Shown: positions 1-64,000 of the stretch, piece after piece
Numbering within the stretch: the first letter of the stretch is position 1
How the letters are laid out: each line of letters begins with the position of its first letter
Source: Chloroflexota bacterium
GTDB lineage: Bacteria; Chloroflexota; Anaerolineae; B4-G1
DNA: 64,000 nt
Assembly (NCBI GenBank): GCA_024232355.1
Contig: JAAEPW010000986.1
Location: 1-64,000, forward strand
Direction of reading: 5' to 3'
Position numbers and translations under genes: made by a program
Notes under the pieces: generated by a model
Told to the model about the DNA's origin: nothing
What the model saw: the letters and a program-made list of their open reading frames with translations, nothing else
Databases searched by the model: none

Positions 1-90
1 CAAAGTGATTCTATTCTCATCCAACATATCGGGAATCATATCGTTTATCAGTTTCAAGACGGCCTGGTATAATCTTCGTGCGTCGCTCAT
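1..90 (-). CDS. Truncated 5' end of an unknown protein, possibly a transposase
   Basis: Only the first 30 codons lie in the window. The start is an ATG read leftward from position 90, preceded by a strong ribosome-binding site (AGGAGG about 7 nt upstream), so this is a genuine gene start. The visible peptide begins MSDARRLYQAVLKLI. Helical N-termini of this kind occur in some IS4/IS701-type transposases, but the piece is too short to assign. A motif shared with the ends of the insertion sequence at 27.4-32.6 kb lies further upstream at 612-628, which is compatible with mobile DNA here. Confidence 0.55.
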   Translation of the reverse strand, partial: MSDARRLYQAVLKLINDMIPDMLDENRITL

Positions 91-351
91 TTTTTGTCCT
101 CCTTGACAAATCAATCATCCCCCAGCTTGCTGCGGGGTATGACAAGGTTTTTTCATCCGCAGAATGCGGCAAGCCGCAAAAAATCAGACCCGACTCAGAT
201 TGATCTCGATCGAGTTTCGCTCTACGTACTACCGGGATTGCAACTCGAATCCGTAGACAACTGGTTGACTGTGTGCCATCGTAATCGTTTCTCCAATGCT
301 TGTCAAGCCGGAGGGGTATACGCTACTGAAGCAAGAATTTGACTTGGGAAC

Positions 352-427
352 AGCGTATGTGAGCCTTTTCCAACCAAAAAAGTGTCCCGAGGGCACAAAA
401 TCTTGCAGGAAACGGCTCACATGCGCT
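352..427. repeat. 76-bp inverted-repeat (hairpin or MITE-like) element
   Basis: The arms at 352-365 and 414-427 (AGCGTATGTGAGCC and the reverse complement of AGCGCATGTGAGCC) match at 13 of 14 positions. A smaller hairpin, GTGTCCC/GGGCAC, lies between them. Outside the arms the pairing continues loosely through a TTGACT/AGTCAA match. It could be a small non-autonomous element or a structured RNA; there is no gene inside. Confidence 0.5.
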
Positions 428-611
428 TGGTAGTCAAGGATTTATCAAGTTCAAAATTCATTCACAAGTATTGGTCTTGGGGTGCAAAACATGTGCCAAG
501 AATAATCAGGGTAATCAAACCGTGCAACGTCGCGCAAAATCGTGTAGGGCAGCGCACTCGATCATACACAAACTGAACAATTTCATTTCAGTGATACGAT
601 TTACCCGAGGT

Positions 612-628
612 GTTCAAAGGTGATGTTA
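612..628. repeat. Solo copy of the IS-A terminal motif
   Basis: GTTCAAAGGTGATGTTA here matches 32541-32557 (the right inverted repeat of IS-A) at 16 of 17 positions, in the same orientation. The IS-A left repeat carries a weaker version in inverted orientation. It is probably the end of a related insertion sequence lying to the left. Confidence 0.45.
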
Positions 629-655
629 ACACTGCCGATTTTTCTTTGTTGCCAA

Positions 656-3019
656 CTATTGAAGACGTCGGTGGACATAGGTATGGATTTGTCTGGCGAG
701 GTCGCGACGGATACCCAGTGTAACCAAATCGTCAACTTGCAGAGTGGCTAGTTCGGTGAGGCTTTGGATGCCTGCCTGCTCCAAGCGTCGAATGGATTGT
801 ATACCGACGGTCGCTCTGGTTCCAGCGGAAAAAGTGCGACGGATGCTGCGCAGGACTGGTCCCAAGGGTGAGCAGTATTTGAGGTGTTCCTGGAGGTCAA
901 AGACCTGGTGGCGCATACGGCGCAAGCATTGTTTGACATTTCGGATACGATCCTGATCGGCCTTGCATTCCTCGCGTAGATGGTAGTAGAAGCAACGGAT
1001 ATCCAGGATCTTGGCCAGGCCTGAAAGCAACCAAAGATAGTTGTCGCGCCAACGTTCCTCGACACCCACCAGGTTATTGATCTGCCAGCGACGTTGTAGG
1101 TCGTCGACAGTTTTGCCCTGCCCCCGCTCGTAGAGGATGATGGAACGGAACATTGAGTGGTAAGTTCGCTTGTACGCCCACGTTTCAGCGTTTTTGCCAT
1201 TGTTGGGAGATGAAAGGCCCAGCGATCCCAGAACCTCGGGGGCACGGGAGGTCTCCTGCTGCCCGGCAATCCATTCACGGTATAGCAACGACGTGCGACC
1301 GGGCATCTCTTCCATCCACACGTCTACCTTGTCCACGAGGGCTTTGCTGAAGCGACGCAAGGTAGGTGCACGATTGTGAAGCAAGTCGAGGACGAGCAGG
1401 TGATCGAGCGGGTGCCAACCTCCCAGTAAGCGATCTGAGGGATCAACGGTCAGCAGGTCCCGAATGAGTTGAGCAAACCCGGCGGTTAGGTCGAGGGGAA
1501 GTACCGCACGAGTAGCCTTTAGGCCAAGGGTAGTGAGACGGTACTTGTCGTGTTCATCGCGCCAGGCCAGTACGCGCATCAAACTGGTGAGCCAGGTGAG
1601 GACATCAGGGATGTGAGTGATCAATGATTGGCCGCCAAGTGAATGATCGAAAAAGGTCTGCAAGCTCTCAATAGATAAGCCATTCTCCGCGTGACGAGCG
1701 AGCTGGGATGCAACATGCTTGGCAATCAAGGGGATATTCTGTTCAGAGGATGCCGCTTGCCGATTGGATCGGGTCGTCGCCCGCTCAAAGTGGGAAGTGA
1801 GGGAGGGTAGTTCTTCTTGGCAGAGTGCCTGAGCTAGTTCTCTAGCATTCCAAGCATCGTTGGCGCGCACGATGACAGCTGCGTGACCGGATTGATCCCC
1901 TCGACCGGCCCGCCCCATCATTTGCAGAATTTCGGTGAGGCCCAAAGGTCCCTCCCCGTAAAAGGTAGTATCGCGTACCAGGACGTGGGTTGCGGGCAGG
2001 TTAACGCCCAGAGCGAGGGCGGTTGTGGTGACTAAACAGCGTGATTGTCCAGTGACAAAGCTAGTCCGCACCACCCCACGCTGTTCTGCATTCATCTGGC
2101 CGTGGTAAGCACGAGGACCATCAGCACCAGCCAAGTCCCCCAGTTCGTTTCTCAGGAGTTTGGCCAAGCGCTCGGCTGAACGAGTCTGGTATACAAAGAT
2201 CAGGAGATTGGCTGCCGGATCGGCAAGTGTTTCCTGAGTAAATGCGAGTGCAACTAGGTCGGCTTTTTCGTCGGCCCCAAGTTCCAAGACCTGTTTTTTC
2301 AAAGAGGGATAGCGCTCGGTAACCTGGATCACATCACAAGGAGAGAGCCAGTCGCGCGCCCGATCCGTGTTGCCGAGTGTAGCCGAGAGCAGGATGATGC
2401 GAGGTGGTGCAGGAAGACAGAGCAAGTAGGTAATCAGGTATTCAAGCGTGGATCCCCGGTGAGGCGAGCTGATGAGGTGAGCCTCGTCCACACAGACGGC
2501 ATCTATGGAGGCAATCCAATCATCGTAATCGGGATTCCTGAGGATGGCGTCGAAGCGCTCGGGGGTGGCAATGATGATCTCGCCTTGCTGAGGAGGAGGC
2601 GCGGCAAAGCGCTCATCCTCTAACCGGTAGTCGCCGGTGGAAATGTGAACAGTGAACGGGCGGCCAAGGGCTTCTGATAGGCGTGGAGCAATGGACTCGA
2701 GCTCTTCCTGCTTTTCGCGGGCGATGGCGCGCAGTGGTTCGAGAAGGACGGCGCGACGTCCGTGGCGAACTGCTTCCAGAAGAGCAAACAGGCCCACGAG
2801 GCTCTTGCCACTGTTGGTGGGGGACGAGACGATGAGGTTGCGACGGTTCTCGAGGATGTGGTACTTGTCAAGGGCTAAAGCCTGCACCTGACGCGGCGAC
2901 GAACCTGGATTGAGGACATCAATCACTTCCGGCCAAGGGGAAGTGAGATCGAGATCCTCCCAACTTTGCTCAGGGGATTGTCCCGTTTTGCCTGAAATGC
3001 CAGCATCCAGTCTTTTCAT
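656..3019 (-). CDS. SF2 DEAH-box helicase with C-terminal HhH domain
   Basis: The predicted 787-aa protein is an ATP-dependent superfamily 2 nucleic-acid helicase of the Ski2/Hel308 style. Visible motifs: Walker A SPTNSGKS (residues 66-73), DEAH in VCVDEAHLI (about 170-180), SAT motif LLSATLGN, motif VI QMMGRAGRG. The last 50 residues form a helix-hairpin-helix-like repeat (RRLEQAGIQSLTEL, then VTLGIRRDLARQI), a usual non-specific DNA-binding element. The start codon overlaps the stop of the upstream tandem-HTH gene (TGATG), so the two are translationally coupled. A second SF2 helicase of similar size and HhH content is transcribed divergently just beyond. A role in remodelling or unwinding DNA for the locus is likely; the exact substrate is unknown. 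Confidence 0.9.
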   Translation of the reverse strand: MKRLDAGISGKTGQSPEQSWEDLDLTSPWPEVIDVLNPGSSPRQVQALALDKYHILENRRNLIVSSPTNSGKSLVGLFALLEAVRHGRRAVLLEPLRAIAREKQEELESIAPRLSEALGRPFTVHISTGDYRLEDERFAAPPPQQGEIIIATPERFDAILRNPDYDDWIASIDAVCVDEAHLISSPHRGSTLEYLITYLLCLPAPPRIILLSATLGNTDRARDWLSPCDVIQVTERYPSLKKQVLELGADEKADLVALAFTQETLADPAANLLIFVYQTRSAERLAKLLRNELGDLAGADGPRAYHGQMNAEQRGVVRTSFVTGQSRCLVTTTALALGVNLPATHVLVRDTTFYGEGPLGLTEILQMMGRAGRGDQSGHAAVIVRANDAWNARELAQALCQEELPSLTSHFERATTRSNRQAASSEQNIPLIAKHVASQLARHAENGLSIESLQTFFDHSLGGQSLITHIPDVLTWLTSLMRVLAWRDEHDKYRLTTLGLKATRAVLPLDLTAGFAQLIRDLLTVDPSDRLLGGWHPLDHLLVLDLLHNRAPTLRRFSKALVDKVDVWMEEMPGRTSLLYREWIAGQQETSRAPEVLGSLGLSSPNNGKNAETWAYKRTYHSMFRSIILYERGQGKTVDDLQRRWQINNLVGVEERWRDNYLWLLSGLAKILDIRCFYYHLREECKADQDRIRNVKQCLRRMRHQVFDLQEHLKYCSPLGPVLRSIRRTFSAGTRATVGIQSIRRLEQAGIQSLTELATLQVDDLVTLGIRRDLARQIHTYVHRRLQ

Positions 3020-3573
3020 CAGTCTCTGAACAAACGCTCCAAGGCAGGGAAAAGATCCTGTAACTCGGCAGCGTCCAGCAGATCAATTCGCTCACGCAAC
3101 CATTCTCTTCGTCGCCGATCACTAATGGGAGACATCGAAAGAAATATCGGATCGTCTTCGAGGTCAGTGTCGGACGGCAATCCAAAGAAATGGCAGAGTG
3201 CAACCTGGTTGGGTTTCTGTGGGCGTTGTTTCTCGGTACGCCATCGAGAAACCGTGTTCTTATCGGCTCCAGTGCCTGTTGCCAGGACCTTTCCTTCACC
3301 GTGCTCCAGGCTATCAAAGAGGTAGCGAAGGTTTTCTTGGAAGATATCTACTCTCTCCACCAGACGTTTGAATTGCAAATCCTCCTCGGTGACATTCGCC
3401 CTCTCTGCGATTTGCTCCTGCTCGTCGGGTAAAAGCTCAGCCCCTTTGAGCAGTGTTTTGGCACGATGCTGATCGCAGTCGGCCCAGTCTGCCAATTGCT
3501 CGGGCCAGTCTTTACGATCTACTCCTTCGTGCCAAAGTAGGTACTTTAGATTTTCAGATGTTTGATTTGACAT
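3019..3573 (-). CDS. Tandem helix-turn-helix protein, likely regulator of the divergent helicase genes
   Basis: The 184-aa protein appears to hold two related XRE-like halves. Residues about 8-65 (NLKYLLWHEG through AERANVTEEDL) and 80-135 (NLRYLFDSLEHGEG, then TGADKNTVSRWRTEKQRP) both resemble the five-helix XRE fold. The second has the clearer recognition helix. The remaining 50 residues are charged and helical. It is the first gene of a two-gene leftward operon with the helicase at 656-3019. Its start codon lies at the predicted transcription start, so the message is probably leaderless. Its position beside a divergent promoter with direct repeats suggests autoregulation. No enzyme domain is visible. 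Confidence 0.8.
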   Translation of the reverse strand: MSNQTSENLKYLLWHEGVDRKDWPEQLADWADCDQHRAKTLLKGAELLPDEQEQIAERANVTEEDLQFKRLVERVDIFQENLRYLFDSLEHGEGKVLATGTGADKNTVSRWRTEKQRPQKPNQVALCHFFGLPSDTDLEDDPIFLSMSPISDRRRREWLRERIDLLDAAELQDLFPALERLFRD

Positions 3574-3577
3574 AGCT

Positions 3578-3606
3578 ATTCTACCATACGACTATATTTT
3601 ATTCAA
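3578..3606 (-). promoter_or_regulatory. Sigma70-type promoter for the tandem-HTH/helicase operon (leaderless)
   Basis: Read leftward: -35 TTGAAT (complement of 3601-3606), 17-bp spacer, -10 TAGAAT (complement of 3578-3583). The start codon is 4 nt beyond the -10 box, so transcription should begin at or next to the ATG, and no ribosome-binding site is visible. Direct repeats CGACTATaTTTTA (3589-3601) and CGACTATTTTA (3631-3641) lie in this divergent region and could be operators. Confidence 0.6.
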
Positions 3607-3644
3607 GTTATATACGTTAAATGCCATTTTCGACTATTTTACAC

Positions 3645-3673
3645 TTGACTTTTTCATCATAAGAAACTATCAT
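3645..3673 (+). promoter_or_regulatory. Sigma70-type promoter for the rightward helicase/TGT operon
   Basis: TTGACT (3645-3650), 17-bp spacer, TATCAT (3668-3673). Predicted transcription starts near 3680. This excludes the upstream TTG at 3673 as a start codon and favours ATG 3706. Confidence 0.6.
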
Positions 3674-3705
3674 TGAATCTGATAAGCACAGATGAGGCAT
3701 CTCAA

Positions 3706-6072
3706 ATGCTTTTACCCCCACAGAAAGAAGTACTTGATATTGATCTGCTCAACTCTGGGTTCAGTTGCGTGCTGCAGATGCCCACCGGAAGCGGAAAGAC
3801 GTGGCTGGCAGAACTGGCCATTGAGTCGGTGCTGAAGAGAGGATATCGCGCCGTCTATCTCGCACCACTGCGGGCGTTGGCGAGTGAACTGAGCAACCGG
3901 TGGCAGGCACGTTTTGCGGGTTGGAAGGTGGGCATCTTTACCGGCGACTATGGCAAACCAGGACTCCCCTACCCCGTGCCGTTCCGTGAGGCGCAACTCT
4001 TGGTGATGACGCCGGAGCGTCTGAATGCTTGTACGCGAGCCTGGCGCAGTCACTGGACCTGGATCCCCGAGGTGGACCTGGTGGTCGTGGACGAACTGCA
4101 CTTGTTGGGAGATACTCATCGAGGTCCCCGACTGGAGGGCACAATCTCGCGGATGCGGCGGCTGAATCCCTTTGTACGCTTTGTTGGCCTTTCGGCAACG
4201 CTGGGCAACCGAGGAGAACTGGCCGATTGGCTGGAGGGGGTGGAATATGTGTCGGCGTGGCGGCCTATCCCGTTGCGGTGGTGCGTGGTGCGCTACCGAA
4301 AGGCAACGGATAAGCCCATGTTGATGGCTGAACAAGTGGCGCGGAACGTGCAGGCCGGGGGCAAGAGCCTGGTCTTTGTGCAAAGCCGCAGGCGGGCTGA
4401 GGAATTGAGCCGATACTTGCAGACGACAGGGTTGCGCGCCCGACACCACCATGCTGGTCTGGGGCGCACTGAGCGACAAAGTGTAGAAAACGGGTTCCGA
4501 GCACACGAGATGGATGTGCTGGTAGCGACCTCGACCTTGGAGATGGGGGTGAACCTGCCAGTGCGGCAAGTGGTATTGTATGACTTGCAAGCGTTCGACG
4601 GGGTTGATTTTCGTCCGATCTCGACAAACAGCGTATGGCAGCGAGTGGGCCGCGCGGGACGACCCGGCCTGGACGACGAAGGCGAAGCAGTGCTGCTGGC
4701 ACCGGCGTGGGACCGGCAAGCGGAACGATACGAGAGAGGAAAGTTCGAACCGATCCGCTCGGGGTTGGCCGACCGCCGGGCACTGGCAGAGCAAGTGGTG
4801 ACGGAGGTGGCCAGCGGATTGGCCCGGACGTGGCCTCAACTGGAACGGGTGTTTGCCCAATCGCTGGCGGCGCGCCAGGAGATCCTGCCCAAGGTGAACG
4901 TGGTCATCACAGAAATGCGTGACGCAGGGATGATCCAAGAGCGTCTCGACGAGAAAGCTAGAGAACCCCGCTATCTGCTGAAGGCAACACGGCTGGGGCG
5001 TATCGCGGTGCGACACTTTTTGGCACCGGCGACGGTGTTGACGTTCCGCCGAACGCTCGAGACCTTTGATTTGTTGACTTTTCTGGACTTGCTGATCATT
5101 GTGGCGTGCAGCGACGACTGCCAGCCCGTTTTGCCGGTGGACTTTGAGGAATTGGACGCGATCGCGTGCAACCTGGCAGGGGAATCTTCGTTCTTGCTCC
5201 AACATCCACGTGTAGAAATCGTGGAGGCGGTGAATGTGGACGGTAAGCGGTTGCTGGCGGCCGTCAAAATGGCGCTGGTGACCCGGGCCTGGACCCGGTG
5301 TTCGGATGCCAATGAGGTGGCAGAGCGACACGACTGTTATCCATTCGAGGTGGCACGCCTGAGCGAGGCAATGGACCGACTCTTGCTGGCGATGGCGGCC
5401 ATCCCTGAGAAACCGGAGGAGGAAGAGGGAAAGGAAGAACCAAAGATGGTGGACGATGAGGATATGCCGGTGCGAGAGCGGATACGGGCACTGCAACGGA
5501 TGGTATGCACAGGACTGGACGAGTTCGCGGCAACGCTGACGTTGGTGGACGGCATTGGTCCAAAGATGGCCAAGCGACTTTTGGAAACCGGAATCGAGGA
5601 CATCGAAGACCTGGCCCTGGCAGAATCGGCCGAGTTGGCGGAGATGCGAGGTCTCTCCAAAGAGCGGGCCGAAAGGTGGATTGCCAAAGCTGAAGAAGTA
5701 GTCGAGACACGATCTGCGTACCGATATCGAGAAACCGGTCCTTATCTGAACATCACCCCCCCGGGTTGGCCCTCTGAACTCGACCCTTACCGATTGCGAC
5801 GGGCACTGGACCTGACAGTGGTGGGCGTGGACGGTGGCGCGCACCTGGTGACGGGAGGGCTGGAACCACACATCGTGCGGTTTGTAGACGGTGAACTGAC
5901 GTGCGATTGCGTAGACGCCAGTCGAGGGAACCTGTGCAAACACCGGCTCGCTGTGCGGATGCAGCGCGGCGACCGGCAACTCTACAAGCTGGCGCGGCAG
6001 ATTGGGCGCGCACCAGCGAGTGGAAAGATCGATCTGTTTGACCTGTGGTTTGGTAATCATTCGATCAAGTGA
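3706..6072 (+). CDS. SF2 DELH-box helicase with HhH and SWIM zinc finger
   Basis: A 788-aa SF2 helicase. Motifs: QMPTGSGKT (Walker A, about 25-32), VVVDELHLLGD (motif II, DELH), GLSATLGN, and QRVGRAGRPG (motif VI). Near residues 620-680 there is an HhH pair (VDGIGPKMAKRLLETG and MRGLSKERAERW). The C-terminus carries a SWIM-type zinc finger, CDC-x7-CKH, which typically binds DNA or protein. The chosen ATG has GAGG 8 nt upstream and lies downstream of the predicted transcription start; a TTG at 3673 would sit inside the -10 box. It forms an operon with the TGT paralogue 40 nt downstream and is divergent from the other helicase. The SWIM finger is unusual for a bacterial Hel308-like helicase. 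Confidence 0.9.
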   Translation: MLLPPQKEVLDIDLLNSGFSCVLQMPTGSGKTWLAELAIESVLKRGYRAVYLAPLRALASELSNRWQARFAGWKVGIFTGDYGKPGLPYPVPFREAQLLVMTPERLNACTRAWRSHWTWIPEVDLVVVDELHLLGDTHRGPRLEGTISRMRRLNPFVRFVGLSATLGNRGELADWLEGVEYVSAWRPIPLRWCVVRYRKATDKPMLMAEQVARNVQAGGKSLVFVQSRRRAEELSRYLQTTGLRARHHHAGLGRTERQSVENGFRAHEMDVLVATSTLEMGVNLPVRQVVLYDLQAFDGVDFRPISTNSVWQRVGRAGRPGLDDEGEAVLLAPAWDRQAERYERGKFEPIRSGLADRRALAEQVVTEVASGLARTWPQLERVFAQSLAARQEILPKVNVVITEMRDAGMIQERLDEKAREPRYLLKATRLGRIAVRHFLAPATVLTFRRTLETFDLLTFLDLLIIVACSDDCQPVLPVDFEELDAIACNLAGESSFLLQHPRVEIVEAVNVDGKRLLAAVKMALVTRAWTRCSDANEVAERHDCYPFEVARLSEAMDRLLLAMAAIPEKPEEEEGKEEPKMVDDEDMPVRERIRALQRMVCTGLDEFAATLTLVDGIGPKMAKRLLETGIEDIEDLALAESAELAEMRGLSKERAERWIAKAEEVVETRSAYRYRETGPYLNITPPGWPSELDPYRLRRALDLTVVGVDGGAHLVTGGLEPHIVRFVDGELTCDCVDASRGNLCKHRLAVRMQRGDRQLYKLARQIGRAPASGKIDLFDLWFGNHSIK

Positions 6073-6112
6073 ATGGGACACGGATGAACACTGATTCCTT
6101 GAAAGGAGAGCT

Positions 6113-7033
6113 ATGACTGCTGAAAAACGTACCCTCGTTACACGCCGGGGCGTGATCCGGTTCCCGGCCTATATTCCAGTGACGACGTTCGGCGACAGAT
6201 ACCCGCTGGACAAACTGGTGCAACCGTACCTGCCCAGGCTAGCGCCAGCGATGATGGTCAGTTACTATTATGCGCGCCAGATAGAGGGAACACTTCGGTT
6301 GCCACTCTTGGTCGATTCGGGTGGGTTCGTGTCGCTGTTCAAGAGCGCACAAGTGATCCAGACGGGCAAATTGGGCACGATCCAGATTGCGAATGACGAT
6401 GGGGTGGACACGATCCATCCCAAGGATGTACTGGACCTACAGGAACGAATCGCGGACGTGGCCTTTGGCCTGGATTTTCCGATCCCGCCTAGTATGGACG
6501 AAAAGAAAGCGCAGCATCGAATGGATCTGACCATCGCCAATGCCTACTGGGCACTGGAAAACCGGCGACGCAAGGACCTGCCGTTATATGCCTGTGTACA
6601 GGCTTGGGATGCAGATAGTGCGCGCCAGTGTGCCCAAGCGTATGCTGGTGCAGCCTTTGACGGAATTGCAATTGGCGGGCTGGTCCCAAGAGCACGTAAT
6701 CTGGATTTGGTGTTATCTATTGTTAAGGCTGTGCGGATGGAGGTCAGTGATCTGCCTCTTCACGTTTTTGGGCTAGGTAAACCCGAAATCGCGAACGCAC
6801 TTTTTGAGGTTGGTACTGATTCAGTAGATTCTAGTTCCTATGTCAAACTGGCAGCGGATGGGCGACTGTGGAGCCACCCCCGTATGCATTATCAAGATCC
6901 ATCACCTATTGATCGGTTGCACCTCGCTCTCTGTAATCTGGCTTTGGCCACTGGTCAAGCACTTCCTTTGCCTATGACAAAAATGGTCTTTACCACGCAT
7001 AGTCTGAGTATGCATACAAGTTTGGATCTATGA
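6113..7033 (+). CDS. tRNA-guanine transglycosylase (TGT/DpdA) paralogue without zinc site
   Basis: The 306-aa protein has the TIM-barrel core of the TGT family, which swaps guanine for a 7-deazaguanine base. Landmarks: VDSGGF (67-72), FGLDFPIPP with a candidate catalytic Asp121, AIGGL (186-190, the base-binding GGL loop), and VDSSSY with a candidate nucleophile Asp239. The usual C-terminal zinc motif (CxCxxC...H) is absent; the protein ends soon after the barrel. A good ribosome-binding site (AAGGAG) precedes the ATG. Its 3' end overlaps that of the convergent herA by 6 bp. In eukaryotes an active and an inactive TGT paralogue form a heterodimer, and the zinc-containing paralogue at 23.8-25.9 kb is the obvious partner. 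Given the DNA-processing neighbours, DNA rather than tRNA is the likelier substrate. Family assignment is firm; substrate is inferred. Confidence 0.85.
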   Translation: MTAEKRTLVTRRGVIRFPAYIPVTTFGDRYPLDKLVQPYLPRLAPAMMVSYYYARQIEGTLRLPLLVDSGGFVSLFKSAQVIQTGKLGTIQIANDDGVDTIHPKDVLDLQERIADVAFGLDFPIPPSMDEKKAQHRMDLTIANAYWALENRRRKDLPLYACVQAWDADSARQCAQAYAGAAFDGIAIGGLVPRARNLDLVLSIVKAVRMEVSDLPLHVFGLGKPEIANALFEVGTDSVDSSSYVKLAADGRLWSHPRMHYQDPSPIDRLHLALCNLALATGQALPLPMTKMVFTTHSLSMHTSLDL

Positions 7034-8830
7034 GTAGCGATCTTCTAGCCATCGAGCAATGCGCTCGTTGGCATCGGGTGTTTTCACCGGAATGGGGATC
7101 GCCTCTAGACCAGTGGCATTATGACTCATCAAAAGCCATTGCCCCTTTTTGAACTTGAAGGTTTGGTTTAGTAGCTCCTCGCTCATACCAAATGCTTCAG
7201 CAACCGCTTGGCGATCTGACTTGCGCGGCAACTTGGAGATAAAGTAGGTGTGGGGTTGAGCCATAATGTTGGTATCTAGGTAGCGAATCCGTTGGGTAGC
7301 AATGCCGATTCCCAGGCCGAATTTGCGCCCCCGACGAGCCAAAGTCTGGGCAATCTCGGCCGATTCTTCGTAGGATCCCTTTTCTCCTCTACGAATGAAC
7401 TCGTCTGCCTCATCGAAAATGAAGGATGCCAGAGGATCAATGCGCCCAGTCTGGCGACGGTTTTCGTACACGGCCTCACCCAGTTGCTTTGTGAAAGCTC
7501 TCATCTCGTGCGGGTTATGTGCTTGGATCACCCATAGCGATGAGTGGCCGAGATCGTCCAAGTCAGTGACAATCTCTTCTAGCGTGGTGCTGGCTGCAAA
7601 TGTCTCGGAGGTAGACCGTTCCAAGTCTTTCAGTTCAGTCAAGATCGGGCCATAATCCTCCGTGAATGTTTTATCTTGGGCCAGAGCTTGTTGAAGGCCT
7701 TGATGAATTCTTTGGGCAAGGTCAGGCGTGAATACGGTCTGCTTGTAATCTGCTCCGCGCATAGTAGCTCTGAGTACATTCTTGGCAATGGCACTCCTCT
7801 TGTTTATGTTGGGGCCACGCCGCGTCTTTCCCCAGGGTGTATTTTCGGTGAAAAAAAGGTCCCATACGGTTGTGCTTTGGGCCACGTTGAAATAGCGCAA
7901 GCGCTTGCTTTGTACCAGATCCCGCAAGCCTTTAGCGACCAGTGGTCTAGTTTTAAGCAGGGCCTTGGGCAATAGTGTGTAACGTACTAACTGTTGCGTG
8001 GCTTCATCAAGGGATGGTGCACCGGAGAGATCATTGATGTATTTGAAAAGACCTTCGGGCAATGTGTTGCGTCCGAGTGTCAAGATTCGACCCTGTACCT
8101 GATCATTCAGTAACTGGTCAATTAACAGACCGGTATACTCGCTCATCAAATCGAAAAAGACCAGCTTTAAAGGTTCGGTCGAATCCGCAAGAACCTTGGC
8201 TACAATGGTTGAGAGCAAGTTGGACTTGCCAACCCCGGTGAAACCAAAAATGGCAAAGTGAGTACGATACAATTCTTCAATCCGGAGTAGAATCTCAACA
8301 GTATCATCTCGGGCCATCGTTCCAATGGTGGTCAGGTTTTGCTCATATTCTTGGTCGATGCCATTGTTGGCAACCAAATTCGAGTACTCGGAATCGAGGA
8401 TGTGCGCTTTGGCCCCCACCATGCCAATATTGCTTTCCAGGTCAATCGTTGGTTCTCCGTCCAGTGGTTCCACAATCTCAAGATTGGTGGGGATAGCTAA
8501 CACTTGAATCTTTGTGGTATCCTCAGTAGATACATCCTCTTGGGTCTCCCAATCCTGAGATGCGCTACGGGCAGCCTCTACTACAAAACCAGGATAACCA
8601 CTGGCGCTGCCCTGTAGAGCATAGTGCATAGGTAGAATAGTGGTTACTTCTAGCACACTATAGCGGCGCAGATCACCATCTGATGCAAAGTTGGGGACAG
8701 CCAACAGTGTTCCTTCTTGGATCTCATTGATGGCGCGGCGCGTGTAGTCGAACCATACCCGGTAACGATACCTCGTCTCTGGGGCATCGGCCAATTCCAT
8801 CAACGTGCCTTCCATATTTTGGACAAACAT
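7028..8830 (-). CDS. herA: HerA-type DNA-translocating ATPase (copy 2)
   Basis: The 600-aa protein matches the HerA/FtsK-like hexameric ATPases that pump double-stranded DNA. The N-terminal 150 residues look like the HAS beta-barrel. Walker A is GFTGVGKS (196-203), Walker B SFIFDEADEF (about 470), followed by an arginine-rich segment LARRGRKFGLGIGIATQR typical of HerA. GGAGG stands 5 nt before the ATG. It is the last gene of the leftward operon and follows a NurA gene by 39 nt, the standard HerA-NurA pairing in which the ATPase powers the nuclease. A second HerA-NurA pair lies in the same operon. Confidence 0.92.
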   Translation of the reverse strand: MFVQNMEGTLMELADAPETRYRYRVWFDYTRRAINEIQEGTLLAVPNFASDGDLRRYSVLEVTTILPMHYALQGSASGYPGFVVEAARSASQDWETQEDVSTEDTTKIQVLAIPTNLEIVEPLDGEPTIDLESNIGMVGAKAHILDSEYSNLVANNGIDQEYEQNLTTIGTMARDDTVEILLRIEELYRTHFAIFGFTGVGKSNLLSTIVAKVLADSTEPLKLVFFDLMSEYTGLLIDQLLNDQVQGRILTLGRNTLPEGLFKYINDLSGAPSLDEATQQLVRYTLLPKALLKTRPLVAKGLRDLVQSKRLRYFNVAQSTTVWDLFFTENTPWGKTRRGPNINKRSAIAKNVLRATMRGADYKQTVFTPDLAQRIHQGLQQALAQDKTFTEDYGPILTELKDLERSTSETFAASTTLEEIVTDLDDLGHSSLWVIQAHNPHEMRAFTKQLGEAVYENRRQTGRIDPLASFIFDEADEFIRRGEKGSYEESAEIAQTLARRGRKFGLGIGIATQRIRYLDTNIMAQPHTYFISKLPRKSDRQAVAEAFGMSEELLNQTFKFKKGQWLLMSHNATGLEAIPIPVKTPDANERIARWLEDRYS

Positions 8831-8869
8831 TCAATCCTCCAGTAAGTTGACTTGGGACGAGCATTCCGA

Positions 8870-10717
8870 CTAACGTCGTCGCTTGTCTCGAATGTCACGA
8901 AATGTGCGGCTTAGTGGCCTTGAACGCAAATATTGTGTTGAAGACTGAATCACCTTGGCCACTGACCTACCTATTGTCTTGGCACCCCAATCTGCTTTGT
9001 GTAATGGATCTGGGTAACCGATGGCCTCAGCAAAGTGGTTGCGTGTCAGGACTGAAAGCAGGTACATCATAACCCGTTGCCCAGGGTTGGTATGCTCTTG
9101 ATCGTGCCAACCATAGACAGAGAACCTACCTAGTTGGGGTGTGTCAATTTTCATCTCAGCCGGACCCTGATCTTTGCCTGGCCAATCCCAGACAGGAGAC
9201 AACAGACGTTCCAAGAATACGACATGCCCCATCATAGGTGTACGCTTGTCCCGCTTTAGAAAGAACTGCCCTAGACTACGGACAAACAGTCGTTCTTGGT
9301 TCACAATGCGTCCCATAATGCCTGCTACTTGTGTTCGATCAGTATCGCCAACCTTCTCACGGTGCAGAGTCATAAAGGCAGAATCGAACTCGATGGTGCA
9401 CCAAGGGGCTGATAGGGTTTCATCAATCAAAGGCAATGTTTCACAAAAGATGCGATCCGTCCAGGGCAAGATACCCACATCCATGTCTTGTAGCTCGGGG
9501 TGAAATCCTGTTTCTAGGCTCACACCAAGAAAGTTGCGCGTCAGGTACCGGGAAGAGGAATCCTTGACAACACCGTAGAAAAGCACCTTGCGTTCCCAGC
9601 AGGCCTCTATAAGGAGACGCATACCTACACCAATTAGGAAACCAAGATCATCCGGAGACATCCAGCGTCGTCGCATCACACCACGTTCATCGGGGGCATC
9701 ATACCGCAGTGCGGAGGAGTCTTTGTTGACAAACAAACGCTCACAGATGTTTTGGAAGAAATCTCTGGTGTAGGCCCACGATTCGTCCACTCGTACTACT
9801 GGTTGATACCCTGGATTGCCCAGCCGTGGTCGTTTTATTACACCACGTTCGACCAAGAATTTGGCGGCTCTTTTGAGATCGTCAAGAGAGACCGCATACT
9901 TTTCACTAAGAGCTTTCAAATCCAACGATTCATCCGGCGCCCGAGACAACTCTTGCACCAAGAATCGGTACAAGTCCATTTTCTTCAAAGAAGGGATTTT
10001 GAAATAGTCTGAAAATGGACGGGAGAGGGCGATGGTAATATCGGCTGGGGTGAGGGCACGGCGATCATAGGGATAACCTTCCAAACCGATATCTCTCTGC
10101 GCTCTCGCCACTGATGCCAAGACCGACGAGGGAGACAAGTCCATCAAGAGAATATGGGGGGCCTCAAGGCGTGAGGATTGAATAGTGTTGTAGGCGAGAA
10201 ATATCTCTGCCAGTTGCATGATCTGTATGTGAACTGATGACAGATTGACCTTTTCCTGCTCCGTCACCAGGAATTGTTCTCCCCCATCCTGGGTTACCTC
10301 ATCCAAGTTGGCAAATGGCACTGGTACCCAAGCGACCATAGACACATCTTGTTCAAGAGACCAACGTTGGTATTGCAGTTGGTGCTTGCTGCCCGAGAAT
10401 GCAATCTGCCCACGCGCGCCATAGGCCCCACCGAAAAAGGTGATCATATCGGAAAAGACCTCACGACGACAGGTGCCGTCAATGGCAATAAAGCTCAAGG
10501 TATCTGTGCCTAGTGTACGCCCGATCTGATCCTGCAGGCGTGCACGAAAGCGTTCATTTTGGAAACGTGCTCCAAAATCACAGATCAATCCCTTGAAGAA
10601 ATCCTGGTAGAAGCGTTCTGTTGCTTCTGCCCGTTCCCGATATAAATCTTCGTACTGCTCTTGGCTTGCTAAGAGAGCATCGTGATATTGTTTTGAGATT
10701 TCCGATATCTTGGACAC
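8870..10717 (-). CDS. nurA: NurA-family nuclease (copy 2)
   Basis: A 615-aa protein with the NurA domain, a manganese-dependent 5'-3' nuclease that works with HerA. The first catalytic acidic motif is FIAIDGTCRR (Asp80). Later motifs include ILLMDLSPSSV (about 195-205) and, near the C-terminus, YGWHDQEHTNPG followed by ADWGAKTIGR. It is longer than the usual 350-450 aa; a winged-helix-like insert lies near 260-310 (SEKYAVSLDDLKRAAKFLVERGVIKRP). The start is GTG with AGGAAC 5 nt upstream. It precedes herA copy 2. Confidence 0.88.
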   Translation of the reverse strand: MSKISEISKQYHDALLASQEQYEDLYRERAEATERFYQDFFKGLICDFGARFQNERFRARLQDQIGRTLGTDTLSFIAIDGTCRREVFSDMITFFGGAYGARGQIAFSGSKHQLQYQRWSLEQDVSMVAWVPVPFANLDEVTQDGGEQFLVTEQEKVNLSSVHIQIMQLAEIFLAYNTIQSSRLEAPHILLMDLSPSSVLASVARAQRDIGLEGYPYDRRALTPADITIALSRPFSDYFKIPSLKKMDLYRFLVQELSRAPDESLDLKALSEKYAVSLDDLKRAAKFLVERGVIKRPRLGNPGYQPVVRVDESWAYTRDFFQNICERLFVNKDSSALRYDAPDERGVMRRRWMSPDDLGFLIGVGMRLLIEACWERKVLFYGVVKDSSSRYLTRNFLGVSLETGFHPELQDMDVGILPWTDRIFCETLPLIDETLSAPWCTIEFDSAFMTLHREKVGDTDRTQVAGIMGRIVNQERLFVRSLGQFFLKRDKRTPMMGHVVFLERLLSPVWDWPGKDQGPAEMKIDTPQLGRFSVYGWHDQEHTNPGQRVMMYLLSVLTRNHFAEAIGYPDPLHKADWGAKTIGRSVAKVIQSSTQYLRSRPLSRTFRDIRDKRRR

Positions 10718-10791
10718 AGTTAGTTCCTATGTTACCTTTCAAATCTAGCACTGCATTTGGGTTAGGCCTATCCTACAAAATTCTTGCTTGA

Positions 10792-10830
10792 TGTGCAAGG
10801 ATTTTTGCACACGGGCAACCCCTTGTTGCC
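10792..10830. promoter_or_regulatory. Two adjacent hairpins upstream of nurA copy 2
   Basis: The gap between the sacsin-like gene and nurA copy 2 holds two stems: TGTGCAA/TTGCACA (10792-10798 with 10805-10811) and GGCAAC/GTTGCC (10814-10819 with 10825-10830). There is no U-tract, so these are not a standard terminator. They may mark an attenuation or RNA-processing point setting the level of the last HerA-NurA pair. Confidence 0.4.
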
Positions 10831-10853
10831 TCCGGATCGTCTGGAATAGAATA

Positions 10854-13800
10854 TCATTGCTTCTTCAAGTCAACGATCGAACGTCTTTTGGAAGTGGCAA
10901 GTTCTTCCTCAAGCGATGATACGGCTCGCCAACCACCATCATATAGGAATCGGTTCACTTTGTTAGCAGGGTTATGAATTGGATAGACCTGGGATTCTTC
11001 ACCCTCAGCGTTTTCGACTACATATAGCCAGTACCGGTTGCCAAGCTTTTGAGCCTTCTTAAATTGTGTGCCGGTTAGACCGACACCCATCTTGCCCCAC
11101 TCGTTTGCCGTCGATTTTACCTCGATGTACCGTGCTACTTGACCAAACTCATCCAATGACTCGATATCGTAGCCAGGGTGTTCGTGTGGCATTTCCTTTG
11201 GTATGCGACCAGCCTCTTTCTCAAAGGCAAGCACTCTATCTACACCTGCACGGTCGATTCTTCTGATTCTTTCAATGTCAACCCCTTTTTCATCCTCGTC
11301 TTTTTCCTCATCCTGGTCGGACTCGTCGGTAAAGAATACATACGTAGCTAGGCGACCTTGAATCTTTTTCTTCGTGGATGGCTTGTCGCCCTTTGTCTGA
11401 TCACCATCGCCCCGTGGTGCTCTACTTGGGAGCTCAACGTCGTCGCCTTTTGTAGTATCGACCTCATCCGCATCTGGTGTAGGCGTCTCAACATCTCCCT
11501 CTCCATCTTCCCTGCCAAGGCCTATGTCGTCGACCAAGTCGGTACCTCCAGGAGCTATTGCGACACTGTCTGGGACCGCCTGGTACCCCAAGGTCTGTAG
11601 CGGAGCAAAGCCCAACTCACTGAGCTCTTGCTCTGCGCTCTCCATGGAATCACTACGCAGCACCTCTTTGATTCCCGGTGCAATCTGTCCGGCTTCGCCG
11701 AGTGGATTCAGGGCATACGCCAATTCACGCGCGATGGCTGCCCAAGAGATGTTGGCATTACCTACAAAGTAGATGCACTCATCCTCTGGGTCAAAGTAGG
11801 CTAGAGTATCCTCCGCTGGCGACGTGTCGGTACGATTATATGCCTTGATCGTATAAGTGAGCACAAGCCTTTGGGCGCGATACGGTTCAAGTCTCTCCAA
11901 CAGATATTGCTCCCAATTTCCGTTCTTCTGAGCTGCTAGCACGCGTGCAATGAGGTGAGATCGGTTCTTCAATCGGTTCTGCAAGTCGTTGGAGAAAGCT
12001 GGATCGACGCACTCGACAAGCTCAGTCGTTACAGCTTGGCTCAAGGGGAGAACACCAGCAGCTTTCATAGCCTGCCATGCGCCCTGAGGTCGCGGTATTG
12101 CATTGTGTTGCAAAAAGGTTCCAAATTTTTCCTTGAGCCCAGGACGATCCTCGAAGTACATCCGCCTAGGAGAATTGAGTAGTTTACGATCATCAGGAAT
12201 CACTTTGACATCCCAGAGTCCCGAAAGCGCATCTTCCAGTATCTCTTCGTGTTCTAGAGCATCATCCAGTATGCTCCAACATTGCATCAAAACATTGTAC
12301 ACATCGTCATCCAACGACTTGTTACTTCCATACTCCTCGCTAATCTCCAGCAACACCTCAATGGCATCCTCGGGCTCAGGAGAGTCCTTCACATCCAGCT
12401 GGTCTAGCAACCTCCCGTATGCTCTAAACTCATCGCTTAGTCGAAAGCGATACTTGCCAAAAGGATGTTCGCCCCAAAATACCTTACGGGGATGCACATA
12501 TTGATCCCCTTCTAGAAGCAAGCAAGCGGCATCCTTCAGAATCGCTATTTCCGGAGCATTAACTCTTTTGTCATCATTTAGAAAAGTATATACTTGCTTA
12601 TTCAGTCCAAAATCGCTGTTCTTGACAGCTTGCAGGAGGTGACGAACAACCTGTGTCGTCTCGGGTTCGCCGGGGATCTCCAGGAACTTCATAAACGCTG
12701 TGGTTCTCCCTTGTTGAGGAACGTCCAGAAAGCGAGCTTGTGTAGCAAACAAGTGTCGGCGGAAAACATCGTAGACTTTGACAGGTTCATACCACTGTTG
12801 AGCATCGCCTTCTGCTGGTAGCCAAGCCATCTGTCTCAGTCGTGCAAACCTGTGCTGTTGATGTTCGAAAGCTCGACTCCACTCGATACCTATCTTAGTA
12901 AAGATCTGCTGGATTACTTTACTCCGGTATTCATCGGGTGGTTGCACAACAATTCCAGCGATTCGTGCAATGATCATCTCCGGCCGTGGCACATCGGTGA
13001 CCCCCAGCCATTTGAACAATTCCTTGACGGCCTCTTGGTTGTGTTCGGGGATGGAAGCTATGGAAACATGATCATCTCCAAGGATATCGGCAACAAGCTC
13101 GCAATCGAAATAAACAGCCCCAGGTGTTCGGAAGCGACCATCGGTGCACTCAACAATGGGGCAGAAAGAAAGCACCTCCCGAGCCGTATAGTTATCTCGT
13201 ATCTTGCCCAGGTTTTCTGCCAGGATCATGGTCAACTCTCTGCAGGCTCGCTCACTCACACCTTTGTCAGATTCGAAAGCTCGTGGGACGTGCTCGATGA
13301 CATAGGTCTCAAGTGTCAGCACACTTGCATCTAATTCCTTTGTTAGAAAATCCCCGCACCTTTCAACCACTCGTGGATCGACCACATTCGTCAACTGAAG
13401 TCGATCTTGAAAACCTCCAGGAATCACCAGATGGCCAGATGAGTAAAGTTCATCGCCTGACGGCCAGACACTCAGGTGCTGGAGTCTCTTCACGTTCTGC
13501 GGGTCTGAGCGGACTTGTGCGGGTCGCTCCGCGAACCAATAGAGTAAATCAACAAACTGTTTTGGCGAGCCTTTCCAGATCGATTGCAAATCGTCCGGGC
13601 TCGATGTCTCGAGGATATCAAGGGCATCTGTCACGCCGAACTCGGGCACCAAACCCAATATGGCTTTTGGATTGTCGTCTGCTGCAAAGATCGCACTAGG
13701 CTCCAGGAGATCGAACGCGATACGAATGTCTGATCCTGCTTTCCTCAAATCATCTGGAGAACACAACCAACCGTCAACAGAGCAGGCAATAGCGCAGGTT

Positions 13801-15332
13801 CCTAACCCTTCCTGTGTGGGTGAACGAGAGAGGAGAAGGTCAATTTCATTTGAGAGGATTTCTCGGTTGTCGATTGACTGAATCCAGTTAGGGGCATCCT
13901 CTAGGCGCATAGTCCTGTCTAATCCTGCACCTTTCAGGCCCTGGGCCAGATCCTCAGCACTGAGGTACTTGACACCCACCTCCCGGTCTCTTAGGACGTT
14001 TGAATATGGTGTGAGGTCAGGATGGACGATATCCAAATTGAGTTTTTCCAGAACTGGAAGACAGGGTTCCTCCTTGTCTCTGCTTTGGAGCAAACACACC
14101 TGAGCAGATTGCTGCCAACGCTCTCGGGAAGTATAGACCAGCGGTAATCGACCTACCAGACGTTTCATTTCGTGCCAAAATGATTGAAGGACACTTTCCT
14201 TGCTTCCGTTTTCCGCATCCCTCGCCAGTTCTCTGACGTCATCCAGCAACTGCCACAGGCCTTTATGTTCCAGAATCTCTGGAAGATCAGGCAAGGCCCG
14301 CGCCACTGCACGAGCGGCGGCCTGAACGGCTGATGCGTTCCACTCGCCTTGATAATCCTGCTCAAAAAGGATCCGTTTGCGGTCGGAGGATGGATAAAAG
14401 TCAGCGTTGATGTGCAAAGGCAGTCCAATCGGATGTTGGGTAGGCAGATAGGCATGGAAAAAGCCTTGGATATTGCCACTTTCAACGTCGACTTTAGGAA
14501 TGGCAACGATGACCTTTGAGCTTCGTTTCTCTTCAATTTGGCCGCCAACCCTGGAACGGATATCTTTTGCCTTTTCATCAAAGTCACTATGAAACAGATG
14601 CCAGTGACTGACACTGGTGTCATCTTTGCTCTTCTCTTCAATGAGAATCTCGTCTTTTTCCTGGATCCGTTCGATCTCCTTGACCGTGTGGCCGTTATGC
14701 TTGAGCTTGACCTGCGACAGGTTACGAAGAAAAAGCAGTGAACTCGGTAGTGCACGCTCAAGTTCGTTCAATAGGGTCGTTACCTGCTTGGAGTTCATTG
14801 GTTCGACTCCAAGCTCCTTCCGAATTCCTGTATCTGCGTCCATCGCCCACGGAAATCGAAAACGTGTGCCGACCATGTTACCTATGGGTTGTTGCACCTT
14901 GATACGGCGCTCGGTCACTTGCTCTGGGCAGATAATCCAATGCCGACCCTTTGACATGACCTCTGGCTGATCTGTGATCTGATACACGGCGATGAACCCA
15001 ATGCCAAACGCCCCAGTTGTATTACTCTGCCGTCGCTTGTCGCCGCTCGCAGTCAACCGAAAGCGATGGAAATCACAACGATATCCCTTGTCTGGTTCAC
15101 GTAACCAAGGGCAATCCGAGTGCTGCATATGTTCGCAGTCTGAAAAGACTCCGTCGTTCTCGACAACGAGCGCGTCATCACATACGTCGAAGATGATCTC
15201 TGTAGCGCCAGGGACATCATCCGCATTCTGGATCAGTTCGTTCGCTAATGTTATGTAGCCCCGAAGATCTCGAAGTTGTCCATTCAAGAAGCCAAGATAT
15301 TCGACTCCTAATGAAAGATAACCTTCTTCCAT
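10854..15332 (-). CDS. Giant sacsin-type GHKL ATPase with C-terminal DUF3883 nuclease-like domain
   Basis: The 1492-aa protein opens with a sacsin/Hsp90-like GHKL ATPase: NELIQNADD (the Asn of the N box), DALVVENDGVFSD (G1-like) and TGAFGIGFIAVYQ (G2 loop). The long middle is helical without recognisable domains. An acidic, low-complexity linker (about 1290-1390) precedes a DUF3883 domain at about 1395-1480, where YIEVKSTANEW carries the ExK of a PD-(D/E)XK-like fold. Such ATPase-DUF3883 proteins recur in defence loci. The ATG at 15332 has GGAG 8 nt upstream and is preferred to the GTG at 15350, which overlaps the previous stop codon. A sensor or restriction component is likely. Confidence 0.85.
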   Translation of the reverse strand: MEEGYLSLGVEYLGFLNGQLRDLRGYITLANELIQNADDVPGATEIIFDVCDDALVVENDGVFSDCEHMQHSDCPWLREPDKGYRCDFHRFRLTASGDKRRQSNTTGAFGIGFIAVYQITDQPEVMSKGRHWIICPEQVTERRIKVQQPIGNMVGTRFRFPWAMDADTGIRKELGVEPMNSKQVTTLLNELERALPSSLLFLRNLSQVKLKHNGHTVKEIERIQEKDEILIEEKSKDDTSVSHWHLFHSDFDEKAKDIRSRVGGQIEEKRSSKVIVAIPKVDVESGNIQGFFHAYLPTQHPIGLPLHINADFYPSSDRKRILFEQDYQGEWNASAVQAAARAVARALPDLPEILEHKGLWQLLDDVRELARDAENGSKESVLQSFWHEMKRLVGRLPLVYTSRERWQQSAQVCLLQSRDKEEPCLPVLEKLNLDIVHPDLTPYSNVLRDREVGVKYLSAEDLAQGLKGAGLDRTMRLEDAPNWIQSIDNREILSNEIDLLLSRSPTQEGLGTCAIACSVDGWLCSPDDLRKAGSDIRIAFDLLEPSAIFAADDNPKAILGLVPEFGVTDALDILETSSPDDLQSIWKGSPKQFVDLLYWFAERPAQVRSDPQNVKRLQHLSVWPSGDELYSSGHLVIPGGFQDRLQLTNVVDPRVVERCGDFLTKELDASVLTLETYVIEHVPRAFESDKGVSERACRELTMILAENLGKIRDNYTAREVLSFCPIVECTDGRFRTPGAVYFDCELVADILGDDHVSIASIPEHNQEAVKELFKWLGVTDVPRPEMIIARIAGIVVQPPDEYRSKVIQQIFTKIGIEWSRAFEHQQHRFARLRQMAWLPAEGDAQQWYEPVKVYDVFRRHLFATQARFLDVPQQGRTTAFMKFLEIPGEPETTQVVRHLLQAVKNSDFGLNKQVYTFLNDDKRVNAPEIAILKDAACLLLEGDQYVHPRKVFWGEHPFGKYRFRLSDEFRAYGRLLDQLDVKDSPEPEDAIEVLLEISEEYGSNKSLDDDVYNVLMQCWSILDDALEHEEILEDALSGLWDVKVIPDDRKLLNSPRRMYFEDRPGLKEKFGTFLQHNAIPRPQGAWQAMKAAGVLPLSQAVTTELVECVDPAFSNDLQNRLKNRSHLIARVLAAQKNGNWEQYLLERLEPYRAQRLVLTYTIKAYNRTDTSPAEDTLAYFDPEDECIYFVGNANISWAAIARELAYALNPLGEAGQIAPGIKEVLRSDSMESAEQELSELGFAPLQTLGYQAVPDSVAIAPGGTDLVDDIGLGREDGEGDVETPTPDADEVDTTKGDDVELPSRAPRGDGDQTKGDKPSTKKKIQGRLATYVFFTDESDQDEEKDEDEKGVDIERIRRIDRAGVDRVLAFEKEAGRIPKEMPHEHPGYDIESLDEFGQVARYIEVKSTANEWGKMGVGLTGTQFKKAQKLGNRYWLYVVENAEGEESQVYPIHNPANKVNRFLYDGGWRAVSSLEEELATSKRRSIVDLKKQ

Positions 15333-15349
15333 TACGCACTCTCCATACA

Positions 15350-16519
15350 CTATGCTCGGACTCTAGGCAAGCGTGGTATTCGTTCCTGCGTATAACTGGG
15401 ACAAAACGTACGGGAATCGCATCTAGTGCAAGTGTTTTCGTCCGTGGCATTTTTCTCCCAGGTGGATAGCACCCGACCAACTTGTAACTCTTTTCCTCTA
15501 CAGGTCTCAATTCGGGCGACGACCTCGTCGAAGGAGTGAAGGGCAGTTTGGACTGTGCTGGGATCAATCTCTACGATGCGCAGTGCACGTCGCAAGCGGA
15601 AATCAAGAGGGAGTGGGGGAGGGTCTTCGCCCCTGCGCCAGGCACTGATCAACTCTGCCGTCTCGCTACCAATCTCTGGAATGATGTCTGTTCCCCCAGC
15701 CTGGATCTCTCGACGAAGCTCTATCAAATCGTCTTGGGTAGGCAAAAGCTCGTTGAGGTAGATGATCGCACCAGCGACAATGGGCAAGCTATCTTGGTGA
15801 CGATTCCGCAGATGGGCGTAGGTTTGCACTTGCCAGGCGTAGATGTCCCAGTAATTTGGTCCCTCTGCTCCCTCCACGTGCACGGGAGGTCGGCGCATAC
15901 CTTTGTAGTCGATGATGATCTCAAATTGGCCAGGTGGGTCTTGCGGAACCGCATCGAGGATGATCTGCACCAACAAATTGTCTTGCAATGCAGGTTCCGC
16001 AAGCTCAACGTGGGTGATGACGTCGATCACGCCGACCATCTCGTAGCGATCGGCCTCTCGGAAGCGATAGCGTTCCGCGATCAGGTCCAAAGGCAGTGAT
16101 CGTGCGCCTGTCAGACGTACCTCAGCTCGATGAATCAACGGAAAGAGAAATGGCCCCAGGTCGTTGATCGCGGCTGTGGCACGGGCATCGCCCAAGCGCT
16201 CCAGACGTTCGTCCCAGGGAAAAAGACGCTGCGCGGCCAACCTTCGTTTGACCAGTTCGCAGATTTCGTCTATACGCTCCTGTGGCCAGGGAGGGAGATC
16301 GTTCTGTTCAGCTTCTCGCGCAACGTGATACTGGCGATAGGCTTCTTCCAACACGCTATGGATGAATTGACCGAACCACATCTGGACCGGGCGAGAGGCA
16401 GGCAAGTTACCAATCCGTGTGTACCGGTATTGGAGACCGCAGCGTAAGAACCCCAACAAATCGCCTGTGAGACTGTAAGAAGGCAGAGCATAAACAGAAG
16501 GTCGTTTGGACAGTTGCAT
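15350..16519 (-). CDS. RecB/Cas4-like PD-(D/E)XK nuclease with Fe-S cluster
   Basis: The 389-aa protein looks like the nuclease half of an AddAB-type enzyme. An early cysteine in FLRCGLQYRYTR (about 27) and a C-terminal cluster CTRCDSRTFC (about 370-380) match the four-cysteine Fe-S arrangement of Cas4/AddB nucleases. The catalytic core is IIIDYKG (about 200) with the following QVQTYAHL (QxxxY) motif. It lies directly downstream of a UvrD-like helicase (9 nt) and upstream of the sacsin-like gene, suggesting a helicase-nuclease complex. The GTG at 16522 immediately before the chosen ATG is an alternative start. Confidence 0.88.
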   Translation of the reverse strand: MQLSKRPSVYALPSYSLTGDLLGFLRCGLQYRYTRIGNLPASRPVQMWFGQFIHSVLEEAYRQYHVAREAEQNDLPPWPQERIDEICELVKRRLAAQRLFPWDERLERLGDARATAAINDLGPFLFPLIHRAEVRLTGARSLPLDLIAERYRFREADRYEMVGVIDVITHVELAEPALQDNLLVQIILDAVPQDPPGQFEIIIDYKGMRRPPVHVEGAEGPNYWDIYAWQVQTYAHLRNRHQDSLPIVAGAIIYLNELLPTQDDLIELRREIQAGGTDIIPEIGSETAELISAWRRGEDPPPLPLDFRLRRALRIVEIDPSTVQTALHSFDEVVARIETCRGKELQVGRVLSTWEKNATDENTCTRCDSRTFCPSYTQERIPRLPRVRA

Positions 16520-16528
16520 CACGTCACC

Positions 16529-18838
16529 TCAGATTTCTATGAACGGAACGGCACCATCCCAATGACAGCATTCGCTTCGATCCCAACCCGTCGCTACATT
16601 GAGTATGTTCCCGCCGGGCATCGTTCTGCGAAGCCCTACCAGTAGCAATACCTCTTGAGGGCGACTGTAGGCCACAAAGAACTGGCGGAAAAGATCATCA
16701 AACGCGCGATCGACGGCCGTTCTTTGAGGGGCACCCAAGTCAGTATGGGGACGCAACAACTCTTCCAGGGTATGAGATCGGCCACCATTCACAGGAAAAC
16801 GCTTGAACCGGTGGGCAGGGTGGTTTGTCTTAAAGTCTGATCCTACATCCACGATCATCAGCGGAAACTCTAATCCCTTGGACTGGTGGATGGAGAGAAT
16901 ACTTAGACGATCACGCGGGAAAGTCTCCATCAAGTCCTCGTTGACCTTGATAGTGCCCGCGGCAATTGGCCCCAGGAAATCACGCAGCAGTTCCTTGACC
17001 GAGGCGTCGGACAAACCCTGGTTATTTGGATCAGTGACCACACGTCCTGAGAATTTGCCTACCTGCTCACAGGAGGACACCTGCCGAGTGAAAACCTCCA
17101 GATAGATCTGACCTTCAGGATCATCGTGTAGTTCGGGGAAAAAGTGAACCAATCCGTAGATCAGGTCCAAGATCGGCACGGAACGTGGCCACGTCCAGCC
17201 TTGGCGTTGTGGATCTCGCTCCGCCCAGCCGATGGCAAAGTTGAGCAAACCCTCGGGGGCATCTTCGGACTCGGCGAAACCGATCGCCTGGTCACGCCAG
17301 GCGTGGAACATGTTCTGGATACTTGTACTCACTCCACTTGTCTGATCCTCAATCACCCCACCCGGATCAAGGCACTCGAGTAGGAACCCACCAAACCGGG
17401 CCACGATGGGGATGCCCGTCAGGTCCTGTCCGCGAGGATTGAATACCTCAATACCTTCGTGCTCGAGATCCTGGCGCAGAAGTAAGGGCAAGCGGGGTTT
17501 GCCGCTGGAGTTGAACTCTCGTGGACTGCTACACAGCAGGGAACAATCCCCCAGATCGCCACCAGCGGGGTTGCTTTGAACGATGGCACCGTTGGGGAGT
17601 GTGTATCCCTCGCCACGGAAGACCTGATGGATAAAATCGGAGAGGTCGCGAGACAGAGTTTCCACATTGTCGCGGAACATGCCCAGTATCGGCACTCCTG
17701 TTTCGGCGGAGGGACCGTAGAGCAACTTGGGCTTTTCCGCGACTCGCACAGCTTGATAGCCATCATCTAATCGAGCATAATCGTTCACAAAGTCGACAAT
17801 GGCATGGGTCGAACGGTAGTTAATGTTGAGAAAGATCGGCTCGATTTCTCGTTCAAAGGTACGCTGGTAGCGCTGGGCAAAATCTCGGAACAAGCTCACG
17901 GTGGCGCCTCGGAAACGATAGAGGCTTTGGTCATCATCGCCGACCACATTCAATGCCCCGTGGCAAGCTTGCGCCATCTCAAAGTAGATGCTTTCCTGCA
18001 GCAAGTTGGTGTCTTGGTACTCGTCCACCAGGATGACTTGGAGTTGTTCTAAGAACTCGCCTAGCTGATGCACCCACAGACGATTGAGCATTTCCTGTTC
18101 AAGCAGCGCAAAGTCCAGCATTCCTCGCTCCTGGAGACCGGCGTGGTAGTCGTTGAGAGCGGCATCTACGAGTTGGATGGCATTCTGTTGAGCAGGTTGT
18201 GCATCAGCCACAAAGGTTGGCCAATTTACCTGATCTTGAAAGCGACGCTGCCAGATTTCCTGGAGAATATTGTTCTTGGCGCCGATGTTCCAGCCCCACT
18301 TGCCGCCCCCCCTGATTTGGAGCAGAAAGTTGTCCAGGTCATCGTCCCGGTAGCGACCGCCGCCAAACAACCCTTCTCGAAGCAAAAGTGTTTTGGATAC
18401 AAAATCATCCACCAACACCGGCGGCTGGTCACCAGGCTCACGGTACTGACGCAGCACCTGCTCGCAGATGCTATCTATGGTGCCGGTGGTGATTTGGTTG
18501 ATGTCCACGTTCGCCAGTTGGGCTTGAATTTCCGGAGGGATTTCCGAATCGGCCTGGAGAGTCTCCAGCAGGCGAAAACCCCAGCCGAGGATCCGGGAAC
18601 GCAGCTCTGCGGCGGCCTTGACGGTGAAGGTGGTGGCCAGGATACCCTGGGGCGGGACATCATCGACCAGGATGAGCTTGAGAATACGAAGAGAGAGGCA
18701 GGTGGTCTTACCTGTGCCAGGACCGGCGACGATGAAGAGCGGTTCGCCAGGACCAGCTTCGATAGCGTCACGTTGCTCAGAGTTGGGCCTCGGACGGAAT
18801 GTATTATAGGCTTGGTAGAACCTGTCGATGCTGATCAT
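16529..18838 (-). CDS. UvrD/Rep/PcrA-type SF1 helicase
   Basis: A 769-aa superfamily 1A helicase: N-terminal RPNSEQRDAI, Walker A GPGTGKTT (39-46), VDEYQDTN (motif II, about 270), GDDDQSLYRFRG (motif III), LSIHQSKGLEFP (motif V) and FFVAYSRPQEVL in the place of motif VI. It has no fused nuclease domain; the next gene supplies one, giving an AddA/AddB-like pair. Ribosome-binding site GGAGAG; the 3-nt gap to the upstream gene indicates co-translation. Confidence 0.93.
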   Translation of the reverse strand: MISIDRFYQAYNTFRPRPNSEQRDAIEAGPGEPLFIVAGPGTGKTTCLSLRILKLILVDDVPPQGILATTFTVKAAAELRSRILGWGFRLLETLQADSEIPPEIQAQLANVDINQITTGTIDSICEQVLRQYREPGDQPPVLVDDFVSKTLLLREGLFGGGRYRDDDLDNFLLQIRGGGKWGWNIGAKNNILQEIWQRRFQDQVNWPTFVADAQPAQQNAIQLVDAALNDYHAGLQERGMLDFALLEQEMLNRLWVHQLGEFLEQLQVILVDEYQDTNLLQESIYFEMAQACHGALNVVGDDDQSLYRFRGATVSLFRDFAQRYQRTFEREIEPIFLNINYRSTHAIVDFVNDYARLDDGYQAVRVAEKPKLLYGPSAETGVPILGMFRDNVETLSRDLSDFIHQVFRGEGYTLPNGAIVQSNPAGGDLGDCSLLCSSPREFNSSGKPRLPLLLRQDLEHEGIEVFNPRGQDLTGIPIVARFGGFLLECLDPGGVIEDQTSGVSTSIQNMFHAWRDQAIGFAESEDAPEGLLNFAIGWAERDPQRQGWTWPRSVPILDLIYGLVHFFPELHDDPEGQIYLEVFTRQVSSCEQVGKFSGRVVTDPNNQGLSDASVKELLRDFLGPIAAGTIKVNEDLMETFPRDRLSILSIHQSKGLEFPLMIVDVGSDFKTNHPAHRFKRFPVNGGRSHTLEELLRPHTDLGAPQRTAVDRAFDDLFRQFFVAYSRPQEVLLLVGLRRTMPGGNILNVATGWDRSECCHWDGAVPFIEI

Positions 18839-18841
18839 AGA

Positions 18842-20761
18842 CTACTCTCCATCTGGCTTATCATATTCTTGATATTCTTCAAGGAGTTGATCAATACAAA
18901 CGATTTCATCATGTCCAATGCCAGTCTTCAATTCTTCAATTTGCTCAGTGCCAATATCCCCATCCAATACGCACACGGTATGATTTTGCCAGCCAATCTC
19001 GCGTGCCCCAGCACGTGTCTCAGCAACACGATCGTAAAGTTCCTTAGACTTGTCACCCCAATGGTTTTGAGTTATAGATTTGACCTCTGCAGCACAGAAC
19101 ATCCGCTCCGCTTGGTCGATACCAATGAACTGCCATTGTCGCCGACCCGTAACTGGGCCAACTACTTGGCGCAAAGAACGACTTCTCCGTTTCGGCCAAC
19201 CATGCCACTCTAGATCTGGAAACTTAGACCGCAGCCATAAATAGACAACCTCGTTCAACGGATTATGGCTTGAGTTCGTAGCCAAAGTATTGTAGAAATC
19301 AGCTATCCAGGAGCATGGCTCATCAAGAGAAAGCAACAAAGGTCTTTCAACCTTGCAAAGATCAAGCAACTCACCGGCCTGAAGGATTCTGGAGAATTCA
19401 ACAAGTCCACGCAACAAGCTGCCGATAGATTCGCTATAGCAGACCTCAAACAATCCTTCTGCCTCTTCAAGCGTTGGTTGCTCTTGGCGACGCGCATTGA
19501 AGGCGCCACGCACCGATCGTCTGTTTCGTTCAATAGCTACAGCACAAACAGCAAATGCCCAGAGTGGAAAATGGTAGGACATGCTATGTCCGGGATGCCA
19601 GTCTGGTGCCGTGACCGGCTTCTCATTGCATAGCACATGCGCGAAATCCTCCCTCTTGCCATCCTCAAGTGCATTTATGAGGACTGGCATGTCCGTGGTC
19701 AGATGATGACATATTTCCTTCCAGTTGCCAGCGATTTGATCATATGTTCCTCCCCGGAACACGTTGGTGGGATTGTGCGTCCGCAGGCGATGGGATTTGA
19801 GGATTTTGGAAATCGAATCATAGTCAATCCGAGTCCAGTCGCGAAAATCTGGAAGAGCGGGAGCATAGACTTCCCTATCATTTTCGACTCGCACCGGTCG
19901 ACGCAGTGCGAAATGAGCAAAAGAACCCAGCAGGCTCTTCCTCTCTGCAAAAATCCCCATATCGAGAAAGAAAGCACGCCGAGCAAAGTTCTCACAGAGA
20001 TTGTTTGCAAGCTGCTGCCCACTGCTTAGCCAGGCCTCTATTTCCTCAGGGGCGAACAGCGATAGAACACCTAATCCCTGTCGTAGCCTTGTGTTAAAGG
20101 AGCCATCCGGTACAATGACAGAATCGCTTGACCTACTTGCGTTCTCTAGCATCTTATCCCGAGTTCCTACGGACAGCATACCTTGAATAGCTTCAAGGAG
20201 ATCGATCTCGTCCGATGTCAAGTCGGACTCTGCGAAGCGTTTTTCAACCTCTTCTCTAGTATTTGAGCAACCAGACTCCCAAACTTCACGATACACATCA
20301 AATGCCCGTTGGACAATATCTCGAGCTCCCCCCCCACCTAGCATTGATGGTAGAAAGATCAAAGGCGCGCATTGGACAGCGAGATCCTCAAGTATCTGTT
20401 CTTTCCATCCTCCTTCCGAGCCATAGATAAAAGTTATGAGAGCAAAACTGTCCGAAAACCTATCTAAATGCTCCTGGTATGCCCGAACCATCTCGTTGTA
20501 CTCAAGACGTGTCCTGTAGAATTTGGCATCAGAGTTATGTGCATTGTCCCAAAAAGCAACAATCAAGACTGCGCGGACCTTTTCCGACTCATCAAGAAGC
20601 ACGATATCGGGTTCGACAGGAAAATCGAACGAGAGTCGACGTGTCACTTGATTCTGTGACACGTCAGGAAGATGAGTAAGAATGCCCCCCAGATGTCCTT
20701 CGCATGCATGGCCTATATGTTTGCCGATAGCTCGTTCGCTAATCTCCCGTCTAGGATTCAT
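18842..20761 (-). CDS. Putative PD-(D/E)XK endonuclease, otherwise unknown
   Basis: The 639-aa protein has no family I recognise along its whole length. The C-terminal 90 residues look like a PD-(D/E)XK core: GIDQAERM then CAAEVKSIT (Glu559-x-Lys561), followed by alternating strand and helix. The N-terminal 100 residues (PDIVLLDESEKVRAVLIVAFW) resemble a second, degenerate restriction-like fold. The middle is helical. It could be a sequence- or modification-dependent restriction component acting with the helicase-nuclease pair downstream. GGAG stands upstream of the ATG. Confidence 0.65.
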   Translation of the reverse strand: MNPRREISERAIGKHIGHACEGHLGGILTHLPDVSQNQVTRRLSFDFPVEPDIVLLDESEKVRAVLIVAFWDNAHNSDAKFYRTRLEYNEMVRAYQEHLDRFSDSFALITFIYGSEGGWKEQILEDLAVQCAPLIFLPSMLGGGGARDIVQRAFDVYREVWESGCSNTREEVEKRFAESDLTSDEIDLLEAIQGMLSVGTRDKMLENASRSSDSVIVPDGSFNTRLRQGLGVLSLFAPEEIEAWLSSGQQLANNLCENFARRAFFLDMGIFAERKSLLGSFAHFALRRPVRVENDREVYAPALPDFRDWTRIDYDSISKILKSHRLRTHNPTNVFRGGTYDQIAGNWKEICHHLTTDMPVLINALEDGKREDFAHVLCNEKPVTAPDWHPGHSMSYHFPLWAFAVCAVAIERNRRSVRGAFNARRQEQPTLEEAEGLFEVCYSESIGSLLRGLVEFSRILQAGELLDLCKVERPLLLSLDEPCSWIADFYNTLATNSSHNPLNEVVYLWLRSKFPDLEWHGWPKRRSRSLRQVVGPVTGRRQWQFIGIDQAERMFCAAEVKSITQNHWGDKSKELYDRVAETRAGAREIGWQNHTVCVLDGDIGTEQIEELKTGIGHDEIVCIDQLLEEYQEYDKPDGE

Positions 20762-20781
20762 AAATAGCTCCTTCTGGACGC

Positions 20782-22581
20782 TTAGTTGAGAGTGTCGAAA
20801 TCCGGTACTTGCACTGGCAACGGCACATCCTTATACGATGCAGATACAACGACCTGTCCTCGACTCATCACCTGCAGCTCTCGCTCAAAACCCATTAGAT
20901 CAGACGAGGCATTACGGATCGCCTCGCGCCGCTCATTCTCGTTACCCAAGGACATGGTCAACTCGGTATTGATCTGAGTGAGCACTCCCTGATCGATCTG
21001 GCTGACTTGCTGACTCACCACGGTTAAGCCAATGCCGAACTTGCGCCCCTGGCGGCTGATATCGCGAAAGACTGAGCCGAACCTCATCCGCTGAGGGTTG
21101 AGGACAGTGGGGGCCTCCTCGATGACGACGTTGACGTGGGGCAAGTGATCGGGGGATTTGACCTGATCACCCTCAAGATAGGGCAATTCGCCAGTCTCCA
21201 ACCGGCGCACGAGTTCGTCAGCCAGACTGCGCATCCCGATCTGCCCTTGGGTATCGTCGTTACCCAAAGCCTGGCGGATCTCGGCGCGCAAATCGTCGGG
21301 GGTCTCGGCAGCGCGCAGCGCCTTGCGGATGGCAAAGAGGACGCGGGCGACTATGGTAGTGAGGATGAACTGCTCCATCTCGTTCATCAGCGTGGTCTCG
21401 ACAACGATAACGCGCCCGTGCTCGAGGGCGCAGAGGATATCGGGGAGCGTGGAAACGTAGGGGAAACCCATCTCGGGATCAAAGCGGGTAAAAACTCGGG
21501 TGTGACCGTGGCGCAGAAAACCCACGCGGCGCTGCACCGCTGCGATGGTACTGGGCAAGTATTCGGCGGCCAGCTCAACCTGGTCATCCAGACCACCGGT
21601 CTCCCCCAGCAAGAGTCGCCCGATCCACTGCTCGCCGCGAGCGGCGTAAAACTGGTTGGAAAAGGCGATCTGTTGCTCGGTGAACTCGACAGTGCTGACC
21701 AGGTCATCGGGGACAATATCGGCACGGGAGAGAAGGACACGACGTTCCAAACCATCGTCACTCAGATTCCGGGCCGAGAGATAGTAGAAAGGCACAATCA
21801 GTTCCTGTTGTTCAGCTTTTGCGTAGGAGGTTACAATACCGTGGATACCATCGGCCCCACCGGTGGACGCGTGCCAGTGGCGGAACTCGTCGTGAGGATC
21901 AATGGCAAAGATAGAGGCCGGAGGACCTTGTACTTTTTCCTGGACAACGGCGCGATTGTGCTCTAGGATCGAGCGGAGGAATACCATCATCAGGTTGCTC
22001 TTGCCGCTGCCGGTACGACCAAAGACACCGATGTGATGAGAAAGGGCATACACGGGGAGATAGATGGGCACGCCAGCGAGCGCTTGTTCACCGGCGAGCA
22101 GGTCGCCGACGTAGAGACCAGACTCTCCCAACTGACGGCGCATCAGCGTACGCACGACGGAGGCAATGCCCGGATTGGTGTGATCTACATAGTAAACGTC
22201 AGAGAGATGCTGGGGCAGGCGACGAGGCCGGTGAAAATCCCACTGGTCGGAGGCAGAATCCCACTCGGCGTAGCCCAGGACGATGCCGCGCAGTTCGATG
22301 AGCTGTTCGTCAGTCAGGTCCTGGGCCAGATAGGAATCGGGCATCACAAGCTTGTTGCGGGCGACCTCGCTCATCTCTACCAGAGGGCTGAGAATATTGG
22401 CGTACTGGGTGGTGCGAAAGATATAGAACCGATCCGGCCCGCGCCGACAGGGAAGGAGGAAGAGATCGCCGACGGCAACATCGGTATTGCGGGCGATGAC
22501 GGTCAGTTGATTGGTGTTCCCTTCAGCCAGAACACCAAAACGTTCGCCTAACCCCTTGAGCAGTTCTTCCATATCGGCCAT
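20782..22581 (-). CDS. herA: HerA-type DNA-translocating ATPase (copy 1)
   Basis: A 599-aa HerA/VirB4-like ATPase with an N-terminal HAS-barrel region, Walker A GRTGSGKS (188-195), Walker B VNVVIEEAPTVL (about 465-475) and the HerA-type segment ISRQGRKFGIGLTVVSQQ. It differs markedly from HerA copy 2 (EEA rather than DEA in Walker B), so the two are not a recent duplication. It follows NurA copy 1 by 9 nt, and AGAGGTGA precedes the start. Confidence 0.92.
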   Translation of the reverse strand: MADMEELLKGLGERFGVLAEGNTNQLTVIARNTDVAVGDLFLLPCRRGPDRFYIFRTTQYANILSPLVEMSEVARNKLVMPDSYLAQDLTDEQLIELRGIVLGYAEWDSASDQWDFHRPRRLPQHLSDVYYVDHTNPGIASVVRTLMRRQLGESGLYVGDLLAGEQALAGVPIYLPVYALSHHIGVFGRTGSGKSNLMMVFLRSILEHNRAVVQEKVQGPPASIFAIDPHDEFRHWHASTGGADGIHGIVTSYAKAEQQELIVPFYYLSARNLSDDGLERRVLLSRADIVPDDLVSTVEFTEQQIAFSNQFYAARGEQWIGRLLLGETGGLDDQVELAAEYLPSTIAAVQRRVGFLRHGHTRVFTRFDPEMGFPYVSTLPDILCALEHGRVIVVETTLMNEMEQFILTTIVARVLFAIRKALRAAETPDDLRAEIRQALGNDDTQGQIGMRSLADELVRRLETGELPYLEGDQVKSPDHLPHVNVVIEEAPTVLNPQRMRFGSVFRDISRQGRKFGIGLTVVSQQVSQIDQGVLTQINTELTMSLGNENERREAIRNASSDLMGFERELQVMSRGQVVVSASYKDVPLPVQVPDFDTLN

Positions 22582-22590
22582 AGGTCACCT

Positions 22591-23811
22591 CTATGCGTGT
22601 CCGGTAGCGCGGGAGGCATCCCGAAACAGAGAGCGCTTCATCCCCGCTTCGACTGCCGCGTTAATGATCTGCTTGCGCAGTGCCACTCGCTCAGCTTTTG
22701 TCAGGGAGGCCCGATCGTGGGCAGCCTTGATGGGATAGGGATAGCCATAGCAACGCTGGTCGTGCCCGGCATAGTCCAAATCCTGCAAGATGCGACACTC
22801 ATTGGCGCGCGTTTCTTCTGCGGTCTCCCCTTGAACCCGTTCGTGCCAAAAAAAGCTATCCATATCCAGACGCATCACGGGCGTAGTACGGTGGAAGCGA
22901 AGCAGGTAAGTGACCGCCCCAGGTGGCGGAAGTCGACGCCCACTAGTGAGTGAGAGACTCCATTCATCTAGATCGGGCAGTGGCAGACGCAGATACCAAT
23001 GTTCGGCAACCTGCCCTTTCTCCAAATCCCTCTTTTCTTGAGCCAGTTCGTCGACCAATTCAATCTGAGGAAGCCCATGAGACTTGGAGAGGGCTATGAA
23101 GGCTATACCCCGCTGCCGAGCCTCGACACAGCAAAGGCGTTTCAGGTGTTCGTAGAAGAGACTCTCGGCTGGCCTACTAACGAAAGGTAGGGAGAGAGTA
23201 CCATCTGTCAAGATGTACGAAAGGGATTCACTCTCTTGAATGACTCGCAACGCCGCACCGAGTTCTGCGGTTGAACGTAACTGAATGCCGATATTGCCAG
23301 CATCAGCAGCATGAGGATAAATCAGGCCCTCTAGCAATGCTGTGATCGTGTTGGGCTTGTGTGATTCGGATGCTTTGAGGTGCCGATAGTCCGATCCCTC
23401 GATCACATCGAGAAGCGGCGCGCCAGCGAGGTAGGCGAAGGCACCACCCAAGGCCTGCACACGCATCTCTTTATTCTCAGGTAACCAGGTAAAGTGGACG
23501 AGCGGTTCAGGCAGTGGGCCTATCTCGCGCAACCCGGAGAGGGGTTCGGATTCGTAGGTCGTTCCATGGGCTAACGTGACATAGACGAATGAATCGGCAT
23601 AGCTGACCGAGGGAAAATCACCAGTACCATCGACACCGGCGAACCGAAGATTCTGACACGAGGTCGTATGATCAAACAGCGTCAAGTGATCTCGGATGCA
23701 GTCTTTTTCATCCTCACCGATCCGGGGTTGCTCCTCCCAGGATTTCATCCGAACAGCAACTTGTTCGATCTGCTCGCGAACTGTTGAACGAAGGTTGAGG
23801 TCAAAACGCAT
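22591..23811 (-). CDS. nurA: NurA-family nuclease (copy 1)
   Basis: A 406-aa protein of normal NurA length. Catalytic motif I is FAGVDGTGDF (Asp61), a second acidic motif sits in YILTDGTLSLPF, and the C-terminus has the basic PYPIKAAHDRASLTK segment common in NurA. It directly follows the large TGT-like gene (22-nt gap) and precedes HerA copy 1, the standard HerA-NurA operon order. Confidence 0.88.
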   Translation of the reverse strand: MRFDLNLRSTVREQIEQVAVRMKSWEEQPRIGEDEKDCIRDHLTLFDHTTSCQNLRFAGVDGTGDFPSVSYADSFVYVTLAHGTTYESEPLSGLREIGPLPEPLVHFTWLPENKEMRVQALGGAFAYLAGAPLLDVIEGSDYRHLKASESHKPNTITALLEGLIYPHAADAGNIGIQLRSTAELGAALRVIQESESLSYILTDGTLSLPFVSRPAESLFYEHLKRLCCVEARQRGIAFIALSKSHGLPQIELVDELAQEKRDLEKGQVAEHWYLRLPLPDLDEWSLSLTSGRRLPPPGAVTYLLRFHRTTPVMRLDMDSFFWHERVQGETAEETRANECRILQDLDYAGHDQRCYGYPYPIKAAHDRASLTKAERVALRKQIINAAVEAGMKRSLFRDASRATGHA

Positions 23812-23833
23812 TACTCATATCCTCTTTATTCCC

Positions 23834-25894
23834 TCAAAACAGTGAAAGTTGCTTATGCCCTTCTGACTTGTGAACAGACATGCTGAGGTTTACGTTTTCT
23901 TCAAGCAAAATCCGCTGGAGCGAACGATAGAAAGCATAAATGTTGTGAAAACCTCTGCGCCGGTTGCGATTATTGCCTCGGAAAATGATGACCTCGATAC
24001 CATCACGACGGCAAATGTCACACGGGCACGACTTCCACGGAGCAGATTCTAGTGTCGCTCGAAGCATTGGTCGAATGTCTTTGCGCTTGGGTGTAATCAA
24101 ACGATCATACTCATCAATTACATCAAGTGTTTCTTCCACTGACAAAAGGCCTTTGTCAAAATCTCGTACAGCTTTCATACAGAGCTTTTCAAGTCGTTTC
24201 ACCTTTTCGGCATCAGCTCGACCCTCTTGTACCATTCGCTTAGCCCGGAAGCTCTTGCCCGCCTCAGGGATACGAATTGCCGTATAGAAACCGTTTTCCG
24301 TCATATAATTCTGCCCGCCACTTCCCATCCAGGCTCGGCGGAGAAAGGATGCACTATCTACTGAACGTACACCTAAACTGGCAAAGTCGGGCATCACTTG
24401 TAGGCGAGCAATACCAAACAAGTGGATGGCTACAGTTTCCGGCACGACCTCGTGAACGGCCGAGAGTATGCGCATAATTTCTTTTGTGCTAGACCGCACT
24501 AATCCGCCAAGAGCAATGTACTTGTAGCCCATCGTGACGTATTGACGGGCGGCCTTAGCGTAGCTCTCAGCATCCCAACCCTGCACAGCACCGATGGGTT
24601 CCCAAGGCAAATCACGCTTTCGGTGCTCTTTGAGAAACTCTGCGGCGTTTTGGATGGTCAGTTCGTAGCGAAAGTGTTTCTGATCCTCAGTGGCAGCAAC
24701 AACTAGATGATCGATAGATACACCATAGTCGAACCCCAGGCGTGTGTAGTACTCGAGGATCTCGTCGGTCGTATATGGGGGGTTCTCTTCCTGGATGTAC
24801 CCAAACGCCCCGCAATCGCCCATAATGGGAAACTCGGGTGGTACGCGTAGGTAACGATGCACACCCATCTCGTTGATGCGCTTCTTTTTTTTCTTGGTCT
24901 TTTCAGCCACAACTTTGGAGACAAGGATCCCATCGTAGTTGGGCTCGGGGTACATTTGGTGAGCATAGGTCTCGTTGGACCAATCTCCACGTCCGCCAGA
25001 GTGAGTGTCGGTCAAAAAGTCATAGTCGGGGTCGACAAGGTCGTCCCACTCGGGAATAAAATAGCGCAACCTCTGTTGGTGTGGTTTGTTCCACCACGAG
25101 TCCGGGATATTGATGACATAGTCCACGTCAGGGTTTGGGCGGGCCTTGCTGCTCTTGGCACTTTTGGGTTTGGCAGGGCTGTCGGGTGGTGAGGAATCGC
25201 CATCGAGCAAGGATAGAACATCAATGGCAGGATCGAGCAATTGAGCCAAGAGAGAGTCACCTTTGTCTGCCAAGTGATGCAAAATGCGTTTGGCCAACTC
25301 TCCTTTGAGGCCGACCAGGCCACACGAGAAGCGTTTCGTCTCAGCGTTGGAGACCGGGACGGCACGCGGCGTTCCTTGCCCCTTTACCCGCTTCTGCGAT
25401 GCCTTGCCGGTGAAAAAGAGCGCGGGCGCGGCGAAGCGGACGGTGTCGTCGAGGGCGAGGGCACGGAGGTAGGAATCGCCCAGGAGAACGAGAAGCAGGT
25501 CTGCCGGTTGAGCAAGCAGTTCGCGGGCACCTTGAGACACACGGAGATGCTCGGCCCAAGTATCTATCTCCTTGGCCTTCATCCCTTGGAAGGTGCACTC
25601 GTAGGGCACGATCTCGCGAGCGCCGGGGATGAGCCCATAGCCAGCGGAGAGGATCCAGAGGTCGAGGCTATCGGCGCCATATTTCTCACGAAATCGCTGC
25701 ACGCCATCCATCAGGCGGACGTGCTGTATGCCGGTGTAGAGGTCCTCGGCCGGAGTGCGAAAGTCGGCCAGTCGATCCTCCAGTGCCTGGAACTGCTCAG
25801 AGTCGTGCAATCGCTCGAAATCGCTCTGGGCGAGCTGATTTGCGGGGGAGTGTTGTTTTTCTCCGGTACAGGATGTGATGATGCGGATTTTCAT
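23834..25894 (-). CDS. DpdA-like transglycosylase fused to a YaaA/DUF6884-like domain
   Basis: The 686-aa protein has two parts. Residues 1-165 (RIITSCTGEKQ, LWILSAGYGLIPG) resemble the YaaA/DUF6884 fold. A proline/lysine-rich linker follows near 232-255. Residues about 280-665 are a complete TGT-type catalytic region: GDCGAF (359-364), VSIDH with Asp395, ALGGLV (461-466), SVDSASF with a candidate nucleophile Asp513, and an intact zinc site Cys623-x-Cys625-x2-Cys628 with His650. DpdA of dpd islands is a TGT paralogue that inserts preQ0 into DNA, and a YaaA-like protein (DpdC, from memory) acts on that base afterwards. Here both folds may sit in one chain. The ATG overlaps the mazG-like stop (ATGA). 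Assignment to the TGT superfamily is firm; DNA as substrate is inference. Confidence 0.85.
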   Translation of the reverse strand: MKIRIITSCTGEKQHSPANQLAQSDFERLHDSEQFQALEDRLADFRTPAEDLYTGIQHVRLMDGVQRFREKYGADSLDLWILSAGYGLIPGAREIVPYECTFQGMKAKEIDTWAEHLRVSQGARELLAQPADLLLVLLGDSYLRALALDDTVRFAAPALFFTGKASQKRVKGQGTPRAVPVSNAETKRFSCGLVGLKGELAKRILHHLADKGDSLLAQLLDPAIDVLSLLDGDSSPPDSPAKPKSAKSSKARPNPDVDYVINIPDSWWNKPHQQRLRYFIPEWDDLVDPDYDFLTDTHSGGRGDWSNETYAHQMYPEPNYDGILVSKVVAEKTKKKKKRINEMGVHRYLRVPPEFPIMGDCGAFGYIQEENPPYTTDEILEYYTRLGFDYGVSIDHLVVAATEDQKHFRYELTIQNAAEFLKEHRKRDLPWEPIGAVQGWDAESYAKAARQYVTMGYKYIALGGLVRSSTKEIMRILSAVHEVVPETVAIHLFGIARLQVMPDFASLGVRSVDSASFLRRAWMGSGGQNYMTENGFYTAIRIPEAGKSFRAKRMVQEGRADAEKVKRLEKLCMKAVRDFDKGLLSVEETLDVIDEYDRLITPKRKDIRPMLRATLESAPWKSCPCDICRRDGIEVIIFRGNNRNRRRGFHNIYAFYRSLQRILLEENVNLSMSVHKSEGHKQLSLF

Positions 25895-26202
25895 TGGCGT
25901 GTTGCTTCCTGCCAGGCTTTTGAATCCCGTAGATCGTATTTCTCAAAGGTCTTGGCGATCGAACGGTCCAGGTCAATGCCGGTGACGTTGGCAAAGGCGG
26001 CCAGGGTAAAGAGTAGGTCACCAACCTCGCCCTCTAAGTCTACTTGAGTCTTGCGAGGTCTCAGTCCTTCTTGACGTTGGAGGGCAGCGGCGATCTCGCC
26101 CAGTTCTTCGGTGAGGCGGGCGAGAATTTGGAACTGGTCCCAGTAGTCGCCATTTTGGCGGATCCACTGGTCAACGGTGGTTTGGAGGTCGGTGAGGTTC
26201 AC
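25891..26202 (-). CDS. MazG-like nucleotide pyrophosphohydrolase
   Basis: A 103-aa all-alpha NTP-PPase. The metal-binding signature is clear: LTEELGEIAAAL (about 28-39) and EGEVGDLLFTLAAFA (about 57-71), the ExxE...ExxD arrangement. Such enzymes hydrolyse NTPs or dNTPs to monophosphates and are common in phages and defence loci. The GTG start overlaps the xre stop by 4 bp, with GAGGAG just upstream, so it is coupled to the regulator. It might clean the nucleotide pool or limit dGTP, but that is only context. Confidence 0.88.
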   Translation of the reverse strand: MNLTDLQTTVDQWIRQNGDYWDQFQILARLTEELGEIAAALQRQEGLRPRKTQVDLEGEVGDLLFTLAAFANVTGIDLDRSIAKTFEKYDLRDSKAWQEATRQ

Positions 26203-26459
26203 AATGAGTTCTCCTCAAGATGCAAATCCATTTCATCGTCAATCAAGGTCTCGACGGGCACATTCACCAATCGGGCATAAGCTAGTAGTGTGGGAAGGTC
26301 TGGTTGTCTATCACCGTTTTCCCATTCGTAGACACGGGTCCGGCGTGATGAGCTAATCTTGCCCAGTTCTTCGGCCATCTGGTCGAGGGTCCATCCTTGG
26401 TGCTCTCGGATCATACGGAGTTTCTCACCGAGTCGCTTTGGGATCTGCTTTGGATTCAT
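26199..26459 (-). CDS. XRE-family transcriptional regulator
   Basis: An 86-aa Cro/CI-type helix-turn-helix protein: LGEKLRMIREHQGWTLDQMAEELG (helices 1-3), SSRRTRVYEWENGDRQPDLPTL (helix 4 and beyond). The ATG at 26459 is chosen because GGAGAC lies 4 nt upstream and the domain begins just after it; the frame is open further upstream but crosses a hairpin and palindrome. The 16-bp palindrome adjoining its ribosome-binding site suggests autoregulation. It is the second gene of the large leftward operon. A decayed homologue with the same upstream elements lies at 33.2-33.5 kb. Confidence 0.88.
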   Translation of the reverse strand: MNPKQIPKRLGEKLRMIREHQGWTLDQMAEELGKISSSRRTRVYEWENGDRQPDLPTLLAYARLVNVPVETLIDDEMDLHLEENSL

Positions 26460-26468
26460 TGCGTCTCC

Positions 26469-26484
26469 GTTCTCAATTGAGAAC
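26469..26484. promoter_or_regulatory. 16-bp perfect palindrome, probable XRE operator
   Basis: GTTCTCAATTGAGAAC is perfectly palindromic and sits immediately upstream of the xre ribosome-binding site. The same 16 bp recurs at 33256-33271 in front of the decayed xre copy. Conservation in otherwise diverged flanks argues for function, either as repressor operator or as an mRNA hairpin masking the ribosome-binding site. Confidence 0.65.
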
Positions 26485-26497
26485 AGGCATAACGAAA

Positions 26498-26527
26498 ACC
26501 GGCTGCTGTCGATTGGCAGCAGCCGGT
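26498..26527 (-). terminator. GC-rich hairpin followed by TTTT, attenuator or weak terminator
   Basis: An 11-bp stem (ACCGGCTGCTG paired with CAGCAGCCGGT, 8-nt loop). Read leftward it is followed by TTTCGTT, so it has the shape of an intrinsic terminator between the transporter and the xre gene. It may separate transporter expression from the rest of the operon. An equivalent stem stands at 33211-33241. Confidence 0.55.
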
Positions 26528-26636
26528 CAGATTCCATACCATATAGGCAACTAGCTTATTCATCGTTGTAAGGTGTACTCTTGAGTTGCTTCAGCTCGTG
26601 CCATTCACTAATCAATGCGACGATCTCTCTCACCCG

Positions 26637-27254
26637 TCAGGTCGTTGCCATCCCCTGACCCTGGCGTACCTTTACAGCGTAGATCAGGGGAATGCTGATC
26701 ACTGTCACTACCATCTTTACCACATACTGTCCTACAATCAATGGTAACACGGGCATCACACCGACAAAGGCAATGGTGATAAAGACTACACTATCAACAA
26801 GCGTGGACACAGCATTGCTGGCCAACACTCGCGCCCAACGATGTCTCCCCACTCGCTCACGCCACCAGGCAAACACTTGGACATCAATCATCGAACTGAT
26901 CAGGTATGCGATGAGGCTGGCAGCTACGATGCGCCAAGTCGAGCCTAGCGTGCTCACAAAGGCAGCTTGCCCCTCCGCACCGAAGAACGGGGCGGGCGGG
27001 AGCCAGATGGCGAATTGGAAATATGCGGCCAGCAGTAGGTTGGCCAGTAAGGCCGCATATACGACTTGGCGCGCGCCTTTTTTGCCGAGCCGGTCGTTGA
27101 CGAGATCAATGAGGGTGAATGTGAGGGCATAGATAAAGACGGCTGCCGGTACAACGATATTTCCGGGAAGGATAACCGGCTTGCCTGCGGTGGTGTTGGC
27201 AATGAGCTCGCAGGCGATGTAGAGACTGACGACGAGAATTGTATCAAAGGGCAT
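26637..27254 (-). CDS. yhhQ: YhhQ-type queuosine-precursor transporter
   Basis: A 205-aa integral membrane protein with about six hydrophobic segments. It matches the YhhQ/VUT family, which imports the queuosine precursors preQ0 and preQ1: start MPFDTILVVSLYIACELIANTTAGKP, then FTLIDLVNDRLGKKGAR and the late segment SNAVSTLVDSVVFITIAFVG. The ATG at 27254 has AGGAG about 9 nt upstream; longer readings of the frame are excluded by the promoter at 27308-27336. It is the promoter-proximal gene of the large operon. Its presence with two TGT paralogues is the main reason for proposing 7-deazaguanine chemistry. Confidence 0.9.
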   Translation of the reverse strand: MPFDTILVVSLYIACELIANTTAGKPVILPGNIVVPAAVFIYALTFTLIDLVNDRLGKKGARQVVYAALLANLLLAAYFQFAIWLPPAPFFGAEGQAAFVSTLGSTWRIVAASLIAYLISSMIDVQVFAWWRERVGRHRWARVLASNAVSTLVDSVVFITIAFVGVMPVLPLIVGQYVVKMVVTVISIPLIYAVKVRQGQGMATT

Positions 27255-27307
27255 TTTATTTTTCTCCTGTGTAGATATTGGTAACTGTGGTTGAGTTTTG
27301 CGAAGTG

Positions 27308-27336
27308 ATTGTAGCATAGCAAGGAAGGAATGACAA
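27308..27336 (-). promoter_or_regulatory. Promoter of the large leftward operon
   Basis: Read leftward: -35 TTGTCA (complement of 27331-27336), 17-bp spacer, -10 TACAAT (complement of 27308-27313). The leader to the yhhQ start is about 45 nt. I looked for a preQ1 riboswitch in this leader and did not find one. Confidence 0.6.
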
Positions 27337-27428
27337 ATAGACACAAGGGGTGTCAAGCGACAACAACAATTACCTATTGATGACAATTAGCAATGGTGAC
27401 AAGGGAACTCTTGGCGGGTGTGGATTGC

Positions 27429-27473
27429 TTATCATTAGGTTTGAACAGCATCTTAATAACTACACAACTAGAA
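27429..27473. repeat. IS-A left inverted repeat
   Basis: The inner end is CTACACAACTAGAA, directly adjoining the transposase stop codon at 27474. It matches the right repeat (inner end TTACATAACTAGAA when reversed) at 12 of 14 positions, continuing outward through TTTGAAC and CATTA blocks. Confidence 0.65.
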
Positions 27474-29153
27474 TCAATCACGTGGTTGGACAGTGATACG
27501 AAGCAATCGGCCATCCCGCCAGCGAAGGTGTGCAGCGTTGAATCGTCGGCAAGTGGCTTCCATCGCAAGTTGCTGGTCGTGGTAGGCGTAAGGGTCCAGG
27601 ACAACGTTTATACGATCCTGATACCAAGTGACACGACCTGACTTGCGATAGATCATCTTGGTTGCTTTATCGAGTGTCAATCGCCGCCATTGGGGAGCAA
27701 AATAATGTTGCTTGACCCAATCGTGCAAGTTACCCAAGAGAACCTGAAAGTTCAACATGATCTGGTCTTTCTCCAGATGACGCTCCCGGCACAGTGTTTC
27801 GGTGTCAATCGCGTCACGTGCAGCAATGCGTTCAGCGAGTTGTCGGCGCAAGTGATGGGAGTGGGTTCGATGTCGATGAAGACTCAAGAGAAGACGTCGC
27901 TGACGTTTCAGAAAACGGGTCTTGCAGTCTACCCGTTCCTTTCTAAGCCGCTGCAAGCAATTGTGACACCGCTTGGTGGGTTGAGCCAGTTGCTGTCGCT
28001 GACGTAGCTCGCGTCGCTGTTCCACGATACGAGGTTTGAGAACAACACATTGTTGGTCATAGTTGCCCTGGAGTTGTTTCAACTGATGACGCAGGTTATG
28101 AATGGCCTCCCGATGTTGGCTCAACTTGCGTTGTGTGACCTCCACTTTTGCCTGTGCTTTCTCCCATTCACGTTGTCGAGTACGGTGCGGAACCTGGTCG
28201 TAGGTATATCCATAGTTCTCGTTGAGGTTGGCGCCGTTTATCAGTTCACGGATGCGCAATTCGTTGTAGGGCCAGCGACGGCGGTGCAGCCAAGGGACAA
28301 CAGCCGCGGGCATAGGATCAAAGAGCAAAGCAGTGTAAATGCGTGTGGGTTCTGTTTGACCGATGGGACGTAGCAGGATAAATTGACGCGGATCTCGACT
28401 TGCTTTCTCGGGATCAGCCCAACTCGCGAATACGGCTTCCCGGTTGGGATCATCAACGACCGGTGCCCAGCCTCCGTTCAGAACAAACTCGGCTAGTCGA
28501 TGATTGTGCTGACCAGACAAAACACTGATGTAGCTACGGCCTGCTTCAGCATAGCGTTCACCAATTGGTAGACCACCCGCTTCGCCATCTACGATGGTGC
28601 AAACGATGTGTCGTTGAAGAGTTTGACTCAGTTCCTTCTCCAGATCGACTAGCACATGAGTCAAGTGACTGTCAATGGGATAGTTCCAACCTCCCACCAA
28701 ATATCCCTTGGGACCGTTGAGTATGAGTTGCACTGTCCTGGACGGACAGTACAGGGTTTGGTACCAGGCATCGTACGTCCCCACATCGTCACGTGACCAG
28801 CGTGCGTGTATTCCTTCGTCCAGTGGGGTTTGACGTGCCAGTCGGGGAAAAGGTACAACGAACTCTGACTTGGATACCAAGCTTGTGTGTATGTACGGGC
28901 CAGGTCATTTGCTAGTGGAAAACCGATTCCCAAACGAGTCATTTGTCCCAGAAAGTGTTCCATCGTCAAATACTTGTAGGTGAAGCCATATAACACACCC
29001 AAACCTTGTCCTTGGTCGTAGTATAGGTCTCGTGGTCGAGTGAGATTCAGAATTGGTAGATAGAGCAGATGATCCAGTTTGCACCATAGGGTCTCGATCT
29101 CAAGAGGGATGTGTCGTAGTACTGTCCCGGTGTTTTCCTCTCGATACCTGCTA

Positions 29154-29160
29154 TACACTT
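29154..29160. repeat. IS-B target-site duplication, left copy
   Basis: TACACTT, identical to 31926-31932 immediately after the right end of IS-B. Confidence 0.8.
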
Positions 29161-29379
29161 GAGAGCGTTTCAAGTTTGGGACACAAAGAAATAAGCCAAG
29201 TTGAAGGCAGAGTGTGAAATCGACGATTTTCTTGCCAAAAGTAATTGTTGGCAAGCTGTTCAAATGAAAAGAAAGGCACTTTGAGAGTCCGTGTGTTCCA
29301 TGTGGTTCGTTGTTATCTGGGCATGAGGATATGGCGATAGGAAAAATGAAGCAAGGAGGATTGAGCAGTAAATTATAAT

Positions 29380-29439
29380 TCGGCTCCTGTGCAACAATCT
29401 GGTAAACTACCAGAAATCTCAACAAACACAAGGAGCCGA
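29380..29439 (+). promoter_or_regulatory. Stem-loop sequestering the IS-B transposase ribosome-binding site
   Basis: TCGGCTCCTGTG (29380-29391) pairs with CACAAGGAGCCGA (29427-29439) with one bulge. The pairing buries AAGGAG, the ribosome-binding site of the ATG at 29444. A smaller stem CTGGTA/TACCAG (29399-29404 with 29408-29413) lies inside. A TATAAT lies at 29374-29379, just before the left arm. If transcription starts a few bases after it, the message would lack part of the left arm and be translated, while read-through from outside would carry the full stem and be silenced. Confidence 0.65.
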
Positions 29440-29443
29440 CACA

Positions 29444-31918
29444 ATGTATTGTACGCCAAGGCACGTTAAAAAGCCAGTGCTGTCTAGCAGCCTTTGTTTC
29501 ATTCTGGTCGTTGGACTGCTGTTTCACTCGCTCGCCCCCCTCGAAGGTGCAGAGAGATGGGACGAGACATTGCTGCTGCAACGGAGGGAGCGACTCAGGA
29601 GGCGTCGTTCGCGTCGTCGTCGTAGCCAGGTGGTTTGGTCTGCCATCGTAACGCGACGGGGATACGCATTGCTCTGTCGCACAGGTCTGATCGCGATTTT
29701 GTTGGTGTGGAGCGGGTGGACTCGACATCATCCGTTGACTTGGGCGGTGTTGGGTTTGCCGGTGGTTGATTTTCTCCTCCCACTGCTGCCACTGTGGTGG
29801 CCAAATGTGGTGAAAACGAGGGGCTATTCCTATGTAGTACAGTGGATACATCATCTCTACTGTCTTACGGTAGTCATCCTGTTCTGCGAAGCAGTGATGG
29901 CTGGTAAAAGAAGCGGCTATCTGTGCTTTGCGGGCGGCTGTGTGCGGACTGCGGATGGTGCGTGGGCAGAGGGGAGAATAGAAGAGGACGGCACCTGGTA
30001 CCTGGAGATGGAAGGACACATCATTTTCGCCTACCAACCCCACAACGAGACGGAGGAACGGACCTTGCTGACCTTGTTCCGCCAGGTTCACACACCCCAG
30101 AGCAGTCCCAAACGTCCCTTCCTGCGTCAAGAATGGTTGGCCGAGTGGTTCAACACGCATCAGGAATTGATCAGCCGCTGGCAGAGATACGTGCGCGAAG
30201 GTGGGTTGGAAAAGCTCAATGGAGATTACGATGGCTGGGTAGTCACGCCTGAAATCCGGCAGACCATCCTCGACATCTGGGTGCCCAACTTTTGGCTGGG
30301 TGCTGCCGAGGTACGCGAGCGATTGCTGGCCGCAGGCCACATTGCATCCTTGGATGACATCTCGGAGACAAGTGTTTATGGAGTAGCTAAAGAGACAGGT
30401 TTCGCTGAGGTACGTCGTCTCCTGCGTCAGATGTTCACGTTCACTGCCAACGGACCGGAGTGGCGCAACAACGTGCTGATCAACCGTCTCTTTGAAACCA
30501 ACGAGCGTTTGATGACTATGATTCAGACAGGAGAGCCGTTGACACCTCAACTGAAGCTGGAAGTAGCAAGTCTGAAACAGGGAATGGGTGCACCCATCAC
30601 GCCTTTGGAGAAACCATTGCCTTATGCTTATCGTCTGCAGCGAGCGATCTTTGGTCAGTGGGAGAAGATAGATGATGACCCGTTGTCTGCAACCGGCGTC
30701 TGCTGTCCCCATTGCGGCTCGAATCAGATCAGGCGCAAGGGAAACAAGCCACGGTGCAAGAAACACCGTGATCCTGAGACGAGAGAATGGTGTGAGGTAG
30801 AAGGGTACCGTTACTTTTGTCTCAATCCAACTTGCGAATGCCAGACCTTCACCAACTATCCCGACGATGTGCGTCTCTACTCGTCTTCGACGGTAAATGT
30901 GATGATCTGGGGTGTGGTCGTCTATATGCGTATGCGCACCACCTATCGTCTGGCTGCCGAGGCGGTGGGGGTTTCTCACGTTACCTTGTGGCGTTGGGCG
31001 ATGGCAGTGGGACAGCAAGCACTGCCCATCGCCACCCTGTTTGGAATGGTTCGTTCCAGTGGAGTGGTAGGGATAGATGAAAAGTGGGTGCTGGTGCCCA
31101 AGAACGACAAACCCGAGGGCAAACGGAAGCGCTGGATGTATGTTTATATGGCAGTGGATGTCTTCACTTACGACTTGTTGCATATCGACATCTTTCCCTG
31201 CAACGGCAAGACGGAAGCCCGCACTTTCCTGCAAGCGCTCAAAGCCAAAGGCTACTGCCCACAGATCGTCGTCACCGACATGTGTCAGGATTACGATGAA
31301 CCTATCTGCGTCGTGTTCCCAGGGGCAGTGCATCACGAATGTGTTTTCCACGCCTTGCAGTGCGCACAGCGACTGATCAAAGATATCTACGGCAACAACT
31401 ACGCCGACACTCACCCGGAAGCCGTGTCTCTCAAAGATCAAATCTACAAAGTGTTCAGGGCCAAGAGCAAGAAAACGGTCAATAAACGGTATCAGCAAGT
31501 GATCGCCTTGAAGAAACATTATGTGGCTCTATTCCCTGAATCCCAACGCATCTTTGACTTTTTGGAACGCCACTATCCCAAGTTGGTCAACGCGATTGAG
31601 AATCCCCTCATTCCGTTGACCAACAACACCGTTGAATTGGTCAATCGTCGTTTTGACCAGCACTACCAGAACATGTGTGGCTTCGACGGCATCGAGACGG
31701 CTCGCAAGTATCTCCATTTGTTTGAGTTGACCTATCGCTTCACTCCTTTTGCCAAAGACAACCGTCCGGTGGAAGGTCGTGAACTAGACATTCGCGGCAA
31801 ATGTCCCCTCGAGTTGGCTGGCTATGACATCAGCCACATGCCCATCGCCCGAGTCGCGCACGGCCAACTCCTCGGTTGGCCGCCTGCAATGCTGCAGGAG
31901 CTTGTCCCAAATGCGTAA
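29444..31918 (+). CDS. IS-B DDE transposase with an N-terminal membrane region
   Basis: The 824-aa protein has an IS-type core in its second half: zinc ribbon CPHCGSNQIRRKG with a later CLNPTCEC pair (about 423-465), an HTH (YRLAAEAVGVSHVTLWRW, about 505-525), and a DDE triad with candidates Asp545 (GIDEKW), Asp612 (VVTDMCQDY) and Glu731 (NNTVELVNRRF). The first 150 residues are unusual: a signal-like hydrophobic segment (CFILVVGLLF), an arginine tract RRRRSRRRRS, then two or three more hydrophobic stretches (LTWAVLGLPVVDFLLPLLPLWW). The ATG has AAGGAG 8 nt upstream inside a stem-loop. I cannot place the family. Confidence 0.85.
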   Translation: MYCTPRHVKKPVLSSSLCFILVVGLLFHSLAPLEGAERWDETLLLQRRERLRRRRSRRRRSQVVWSAIVTRRGYALLCRTGLIAILLVWSGWTRHHPLTWAVLGLPVVDFLLPLLPLWWPNVVKTRGYSYVVQWIHHLYCLTVVILFCEAVMAGKRSGYLCFAGGCVRTADGAWAEGRIEEDGTWYLEMEGHIIFAYQPHNETEERTLLTLFRQVHTPQSSPKRPFLRQEWLAEWFNTHQELISRWQRYVREGGLEKLNGDYDGWVVTPEIRQTILDIWVPNFWLGAAEVRERLLAAGHIASLDDISETSVYGVAKETGFAEVRRLLRQMFTFTANGPEWRNNVLINRLFETNERLMTMIQTGEPLTPQLKLEVASLKQGMGAPITPLEKPLPYAYRLQRAIFGQWEKIDDDPLSATGVCCPHCGSNQIRRKGNKPRCKKHRDPETREWCEVEGYRYFCLNPTCECQTFTNYPDDVRLYSSSTVNVMIWGVVVYMRMRTTYRLAAEAVGVSHVTLWRWAMAVGQQALPIATLFGMVRSSGVVGIDEKWVLVPKNDKPEGKRKRWMYVYMAVDVFTYDLLHIDIFPCNGKTEARTFLQALKAKGYCPQIVVTDMCQDYDEPICVVFPGAVHHECVFHALQCAQRLIKDIYGNNYADTHPEAVSLKDQIYKVFRAKSKKTVNKRYQQVIALKKHYVALFPESQRIFDFLERHYPKLVNAIENPLIPLTNNTVELVNRRFDQHYQNMCGFDGIETARKYLHLFELTYRFTPFAKDNRPVEGRELDIRGKCPLELAGYDISHMPIARVAHGQLLGWPPAMLQELVPNA

Positions 31919-31925
31919 CGCTCCC

Positions 31926-31932
31926 TACACTT
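31926..31932. repeat. IS-B target-site duplication, right copy
   Basis: TACACTT, identical to 29154-29160. Together they define the insertion point within the IS-A transposase gene. Confidence 0.8.
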
Positions 31933-32514
31933 CCCCCACACACTTCTCCACCGCCTGCCTTATTCCCATTTCCTCCTTCGCTGCTTCCAGGGAAAAAAAT
32001 CCCGGCATTTTCTAGGCTCTCGGTTGTCTCGGAAACCGACTCCTCTGCTTTCTCCTCTTTTCCTTTGCTGGGTCGCCCTGGCGGTGCTGCCAAACCTCGC
32101 TTTCGCAGCAGGTAGTTGACGTGCCCTGCGCTGACCTTGACACCAAACTTTTTCTCAATCTCTTTGACCAAGGCTCGCGACCGCAGCTCTTCATTCTGTT
32201 TTTTTCGTTCATACAACCATTCCCGTATCTCCGAATGCATTTTCTGTGAATGACCGTGTCGACCATCCAACAATGCTTGCCACGTTTCTCCCCCTGCTTT
32301 GTACTTGGTCTGCAAAACAGCCAAACGCTCCTCATCAATCTGGATTCCCAAGTCTTCACAGACCTGCTCGCGAGATTCACCACTTTCAATTCGTTTCACT
32401 AATTCTGCATATTGCGTGGCTTTTTTCGTCACTGCCTCTGGATAGTCCATTTGTACTCCTCCGATGCTGGGTTATGAACTGCCCAAGGATATATCATCTG
32501 ACCTAGATGTCAAG

Positions 32515-32559
32515 TTCTAGTTATGTAATTTTTAAAGTGCGTTCAAAGGTAATGTTATC
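32515..32559. repeat. IS-A right inverted repeat
   Basis: Reverse-complement partner of 27429-27473. The outer part contains GTTCAAAGGTAATGTTA (32541-32557), which is nearly identical to 612-628. Confidence 0.65.
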
Positions 32560-32852
32560 CTTCTCACACTTTGCAGCAGGGCAGTTTTGCAAACTCGGCT
32601 GGAAAAGTTTGCACAGAATAGGGAAAAAGGTATACTACGTACAAGAGCCCCGCAGCTCAATACGGAGCCCGAGGCTATGATCAAAGCGGTGGTGGCCGCC
32701 CGATGAAAACATAATAACACCAAGTTTGCAATTAAGCAAACCACTTGTTATCAAACAGACCGTCCGCCTACCGTCAAACCTCTACTTTGAGGCAAGTCCG
32801 AGAAGTTTGTATCCTTGGATAAACGATGGGCGGACTTTGCATTATGCCCACA
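32560..32852. other. Intergenic debris
   Basis: No gene recognised. A leftward frame of 70 codons has no start site or family resemblance. It separates IS-A from the decayed transporter copy. Confidence 0.4.
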
Positions 32853-32985
32853 TAGGAGAAAACAACATACCCTTTCACACAATCGTCACTATCAGCCTCT
32901 ACATTGCCCATGAGTTAATCGCCAACTTCACCGCCGGTACATCAGTGGCCCTCACTAGAGACATCACTGTACGGCAGGTGCTGAC
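32853..32985 (+). pseudogene. Decayed copy of the yhhQ transporter 5' end
   Basis: The ribosome-binding region (ATAGGAGAAAACAACAT) and the following codons mirror the live gene: IPFHTIVTISLYIAHELIANFTAGTSVAL against MPFDTILVVSLYIACELIANTTAGKPVIL. The start codon has become ATA (32867-32869). The similarity fades around GTACGGCAG, where one base appears lost, and the rest of the gene is missing or unrecognisable. Confidence 0.8.
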
Positions 32986-33210
32986 CCTGGCCGGCGGCAT
33001 GGGTGGAAGGACGTGACACCCCACACAATTTTCGTGACTGGTACGTGTTTGTGGGCGGAGAAAAGATTAGCACCAAGTGGCTTGTGAGTCTGCTTTCGGG
33101 ATTGGACGTTTCCGAGTTCCAGGTATCCGAGGCGCGCTAGATGTTTGGACAATTAGGAGTTGCAGTATACCACGATGAGTAAACGAGTTACTCCAGTGAT
33201 TTGGATTGAG

Positions 33211-33241
33211 CCGGCTGCCGTTGCATAGCAACAGCAGCCGG
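33211..33241. repeat. Hairpin upstream of decayed xre copy
   Basis: CCGGCTGC pairs with GCAGCCGG, then one mismatch, then GTTGC with GCAAC around an ATA loop. It corresponds to the stem at 26498-26527, but the loop-side sequence differs, so the two have diverged while keeping the paired outer stem. Confidence 0.6.
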
Positions 33242-33252
33242 TTTACGTTAGG

Positions 33253-33274
33253 CTTGTTCTCAATTGAGAACAAG
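33253..33274. promoter_or_regulatory. 22-bp perfect palindrome, probable operator
   Basis: The 16-bp core at 33256-33271 (GTTCTCAATTGAGAAC) equals the one at 26469-26484 and is extended by CTT/AAG on each side. It lies about 195 bp upstream of the SIR2-NACHT-Hint gene, so the live XRE protein could bind here and link the two islands. Confidence 0.6.
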
Positions 33275-33473
33275 AGGGGCTGGACGCTGGACCAAATGGC
33301 GGAGACTGTGGGAAGGAACCTTGCGGCGGACGCGCGTTTACGAGCGGGAGATGGGTATGCGACAGCCTGACTTACCTACACTGTTGGCTTGTGCATAGTT
33401 GGTAAAGGTTTCGACGGATATATTGATTGATGATATGCTTGATTTGGATCTGGAGAGTAGGGGAACATGATGA
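33275..33473 (+). pseudogene. Decayed copy of the XRE regulator
   Basis: Fragments in two frames match the live protein: GWTLDQMAETVG against GWTLDQMAEELG, then TRVYEREMGMRQPDLPTLLACA, an in-frame TAG, then LVKVSTDILIDDMLDLDLE. The first 20 or so codons are deleted, so the palindrome runs straight into the HTH. The final frame ends by overlapping the ATG of the SIR2 gene, as the live xre gene overlaps mazG. It is clearly inactive. Confidence 0.85.
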
Positions 33474-36400
33474 TAAACATTCCGACCGAGTTAGTTGAGC
33501 AGTTCGCCCGTGGCAACGGAGTGATTTTTGTTGGTGGAGGATTGTCACAGGGAGCCGGGTTACCCAGTTGGGCCGACCTGGTGCGCGATCTTGCCACTGA
33601 ACTCGACGGCTGCCCACCCGATACCGACCCCCGCGACATTGCCCAGTACTATGACAACGAGCATAACCGCAACCGACTGGTGCAAAGGTTGCGCGATCAA
33701 CTCGATACAACAGCTGTGCAACCCACACCAGTCCACGAAGCGCTGGCGAGATTGCCTGTGTCAGCGATTTTCACGACCAACTACGATGACTTGCTTGAAA
33801 AAGCGCTCAGGACAACCAAACGTCCCTTCACACCTGTCATTGGCAACGTAGACACAAGCTTCTGGTCCGCTGACCGGCTGCAATTAGTCAAGCTACACGG
33901 TGACTTGAACCAGCCCAAGTCCATCGTCATCACCGCTGAGGATTACGAGCGATTTGCGACACAACACCCCGCACTGGCCCGCCTGTTGGCAGCGACTTTA
34001 CAGACACGAACGGTGCTCTTCTTGGGCTACAGTGCCACGGACCCTGATTTGCGGTTGATTCTCACACAGGTACGTGATGAAAGCGGCCGGTTTGCCCGCA
34101 ATCTGTACACAGTGCAGTTTAGTGCGCCCCAGTTGACGACCAAGGATCTGGAACGGCGTGGGTTGAAGGTGATAGATTTGGGGCCGCAGCCCGATGGCAC
34201 AGCAAGAAATATAGCACTGCACGAGTGGCTACAAGCTCTGAAGCACCAGGTGACAGTTGAGAGCCAAAAGCTCAAGCCCGTTGCTCCCCAGGAACCTCAA
34301 ACTGCTGCCGAGATGCTTGCAAGTGAAATAAAGATTTGGCTGAACGCGATGGGCTACACCGTGATCAGCCAGCCAGGCAGTGACAGCTATATAGACCTGG
34401 ACGCCACGCTTCAACGAGGGCTAGAGGAACAACATGTCCTAGTGCGTTGCATTGCAGGTGAGATCACGGTTCGACATCTGGAAACACTTGAGCAAAACAT
34501 TGCTGAACGCAGCATTCCCAAGGGTTGGGCAGTGAGCGACCGGTGTGTCCCCCCCAGCGTCCTTGCCTACGCCGACACTCATTCAACAATTCGCCCCTTC
34601 AGTTTGACTAGCCTGGTCTCCAAAATCTTCGGGCCCTACTTTGAAAACCTGCGCAAGTTGGTCGAGGAGAGCGATATTCATCGCTACTATGTGGATCTGG
34701 CCTGCCATCGTCTAGTTTTTGACCAAGATGGCAACCAGGCTGAGGAAGATTCTTATGAGGTAGTTGATACCTATGTGGATGATTGGCTCAAGGCACGCGA
34801 TGCCAGTCACCTTTCTATTCTTGGAGAATCAGGGGCCGGCAAGACCTGGTTCTGCCGCCATTATGCTTATCGTCAGTTGATACGCTACTTGAACGACCCG
34901 GTCCATGAGCGACTGCCTATTCTTATCACATTACGTGACTATGCTAAACAGATTGATGTCGGTTCGTTAATCCGCAAATTGTTAGACGAGCAAGGTGTAT
35001 ACTTGAGCGGTGGGTTTGAAGCATTCCAGGCATTGAACAAACAGGGTAAATTGCTATTGATTTTTGATGGTTTTGACGAGATGGCCCTCAAGGTGGACTA
35101 TCAGACAGTCGTAGATTATTTTTGGGAATTGGCCAAAGTTGTCGTACCTGGTAGTAGAGCACTGCTGACCTGTCGCACCGGATATTTTCGTCATGCTACT
35201 GAGGCAGGAAAAATTATGCATGGTGAAGAACTGGGACGTGAAATGATCATTGTTCAACCGCCTAAATTTGAAGTGGTGTACATTGATCCATTCAGTGACC
35301 AACAGATTCAGGAGATTGTTACCTTACAACGTGATGCTCACACGGCGCAACTTATTTTGAGTAACCCTAACTTGAAAGATTTAGCACAACAACCGGTTCT
35401 GGTTGAAATTTTATTGCATGCGTTGCCAGATATTGGTGCCGACATATCATCAATCGATATGAATGAGGTTTATCGTCTGGCAGTAGAACGCTGGTTGGAA
35501 CGTGACATCCGAACAGGACGCACCTTTATGAGCAAGTGGGATAAATTGTTCTTTATGTCAGAATTGGCCTGGCAGATGATTTCAACAAGTAATCTCAAGA
35601 TTCATTACAAGGAGCTAGCGAATCATATTAACCACCATTTCGGGTTAGAAAAACGTGATGAATTAGATCATTACGATTATGACATTCGGACCAAATCCTT
35701 TTTGCGACGAGATGTATCTGGCAATTACGAGTTTATGCACAAGAGTTTTGCCGAGTATTTTACAGCTTTTAAATTTGCTCTTGAATCAAAAAGTGTTGCG
35801 ACTGAGTACATTGTTGATATCCCTCAGCAATTGAAATCCTTGGATATAGCAGTGTTAAAAAGCAACCTGGGTGCATTGCCCTTGACAAAAATGCCCGAAG
35901 TTGCGGATTTTTGGACGCAGATGGTTGGCCATCCTGACTGTTTGGTGGAACTTGTAAAAGAGACACAGCACAAAAAGTTTGAAGAGGTCGGGTATATAGG
36001 AAGCAACGCGGTAAGTGTTCTCTCGCGGGTCGAAGGATATTCATTACAAGGATTAGACTTGAGCAATACTGTTCTTGTACAAGTTGATCTTACCGGCATA
36101 GATCTCAGCGGTGTTGATTTTCGAAATGCAGATATGCGGCGAGCCGAGATGCGGTTCACAGTTTATGATGGGAAGAGACTTGATGGAGAGCCTCTACATA
36201 AATATGTATATTCTTGCTCACTTTTCAAAGGGGCTGACCTCGATGGCATAGATTGGCATTTAACTCATTCATACCGCTTTGGAGGAAGCGGGTGCTTTCC
36301 TGCTGGGATGTTGGTTAAAATGTTCAATGGCAAAGAAAAACCTATTGAAAAAGTTCAGATTGGTGATCAATTGCTATCTTACTGTGTGGAAACTGGCTCT

Positions 36401-36697
36401 TTTGCACCAGGTTCAGTTGTGGAAACATTTGAAGGGGAAGCCTTTTCATACATAGTTGTCAACGAACAATTAATGATAACCCCATCCGAAAGTGCATTTA
36501 CAGGTGAGAAATGGGCACGAGCCACCCTGTTGCAAGAAGGTGACCATCTGTTTACTTTGGAAGGTGCAACTTTAATACAAACAATAGAACAAGTACAACA
36601 GAGGGTAAATATTTTCAATTTGACAGTACATCCACATCACAATTTCTTTGCAAACAGCACTTTGGTGCATAATTGGACGCGCGTAAAATATGGTTAA
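33467..36697 (+). CDS. SIR2-NACHT-pentapeptide protein with C-terminal Hint (intein-like) domain
   Basis: A 1076-aa multidomain conflict protein. Residues 1-250: SIR2-like NAD-consuming domain (FVGGGLSQGAG, TTNYDDLLEKAL, LVKLHGDLN). About 285-390: an unassigned alpha/beta module. About 440-860: NACHT ATPase with GESGAGKT (about 453-460) and LLLIFDGFDEMA (about 529-540). About 860-895: short pentapeptide repeats (LTGIDLSGVDFRNADM). 943-1069: a Hint fold opening CFPAGMLVKM (Cys943), with LLQEGDHLF in the middle, closing HHNFFANSTLVHN (His1068-Asn1069) and seven residues beyond. The block-B TxxH motif appears as TPSE, so full splicing is doubtful; N-terminal cleavage remains possible. The +1 residue is Trp, as in non-canonical bacterial intein-like domains. 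It shares an 8-bp overlap with the helicase gene downstream. Confidence 0.85.
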   Translation: MMINIPTELVEQFARGNGVIFVGGGLSQGAGLPSWADLVRDLATELDGCPPDTDPRDIAQYYDNEHNRNRLVQRLRDQLDTTAVQPTPVHEALARLPVSAIFTTNYDDLLEKALRTTKRPFTPVIGNVDTSFWSADRLQLVKLHGDLNQPKSIVITAEDYERFATQHPALARLLAATLQTRTVLFLGYSATDPDLRLILTQVRDESGRFARNLYTVQFSAPQLTTKDLERRGLKVIDLGPQPDGTARNIALHEWLQALKHQVTVESQKLKPVAPQEPQTAAEMLASEIKIWLNAMGYTVISQPGSDSYIDLDATLQRGLEEQHVLVRCIAGEITVRHLETLEQNIAERSIPKGWAVSDRCVPPSVLAYADTHSTIRPFSLTSLVSKIFGPYFENLRKLVEESDIHRYYVDLACHRLVFDQDGNQAEEDSYEVVDTYVDDWLKARDASHLSILGESGAGKTWFCRHYAYRQLIRYLNDPVHERLPILITLRDYAKQIDVGSLIRKLLDEQGVYLSGGFEAFQALNKQGKLLLIFDGFDEMALKVDYQTVVDYFWELAKVVVPGSRALLTCRTGYFRHATEAGKIMHGEELGREMIIVQPPKFEVVYIDPFSDQQIQEIVTLQRDAHTAQLILSNPNLKDLAQQPVLVEILLHALPDIGADISSIDMNEVYRLAVERWLERDIRTGRTFMSKWDKLFFMSELAWQMISTSNLKIHYKELANHINHHFGLEKRDELDHYDYDIRTKSFLRRDVSGNYEFMHKSFAEYFTAFKFALESKSVATEYIVDIPQQLKSLDIAVLKSNLGALPLTKMPEVADFWTQMVGHPDCLVELVKETQHKKFEEVGYIGSNAVSVLSRVEGYSLQGLDLSNTVLVQVDLTGIDLSGVDFRNADMRRAEMRFTVYDGKRLDGEPLHKYVYSCSLFKGADLDGIDWHLTHSYRFGGSGCFPAGMLVKMFNGKEKPIEKVQIGDQLLSYCVETGSFAPGSVVETFEGEAFSYIVVNEQLMITPSESAFTGEKWARATLLQEGDHLFTLEGATLIQTIEQVQQRVNIFNLTVHPHHNFFANSTLVHNWTRVKYG

Positions 36698-39600
36698 TGC
36701 TACACAAAGTCTTGGGCCAAAACGGGCTACTCTTCTTGACTCTCTCCTTACCCACATCGAACGCCGAGAGGCCGAACAAATCCAATACGGCCTCTACGAT
36801 GTGCTGCTGACCGGCGACGAGGTGCTGACCACTTTCTCCTCAGTGCCAGAATCAGACATCCGCGCCGCACTGACTCAACTTTGGCAGCGAGGCCTCATCA
36901 TTCGCTTTGAGGATAACGCCGACCATCGCGAGTGGTTGTTCCGCAGCCGCTCGTCCGAGACCGTCCGGCTGGTGAGCAAACTGCGCCAGCGCAAGGTAGA
37001 CTATGTTGGCGAGATGCGCACTCACCGAAACGAGAACTCCCCGCGTTTGGTCTACGACCTCAAGCTCGAGGTGCGCCAGCGACACGTACCCAACCGCAAC
37101 CTCCCAATGGTAGATATCATCACGCCGTTACAATCTCGTTTTACTAAACCTGCCCATATCCTGGAATCGTTGTTCCCTGCCTCCGAATTCAAGTTCTCCG
37201 GTTTCCAGCAGCGTGCATTCCAGGCCATCGCCAAGCACATTCTGCTCAAGCCGCGCCGGGGTAACGTGCGTGGGCTGGTGGTCACGGCCAGCACTGGCTC
37301 GGGCAAGACCTATGCCTTCTTCTTGCCGGTACTGGCTTATTGCATCCAAGAAAAGGGCTTGCGCGGACAAAGCGGGGTCAAAGCGATCTGCCTTTACCCT
37401 CGCGTGGCGCTCTCAGAGAACCAGTTGGAGGACTTTGTTCGTCTGCTCTACCAGGCAAATCAGCATCTGCCGGCGGAGCGGGCTATCACGGTGGGCATCG
37501 ACAGTGGCGCCTCTCCCTACACATGTTACGATTTTACCCAGGCCGACTACTTTCCCCTCAAGAAACGGGGCTGGCGTTGGGATGCAGATGCATCTCGATA
37601 CATCTGTCCTTTTGCCCGCTGTCCGATCTGTGATGGGGAATTGGCTGTCCAGCAAACCCAGCCCGACGTGATCTTTTGTACAACGTGTGCAGCGCGCCAC
37701 CCCTTCATTCTGTACGCCAAGGAACAATTCCGCAGCACGCCGCCGGACGTGCTGGTGGCGACCACCGAATCCCTCAACGCCCGGTTGATGGACAGCAAAT
37801 ATCAGATGCTATTTGGCAACGCTGATTTCCCGCCGCCCGCCGTGGTGATGCTTGACGAGATTCACCTCCAATCCTCCACCAAGGGTATGCAGATCGGCTT
37901 TTTGCTGCGCCGGCTGGCGGCACGGATTAGGCAAGGAGGTAAGGGGCATACCCATTCACCGAATCTGATGCTGGTGGGCCTCAGTGCCACCATTGCCCAA
38001 CCTAGAGCCTTCTTTTCCGATCTGACCGGCTTATCCCCCTTTGCCATCGCTCAAGTGTCACCGGACGAGGAATCGGAGATGGTCACTGCGGGTACCGAGC
38101 GCTACTTGTTCGTCCGTGCGGGGCGGGAAGAGGATACGGCCGTCATCTCTACACTGCTGCAGACGGCGATGGTTATTGTCCACACGATGCCCCCACCGTC
38201 GCCGGAGGAGCAGGCTGATGGAGTTACCAAATACAAGACCTTTGGCTTTGCCCAGTCCCTCGACATCGTCGGGCGCTGGTATTACCAATTGTCTGATGCT
38301 GAAAAGATAAACTGGGAGAATCGTGAGAGACGTGAAGGTTCTACCCCAGAGCACTGGCCTATCGAGCATACCCCCCTCTACTGGTATCGAATGCCGGGGT
38401 ACAATCGTCAACTCTTTCCAGACTTTTTTGGGCGTGGGTTGGGATCGACACCATGCCCCTGTCCACAGCATGGCTACCCCGATCCAGGCTGTGTGTACTT
38501 TCAGGAGGGTGAGTGCTGGTGGACGTCCCTTGGAGGGTTGGAGGACCCTATGCGCATCAAGCGCAAGACGGCCAGCGACCGGCAGACACGCATCACGATG
38601 GACGACGATCTTATCATCACCACCACGGCTCTCGAGGTGGGATACGACGATGCTTCGTTGATGGGTGTGATCCAGTACCAGGCCCCGTCCAACGTTGCCA
38701 GTTTTGTTCAGCGCAAGGGGCGGGGCGGGCGCAAGGTCGGCACGCGGCCCATCGTTACCACTGTTCTCAGCCCGTACAAGACCAGTGATGTTTTCCTGTA
38801 TCAGAACCACCACCTGCTGGTGGAACCCCGATTCAAGAAACTGCCATTAAATCCATCCAATCCCTTTTTGCAACGCATCCACGGATTTTACACGCTGTTT
38901 GATTGGTTGGCCTACTTGGCCGAGCGGCAGGGATTACACCTGACGTTGGGTGACCATATGGAGGCCCAAGATTACGCCACGCTCAAGCGGCTTACCGGAC
39001 GTGCCGAGGTGCTGGATGCCTTCCGAGAGTACCTCACCGATGCCTTTCACCTGAGCGATCCCGCCCGCTTGCAAGAACTGTTGGTGGACCCCACTGCCCA
39101 TTCCTGGAACGATAACGGCATCCTCACCCGTGGCCTAACTGTGTTGATGGACAAGTTACACGAGGCATTCCAAGATGGACGAGCCAGGCAAGTCAAAGCC
39201 CGCAGTGAGGTGCTGCGCGATTATCTACCCCAAAACCTCTTTTCCGACATCAACCTGCCCGAGCTCGACGTCTGGTACGAACAACACCGGCAGACTGAGG
39301 ACGTTTCTCTGGGGTTGTCAGAGACTATCCCTGGCAACGTCACGTTCCGGGGAGGACGTGGTTCATGCTGGGTCGCGCCATCGCTAAAGGTCGACCAGGT
39401 CTTTGTTCTGGAAAACGCCTATACCCTCTCCGATGAACGCCGCCACGAGGTACTTATTGAGGCACGGGAGTTGCCGATGCGCATTGCACACCATATCGAG
39501 CGTTTGCCCCAAACACAGGGGCATCTGCCGCGTGCTTTCCGTATGCTGCGTCCAACCGTTGTGCGTATGCAACGTTTCGGAACTCGTGATCGATCACTCT

Positions 39601-41579
39601 GGTGGATGGATAGATCCCAATCGCCGGGACATCTGATCTACAAAGGGAAGGGTGCGAAACCTCCCAAAGGACCGAATATCCGTCAGGTACGTCACGCATC
39701 CAGCGCCTACCCGGTGGGCTTTATCAAAGTGGATGCGCCACAGCCAGGACGCAGTTTCTCTTTTGTGCCTCGCAACGACGTTTCTCTCTTTAACGACTTG
39801 GGGCGGGCGCTGTTCAGACGCATCGATTTCGCCAGCGATGCTGACAATGGACGTCTGATGAAAGTGCAGCGGGTGATTATCGGCAGTCAATACAGCCTGA
39901 AACTGGTTAATGAGAATGATCCACAGGAAGGTGTCGTGACCTTTGCCCGTCGTGATGCGCCGTCCGAGATCACCGCCATCGGCTACGAGATGGTGACCGA
40001 GGGCATCACCTTTGAGCTGTCTGACCTGCCGGCTGACCTAGGGACGGAGCGTCTGCCAGTTTCCGAGACGACGGCCGCGCGGTTGAGGCGTAACTTTGTC
40101 AAACACGCCGTAATCACCAAACTTTCTACATACCCCGACGCTAACTATTTTTCCGCCGAGCGGTTTTCTGAAGTAATGCTGACAGCGGCTGATCTGCTCG
40201 TTCATCAGCAAGGGTGGCCCCTCGATACCTTCACGTCCGCTTGCTGCGCCGGCGATGCTGAGGTGCGTGGGGCCTTTAGTGGGTCGGTCAATCAAGTTCA
40301 TCATCTCTCACGTAAGAATACCAAGGTCGTGATGCAGCTGTTCAACCGGGCGGACGTACGTACTCTCTTTGCCGACCGTTATGTAGAGATCCATACCGGT
40401 GGAACGCTATACCGACGCTACCTAGAGGATACTTTTGTTCATACCCTCAAGCACGCACTCAAGCAGACGGCGCAGAACCTGGCTGGAGTCGAGGCGATGC
40501 AGTACGTCACGGCGTACACCAAACTAAATATGGACTTTGGCGAGTTGAGCAAACGCCTGATTTGGCTCTACGAGCTGGGGATGGGCGGTGTGGGTGTAAT
40601 GCGCACCGTGCAGGACGTGTTGCGGGATGCCCCAGCCCGTTTTTGGCAGATTCTTGAGGCATCGTTGGCGACGTGTGAGACAGAGACCGAAGACCGTTTC
40701 CTGTTTGACGTCCTGGCACAACCCGAGGTGGTCCTCGACACGCTGCACGCTTTGGTAAACCGGGTACACATTGCAACTTTGTCTGCCGAGCGTCAGGATG
40801 CGCTGCGCGCCTTGCGCGACGGTCTGCGCCAGCAATGTGGCATGTTCCCCGCTCGTGCACAGACCCGGCTATTGGTCAAGCTCTTCTCCGATGATTATGC
40901 CCAGCAGTCCATCGGGTTGCGAAACTGGCGTTTGTATCGCGAGTTGAACGTGAATTGGATTTCTGACCTGACGATACGCCTGGGACGATTGCCAACCCCC
41001 ACCGAAGCGCGCGGGTTGTTGCACTATGAGTTGACCCACTCGGATGGCGAGCGGCGCGTTGCGGCGCGCCAAGCATATCCCGAACTGACCCGTTTGTTGG
41101 ACCTTTACCAGCGCGAGTACCACGGTGGCAATGCCCGTGAAGTACGCCGTATCTTTGAGAACGCCGTCGGGCGCAGGCTACTACTCAACTGCCGGGATGC
41201 CTGTCCCACCTGCCTGGACGAGGGGCCTGCTTGTCAGGTCGACCCGCCGGGATTGAGCTCACTAACGCTCAGTCGTGCCTTGGTGAATGAGGTATTTCAT
41301 AATCAGCGTCGAGAGCGGACCGTCACCTGCGTCACCGGTGTACCCCCCACCACGCTGGCCGAGTACATCGAGACCCTTTTCCAGCAAGACCCCGCTAGCC
41401 CAGTCTTTGTCACTGTGCCATCCGATCAGCCTGATGCATTGGCAGCGCTATTGAGTCACCTGACTGACTATGGCATAGTAGATCATCTAGAACGACGTTA
41501 TCCCCGGGTGACGCAGGTGCGCTCGCTGGACAGTATGTTGGTCGTTGGATTGTCTTTGGAGATGGAAAAGGACAGATGA
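36690..41579 (+). CDS. Large SF2 helicase with DUF1998-like Cys-rich C-terminus (DpdJ or DrmA-DrmB-like)
   Basis: The 1629-aa helicase has Walker A TASTGSGKTYAF (about 190-200), a four-cysteine insert (CPFARCPIC ... CTTC, near 307-333), DEIH in VVMLDEIHLQ, GLSATIAQ and motif VI QRKGRGGRK. The long C-terminal region ends with a second Cys cluster, NCRDACPTCLDEGPAC (about 1498-1513), as in DUF1998/MrfB/DrmB proteins. Large helicase plus phospholipase-D pairs occur as DpdJ-DpdK in dpd islands and as DrmA/B-DrmC in DISARM; the size and the directly overlapping PLD gene fit DpdJ-DpdK best. No strong ribosome-binding site is seen; translation is probably coupled to the upstream gene by overlap. This would be the DNA-surveillance half of a restriction system. 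Confidence 0.85.
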   Translation: MVNATQSLGPKRATLLDSLLTHIERREAEQIQYGLYDVLLTGDEVLTTFSSVPESDIRAALTQLWQRGLIIRFEDNADHREWLFRSRSSETVRLVSKLRQRKVDYVGEMRTHRNENSPRLVYDLKLEVRQRHVPNRNLPMVDIITPLQSRFTKPAHILESLFPASEFKFSGFQQRAFQAIAKHILLKPRRGNVRGLVVTASTGSGKTYAFFLPVLAYCIQEKGLRGQSGVKAICLYPRVALSENQLEDFVRLLYQANQHLPAERAITVGIDSGASPYTCYDFTQADYFPLKKRGWRWDADASRYICPFARCPICDGELAVQQTQPDVIFCTTCAARHPFILYAKEQFRSTPPDVLVATTESLNARLMDSKYQMLFGNADFPPPAVVMLDEIHLQSSTKGMQIGFLLRRLAARIRQGGKGHTHSPNLMLVGLSATIAQPRAFFSDLTGLSPFAIAQVSPDEESEMVTAGTERYLFVRAGREEDTAVISTLLQTAMVIVHTMPPPSPEEQADGVTKYKTFGFAQSLDIVGRWYYQLSDAEKINWENRERREGSTPEHWPIEHTPLYWYRMPGYNRQLFPDFFGRGLGSTPCPCPQHGYPDPGCVYFQEGECWWTSLGGLEDPMRIKRKTASDRQTRITMDDDLIITTTALEVGYDDASLMGVIQYQAPSNVASFVQRKGRGGRKVGTRPIVTTVLSPYKTSDVFLYQNHHLLVEPRFKKLPLNPSNPFLQRIHGFYTLFDWLAYLAERQGLHLTLGDHMEAQDYATLKRLTGRAEVLDAFREYLTDAFHLSDPARLQELLVDPTAHSWNDNGILTRGLTVLMDKLHEAFQDGRARQVKARSEVLRDYLPQNLFSDINLPELDVWYEQHRQTEDVSLGLSETIPGNVTFRGGRGSCWVAPSLKVDQVFVLENAYTLSDERRHEVLIEARELPMRIAHHIERLPQTQGHLPRAFRMLRPTVVRMQRFGTRDRSLWWMDRSQSPGHLIYKGKGAKPPKGPNIRQVRHASSAYPVGFIKVDAPQPGRSFSFVPRNDVSLFNDLGRALFRRIDFASDADNGRLMKVQRVIIGSQYSLKLVNENDPQEGVVTFARRDAPSEITAIGYEMVTEGITFELSDLPADLGTERLPVSETTAARLRRNFVKHAVITKLSTYPDANYFSAERFSEVMLTAADLLVHQQGWPLDTFTSACCAGDAEVRGAFSGSVNQVHHLSRKNTKVVMQLFNRADVRTLFADRYVEIHTGGTLYRRYLEDTFVHTLKHALKQTAQNLAGVEAMQYVTAYTKLNMDFGELSKRLIWLYELGMGGVGVMRTVQDVLRDAPARFWQILEASLATCETETEDRFLFDVLAQPEVVLDTLHALVNRVHIATLSAERQDALRALRDGLRQQCGMFPARAQTRLLVKLFSDDYAQQSIGLRNWRLYRELNVNWISDLTIRLGRLPTPTEARGLLHYELTHSDGERRVAARQAYPELTRLLDLYQREYHGGNAREVRRIFENAVGRRLLLNCRDACPTCLDEGPACQVDPPGLSSLTLSRALVNEVFHNQRRERTVTCVTGVPPTTLAEYIETLFQQDPASPVFVTVPSDQPDALAALLSHLTDYGIVDHLERRYPRVTQVRSLDSMLVVGLSLEMEKDR

Positions 41580-42109
41580 GCTATATTCCCTCTCAAGATT
41601 CCGCTCTGCGCGCGGCCCTTATCAGCAATTTTCTGGTGGCTGAATTGCTCTCCAGCCGCGCTGCCCCCGACTATACTTTGTGGGTAGTCGCGCCCTGGGT
41701 GACGAACTTTGCACTGGGCCTGCCCTCATCAGCCGACCTAACAACGTTGGTGGACAGTGCCGAGCCGCGGCCATATCTGTTTGAAGTGTTACGCCAGGTC
41801 GCATCCAACGGAGGGCGTGTAGCGATGGTGGTGCGCACCGAGGTCGTCCCAAACCGGGTTGAACGGTTCATCCGGCCCCTGATGGACCTGGTGGCCGAAC
41901 CTGGGATCACTGTGCGTCAATTGAGGAATTTGCACGCCAAGATCTATGTTGGACAGTATGGGGCGTTGTACGGTTCGCCCAACTTGACGGCCAGTGGAGC
42001 CGAGTACAATATCGAGTTCAGCCGGTATGTATCGGATGTACGCTCTGTGTCTCAACTGCGAGCAGAGTCGCAGGCTATCTTTGAGTGTGCCGAGGAGTTG
42101 GCGGGATGA
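41576..42109 (+). CDS. Phospholipase-D-like nuclease (DpdK/DrmC-like)
   Basis: A 177-aa protein with a single HKD-type motif: NLHAKIYVGQYGALYGSPNLTASG (His122-x-Lys124 and the GSPN loop). PLD nucleases of this sort usually act as dimers, each chain giving one HxK. The ATG overlaps the helicase stop (ATGA), indicating a complex with the helicase. It is short compared with typical DrmC. Confidence 0.85.
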   Translation: MSYIPSQDSALRAALISNFLVAELLSSRAAPDYTLWVVAPWVTNFALGLPSSADLTTLVDSAEPRPYLFEVLRQVASNGGRVAMVVRTEVVPNRVERFIRPLMDLVAEPGITVRQLRNLHAKIYVGQYGALYGSPNLTASGAEYNIEFSRYVSDVRSVSQLRAESQAIFECAEELAG

Positions 42110-44400
42110 TCGAGTCCTACCACATTGATCCGGGCCGGGGTTATGATGGCCAGGTAGGTCTGTACGTCCAAGCCGATGTTCAGATAACACGCCAGTTCTA
42201 TTGGGTGCTGCGGAAGGCCGGTTTCAATTGCATCCCTTGTGCGCGATCCAACCGGCCCGAGTTCAACCACTTTGCCTTTATCGCTCTGCCCGATAGCGGT
42301 TTGGACAAGGCCGGCATTGCCCAGCGGTTACGCCCGTTGTGTGAGACGCACACTGTGCAATCCTCCGCTGAATCTATCGCACCTGACCACGAGACCTGGC
42401 GTATATCTTTGAATACCTATATCCAGACATATCGCGCCCAACGGTTTGACCGGACCTATGAACGTCCCGCCGACGCTTTCGACAAGGTCAGAACCTACAA
42501 TTTGATTCAAAATGGCCGGTACGACAAGGCGGAGCAATATTTGAATACCTTTGCCACCGATGCCCCGCCTTCCTTGGTACCCGCTTACTTGATCTACCTA
42601 TACCACGTGCAGGGCCGTTTCAACGACGTTGTGGTTGTCTACACCCGTTACGCCGATCATCTGCAAGCCGGCGACGTGAATCACCGGGTTATCGAGTGGA
42701 TTGTAGGGACGTTTTTGCGATTGGATCCCCCTAGGCCAGAACAGGCCCTCGTCGTGTTGGATACCTTCTTGCCCGAATTCCAGCGTCAGGGTGTGTCCGA
42801 GCTGCTCTTGGCTCTGCGCGCTCAGGCTCGTGCTTTGCAGGGACAACTCCCCCAGACCGCGCCCGATCTGCGCGCTTATCTTGCTTCTGCCTCCACCCTC
42901 GTCGACCACCTCGAAGACTTGTTGGAACTCATTGCTGGGCTGCCTGTGCCTGCCGTGGAGGTCGAAGCGCTGCTGGACGAACTGACTGCACGTATCGAAC
43001 CTGCACACCACTGGCACATTGCCTTGGAACGGAGTGCATTGGCCCGCCGTGACAATCGTCCAGCGGAAGCACTAGTCCATTTGCGGGCTGTGCTTGCTGC
43101 GCTACCGTCTGGCTTATCTTCTGACGATTTGGATGCTCTGCGCCTGGACGCCGCTAACCTGTACCTGATCCTTGAGCAACCCCAAGATGTGATCGAAACG
43201 TTGACTTTGGTTACACCTGAAGACTTGTCGCCAGAAGAACAACGTGTCTACTGGGAATTGCTGGGCCATGCACGACTGATCATCGGGCAGTCCGAGTCGG
43301 CGCTGGATGCCTTGATTCAAGCCTATCAGTTGGGCGCACATGCTCCTGACGTGCTCCAACCATTGGCCCGGCTGGCCTACCAAGATGGGAATTGGGAATT
43401 AGCCCAACGTGCCTATGCCGATTTACTCCAGAGTGGCTTTGAGCCGAACCTACAAGATTGTCTCTACGCCGGCGTTTTGGCTTGGCTGCAGGACGATCCA
43501 CTCCAGACTGTCGAGTTGTTGCGTGACACAATCTCTTCACTGCTGCACAGATTAGGTCCATCTGGCGAGTTACCGATAGCTCACGAGGCGTTAGTCGAGA
43601 GCCTGCGCGCCGTGGATGCTCCAGCGGATGATGTCGTCAGCGCCATCGGGGAGTGGACGGACACTCTGGTAGCCCTGAATGACCTGAACGGGCTGGAACG
43701 CCTGGTAGGTTACATCGCTGACGCTGGCCTGGATCGCGCCACGACTTTTGCTTTGCTGGAAGCTATTGAACCCTCGCTTGTCGATCATCCTGATGGCAAG
43801 GATTGTCTGGCGCAGATCTACGTCCGGCTGCTTTGCGCAGAGGTAGATGCCTCGCTGCGCCAGGGGCAGGCGCTGCCTGCCTACACACTTGACCTACAGC
43901 GCGATCTGTTTGGGTTAAATCGAGGACAATTCGACTTTACCCAGGAATACTTGCAAGGGGAACTAGCCCGCGCCCGCGCAGCAGAGTTGGTGGAAGCTGA
44001 TTTTAACTTGGAGCCGGCTGAGGAGGAGGTGCTCGACTTGAGCGAGCGTTGGGTGGCGTTGGTGGGCGGCTATGCGCCAGTGCGCTGGCGCGTGCGTGAG
44101 ATCCTGACCCGCGACTACAACCTTGGTCGCTTTACGGAGGTTCCACCCTCGTGGGAAGCGCGAGTGGATCAGTCCCGCGTGGCCGAGGCCGTGCGTGGGG
44201 CAGATTTGATTGTGGTGGTGCATCGCTGCATCAAGCACGATGGGACGGATGTGCTGAAGGTTGTGGTGGAAGGGGCGGAGTTGGAAGAGCGTGTTCGGTA
44301 TACAGTAGGGAAGGGGCAAAGCAGTGCTATTCAAACAGTGCAGGGATACTTTGGGCCAAGATGTAATCAAGTCGCTTGGGTTTCCACCGAGTTGAACTAA
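42106..44400 (+). CDS. TPR-like helical repeat protein of unknown function
   Basis: The 764-aa protein begins at an ATG overlapping the PLD stop (ATGA), with GAGGAG 8 nt before. The first 110 residues are alpha/beta (YHIDPGRGYDGQVGLYV). Residues 120-600 are TPR-like helical repeats (NGRYDKAEQYL, ARLAYQDGNWELAQRAYADLL). The C-terminal 130 residues look like a small Rossmann-type domain (ADLIVVVHRCIKHDG, then GKGQSSAIQTVQGY), weakly reminiscent of DUF2325. No catalytic motif is certain. It belongs to the helicase-PLD operon and may be its scaffold. I do not recognise the family. Confidence 0.75.
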   Translation: MIESYHIDPGRGYDGQVGLYVQADVQITRQFYWVLRKAGFNCIPCARSNRPEFNHFAFIALPDSGLDKAGIAQRLRPLCETHTVQSSAESIAPDHETWRISLNTYIQTYRAQRFDRTYERPADAFDKVRTYNLIQNGRYDKAEQYLNTFATDAPPSLVPAYLIYLYHVQGRFNDVVVVYTRYADHLQAGDVNHRVIEWIVGTFLRLDPPRPEQALVVLDTFLPEFQRQGVSELLLALRAQARALQGQLPQTAPDLRAYLASASTLVDHLEDLLELIAGLPVPAVEVEALLDELTARIEPAHHWHIALERSALARRDNRPAEALVHLRAVLAALPSGLSSDDLDALRLDAANLYLILEQPQDVIETLTLVTPEDLSPEEQRVYWELLGHARLIIGQSESALDALIQAYQLGAHAPDVLQPLARLAYQDGNWELAQRAYADLLQSGFEPNLQDCLYAGVLAWLQDDPLQTVELLRDTISSLLHRLGPSGELPIAHEALVESLRAVDAPADDVVSAIGEWTDTLVALNDLNGLERLVGYIADAGLDRATTFALLEAIEPSLVDHPDGKDCLAQIYVRLLCAEVDASLRQGQALPAYTLDLQRDLFGLNRGQFDFTQEYLQGELARARAAELVEADFNLEPAEEEVLDLSERWVALVGGYAPVRWRVREILTRDYNLGRFTEVPPSWEARVDQSRVAEAVRGADLIVVVHRCIKHDGTDVLKVVVEGAELEERVRYTVGKGQSSAIQTVQGYFGPRCNQVAWVSTELN

Positions 44401-44482
44401 ACCAGCACATTTCTTTGGTAACTTGCACATTCGGCAACGCGAGGAATCCATCCCGGGTTAAGAAAGAACAGAAGGAGGCAGA

Positions 44483-47400
44483 ATGAGTTCTCAAAGGCCA
44501 ATAATACATGGGAGAATTGGCGACTATGAACTTTTAAATGTGATTGGACGGGGCGGTATGGGAATAGTCTATGAATCCTTTGACTGGCGAAGACACAGCA
44601 AAGTGGCAGTAAAAACACTCTCCCAAGAGATGCAACTAGTATATGGCGCGGAGGACTTGTTCCGGGCGAGTATAGAATTGCAGATGCGTCTACAGCATCC
44701 CAACATAGTTCGTGTCTTTGGAGTATGGAGCACCTTGGGCTTTCCGTATGCAGTGTTTGAGTATTGCTCAAGTGCTACCAAAACTTGGCAGAACCTGCAA
44801 GAGAGAATTGATACTTTCAAAGATATCTGCGCAGCTATTCAATATACCCACGAACGCGGGATAGTTCACGGTGATATTAAGCCATCGAATATACTCATCG
44901 CTGTGGACGGGCGAGGTGTCATAACGGATTTTGTAGATACAGACTTTCTTCTGCGGCAAATGACTTCACAGCGGATTTCAATACGAGATTGGGGAACAGC
45001 ACTATACATGTCTCCGCAACGGCTCCTTGAAGGCTCCCCCAGCATTAGCGATGACATCTATGCTCTTGGCGCATCGCTTTTAGAATTGGTTGGTGGGACA
45101 ATCCCCTACTCTGAGGAAGGCAAAGCTCTGGCACAAGCGAAACTCAAAAATCAATTTGAGATTCCAAATCAATATCATCTTACCGGGATTGATCGAGTAA
45201 TCAGGCAGGCAATGTCCGGCGATGAGCACAGGAGGTACCAATCTGTTTCCGAGATTATCACTGAACTCGAATCTGTCTTGATAGCCGACATTAGCTTATC
45301 TCTTCTCCACTGGGAAATGTCGGAAACTCTTCGGCGTCCAGCAAGGCTTATTGATAAGAAGGGAACCGAGTTTCCCATTGTTGGCAAAAAAACCACAATT
45401 GGACGTCATTCGAAGAATGATATCGTTATTGACGATCCAATGGTATCACGCTTTCACGCCGTGATCCTGAATCACGATGGCTACTTTGTGCAAGATACAG
45501 GAACTTTGAACGGCACTTGTATCAATGGAGGGATACGAGTCAGTGTATTGAGGAGGTTGGAGCTCGGCGATGAGTTGCAGTTGGGTAGCCAAGTCCTGCG
45601 ATTGCAATTCGAAGTCTATACATCGTCTGACACGGAACCCGTACCTGTCAACCTCCCTCCTTATATTATCTACCTTGTAGATACAGAAGAACAGTTAAAC
45701 GTTGGTATACCGGAAGGTTTGAGTCAGATAGTTCTTGACCAGACAGGGGCAATCGAGATGTGGATGCACCGCCAATTGCTGACTAGTGTGCAGCTATTGG
45801 TTGAGATAGCTGTAGACGCAAATTCCGTGAACGTTCGTGCCGTTGCCCAGACCGAAAATTTACTGCTCAATGGTCAAAAATTCATAGAAGGAGACTTGAC
45901 TGAGGGAGATAGTTTGTGCATAAATGGACGTAACTACATAGTTCAATCAGCTTTACCCAAGTGGATAAAGAAAGCTGAAGAAACATTGTTTGAAAGAGGA
46001 CGCATATCCGCATGCACTCTAGGATCAATAATACCAGCGTCGGGGCACTCCAAGGTGGTAGAGGAATGCTATAAAAGACACACGGATTTGGATCTCGTGC
46101 TTGATTTACAAGACCAGGCGCTAGAATTCAGACAAATCTCGTTGTTCTCCCAATTTCGTCGACTATGGCAAGATTCAAGACAGTTTCTGTTCAATGAGAT
46201 GGGTTTTAAATTGGTGGCCGAGATGGTTTCATTCATAGCTCGAGTACTTGATCTAACAACACTGGAACCCGAGAGAGCCTCCGTCAGCCGATTCCTTGTG
46301 TATTCGCTGGATATATCCCCTATAACTGCAAACCCGCAGCTTGGACCTATGCTACCAATAGTGATATTTGTGTCAAGGCAGTTCACTCGAGACGATATTC
46401 TTCCTTTACAGACATCGATAGCTCATCTAGAGGGACGAGGGTTTGCGCCACTAATTCTAATCTCTTTGCTATCAGAGCAAGGGGTTGCTCGTGATATTCT
46501 CGATATAATCAAAACCGTATACGCTATCAATGTATTTCCAGCAACATTCATGGATTTGATTGCCATCTTGTTTGCCAAGAATCCAATAAGTGCACTGCGA
46601 GAGACAGTACTATCGCATACCGATCTTGAAGATATAATTCCATTCATCATAACTGGTCCTACCAGCAAGGAGATGTTCTTTGGACGCGAAAGCGATCTAG
46701 AAAGAGTCCGTAAGCAAGCAGTTTACTCGTCCTTTGCAATTATAGGTGGTCGACGTATTGGAAAATCTTCCTTTCTCCTACATTTGCATCGCATTCGATT
46801 GTCTGCTGCTGGTATCTATACAATCTATCATGACTGTTCTACTACACCTACCTATGAAGATTTTCTATCCGCAAATATCCGAGACTGGCAACCTGAAGCA
46901 CCAGTAGATGCCCCTGCAACATTTGCTGACTTTCTTCACTCACCACGATTTGACCGATCTACTGTTTTGTTGTTAGATGAAGCTGATAAACTTGTTCCTG
47001 CCGATCGCGCCAGTGATTGGCCATTGTTCAACGCACTGCGGGCGTTGTCTAACTCGGGCTATGCCCAATTGATTCTCAGTGGCGAACGTGCCCTGCGAAA
47101 TGCACTACGTGATCCCAAGAGCCCCCTATTCAATTTCGCCAACGTGATGCTTCTTGGCCCTCTGGATTATCCTGCCGTCGAGGATCTGATTACTCAGCCA
47201 ATGAGGCAATTAGCAGTTGAATTGGTCGATGAGAAGGCCATCATAAATTCTATTTGGGAGTTTACCTCGGGTCATCCCAATGTTGTTCAACGTCTATGTT
47301 GCCGCCTTATCCAGCGGTTCGGTAATCAGGGCACGCGCAGTATTACGTTGGATGATGTAAATGCAGTCATCGAAAATCCCAGCTTCCAGCGTGATGACTT

Positions 47401-47710
47401 TCTCAGCACCTACTGGGAAGCCGCCACCCCATTGGAGAGGATTATCTCATTGCTGATAGCAGACGATGAGAGCGTACGTACTCTACGCACCGTGCGCCAG
47501 GTCCTGGCGGAGCACTGCGACCTGCGGCCCAAAGCCCGTGAGGTGGATGATGCCTTGCAGCGCCTAGTAGACTTGCGATCTATTCTCAAGCACACTCCTA
47601 CCGGCTACGAGTTTGCGGTCAAGGCTTTCCCTCAGGTTGTAGCTGGAACGATGACATTGGACGATATGCTGGAGATACTTACTGAAGAATATCAGGAGCA
47701 GAGCGAATGA
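44483..47710 (+). CDS. Ser/Thr kinase-FHA-STAND ATPase fusion
   Basis: The 1075-aa protein has three parts. Residues 12-270: Hanks-type kinase with IGRGGMGIVYE (glycine loop), VAVKTL (Lys), VHGDIKPSNI (catalytic loop HGD) and TDFVDTD in place of DFG. About 295-380: FHA domain, a phosphothreonine reader (TIGRHSKNDIVIDDPMVSRFHA). About 720-1075: AAA/STAND ATPase with GGRRIGKSSF (Walker A), VLLLDEADKL (Walker B) and a winged-helix tail. AAGGAGG precedes the ATG. The stop overlaps the next gene (ATGA). It likely senses or transduces a signal by phosphorylation to the EAD-caspase partner. Confidence 0.88.
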   Translation: MSSQRPIIHGRIGDYELLNVIGRGGMGIVYESFDWRRHSKVAVKTLSQEMQLVYGAEDLFRASIELQMRLQHPNIVRVFGVWSTLGFPYAVFEYCSSATKTWQNLQERIDTFKDICAAIQYTHERGIVHGDIKPSNILIAVDGRGVITDFVDTDFLLRQMTSQRISIRDWGTALYMSPQRLLEGSPSISDDIYALGASLLELVGGTIPYSEEGKALAQAKLKNQFEIPNQYHLTGIDRVIRQAMSGDEHRRYQSVSEIITELESVLIADISLSLLHWEMSETLRRPARLIDKKGTEFPIVGKKTTIGRHSKNDIVIDDPMVSRFHAVILNHDGYFVQDTGTLNGTCINGGIRVSVLRRLELGDELQLGSQVLRLQFEVYTSSDTEPVPVNLPPYIIYLVDTEEQLNVGIPEGLSQIVLDQTGAIEMWMHRQLLTSVQLLVEIAVDANSVNVRAVAQTENLLLNGQKFIEGDLTEGDSLCINGRNYIVQSALPKWIKKAEETLFERGRISACTLGSIIPASGHSKVVEECYKRHTDLDLVLDLQDQALEFRQISLFSQFRRLWQDSRQFLFNEMGFKLVAEMVSFIARVLDLTTLEPERASVSRFLVYSLDISPITANPQLGPMLPIVIFVSRQFTRDDILPLQTSIAHLEGRGFAPLILISLLSEQGVARDILDIIKTVYAINVFPATFMDLIAILFAKNPISALRETVLSHTDLEDIIPFIITGPTSKEMFFGRESDLERVRKQAVYSSFAIIGGRRIGKSSFLLHLHRIRLSAAGIYTIYHDCSTTPTYEDFLSANIRDWQPEAPVDAPATFADFLHSPRFDRSTVLLLDEADKLVPADRASDWPLFNALRALSNSGYAQLILSGERALRNALRDPKSPLFNFANVMLLGPLDYPAVEDLITQPMRQLAVELVDEKAIINSIWEFTSGHPNVVQRLCCRLIQRFGNQGTRSITLDDVNAVIENPSFQRDDFLSTYWEAATPLERIISLLIADDESVRTLRTVRQVLAEHCDLRPKAREVDDALQRLVDLRSILKHTPTGYEFAVKAFPQVVAGTMTLDDMLEILTEEYQEQSE

Positions 47711-50700
47711 GTTATGTTTCGTTCAAGGTTGGTGGCGCGCTGACCGACGATCATTGCACAGTCTATGTCGAGCGTATAGCTGACAATCAAGCACTGGTTC
47801 ATCTACGTAGAATGGATTATTTGCTGATTATTGAGCCACGTCAGCAGGGCAAAACCAGTCTGATCAACTATCTGATGCGCCACCCTGGCTTAATCAATGT
47901 AGATTTCGCTTACGTGGACGTGACTACGCCAGAGCGCTCGTCCGAGGCTTCCTGGTATCAGACACTCTGTCCGCGCATTCTGCGCCAACTGCGAGACTTG
48001 ATTCCGTGTGATCAGTGGCCTGTTCTTCCTAAGAACAGCACTGGCTGGCGCGACTTTTTGTGGAACATAGCTGCATCCGCGACCGATGCCCAACGGCGCG
48101 TTGTTATTGCACTCGACGAGATCGGCGCTGTGACATTCCCTGGTGCGACCGAGTTCTTTAGTGTTCTGCGCGATGTATACAACTCGCGCCAAGCTGAACC
48201 CGAGTTCAAGCAGTTGACTTTCCTACTGACAGGGGCTTTTCACCCCCGCGACCTGATCAAAGACGACAAGGTTTCGCCTTTCAACATCGCCCAGCGCGTG
48301 CGTTTGCCAGATTTCACAATGGAACAGGTGTGCGCACTGGTCAGCAAAGGGAAGTGGACACAAGAGCAGGTCAGCATACTGGCCGAACGTATCCACTACT
48401 GGACAGACGGACAACCTTATCTGACCCAATTGCTCTGCTCCTATCTGGAGCCGGACGCCGCGCCCGGCGATGTGGATGCTGGTGTTGAGCGACTGCGCCG
48501 TGAGGACGAGAACCATCTCCCGCCATTGCTGGAACGGCTCAATGATGACGAAAAGCTGTGTGAGTACATAAGGCGAATTCAGGTAGGTAAGCGTATCAAG
48601 TTCTATCCACGCGAGAACCGACGACAGGTGCAGTTGGAACTACTTGGTGTGATCAAAGCCGATGCCGAGGGTTACTGTACTATCCGCAATCGCATCTACG
48701 AACAGGTGTTGCCTTCCTCCAACAACCCAAGCCCACAGAAACCGATTGAGCGAAAGGACAATAAGAACACTATGAACATCCCCCTCGAACTAACAGAACA
48801 ACTCCAAAAAGGCAACGTCGTCCTCTTTTGCGGCGCAGGCATCTCTGCTTCCAAAGGCGGCTTGCCCAGCGGCACACAGTTAGCCCAAGAACTAGCCCAT
48901 CGCGCCAGTCTAGGCGATATGAGCGGCCTCCCCCTGCCCGACGTGGCCCAAGCCTATGAACTCGAAAGAGGCCACCATAGCCTCATCTCTTACCTGATTG
49001 ACCGCATTGACAGTCCCGCCTACGTACCATTGCGCAGCCACCACCTGATCGCTGCCTTGCCTTTCAAGCGCATCATCACCACCAACTGGGACAACCTGCT
49101 GGAAGATGCCTTCAAGCAAGCCCGCCGGCCCTTTGAAAAGATCGTACGGGACGAGAGCGTCGCCTACGCCAGTGAGGAAAAGACGATGCTCATCAAACTG
49201 CACGGCTCCATCGAGCAAAAGGACACGCTCGTGGTCACCGGCGATGATTATTACGACGTGTTCACCCGCCTGCCAGAGATCGCCAACCTGGTACGGAGCT
49301 ACTTTGCCACCAAAACGTTGCTCTTTGTGGGCTTTGGCCTCGCCGATGAGGATTTCAAGCGCCTGTATCACGAGGTCGTGCGCAACTTGGGCAAGCACAA
49401 GCGCCGAGCCTACGCTGTACAACTTGATCCCAATTCTATCACGGTCAAATACTGGCAGCAGAAGAACGTCGAGATTATCAATGCGGACGCTACAGAATTC
49501 TTGGAAGCATTGCATACACAGTTGAGTGAGGCAGACCCCCCTGACCGGCCATCTTTTTCTCCACTTTCACCTTCTCCAGGGCAGTCGCCCGCTTCTGACG
49601 AGATTATCAAGCGATTGCAACGCATCAAGGACAAACTCGACCAAGGGCGTGTGGAAGACCGGCAGGCCGCTGAACAGATGCTAGACGCACTCGCACAGAA
49701 CCAGGTGGCCCAGGTTGAAGCCGCGCAGATGATCAATGATCTGAACACCTGGGCACAGCGCGTTCAGCGATCTGGACTTCCGCTTAATCCAGAATTGCGC
49801 TACGCACTGGATGCACTCACCGATCATACCGGCAGCGCGTATCAATACCTGCAACTAGCATTCCCCATCATTCCTGGCATCCTGAGCTACAATGTCGAAC
49901 TGGGCAGCGAACACCAGGTCGACTTGAAAACCTTATGGGAGCGCATCAAGGCCCGTTTTGGCAAAGGCGCAAAGGGGAATGATACCCCCGCTGAGACAGA
50001 GACAACCTACCACGGCATCGCCAAATCCTGGGCCGTCCTTGTCGGCATCAACCAATACTCGGACCCCTCCATCGCCGCTCTGCAAGTCTGCGTGGACGAC
50101 GTGACCGCCATCCACCAATCCATTGCCAGCAATTACCAGGTTGCCAAACTGCTGACTGACGCCACACCGGATCGCTTACCCACGCGGTCCAACATCTTGG
50201 GGGAACTATCCACTGTCGCCCAGACCGCTAGCAAGGATGATCTGCTGTTGTTCTACTTTAGCGGGCACGGCAAAGCCGAGGGTGGCGAAAGCTACCTGTT
50301 GGCGCGCGATACACGGCTCTCGGCGCTCAAGCACACAGCCGTATCTATGCGCGATGTGCGCGAATTGATAGACCTATCCCCTGCGCACGCCAAGGTTATC
50401 GTGCTCGATGCCTGTCACTCTGGCGCGTCCATCGGTAAAGCGGAACCAACAATGACGCCGGAATTCATCCGACGGGTGTTTGAGGAAGCTGAAGGGATGG
50501 CGGTGTTGGCCTCGTGCAAGCAGGGGCAGCAATCCTGGGAATGGCGCGAAAAGAACCGCAGTGTGTTCACCTACTATTTACTCGAAGCCTTGACCGGACA
50601 GGCTGATTGGAACAAGAAAGGGTTTGTCACCGTCTCTGATGCCAGTCAATACGTGACCAACGGCGTGAAAAGCTGGGCAGTGGAAAAGGGTGTTCCGCAG

Positions 50701-51177
50701 ACGCCGACATTGCAGTATACTGTCGCTGGGGATATAATCCTACTGCGTTACGCTAAAGGGGCAAGCCTTGATGCTTCACTTCCACACCCCATCTCAACTA
50801 ATCATACACCTGATGTGGGCAAGGGCACGCCAAGTGCCAAGGTAGCTTCCGAACTTGAGCGTGCAAAACAGACAGACCAAACACCCCTCCAGATGGACCG
50901 TACACAGAAACGAGAACTGGTGAACGCTTTGCTTGCGTGCCCTACTATGAGTGACCAGAACACACGCGATGCAGTGATCAATGAATTGCCCGACGCCATA
51001 AAGGGAGGCATTCAGCGAAATTCCAGTGCTCGCGTTGACGTCAACAATGTTGTCACCAGATGCTTGAATTATGTCAATGGCATTGAAGAGTTGGTCGAAA
51101 TTGTGTGTGACTATGAGGGGAGCTCAATACCGATGCAGGGCCTAGATGAGGTTGTACGGCAGATAAGGGCTTTTTGA
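47707..51177 (+). CDS. ATPase-SIR2-caspase-EAD multi-effector protein
   Basis: A 1156-aa protein. Residues 1-340: AAA-like ATPase (EPRQQGKTSLIN; VVIALDEIGAV). About 357-600: SIR2-like domain (GAGISASKGGLP, TTNWDNLLEDA, IKLHGSIEQKDT). About 640-770: helical linker. About 771-1005: peptidase C14 (caspase-like) with His854 (FSGHGKA) and Cys903 (DACHSGA). About 1062-1156: an effector-associated domain (EAD) very similar to the N-terminus of the next protein. Two effector activities, NAD depletion and proteolysis, share one chain. AGGAG lies 8 nt before the ATG. The internal ATG at 48772 begins the SIR2 part exactly but lacks a clear ribosome-binding site. Confidence 0.9.
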   Translation: MSYVSFKVGGALTDDHCTVYVERIADNQALVHLRRMDYLLIIEPRQQGKTSLINYLMRHPGLINVDFAYVDVTTPERSSEASWYQTLCPRILRQLRDLIPCDQWPVLPKNSTGWRDFLWNIAASATDAQRRVVIALDEIGAVTFPGATEFFSVLRDVYNSRQAEPEFKQLTFLLTGAFHPRDLIKDDKVSPFNIAQRVRLPDFTMEQVCALVSKGKWTQEQVSILAERIHYWTDGQPYLTQLLCSYLEPDAAPGDVDAGVERLRREDENHLPPLLERLNDDEKLCEYIRRIQVGKRIKFYPRENRRQVQLELLGVIKADAEGYCTIRNRIYEQVLPSSNNPSPQKPIERKDNKNTMNIPLELTEQLQKGNVVLFCGAGISASKGGLPSGTQLAQELAHRASLGDMSGLPLPDVAQAYELERGHHSLISYLIDRIDSPAYVPLRSHHLIAALPFKRIITTNWDNLLEDAFKQARRPFEKIVRDESVAYASEEKTMLIKLHGSIEQKDTLVVTGDDYYDVFTRLPEIANLVRSYFATKTLLFVGFGLADEDFKRLYHEVVRNLGKHKRRAYAVQLDPNSITVKYWQQKNVEIINADATEFLEALHTQLSEADPPDRPSFSPLSPSPGQSPASDEIIKRLQRIKDKLDQGRVEDRQAAEQMLDALAQNQVAQVEAAQMINDLNTWAQRVQRSGLPLNPELRYALDALTDHTGSAYQYLQLAFPIIPGILSYNVELGSEHQVDLKTLWERIKARFGKGAKGNDTPAETETTYHGIAKSWAVLVGINQYSDPSIAALQVCVDDVTAIHQSIASNYQVAKLLTDATPDRLPTRSNILGELSTVAQTASKDDLLLFYFSGHGKAEGGESYLLARDTRLSALKHTAVSMRDVRELIDLSPAHAKVIVLDACHSGASIGKAEPTMTPEFIRRVFEEAEGMAVLASCKQGQQSWEWREKNRSVFTYYLLEALTGQADWNKKGFVTVSDASQYVTNGVKSWAVEKGVPQTPTLQYTVAGDIILLRYAKGASLDASLPHPISTNHTPDVGKGTPSAKVASELERAKQTDQTPLQMDRTQKRELVNALLACPTMSDQNTRDAVINELPDAIKGGIQRNSSARVDVNNVVTRCLNYVNGIEELVEIVCDYEGSSIPMQGLDEVVRQIRAF

Positions 51178-51219
51178 GCGGGTGTTGGACTCGCGATTAA
51201 TTTTTCAGGTATGGGATAG

Positions 51220-52305
51220 ATGAATCATTTTTTTCAGTTAAAGGCCAAACTTGTAGATGCATTACTGATATGCACTATTATAGAAGATCGTCATACACGT
51301 GATACAGTTGTCCGTGGTCTCCCTGATGTGATCAGGATGAAAATTCATAGAAATTCTGCGAACCGCGTGGATGTGATGAACATTGTGAGCGAGTGCCTGG
51401 GGTATTCCAATGGTTTAGAAGAATTGATCGATGTTGTACGTTTCTACGAAGGTGATTCCATTGGGATGCAAGAGGTGGAAAAGATCGTTCTGCACATTGC
51501 GTCTGTATTGCAAGAGCATCACCAGTCTCACAGCCAGAAACACAACCAAATCTCCGATTGGCTTGCCCAAGCACGTCAGGGACAATTCAAACTGCAGTCT
51601 GAAACCGCGCAACAACGCCACAAAGTTGACAAGAACATCATCGTCCAATTTGATTTGGAATCGCTGATAGCCGAGTTCCATCGCTGTTCTGGGTATGAAG
51701 GTTCGTTTTCCTTTGCTGTCGGAGGCCCTTATGTAGTCTTGGAGCATTATATCATCCAAAGAATCCTCCAAGAGCTAAAGAACAAAACGCAAAATCCCTA
51801 TAAACGAATTAACATATCGCTCTACCAGGGCGACGTTTCAATCGGGACCGACGTCATAAACCGCAAACTAACAGTCAGCCAAGATTGCCGGCAAGTTTGT
51901 GATTTGTTGGCGGATGATGCACCTATTGATATCGTGATGGTTGTCTGGAACCACAACATACCATCCAAGGATATGAGCCGTATTGCAACAGCCTTCTGGA
52001 GCAAGGCGAATGCACAAGTAACGCCATTGTTGCGAAAAAAAAGTCGTTGTTTCGTGGTGATATGGGCGAATGTTGGTGTTGCCCCATTGGATGCCTTTGT
52101 CATGCTCCCAGTACCTGATCCACTCGATACCGACAATCTCGCGCAATGGTTCCGAGGCAGGCTTCGGCAACTCGCACTTTCGGATGACGAGATTAATCGT
52201 TATCTTGCTCGGTTGGCAAGTCATCACGGTGATTTGGTGGGTACATATCAAGAAATGAACTATATCGTGCAGGATCTACAAGGAGGTACAACGCACCATG
52301 AGTGA
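51220..52305 (+). CDS. EAD-containing conflict-system protein (VMAP/iSTAND-like)
   Basis: The 361-aa protein has an EAD at residues 1-95, closely matching the C-terminus of the preceding protein (HTRDTVVRGLPD against NTRDAVINELPD; NGLEELIDVVRFYEG against NGIEELVEIVCDYEG). Homotypic EAD contacts should recruit it to the SIR2-caspase effector. Residues 145-355 look like an inactive STAND-type alpha/beta domain without a P-loop (DAPIDIVMVVWNHNIP, RCFVVIWANVGVAP). It leads into the MoxR gene with an 8-bp overlap. Position and architecture match the ternary vWA-MoxR-VMAP conflict systems. Confidence 0.8.
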   Translation: MNHFFQLKAKLVDALLICTIIEDRHTRDTVVRGLPDVIRMKIHRNSANRVDVMNIVSECLGYSNGLEELIDVVRFYEGDSIGMQEVEKIVLHIASVLQEHHQSHSQKHNQISDWLAQARQGQFKLQSETAQQRHKVDKNIIVQFDLESLIAEFHRCSGYEGSFSFAVGGPYVVLEHYIIQRILQELKNKTQNPYKRINISLYQGDVSIGTDVINRKLTVSQDCRQVCDLLADDAPIDIVMVVWNHNIPSKDMSRIATAFWSKANAQVTPLLRKKSRCFVVIWANVGVAPLDAFVMLPVPDPLDTDNLAQWFRGRLRQLALSDDEINRYLARLASHHGDLVGTYQEMNYIVQDLQGGTTHHE

Positions 52306-53257
52306 TCTAGCAAAACGTGCTTATATCGGCGATGGGAAGTGCCACTACGACCCTCTGCCAGGTGCCTGGTCAGAGTCAGAACCCTACATTGCTTCAAGTA
52401 CGCTGGCAGAGGCAGTTAACGTTGCCCTGCACCTACGCCGCCCTCTATTAGTGGAGGGTGACCCTGGATGTGGGAAAACTCGTTTGGCCTACGCGACAGC
52501 CTACGAACTAGGCTATCCACTCAAAGCGTGTTACATCCGGTCCACCAGCCGTGCCCAGGACCTGCTCTATACTTACGATGCTGTGAAGCGATTGTATGAT
52601 ATTCAAGAGCGCAAAACCATTGATGATAAGAGACAACCTCCGTCGCGCAAGGAGTACGTCTCGCTGGGTAGATTGGGTGAGGCAATTCAACTTTCTCAGG
52701 AGGACGTTCCCTCGGTGGTCTTGATTGATGAGATTGACAAGGCGGATATAGACTTTCCCAACGACTTGCTCCTGGTCCTGGATCGCTTGCAGTTTGAGGT
52801 AGATGAGGTTGAAGGGGAATACAAGTTTGATGCACTCGAGGGAAAAAGCCGCGACGAGAGAAAAGACGTTCTGCCCTTGATCATTGTGACCAGCAACCGT
52901 GAGAAAGAATTGCCCAAGCCTTTCTTGCGGCGGTGTATCTTTTATTACATTGACTTCCCCGACTATGATACCCTGGTAAAAATTATGGAGAGTCATTTTC
53001 AAAAGGGTATTACGCCTCTCTTTGAAGAGGCGATCAAACAGTTTTGGCGACTTCGGCAGCAAGAATTTCGTTGGCGCAAGATTCCCAGCACCAGCGAGTT
53101 ATTGGATTGGGTACAGATTTTGGAACGAGATGAACAAGACAACAGGCTGCAAGTTCAAGACCTGACTACATCACCAATCAGCAATCTGCCATATCTTGAA
53201 ACTCTGGTCAAAACACAAGGCGATCTCGATGCCTTGAAAAAACTAAAGTCAGAATGA
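52298..53257 (+). CDS. MoxR-type AAA+ ATPase
   Basis: A 319-aa AAA+ ATPase of the MoxR class. Walker A GDPGCGKT (54-61), Walker B VVLIDEIDKAD, sensor 1 IVTSNREKELPKPFLRRC. MoxR ATPases work with vWA proteins, as in the next gene (ATGA overlap). AGGAGG is 11 nt upstream. Confidence 0.93.
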   Translation: MSDLAKRAYIGDGKCHYDPLPGAWSESEPYIASSTLAEAVNVALHLRRPLLVEGDPGCGKTRLAYATAYELGYPLKACYIRSTSRAQDLLYTYDAVKRLYDIQERKTIDDKRQPPSRKEYVSLGRLGEAIQLSQEDVPSVVLIDEIDKADIDFPNDLLLVLDRLQFEVDEVEGEYKFDALEGKSRDERKDVLPLIIVTSNREKELPKPFLRRCIFYYIDFPDYDTLVKIMESHFQKGITPLFEEAIKQFWRLRQQEFRWRKIPSTSELLDWVQILERDEQDNRLQVQDLTTSPISNLPYLETLVKTQGDLDALKKLKSE

Positions 53258-54390
53258 CCAGTTACGACGCGTTGTTATTTCCGGTTTTTGACTACTTGCG
53301 CCGGCAGGGAGTTCCTTTGGGGATGTCGGAATACATGACAGCCATCAAGACACTGCGCGAGGGTATAGGGTTAGATAGCGCCGATCACTGCAAGCGCTTA
53401 TGCCGTCTGCTGTGGGCCAAGTCGCGAGAAGACCAAGAACTCTTTGACGTGGCTTTTGCCGAGTTCGCTGAACCTCGTTTGCAAACCGCCTTGGAACCTG
53501 CGTCTTTTAAGGCTCCACCTGATGATACTCCTTCTGAGTATGTTCCTCCTCCAACCCTGGAGGACACTCATACTCCTGCCGAGAAACAGCCCAAGACCGA
53601 ACCCGATATAGAATCAAAAGAAACACCCGATGAATACGAAAAAGAACATACATCTCTTTACTCTGTGCCCCTGGGGCGGCCGCTAACCCTAGAAGCCAAT
53701 TTAGCACGTGAGTCGGTTGCATACCATCTCACACCACGCCTCCCGCTTGGACGACGAGAAATGGCTGAAGCCTGGCGGCACCTGCGGAAACTCCAACGGG
53801 TCGGCCCGCCGGAGGAACTGGATGTAGAGAGCACCATCAATGACATTTGTCGAACAGGGATTTTTCTCAACCCCACACTACGCCCACGCCGGCGCAATCA
53901 GGCGAGACTGGTACTGCTCATTGATCAACAAGGCTCAATGAGTCCATTTACATCGTTGGTTAAGATACTGGTGGACAGCATTCTGCGTGGTGGTTTGTTG
54001 GGACGTGTCAGCCTGTACTATTTTCACGATTGCCCCGAGGGGTTCTTGTTTGAGCGCCCTAGTTTGACCGATCTGTTGTCGCTTGAGCAAGTCCTGTCGA
54101 GTCAGGCCAAGGGCAATAGTGTGCTCATCGTGAGTGATGCTGGCGCCGCGCGTGGTTATTATGATAAACAGAGATTGAAAGACACCAAAGCGTTCCTGAA
54201 AACGTTGAACGCTTTTACCTATCTTTATGCCTGGCTCAACCCTATGCCGGCAACTCGATGGAGAGTAACTACAGCCGAAGACATTGCGCGGTTAGCGCCC
54301 ATGTTCCACCTGGATAGAGATGGCTTGAATGATACAGTCAATATCTTACGGGGGCATCCTTTCCCACCGGAGGTGAATTTGGATGCCTGA
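53254..54390 (+). CDS. vWA-domain protein, partner of MoxR
   Basis: The 378-aa protein has a helical N-terminal domain (about 1-90), a proline- and glutamate-rich linker (about 95-130), and a vWA-like domain from about 215. The metal-site motif reads IDQQGSMS (Asp224), where the first Ser of the usual DxSxS is Gln, so the MIDAS is altered. A later IVSDAGAARG supplies another acidic loop. It is the second member of the MoxR-vWA pair and overlaps the STAND gene by 8 bp. Confidence 0.85.
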   Translation: MTSYDALLFPVFDYLRRQGVPLGMSEYMTAIKTLREGIGLDSADHCKRLCRLLWAKSREDQELFDVAFAEFAEPRLQTALEPASFKAPPDDTPSEYVPPPTLEDTHTPAEKQPKTEPDIESKETPDEYEKEHTSLYSVPLGRPLTLEANLARESVAYHLTPRLPLGRREMAEAWRHLRKLQRVGPPEELDVESTINDICRTGIFLNPTLRPRRRNQARLVLLIDQQGSMSPFTSLVKILVDSILRGGLLGRVSLYYFHDCPEGFLFERPSLTDLLSLEQVLSSQAKGNSVLIVSDAGAARGYYDKQRLKDTKAFLKTLNAFTYLYAWLNPMPATRWRVTTAEDIARLAPMFHLDRDGLNDTVNILRGHPFPPEVNLDA

Positions 54391-57300
54391 TACGCTTGAA
54401 ACGATCCTCTCTGGTCCCAGCATCATCCGTAAACGGTGGCTGCCCACCGAGGCGGCCGTGCAGGAGATCGTTGCGTTTGAACAACGCCTTGGTCCCAAGC
54501 ATCTGTGGCTGGCGTGTCATGCGGCCCTACCATTGATCCTGACCCCAGAACTCGTCAATCTGATTCACATCAATTTTTTGGATCGGGAAAGAATCCCCTG
54601 GATCGCTGAGATAGATTTCCTTCTTTCGCCATTGTGCCGCCCAATAGATGAAGATCAAATCTATTATGAAGTTGAGCCAAGTGTGCGAGAAGTGCTGTTG
54701 GTTGAATTGGAAAACCGATTTGGCTGGCAACGACCACTTGAATTATCCAACTTTTTGCTGACATATCTGGTCAAAAAACCTAATTGGAGACAGCGCCCTG
54801 ACGTAACGCGGACTCACAAGTGGATTGCTCAGGCTTACATTAGTCCTGACCAGGTAGTTGAAGAAATGAGTGTTTTCTTGGCAGAGGGTTTATTTTCAGA
54901 GACTACGTCTGTTTCTAACTTGTCTGGTCAAATCCAAATTGCTATGATGGTGGAAGTAGCATCAGGGCCACTTGAGCGAACCAATTTGCAGGAAGAGTAC
55001 CAGTATTTGGTTGACAACGCGAGTCTGTTATCAGAAATGCTGTATCGTGATTATAAGGTGCCAGCGGAAGCTATTGAAAAGCGAATAGACGTAAAGAAAG
55101 ATGACAAGCACGAGAAACAGTTGATTTCTCCAAATTTGTTGCAGCAAGCGGAGAAACTAAAAGACTCGCCAACAATGCAAGTAGATCAGAAAGAGAGTTC
55201 CTTGACCCCTATCCGGGCTGAAATTCTGGATTATTTAGAGAAAGCGCCTATTGCCCTAGTAGTGGGCCCCCTGGGTGTAGGCAAAACTTGGCTTGGTCAG
55301 CAATTAGTGAAGCGATTGCAATCGCAAAAGCACCACATATTCAGGGTTTCGGGTACATGGGTAGGTGGGGAAGAAGAATATCTACTGTTTTCTCTAGCCG
55401 AGTTTCTTTCAGCTAGGGAACAACCAGCATTACTCCGTGTGTTGCATCGTGAAAGAGAAAATCCTCACAATGTTCGACCGGAAAAATACAAACTAGCGCT
55501 TCTGAGTAAACTTTTTGCTAATTTCCCTGTATTTATTTGGATAGATGATTTGCAAGAAATCCCTGAAGAATCATTCACCTTTCGGCTTATTTATCATCTT
55601 GTTGAGAACAGGCCGGATCAGTGCTCCATTTTGCTAACTAGTAGAATAGTGCCAGCGAACTGGTTGGATAAATCTGACCGGACTATTATCCGATTAACAG
55701 GGTTGACTGAAGAAGAAGTAAAATTGTGGATGTCTCAAGGCTTGAACTTGTCAGAAGATCAAATTAGGTTGATCTATGAGTGTACTCGAGGAGTTCCCCT
55801 AATTCTGCACTATTTTCTCACAAATGTGAAAATGAGTGGTCTTGAATCTGCTCTTGATATGTTAGCAGTCGCCTCGCCAATCGATGATTTGTTCAGGTTT
55901 TTTTGCAATCAAATTCTGAATGCTTTATCAACAGATGCTAGGATAATAATCAATTTGCTGTCTCTGTTGCAAAGGAGCGAGGAAACAGATTTTATCATTC
56001 AGTGTAGTAAGGCTGCAAAGGTGCAAGATCCCGGGCAAATCATACGGAATTTGCAAAATCAAGGCATAGCTACTTGCAATCAAGTCAGTTTTTCTCATCC
56101 ATTGTTTAAAGACTACGTTCGTAATGCTATGGATATGGAGCAGCACAAATCACTTCACCGTCAAATTGCTTCTGTGTATATGCACCGTGCTATTGAGAAG
56201 AATGCTTCCGATGATTGGTTAGAGGCAAGTTTTCATTTTTGGGAGGCTGGACAATTTGAACGGGCAGCCACTGCTTTGATAGAACTTGCACGTGAACTGC
56301 CGACTTTATCCTCTGTGCGAAGGTTGTTAACAGCACTAGAAAAGTTCAGCAAGTCCCAACTTGAAGACAATATCCTACTAAACGTATTGGAAATAAGAAG
56401 TCGGATTGCCTTTCAGCTAGGTCAATATGACCGTGCAGTGGAGGATTATGTAATACTACACAATATCACTACTGATCCAAGGTGGTTATTGCATCAAGGT
56501 AGAATTGAGCACCTGAGAGGTCAATTTAACACAGCCCTGCGACTCCTTGACGATGTTCTAGCAATGACAGAGAATGAGATTTTACAATCGCAAGCACGGA
56601 TTGAGAAGGGACGCATCTATTCACTTTTAGGGGAAACACAGAAATCCATCCAGATGTTCAAAGACAGTGTAAGAGTGTTCCATTTGGACTTGGAGGAAGC
56701 CGAAACAGCAAACTTGAGAAGAGCAGAGATAGCTTTAGGGGTGGCTCAAGTTCAAGAGGCTGATCGAGACACCGCTGCGTGGGCGTTGCGTCATGCAGGG
56801 TTAGCATACATCCAATCGGGGCAAGTAGCAGCTGCAATAGCGTGTTGGGCTAGTGCACAGTACTTGTGGAGACGTTTGGGAGATATGATAAATGCAGCAG
56901 CGATGCAGGTTAACCTGGGTGCAGTGAACTTTGACTTTGGGATTGACATCCGTAAAGCTGAAAAGTACCTTGATGAGGCACGCCAAGTGCTTGAGGAACA
57001 AGAGGCTTTGTATGATTTAACACGGGTCTATAACAATTTGGCGATCGTGTATTATCGGCGATTCAGATTTAATCAGGCGTTGCAAATCTCGAATCATCTC
57101 CTTGAAATGGCGATGCAGGGATTTCCAGTTCAACGTTCCGATGCTCTGGATGTGCGTGGGGCAATCTATACTGCTATGCAGCGTTGGGAGGAAGCAGAAG
57201 GTGACTTTATGGAAGCTGTTCAGTTAAGTAATGATATAAAGCAGCTTTCAGGTCAGAGGCGGTCGCTCTCTAATCTAGGGTTACTGTATGTAAATTGGGG

Positions 57301-57841
57301 TCGGACACTGGAAAGCTTGGGCAAGTTAACCCATGCGCAGGAAAAGTATCGACAGGCACGACAACTGTTTGTACAATCTTTAAAATTGATGGAGACACCT
57401 CAGGCAGAAGCTTTCCCCGTAGAGGTAGCAGAAACCCGCACAAGTTTAGCAGAGGTTCTGATCAGGATGGGACAACCAGATGAAGCAGTGGTTGAAATAG
57501 ACCAAGTTGCGAGGTTTGCTAAATCGGGAGCATCGCCGTTCTTCGTACACGGGAAGATATTGCGGGTATGGGGGGAGTTGCTGTGGCAGCGAAGGGATCT
57601 ATCTATGGCGGAAGAAAAGCTCTTGGCAGCATGGCACGTTCTGACAGATGAGCCTGAGAGGGTTGGGCGTGATATGGAGGAATCGATTATCCTAAAAGAT
57701 TTAGCGATGTTCTACCGAGAGATAGGACAAAATGAGAAAGCATATGAATATGAGAGTAGATCGAGTTTGTTAAATATTCTGCAGCAAAACAAGTCTGAAG
57801 GAGAAATTGCAGGCATAAAACCCCGTGCGTCTTATGGGTGA
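54383..57841 (+). CDS. STAND P-loop ATPase with C-terminal TPRs
   Basis: The 1152-aa protein has an N-terminal domain of about 190 residues typical of P-loop proteins attached to MoxR-vWA operons (LGPKHLWLACHAALPLILTP). The NTPase has Walker A VGPLGVGKTW (about 294-301) and Walker B VFIWIDDLQEIP. From about 620 onward it consists of TPR repeats, for example YDRAVEDYVILHN, YNNLAIVYYRRFRFNQALQ and SLSNLGLLYVNWG. GGAGG is 9 nt before the ATG. As the last gene of the operon it is the likely sensor, TPRs reading the trigger and the NTPase switching the effectors. It is visibly AT-richer than the helicase region. Confidence 0.88.
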   Translation: MPDTLETILSGPSIIRKRWLPTEAAVQEIVAFEQRLGPKHLWLACHAALPLILTPELVNLIHINFLDRERIPWIAEIDFLLSPLCRPIDEDQIYYEVEPSVREVLLVELENRFGWQRPLELSNFLLTYLVKKPNWRQRPDVTRTHKWIAQAYISPDQVVEEMSVFLAEGLFSETTSVSNLSGQIQIAMMVEVASGPLERTNLQEEYQYLVDNASLLSEMLYRDYKVPAEAIEKRIDVKKDDKHEKQLISPNLLQQAEKLKDSPTMQVDQKESSLTPIRAEILDYLEKAPIALVVGPLGVGKTWLGQQLVKRLQSQKHHIFRVSGTWVGGEEEYLLFSLAEFLSAREQPALLRVLHRERENPHNVRPEKYKLALLSKLFANFPVFIWIDDLQEIPEESFTFRLIYHLVENRPDQCSILLTSRIVPANWLDKSDRTIIRLTGLTEEEVKLWMSQGLNLSEDQIRLIYECTRGVPLILHYFLTNVKMSGLESALDMLAVASPIDDLFRFFCNQILNALSTDARIIINLLSLLQRSEETDFIIQCSKAAKVQDPGQIIRNLQNQGIATCNQVSFSHPLFKDYVRNAMDMEQHKSLHRQIASVYMHRAIEKNASDDWLEASFHFWEAGQFERAATALIELARELPTLSSVRRLLTALEKFSKSQLEDNILLNVLEIRSRIAFQLGQYDRAVEDYVILHNITTDPRWLLHQGRIEHLRGQFNTALRLLDDVLAMTENEILQSQARIEKGRIYSLLGETQKSIQMFKDSVRVFHLDLEEAETANLRRAEIALGVAQVQEADRDTAAWALRHAGLAYIQSGQVAAAIACWASAQYLWRRLGDMINAAAMQVNLGAVNFDFGIDIRKAEKYLDEARQVLEEQEALYDLTRVYNNLAIVYYRRFRFNQALQISNHLLEMAMQGFPVQRSDALDVRGAIYTAMQRWEEAEGDFMEAVQLSNDIKQLSGQRRSLSNLGLLYVNWGRTLESLGKLTHAQEKYRQARQLFVQSLKLMETPQAEAFPVEVAETRTSLAEVLIRMGQPDEAVVEIDQVARFAKSGASPFFVHGKILRVWGELLWQRRDLSMAEEKLLAAWHVLTDEPERVGRDMEESIILKDLAMFYREIGQNEKAYEYESRSSLLNILQQNKSEGEIAGIKPRASYG

Positions 57842-58042
57842 TTCTTTATTGTATCTAATGTCGGGCCGTCGTGTGGTCGGCAGGCATAATTACATGTGTG
57901 TTTGAGGAACGTCCAGTTCACACAAGTTCAACAAGTACATACATGTACTCCCAAGTTTTGGATATATCCCCATAGCGACAGTAAAACAGGCTGCCATAAA
58001 AAAGGAAAACAAAGAAAGCAAAGGTAGGATCAGGAGCAGGTT

Positions 58043-58246
58043 ATGCAAGAAGCAAAAGTAGACGACCAACTTGTCCAGGCCAGCCCAGATTCACCAAAAA
58101 AAGCCCAATGCCCCTCCTGCGGTGGCACCGTCACCAAACGAAAGCGTCGCCGAATGGACGGAGGCACTACGTTTTTCTATCGCCACGATGCTGGCGAAGG
58201 TGAGGGATGTCCCCAACGATACACGCCGGTCAGTGCAGATCGTTAG
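58043..58246 (+). CDS. Small zinc-ribbon protein
   Basis: A 67-aa protein with AQCPSCGGTVTKRKRRR followed by a late Cys (EGCPQRY), so probably one zinc ribbon with a basic loop. AGGAGCAGG stands just before the ATG. Stand-alone; it could bind nucleic acid. Not assigned to a family. Confidence 0.65.
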   Translation: MQEAKVDDQLVQASPDSPKKAQCPSCGGTVTKRKRRRMDGGTTFFYRHDAGEGEGCPQRYTPVSADR

Positions 58247-58348
58247 TCACTGTGCGCATACTCTGCCCCGTCCATTGTTCCGTTTGCATCTCGATCTCGG
58301 CGCTGACCACAATTGCTCCCTAATTTTTTCAACAAACCCATATCCAAC

Positions 58349-59290
58349 TCAACGCGCAACGATAGACTCTACCGCTCGCGCCAAGTCTTGCTGGCCTGGT
58401 CGTGTGTAAATGCGGGTCGTGTCGAGGCGGCTGTGTCCCAAGAGGTCTGCCACCTGTTCCAGTCCAGTCTTGGAATTGACCAAGTTCTTGGCAAAAGAGT
58501 GACGCAGCACATGAGGTGTGAGATCCTCCAAGTTGGCATTGTTTCCCAGTTTTGTCACGATCCGTTGCATCATCCTTGTGCCAAGTCGTTTCCCTCGCCG
58601 ATTGATAAAGAGCGCCGGTGAATTTGTCTCTGGCCGAACTTTGATCCAGTCTGACAGTGCTGCTCGCACTTTGGTGTTGAGTGGGACCGTGCGTTGTTTG
58701 TTCCCTTTGCCCATAACCGTCACCTTACTGGAACGTTCCCGCAGCAGAATGTGTTCCACGTTCAGCTTTCTAACCTCGTCCACGCGCAGGCCGGCATTCA
58801 GCATCAGATGGACCAGGGCCACATCTCTGCGGGCCCAGATCAACTCGGGTGGAGCGGGGCGCTCCTCCAGTTCTGCCAGACGAGCCTTGAGTTCGGCATA
58901 TTCCAGCAAACGCTGAATGGTCCGGTTCAGAGCCGCTTGCTGCCGATTATCCAGCCACCGGGGTGGTTTGCGTTGTTCGTCCACAAGTTTGACGCCTTCA
59001 GTAGGATCGCCGGCGATGAGACCTGTAGAGCGGGCCCATGTCGCATAGGCACGCAAAGATGCGATGCGCCGGTTGATAGTAGCCGGTGCTAAACCGCGGA
59101 CTGCCTGCATCCACTGGCGGTATTCGCGCACGTCGGTAGGGGTGACCATTTCAGGTGTGAGGGGTACGCCGTTGGTTTGTGTGAACCACCGGGCGAAATG
59201 GGCCAGGTCAGCCGTGTAGGCACTGACGGTACGTGGGCTGCTATCCTGCTTTTCGAGCCAATCACGAAAATTTTGCAAAGTTGTCTCCAT
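58349..59290 (-). CDS. Tyrosine recombinase (XerC/integrase type)
   Basis: The 313-aa protein has a SAM-like N-terminal core-binding domain (FRDWLEKQDSSPRTVSAYTADL) and a catalytic domain with the complete set: Arg in NAGLRVDEVRKL, Lys in MGKGNKQRTVPL, HxxR in HVLRHSFAKNL, His in LLGHSRLDTTRIYTR with the Tyr nucleophile at IYT. AAGGAG lies 6 nt before the ATG. It is probably the integrase of the plasmid-like element whose replication-relaxation gene lies 1 kb upstream. Confidence 0.93.
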   Translation of the reverse strand: METTLQNFRDWLEKQDSSPRTVSAYTADLAHFARWFTQTNGVPLTPEMVTPTDVREYRQWMQAVRGLAPATINRRIASLRAYATWARSTGLIAGDPTEGVKLVDEQRKPPRWLDNRQQAALNRTIQRLLEYAELKARLAELEERPAPPELIWARRDVALVHLMLNAGLRVDEVRKLNVEHILLRERSSKVTVMGKGNKQRTVPLNTKVRAALSDWIKVRPETNSPALFINRRGKRLGTRMMQRIVTKLGNNANLEDLTPHVLRHSFAKNLVNSKTGLEQVADLLGHSRLDTTRIYTRPGQQDLARAVESIVAR

Positions 59291-59446
59291 CTGTTACTCC
59301 TTCCGACTTATACGACGCGAAAATCGATAGATAAATGGGTCAAAAACAACGCTTACGAGTCATATACGCGATCAGCAGTGACAGCCAATATGCATTATGT
59401 GAAGCCAATGCAAGGTAGATTGTCGCATAATACGCTGTCTGCAAAT

Positions 59447-59471
59447 GACAGGGACTGACAGAGGCTGACAA
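59447..59471. repeat. Iteron-like repeats, cluster 1 (10-bp period)
   Basis: GACAG or GACAA begins every 10 bp at 59447, 59457 and 59467; another TGACAG lies at 59379. The 12-mer TGACAGGGACTG (59446-59457) recurs at 61777-61788. Confidence 0.55.
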
Positions 59472-59557
59472 CCACGAGTTTGAGAAACTCCCTTCAATCG
59501 CGCAACTCTTTTTCCCTGAGGAGCTTTTGGGTATAACATAGTGATACTGTATTCCCT

Positions 59558-60232
59558 TCAGCTCTCCGGGATGACTTTGAATCCTCTGGGGCTGGTCCGT
59601 CTCACGCGGCGTAGATTGCCCCATTCCACTGCCATATTGCCATCGCGCCCCTTTAGGTCTAGGTCGAGGCGTTTGATGATCTTTGTGGCTGAAACTGGAT
59701 GTACCCCCAAGAAATGAGCGACATGTTGGCGGTACAGCAACAATCGGTCAGCTATATCAGGGCCCAAGGTATGTATAACCTTGCCTAGCCCAACCCGATA
59801 GTGTCCGAAAGAATTTCTTGTGAATCGTAGGCCCTTTCCCCCCAAATTTTCACGTAGGGCAACAGTTGGGTTCAGGCCCAGGGCTTGGGCTACTTGGTGA
59901 AACGACACATATATGTGCAGCCGTGTGGCATAGGCCCAAAAACTTAGGAACGGGCAATTGGTCAATGCCTGAGCTAGTGCATACGGGTACCTGTCTGAGT
60001 CAGGTTTGATCATGTCTTGTCTCTGTGAGGATGCATATAATCCGCGCTCTGCGATTTGAGCAAACCACATGTCCAGATATCCAGCAGCTTCACCGTAGAG
60101 CGGCCAGGCTTGATCTATGTTTTTTTTGTTGAGCACGTATATACTGCGTGAACCATCTGGCAGCATGGAAAAGACAACAATGTATTTGTGCCCACGCCGC
60201 ACGTGGAAAAGGAACGTGTTTGCGTTATGCAT
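59558..60232 (-). CDS. Unknown protein of the integrated element
   Basis: A 224-aa protein with no family that I recognise. The first 80 residues are likely alpha/beta (HVRRGHKYIVVFSMLPDGSRSIYVL). The C-terminal part contains HTH-like helices (VSFHQVAQALGLNPTVAL; HVAHFLGVHPVSATKIIKRLDLDL), two repeats of the same helical pattern, suggesting DNA binding. GAGAGG precedes the ATG closely. It lies between the integrase and the replication-relaxation gene, all leftward. Confidence 0.65.
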   Translation of the reverse strand: MHNANTFLFHVRRGHKYIVVFSMLPDGSRSIYVLNKKNIDQAWPLYGEAAGYLDMWFAQIAERGLYASSQRQDMIKPDSDRYPYALAQALTNCPFLSFWAYATRLHIYVSFHQVAQALGLNPTVALRENLGGKGLRFTRNSFGHYRVGLGKVIHTLGPDIADRLLLYRQHVAHFLGVHPVSATKIIKRLDLDLKGRDGNMAVEWGNLRRVRRTSPRGFKVIPES

Positions 60233-60359
60233 CACTACCTCTCAATTATTTGTTCGGAGAAATATTTTGCCATTGTCAGTACTGTTAGGGAACAAACCGT
60301 TTCTGCTCATGTGCTCGCAACTGAATACTGAGAACCCTTGTTCACATTCTTCTACTCGA

Positions 60360-61358
60360 TTATGGTTCTTTGTCCTCGGAGAACAAACAAACTTTATGGA
60401 TACTCTTATCTTGATCCATTATTCGCCAATAACCTGATCCAGCTTGATCAAGGCGGGCAAAGAACCAGCGTATCGACTTCTCTTTGATTCGATCCTGTAC
60501 CCTGTCCATCACCCGACACAATCTGGATTCCGAAATTTGTTGTCGTTGTTCCAGAGTAGCCTTACCCCGAGTAGCTACCCAGACCAGCACAACGATGCCC
60601 GGAAACAAATGATATTTCGTTGTCCATGCATTGCTACGAAAGTACCACTCGTACTGACGAACCTTGGTGACATAGACGTTGAGTGTGTCTGTGCCGGTAT
60701 CCATCTCTGCGAATATTGACCTCTCCCGTCCCGAGGTGATATGATCAAGTACTATCAGACCATCAGGCCGCATCTTTACCGAATGACCCTGATACTCAAA
60801 CTGCGCGTAGGCGCCTCGTTCTCCGTAAAAGCGCACCTGCCAGTCACCCAGAGCGCGTGCGGTTTGGGTTAGATCGACCAATGCCTCACCGAGTAAGGTG
60901 TTGTGAGCCATCAAAGTAGTAGTTCGTTTTTTGTACGCCTTTGCTCCATCTATATTTCGTTCTCCCAGCAGCATGATGCCCGCCCGGCCCAACATGTAGA
61001 CCAATTGAAGGCGTATACCATATCTACTGGGATCATGTCCTGGTGTCCGGTCCAGAATGTGCAATTCCCACAATCGTTTCAACCGTCGGCTGGCTCGCCG
61101 AGGTGGGTCCGTAGACTGGTAAAAAAACAATCGTGCCAACTGTTCTGTCGAGGCATAGCCAATCTCACCCAGGTACATTACAATGTTTCTGTCGCGATCT
61201 GTTAGAGGCAACGAGTGAAGATAAGTCAGCGTGATTTTTGCCGGTTCTCGTTCCATTTTGTATCGCAGCATTCTCCACTCTGGTTCGCTGGGAGCAGATA
61301 GCGTCACACCACCAGGACGGTCGACCAGTGTTTTTTTGCTGAATCTATTCTTGCTCAT
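60360..61358 (-). CDS. Replication-relaxation family protein
   Basis: The 332-aa protein matches the replication-relaxation family found on plasmids and integrative elements. It has an N-terminal winged helix (LTDRDRNIVMYLGEIGYASTEQLARLFF, then ASRRLKRLWELHILDRTPG) and an alpha/beta C-terminal part (MRPDGLIVLD; SIFAEMDTGTDTLNVYVTKVRQYEWYF) resembling a restriction-type fold (D..ExD). GAGGAG is 8 nt before the chosen ATG; a GTG lies 9 nt further upstream. Related proteins are linked to relaxation of the replication origin. Confidence 0.82.
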   Translation of the reverse strand: MSKNRFSKKTLVDRPGGVTLSAPSEPEWRMLRYKMEREPAKITLTYLHSLPLTDRDRNIVMYLGEIGYASTEQLARLFFYQSTDPPRRASRRLKRLWELHILDRTPGHDPSRYGIRLQLVYMLGRAGIMLLGERNIDGAKAYKKRTTTLMAHNTLLGEALVDLTQTARALGDWQVRFYGERGAYAQFEYQGHSVKMRPDGLIVLDHITSGRERSIFAEMDTGTDTLNVYVTKVRQYEWYFRSNAWTTKYHLFPGIVVLVWVATRGKATLEQRQQISESRLCRVMDRVQDRIKEKSIRWFFARLDQAGSGYWRIMDQDKSIHKVCLFSEDKEP

Positions 61359-61370
61359 TGTTGGCACTCC

Positions 61371-61661
61371 TCATTGTTGAAAAAGACACCTTTCATTGAC
61401 AAACACGACTTTCTCCCGCCATACCGATGAGATCAGTGAAAAGAAGTCATCGAGCTGGAGGGACCTTTTTGCTGCTGTATCACTATTCTGAGAAGCCTGA
61501 GAGCAACAGAGCCGATACGTTTTCAGTGATGCCAAAGATGTCACCAACGGTGATCCCACAAGTGATGTTTCTTGAGACCAAGAACGATCATGTCTTTTGC
61601 TTACCGTCCCTTGTGTCTGAACATCCGAACCTGATAACCAACCTGATTTCACTTTGGCCAT
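61371..61661 (-). CDS. Possible small protein upstream of the replication gene
   Basis: A 96-aa frame ends 12 nt before the replication-relaxation ATG, which would suit a leader gene. The sequence (MAKVKSGWLSGSDVQTQG) has no recognisable domain and no clear ribosome-binding site, and an opposite-strand frame overlaps it. I keep it only because of its position. Confidence 0.3.
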   Translation of the reverse strand: MAKVKSGWLSGSDVQTQGTVSKRHDRSWSQETSLVGSPLVTSLASLKTYRLCCSQASQNSDTAAKRSLQLDDFFSLISSVWREKVVFVNERCLFQQ

Positions 61662-61757
61662 CGCGTGATGAGCTTATGCGACGATCTCGTTAGTGAAAGG
61701 TCTGGCTAATGAGATTATGTGACCTTATTATAAAGTAGACGATTGTAAGAGAAAAGC

Positions 61758-61788
61758 GACAGAGAGGGACAGTGGGTGACAGGGACTG
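61758..61788. repeat. Iteron-like repeats, cluster 2 (10-bp period)
   Basis: GACAG begins every 10 bp at 61758, 61768 and 61778. The last copy forms TGACAGGGACTG (61777-61788), identical to 59446-59457. With cluster 1 it brackets the 59.5-61.7 kb genes. Confidence 0.55.
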
Positions 61789-62157
61789 CCGATCCAGTGT
61801 GATTTCTGGGAAAATGATGCGATAATGAGCGAGTATGGCAGTGTGCCGTTATGATGTGGATGAAGAGGTCTCGTTCCGCGATGCACAGATATTCTTGGGC
61901 ATGCTCAACTTTTAGGATAAACTGCTTCACTTTGACAAGTTCAGTACGAGGGTTTCGATACGTCGCTTTGCTCCTATTCAACGGCGCTCTTGCTTGACGA
62001 CTAACTGGGGATGGATTTACACTCACATGTACTAGTATGTCGTGGAGGGACCTGTTTGGCTCAGCGATGACAACGGGCTAGTTGGGGATGCAGGATGGCG
62101 TGATTGAGGCTACGGTTGGGCAGCGGTTGGCAAACCCGCAAAAATCGCCGGTCGCGG

Positions 62158-62196
62158 CCGCCCTACGGGCGGATAACTGATGGGGGATTCTCCCCC
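62158..62196. repeat. Pair of strong GC hairpins (REP-like)
   Basis: CCGCCC/GGGCGG around TAC (62158-62172) and GGGGGA/TCCCCC around TTC (62182-62196). There is no T-run on either side, so these are not canonical terminators. They may be an intergenic repeat family of this genome. Confidence 0.5.
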
Positions 62197-62224
62197 TTGC
62201 CCCCCGCTTGCAGTAGTCAGTATT

Positions 62225-62262
62225 CCAGAAACCAGCATCCAGCAATCAGCATCCAGAAATAG
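62225..62262. repeat. Short tandem repeats at the 3' end of the FGE gene
   Basis: 14-bp units CCAGAAACCAGCAT and CCAGCAATCAGCAT, then a partial CCAGAAATAG. The stop codon of the FGE gene lies inside the array, so its last codons are repeat-derived. Confidence 0.55.
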
Positions 62263-64000
62263 AGCCAGGGGAAACTACTCGAAAACCGATATCGTCGTTA
62301 CAGCCGTCGGGCACACCCCTGAATCGGTAGGCGCAGCGCGCGAGCCTCCGATAGTCGAAGAACGAGCCCCCGCGAACTGCGCGGTAGACCTCACCCGCGT
62401 CGTACCACGAGTTGGTCCATTCCCAGACGTTGCCACTCGTATCCTTCACACCAGCCTCACTATCTCCACTGGAGAATTGGCCGACGGCGGTCGTCGAAGC
62501 TGCCTCACGTGAACTGCTCTCGAGCCACTTTGACCAATCAAGATCATCTTGTTCTCCCCAAAACTCGGCACAGTTCAACAGATTTCTATCAAAAGTATCT
62601 CCCCAGGGATACTCGCGCCCGTCAGTGTGGCGGGCGGCCCGCTCCCACTCTTGTTCTGTGGGCAAGCGCACCGGATGACCCAGATCCTGCGCCAGCCATT
62701 CACAATAGGCTTGGGCCTCGAACCAACTGACGCCCACCACCGGCGCCAGGGGGTTGTTCCAATTGACGTCGCGCCAGTAGAACGGCTCCCCGCGCTTTTC
62801 CGGTGGGCGGCGCTCCAGGTGACGCTTTTCATAGTCCTCCCGCGCTTTGCTGTCGTAAGTGCCGTCGCGCCAGGCCCAGCCGTCGTCGCTCCAGAACTGG
62901 GGCTGCTCGTAGCCCCCGGCCTCTATAAAGCGGTGGTATTGCAGGTTGGTGACCGGGTACTTGGCTATGGCAAAGGGCTGCGCGATGACGATCTCTTGCT
63001 TATCGTCGCCGTACAGGAACGGCCCGGCCGGGATGTCGACGAACGCATCGAGGTCGTCCGGGGCCCAACCGGCGCGGCCTAGGCTAAAGCCGGCGTCGCG
63101 CTGGACGGCGGGAGGCAGGGAGCGGTCTCGCGCCGCGTCCAGGAGCGCGTCGGTGACCTCTCGCGCCACGACGCGGCCCAGGCCCAGGTCTCCCGCGTCT
63201 TCCATGCACGCTCCGGCGAGCAGGACGTTCTTGCAGGCGTCGTCCCCATCGCACGCCGTCTCCAGCATCGCCCGCACCACCTGCCCGGCGGCGCGCGGCT
63301 GTTTGTGCAGCAGCCCCCAGATGCCCACCGCCAGCAGGATCGTCTCGCGCCAGGCGGGGTCGGTGAGGTGCTGCCGGATGACGGCAATGCTCTCGCCGAG
63401 GTCCAACTGTCCCAGCTGCACCACCCCGTAGGCAGCCAGCATCTCTTCGAACGTCAGGTGGATAAAGCCGTACTGCCCCCGGCCGCGCTCCAGGACCAGG
63501 TTCGAGTAGCGGCGCACGCTGTTCAAAAACTCGCGCGCCCTCTCGGCAGCGGGACCGCGCGGCAGCTCCCACTCTTCGCCCATAAAGTAGTCGGTCAGCC
63601 AGCCCAGCAGCGCCTGTTCTGATACCAGCCCCGCTGTCGGGTTTTCCTCGCGCAGCCAGAGGGCCAGCGGTCCCAGCACCATCAATATCTGCAAATAGTC
63701 CATCTCTGGCCCCACCTGCCGCTTGTCCAGGGCGCGGGCCTTGCTCCACGCGGTGATGAGCGTCTTGAGGTAGAGTTCGTACAGTTCGACGCGGCGGTTA
63801 GGGAGCGAGACGCCCTGCCGCTTGATGAGGGCCAGGATGGTGAGCAGGAGCGGGTTGCTGGCCAAGCGCGCCACGCCGGGGTTGGCGTCGATGGCTTGCA
63901 GCAGGCTTTTACGTTCGGCCTCGGCGGCGGCGCGGGCCTCGGGGGTGTCACCCAGGGTGCCCGTCTCAAAGGCCGCGCACCAGCGGACGGCAAAGCGCTC
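62246..64000 (-). CDS. NACHT-FGE (formylglycine-generating-enzyme-like) fusion, 5' end outside the window
   Basis: The frame is open to the window edge, and the residues before the first GTG (KSLLQAIDANPGVARLASNPLLLTIL) are typical of the NACHT winged-helix/linker region, so the gene continues beyond 64000. The visible 584 residues are the end of a NACHT module, a helical section, and an FGE-sulfatase-like domain (FVDIPAGPFLYGDD, YPVTNLQYHRFI, RLPTEQEWERAAR, DTSGNVWEWTNSWY, RGGSFFDY, GFRVV). In conflict proteins such FGE folds act as binding modules like those of diversity-generating retroelements. It is much GC-richer than the neighbouring genes. The C-terminal few codons lie in tandem repeats. 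Confidence 0.9.
   Translation of the reverse strand, partial: ERFAVRWCAAFETGTLGDTPEARAAAEAERKSLLQAIDANPGVARLASNPLLLTILALIKRQGVSLPNRRVELYELYLKTLITAWSKARALDKRQVGPEMDYLQILMVLGPLALWLREENPTAGLVSEQALLGWLTDYFMGEEWELPRGPAAERAREFLNSVRRYSNLVLERGRGQYGFIHLTFEEMLAAYGVVQLGQLDLGESIAVIRQHLTDPAWRETILLAVGIWGLLHKQPRAAGQVVRAMLETACDGDDACKNVLLAGACMEDAGDLGLGRVVAREVTDALLDAARDRSLPPAVQRDAGFSLGRAGWAPDDLDAFVDIPAGPFLYGDDKQEIVIAQPFAIAKYPVTNLQYHRFIEAGGYEQPQFWSDDGWAWRDGTYDSKAREDYEKRHLERRPPEKRGEPFYWRDVNWNNPLAPVVGVSWFEAQAYCEWLAQDLGHPVRLPTEQEWERAARHTDGREYPWGDTFDRNLLNCAEFWGEQDDLDWSKWLESSSREAASTTAVGQFSSGDSEAGVKDTSGNVWEWTNSWYDAGEVYRAVRGGSFFDYRRLARCAYRFRGVPDGCNDDIGFRVVSPGSISGC

Follow-up and report, generated by a model that had tools for sequence, protein, structure and literature searches.

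A recurrent Dpd variant, predicted from a Chloroflexota genome, with HerA–NurA in place of most Dpd restriction genes

What is the function of a gene cluster that encodes two proteins of the TGT superfamily beside HerA translocases and NurA nucleases? This question is raised by a 64,000-nt stretch of DNA (GCA_024232355.1, contig JAAEPW010000986.1, positions 1 to 64,000, forward strand; the window) from a Chloroflexota bacterium (GTDB Anaerolineae; B4-G1), in which a sequence-only reading had proposed a new 7-deazaguanine modification/restriction system. In the accessible part of an EcoSal review, the restriction tied to the amido-deazaguanine mark is described as not further explored (PMC12707154), and this cluster joins the DpdA and DpdC families to a nuclease set of another composition, with well-studied relatives (HerA–NurA and Hel308). 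Our analysis bore out the placement of the genes and the presence of YhhQ, MazG, two HerA, UvrD with a Cas4/AddB-like nuclease, and a sacsin-type (TmtA-type) giant, and added what had been overlooked: a DpdC domain, a second helicase accompanied by an HTH protein, and, at 36.7–42.1 kb, genes resembling DpdJ and DpdK.

Results

The gene that we named dpdCA (23834..25894, minus strand) encodes a DpdC-like (DUF6884) domain fused to a DpdA DNA-guanine transglycosylase. The protein passes the DpdA equivalog NF041059 with 461.1 bits (curated cut-off 200), matches the solved DNA-guanine transglycosylase PDB 7ui4 (E 1e-112), and scores 421 bits with the PADLOC DpdA profile, while its N-terminal part, within residues 1–208, is matched by PADLOC DpdC at 45.1 and 39.8 bits and by DUF6884 over the cut-off. 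Asp360, Asp513, and the putative zinc ligands Cys623, Cys625, Cys628, and His650 are invariant in a 30-sequence alignment, and the predicted active-site residues are intact. Since both window proteins belong to the TGT superfamily, and the best NCBIfam model for the second one, tgt2, is the archaeosine TGT (72.6 bits, cut-off 350), they might instead act on tRNA (in queuosine or archaeosine formation), the nuclease genes being separate. However, dpdCA is over the DpdA cut-off, both proteins miss the cut-off of 306.75 of the tRNA Tgt profile TIGR00430 (22.1 and 45.1 bits), tgt2 has no zinc site, and a separate housekeeping Tgt is over its curated cut-off in 15 of 16 genomes. On the profile cut-offs and the separate Tgt we rejected a role in tRNA modification, which is highly improbable.

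Upstream of dpdCA lie genes for a nucleotide pyrophosphohydrolase (mazG, 25891..26202, minus strand; PF03819, 42.5 bits), an XRE-type regulator (26199..26537, minus strand; PF01381, 44.8 bits), and a YhhQ-type 7-deazapurine precursor transporter (26637..27386, minus strand; TIGR00697, 116.5 bits, cut-off 50.95). Genes for preQ0 synthesis or YhhQ/transport occur within the stretch examined in 15 of 17 systems, none being found there in G001 and G003. In-cluster QueC (10), QueD (12), and FolE2 (7) were confirmed by curated families in the same places, and at least one of QueC, QueD, QueE, and FolE2 is present in 43 of 80 dpdCA loci (the best 80 of 242). Because QueD/E/C and FolE2 genes adjoin dpdCA in related loci, preQ0 is the likely base, and preQ1 is therefore not required; of the imported preQ0/preQ1 proposed earlier, only the former is thus retained.

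Adjacent to dpdCA is the core pair, composed of a HerA translocase (herA2, 20782..22581, minus strand; PF01935, 51.2 bits; Walker A motif at 188) and a NurA nuclease (nurA, 22591..23811, minus strand; PF09376, 23.6 bits, cut-off 21), both over the cut-off and found in 15 and 14 of the 17 systems respectively. The second pair consists of herA1 (7028..8830, minus strand; PADLOC PDLC01055, 273.5 bits; Walker A motif at 196) and unk615 (8870..10717, minus strand), a NurA-like nuclease with a predicted winged-helix insertion whose assignment was decided by fold, since its HHalign match to the first NurA is weak (prob 15, E 0.0018) and a PDB sequence search with the 615-aa protein returned no match. 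While both of the HerA–NurA pairs noticed earlier exist, the core has one only, the second being accessory (2 of 17 systems).

The next gene, unk639 (18842..20761, minus strand), occupies a restriction-endonuclease-like (REase-like) slot. First read as a PD-(D/E)XK protein, its product is a predicted double PD-(D/E)XK protein, with an McrC-like fold in the N-terminal half, which may be inactive because its (D/E)xK residues are not clear, and a BstEII-like fold in the C-terminal half. A PDB sequence search with the 639-aa protein gave chance-level matches only, and the fold-search lists include other nucleases too, absence from such lists excluding nothing. By HHalign, unk639 is related to slot families c7 (prob 97 over 541 columns) and c14 (prob 92 over 79 columns).

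The rest of this operon behaves as accessory. The uvrD gene (16529..18838, minus strand; PF00580, 162.7 bits) encodes a UvrD/AddA-like helicase whose best NCBIfam model, addA_Gpos, is under its cut-off, and pddexk (15350..16522, minus strand; PF12705, 49.8 bits) a Cas4/AddB-like PD-(D/E)XK nuclease with four Cys (28, 365, 368, 374) conserved among 12 sequences, for which we infer an iron-sulphur role. Neither co-varies with dpdCA (r -0.01 and -0.04), and the two behave as a co-inherited cassette of their own, although pddexk does co-vary with hel2 (0.61, a value reached in 19 of 2000 permutations). The giant tmtA (10854..15350, minus strand; PF25794, PF13020), a sacsin ATPase/NOV_C protein, is matched over residues 10–1496 of 1498 by PADLOC TmtA PDLC03969 (1395.9 bits), a profile that we take to be that of the Tiamat system, and it occurs in 5 of the 17 systems. 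Presence in the 17 systems and distance correlations ruled out tmtA, herA1–unk615, and uvrD–pddexk as core genes, so the giant and the UvrD–PD-(D/E)XK pair are present as first read but do not belong to the core.

On the other side of the cluster, tgt2 (6113..7033, plus strand; PF01702, 80.7 bits) encodes a zinc-less TGT. It keeps Asp68, Asp121, Gln163, Gly188, Gly189, Leu190, and Asp239, identical in 15 of 15 sequences, and is thus predicted to retain the base-binding and catalytic residues although it has no zinc site. The tgt2 sequences form a clade of their own, separate from DpdA, which rules out a recent copy of dpdA: two TGTs are there, as had been noticed, but the second does not derive recently from the first. 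At E<=1e-72, tgt2 was found in 15 of the 16 chosen genomes, on the contig of dpdCA in 14 of those 15, including eight of the nine genomes whose 10-kb flanks had shown no full tgt2 (one of the nine, L022, had shown an edge fragment). A Nostoc MS1 plasmid carries tgt2 but no dpdCA, and on a Deinococcus ficus plasmid, likewise lacking dpdCA, a distant relative accompanies hel2. There was no match at 1e-5 in 50,697 phage records, and in viral contigs none of 17 pattern matches of the tgt2 profile was confirmed. Among 386 sampled cyanobacterial genomes, with few candidates scored per genome, tgt2 was present in the centre genome only.

Two SF2 helicases neighbor tgt2. The product of hel1 (656..3019, minus strand; PF00270/PF00271), present in 14 of 17 systems, is Hel308/Ski2-like by profile, its best NCBIfam profiles all being under the cut-off (PRK02362, 179 bits, cut-off 887). 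Upstream of it and divergent from hel2 lies hth184 (3019..3573, minus strand; 13 of 17 systems), encoding a small HTH-like protein with a weak HTH_31 match below the cut-off. The Ski2/Hel308-like hel2 (3673..6072, plus strand; PF00270, PF00271, and a helix-hairpin-helix domain, PF14520), in 15 of 17 systems, has ASCC3 as its best solved match (E 7e-73), matches Hel308 2p6r (E 7e-67), and scores 237 bits with NCBIfam Hel308, under the cut-off of 1200.

These genes recur as a unit in other genomes, as a profile search was to establish: dpdCA, nurA, herA, the REase-like slot, the zinc-less TGT, and the two Hel308/Ski2-like helicases form a recurrent set found in eight phyla. Of the best 80 of 242 dpdCA loci, 15 have nurA or herA2 no farther than about 10 kb from dpdCA; in 11 of them, as well as in L001, the one viral contig with dpdCA, nurA starts at most about 120 bp from the end of dpdCA. 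As these were the best 80 loci and the 16 genomes were picked for nurA/herA2 or tgt2, such percentages are not population frequencies. A cyanobacterial 287-aa protein encoded next to dpdCA, with no Pfam match, aligns with DpdCA (HHalign prob 94, 87 columns), which suggests that it is TGT-like. Members of the set are also co-inherited, with distance correlations of 0.56 for dpdCA–nurA, 0.54 for dpdCA–herA2, 0.49 for dpdCA–tgt2, and 0.92 for nurA–hel2.

An alternative is that several independent defence systems are simply neighbors, dpdCA and the preQ0 supply being the sole modification unit and HerA–NurA, the helicases, and TGT2 being unrelated to it. The location in a defence island (SIR2, STAND, caspase) and the accessory-like tmtA, herA1–unk615, and uvrD–pddexk are in keeping with this, but the dpdCA–nurA–herA2 adjacency and the correlated distances argue against it, as does the finding that the only two of 72,556 plasmid records with the herA2 and nurA families both carry dpdCA, tgt2, and hel2. 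Furthermore, tgt2 is in 15 of 16 genomes and, at E<=1e-60 and with few candidates scored per genome, herA2 was not found in any of the 982 other genomes sampled across three phyla, being restricted to the centre genomes (1/392, 1/195, and 1/398), a sampling that is a weak linkage test because tgt2 and herA2 are both rare. We consider this alternative improbable.

How does the cluster relate to known systems? The Dpd islands (dpdA–K, Salmonella Montevideo) share with it the DpdA and DpdC families and a preQ0 supply or YhhQ nearby; YhhQ is in about 9% of Dpd islands, according to the accessible part of PMC11888242. In contrast to these islands, DpdC is fused to DpdA here, and HerA–NurA, the REase-like slot, the zinc-less TGT, and Hel308-like helicases are found instead. 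As the first reading had it, the nuclease set is unlike dpdA–K and the classic dpdB partner was not found: PADLOC listed no DpdB among the matches for 20 window proteins, and a DGQHR-family profile, by which a divergent DpdB could be missed, found it in 0 of 17 systems. In the available portion of PMC12839542, DpdB is tied to preQ0 insertion, although called dispensable in some clusters, so the insertion route here is putative. A DGQHR (DpdB-like) gene is present in 16 of the 80 dpdCA loci, mostly cyanobacterial, which share the DpdC–DpdA family enzyme with the cluster, and in none of the 15 with nurA/herA2, a separation that is statistically weak (Fisher p 0.033).

Among the PADLOC matches listed for window proteins (up to 44.4 kb), DpdD, DpdG, DpdH, and DpdI are missing and DpdE and DpdF appear only as weak helicase matches under the cut-off; a DpdE-like gene is in 0 and a DpdH-like gene in 1 of 17 systems. 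Outside the core operon, a DpdJ-like helicase (36690..41579, plus strand; PADLOC DpdJ, 554 bits; NF041067, 529.6 bits, cut-off 800) and a DpdK-like PLD nuclease (41576..42109, plus strand; PADLOC DpdK, 79.8 bits; NF041068, 74.4 bits, cut-off 100) are encoded. DpdJ/DpdK are in 2 of 17 systems, and G014, the one with the DpdH-like gene, carries DpdJ/K as well. The surroundings are a defence island, with SIR2, STAND, and caspase genes at 33–58 kb.

A TGT and a HerA translocase are common to the cluster and to BRC (BREX-related capture system), which the part of PMC12839542 available describes as built on PglZ, DUF6079, STAND, and DUF4007, without DpdB or DpdC; a Pfam scan of 35 window ORFs found no PglZ, DUF6079, or DUF4007, which ruled out BRC. 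BRIGADE likewise combines 7-deazaguanine genes with a non-standard restriction set, but the accessible text of PMC12458937 gives it usually two YprA-like helicases and detection only in halophilic archaea. With one YprA-family gene in the window (DpdJ-like) and none in the core, BRIGADE was ruled out too. In archaeal/Deinococcus HerA–NurA, as in Sir2-HerA and DUF4297-HerA defence, a HerA pump is likewise paired with an effector such as a nuclease (PMC12948488, seen in part), whereas here HerA–NurA is tied to a DNA base-modifying enzyme. Judged by gene families, the cluster is a real and recurrent predicted Dpd variant, in which HerA–NurA would replace most of the restriction genes of the Dpd islands. 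The proposed type of system is upheld by family evidence, but modification is assigned to DpdA and DpdC, here joined as a single polypeptide, which makes it a variant of Dpd and not a separate system. No DpdA–HerA–NurA system is named in the titles and abstract openings listed for open-licence papers, although it may be in print elsewhere.

Discussion

The cluster probably writes 7-deazaguanine into host DNA and would likely destroy unmarked DNA via HerA–NurA and the REase-like protein. YhhQ, or QueD/E/C and FolE2 in relatives, would supply preQ0, which the DpdA half would exchange for DNA guanine and the DpdC half hydrolyse to its amide form, dADG. The part of DpdB likely falls to the zinc-less TGT together with the Hel308-like helicases, which would open the DNA and present guanines or check them. 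Cleavage would begin with the double PD-(D/E)XK protein, and HerA would pass the DNA ends on to NurA.

As a sub-case, TGT2 could be a catalytic partner in modification (in a heterodimer or as a second-site writer) and stand outside restriction, a tentative reading that we hold quite possible. In Bacillota and Chloroflexota loci, too, dpdCA is adjoined by a short second TGT, which is of a different kind and has a zinc motif. However, tgt2 distances track hel2 (0.76), hel1 (0.71), and nurA (0.62) more than dpdCA (0.49), in a small sample that is not decisive. A rather unlikely further reading is that the zinc-less TGT is a sensor of the restriction arm, carried on DNA by the Hel308-like helicases and testing guanines by transglycosylase chemistry: marked sites would not be engaged, and an unmarked guanine would give a covalent/abasic intermediate licensing HerA–NurA and the REase-like protein. 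If so, the writer and the reader in self/non-self discrimination would be two lineages of one enzyme fold.

The full base-binding site of TGT2, its co-variation with a helicase and a nuclease, and the existence of phage 7-deazaguanines (PMC6884629, in the part available) would also suit a reverse logic, in which the cluster attacks 7-deazaguanine-bearing DNA, such as that of modified phages, and TGT2 reads or removes the mark. This is distinctly improbable, as the operons hold DpdA, DpdC, and a preQ0 supply, which would mark host DNA and none of which a mark-targeting system needs. Under the preferred reading, that of a host-marking Dpd variant, the cluster offers a way to test how the 7-deazaguanine mark would be read, whether DpdB can be replaced, and why a zinc-less second TGT has kept an active site, and it is carried on plasmids of two cyanobacterial strains with complete sequences, Nostoc sp. 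NIES-3756 and Picosynechococcus sp. PCC 73109. UvrD and the Cas4/AddB-like nuclease would be an exchangeable second nuclease cassette, and MazG may remove modified nucleotides. A mazG relative is present in G001, and an annotated MazG-domain gene and an annotated nucleotide pyrophosphohydrolase gene are found on the Picosynechococcus and Nostoc plasmids, respectively.

A DpdC–DpdA fusion encoded in the left part of the window

The genes that the sequence-only reading had named in the left 27 kb of the window are all present where it had placed them, as judged by family matches. A closely spaced leftward run starts with yhhQ (26637-27386) and ends with pddexk, its left limit being at 15350 (gene starts are putative in all coordinates), adjacent genes overlapping by 4 bases at the tightest and lying 99 bases apart at the widest. 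Downstream of pddexk, on the same strand, lie the gene for the sacsin/NOV_C giant (tmtA) and then the accessory HerA–NurA pair (herA1–unk615). Convergent with this run is a pair formed by hel2 (3673-6072), encoding a Hel308/Ski2-like SF2 helicase, and tgt2 (6113-7033), encoding a second TGT. Divergent from hel2 are hth184, encoding a small HTH-like protein, and a second helicase gene, hel1 (together 3573-656). Between yhhQ and the right-hand genes, two overlapping leftward ORFs of 468 and 952 aa (27474-31519) match no family above its cut-off, and the 16 regions compared yielded no listed relative of either.

The main TGT, encoded by dpdCA (23834-25894, minus strand), is by its family matches a DpdC–DpdA fusion. 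Its residues 276-661 score 461.1 bits against the NCBIfam DpdA equivalog cut-off of 200, and the profile of its family aligns to 7ui4, a solved DNA-guanine transglycosylase, with an E value of 1e-112. DUF6884 and the PADLOC DpdC profiles match in the N-terminal part, within residues 1-208. Among the 120 homologues listed out of 1403 scored, the precomputed domain column gives a TGT domain for all 120 and DUF6884 as well for 119. Asp360, Asp513, Cys623, Cys625, Cys628, and His650, which are invariant in 30 aligned sequences, presumably correspond to the catalytic Asp and zinc ligands, carried over from known TGTs by alignment with 7ui4.

A distinct second TGT

The 306-aa tgt2 product is above the Pfam TGT cut-off, and no CxCxxC...H zinc site was found in its sequence. 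Asp68, Asp121, Gln163, Gly188-Gly189-Leu190, and Asp239 are identical in 15/15 sequences; in other TGTs, the aligned positions form the guanine pocket and include the catalytic Asp. In a 43-row tree, tgt2 falls on one side of a branch (95/90), separate from DpdA, housekeeping Tgt, and the zinc-type short TGT that adjoins dpdCA mainly in Bacillota and Chloroflexota; 1 of the 11 zinc-type rows (L047) grouped with DpdA. The GGLVP motif of tgt2 resembles, in the alignment, GGVVP of archaeosine TGT, and would fit preQ0 rather than queuine.

At other dpdCA loci (L041:12963-13913 and L027:11520-12383), the short second protein is of a different kind: the zinc-type TGT, chiefly in Bacillota and Chloroflexota, or, in cyanobacteria, a protein of 287 aa that is weakly TGT-like. 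On a plasmid of Nostoc sp. MS1 (L112:19977-20912), tgt2 stands alone amid genes for methyltransferases and replication, and the plasmid has no hel2 at E<=1e-60 and no separate dpdCA match. Together with a UvrD helicase and a hel2 relative, a Deinococcus ficus plasmid (L113:12221-17864) carries a tgt2 that is distant (~40% identity); it has no dpdCA match.

Recurrence and co-inheritance of the core genes

A DpdCA profile scan of genome contigs returned 242 relatives, the best 80 of which were kept as loci. Within ~10 kb of dpdCA, nurA or herA2 is found at 15/80 of these best loci and DGQHR (DpdB-like) genes occur at 16/80, never at the same locus (Fisher p 0.033). DpdH-like genes (21/80) and DpdE (18/80) are likewise absent from the 15 loci with nurA/herA2; in one of the genomes concerned (G014, to which L022 belongs), a DpdH-like gene and DpdJ/K lie farther from dpdCA.

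Sixteen genomes were picked for nurA/herA2 or tgt2, so that percentages come from a biased set. Window-type tgt2 is present in 15 of them, 14 times on the contig of dpdCA; it is on another contig in G013, and in G001 the contig ends. The window and 16 regions, each 13 to 60 kb long, make up 17 systems, in which several of the missing genes fall on short contigs (G001, G009, G011, G013). Among the 17, we counted dpdCA in 17, nurA in 14, herA2 in 15, tgt2 in 15, hel2 in 15, hel1 in 14, hth184 in 13, uvrD in 12, pddexk in 11, tmtA in 5, herA1–unk615 in 2, dpdJ/K in 2, and DpdB-like genes in none. The smallest full set observed, in Paenibacillus tyrfis, consists of dpdCA, nurA, herA2, slot (a restriction-endonuclease-like protein gene), tgt2, hel2, hth184, and hel1, uvrD–pddexk being absent from the stretch read. 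Rows with the herA label in the DpdCA tree described below span eight phyla, hosts of the plasmids included.

Among 72,556 plasmid records, herA2 is found in 2, nurA in 2, hel2 (E<=1e-60) in 3, tgt2 in 6, and dpdCA, at a coverage of 80% or more, in 5. The two plasmids with herA2 and nurA, from Nostoc sp. NIES-3756 (pNOS3756_2, NZ_AP017297) and Picosynechococcus sp. PCC 73109 (NZ_CP014001), carry all five genes. In three phyla, 982 other genomes were sampled, a few candidates being scored in each, and none had herA2 at E<=1e-60. Pairwise distances for dpdCA, nurA, herA2, tgt2, hel2, and hel1, uncorrected for species kinship (as are those below), correlate with r of 0.44 to 0.92, at most 4/2000 permutations being as high. 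For uvrD and pddexk, the mutual correlation of distances is r 0.98, and neither correlates with dpdCA (r -0.01 and -0.04); pddexk versus hel2 is an exception (r 0.61, 19/2000 permutations as high). When the herA label is mapped on a DpdCA tree of 59 rows, 6 changes are required versus 16.4 when shuffled (0/500 as low); the trait is clustered, yet was gained or lost several times.

Substrate supply and the tRNA alternative

Near dpdCA, by labels that we assigned from sequence, the best 80 of 242 loci include QueC at 34, QueD at 38, QueE at 34, and FolE2 at 13, with at least one of these at 43. Labels at the cluster were confirmed by TIGR00364 (QueC) in 10 genomes, by PF01242 (QueD type) in 12, and by PF02649 (FolE2 type) in 7; QueE is over cut-off in one genome, with sub-cut-off matches elsewhere. 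The window has YhhQ in place of Que genes. Counting YhhQ, a supply gene is in the stretch read for 15/17 systems, although some, up to ~23 kb from dpdCA, may be housekeeping; QueC is above cut-off anywhere in the genome in 14/16. A role of the cluster TGTs in tRNA modification is disfavored, since a separate tRNA Tgt is above the curated cut-off in 15/16 genomes and both cluster TGTs are below it.

Relation to known systems

Islands based on dpdAB have many compositions, with YhhQ in ~9%, according to PMC11888242, where the search required dpdB and would therefore miss a window-type system. BRC is described in PMC12839542, and BRIGADE in PMC12458937, which mentions uncharacterized Dpd-like classes. 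The passages considered from these three papers contain no description of DpdA together with HerA–NurA, and we therefore regard the window cluster as a novel Dpd variant. Its DNA marking, restriction, and protein roles are predicted on the basis of family membership, folds, and gene context.

Defense and mobile genes to the right

A DpdJ-like helicase, a DpdK-like nuclease, and a TPR protein are encoded at 36690-44400. Trios related to this one are found close to dpdCA in G014, a Clostridiales genome, and at L027, L048, and L051, so it may act as a second effector arm that relies on the same mark. The SIR2-NACHT protein encoded at 33467-36697 also has pentapeptide repeats and, at its C terminus, a HINT (intein-like) domain, which suggests self-cleavage upon activation. 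The run at 44483-57841, with kinase-FHA-ATPase, SIR2-caspase-EAD2, EAD2, MoxR-like AAA, VWA, and TPR-STAND genes, is a multi-part conflict system. A tyrosine integrase and a replication-relaxation family protein (58349-61367) hint at a mobile element at the right side of the island.
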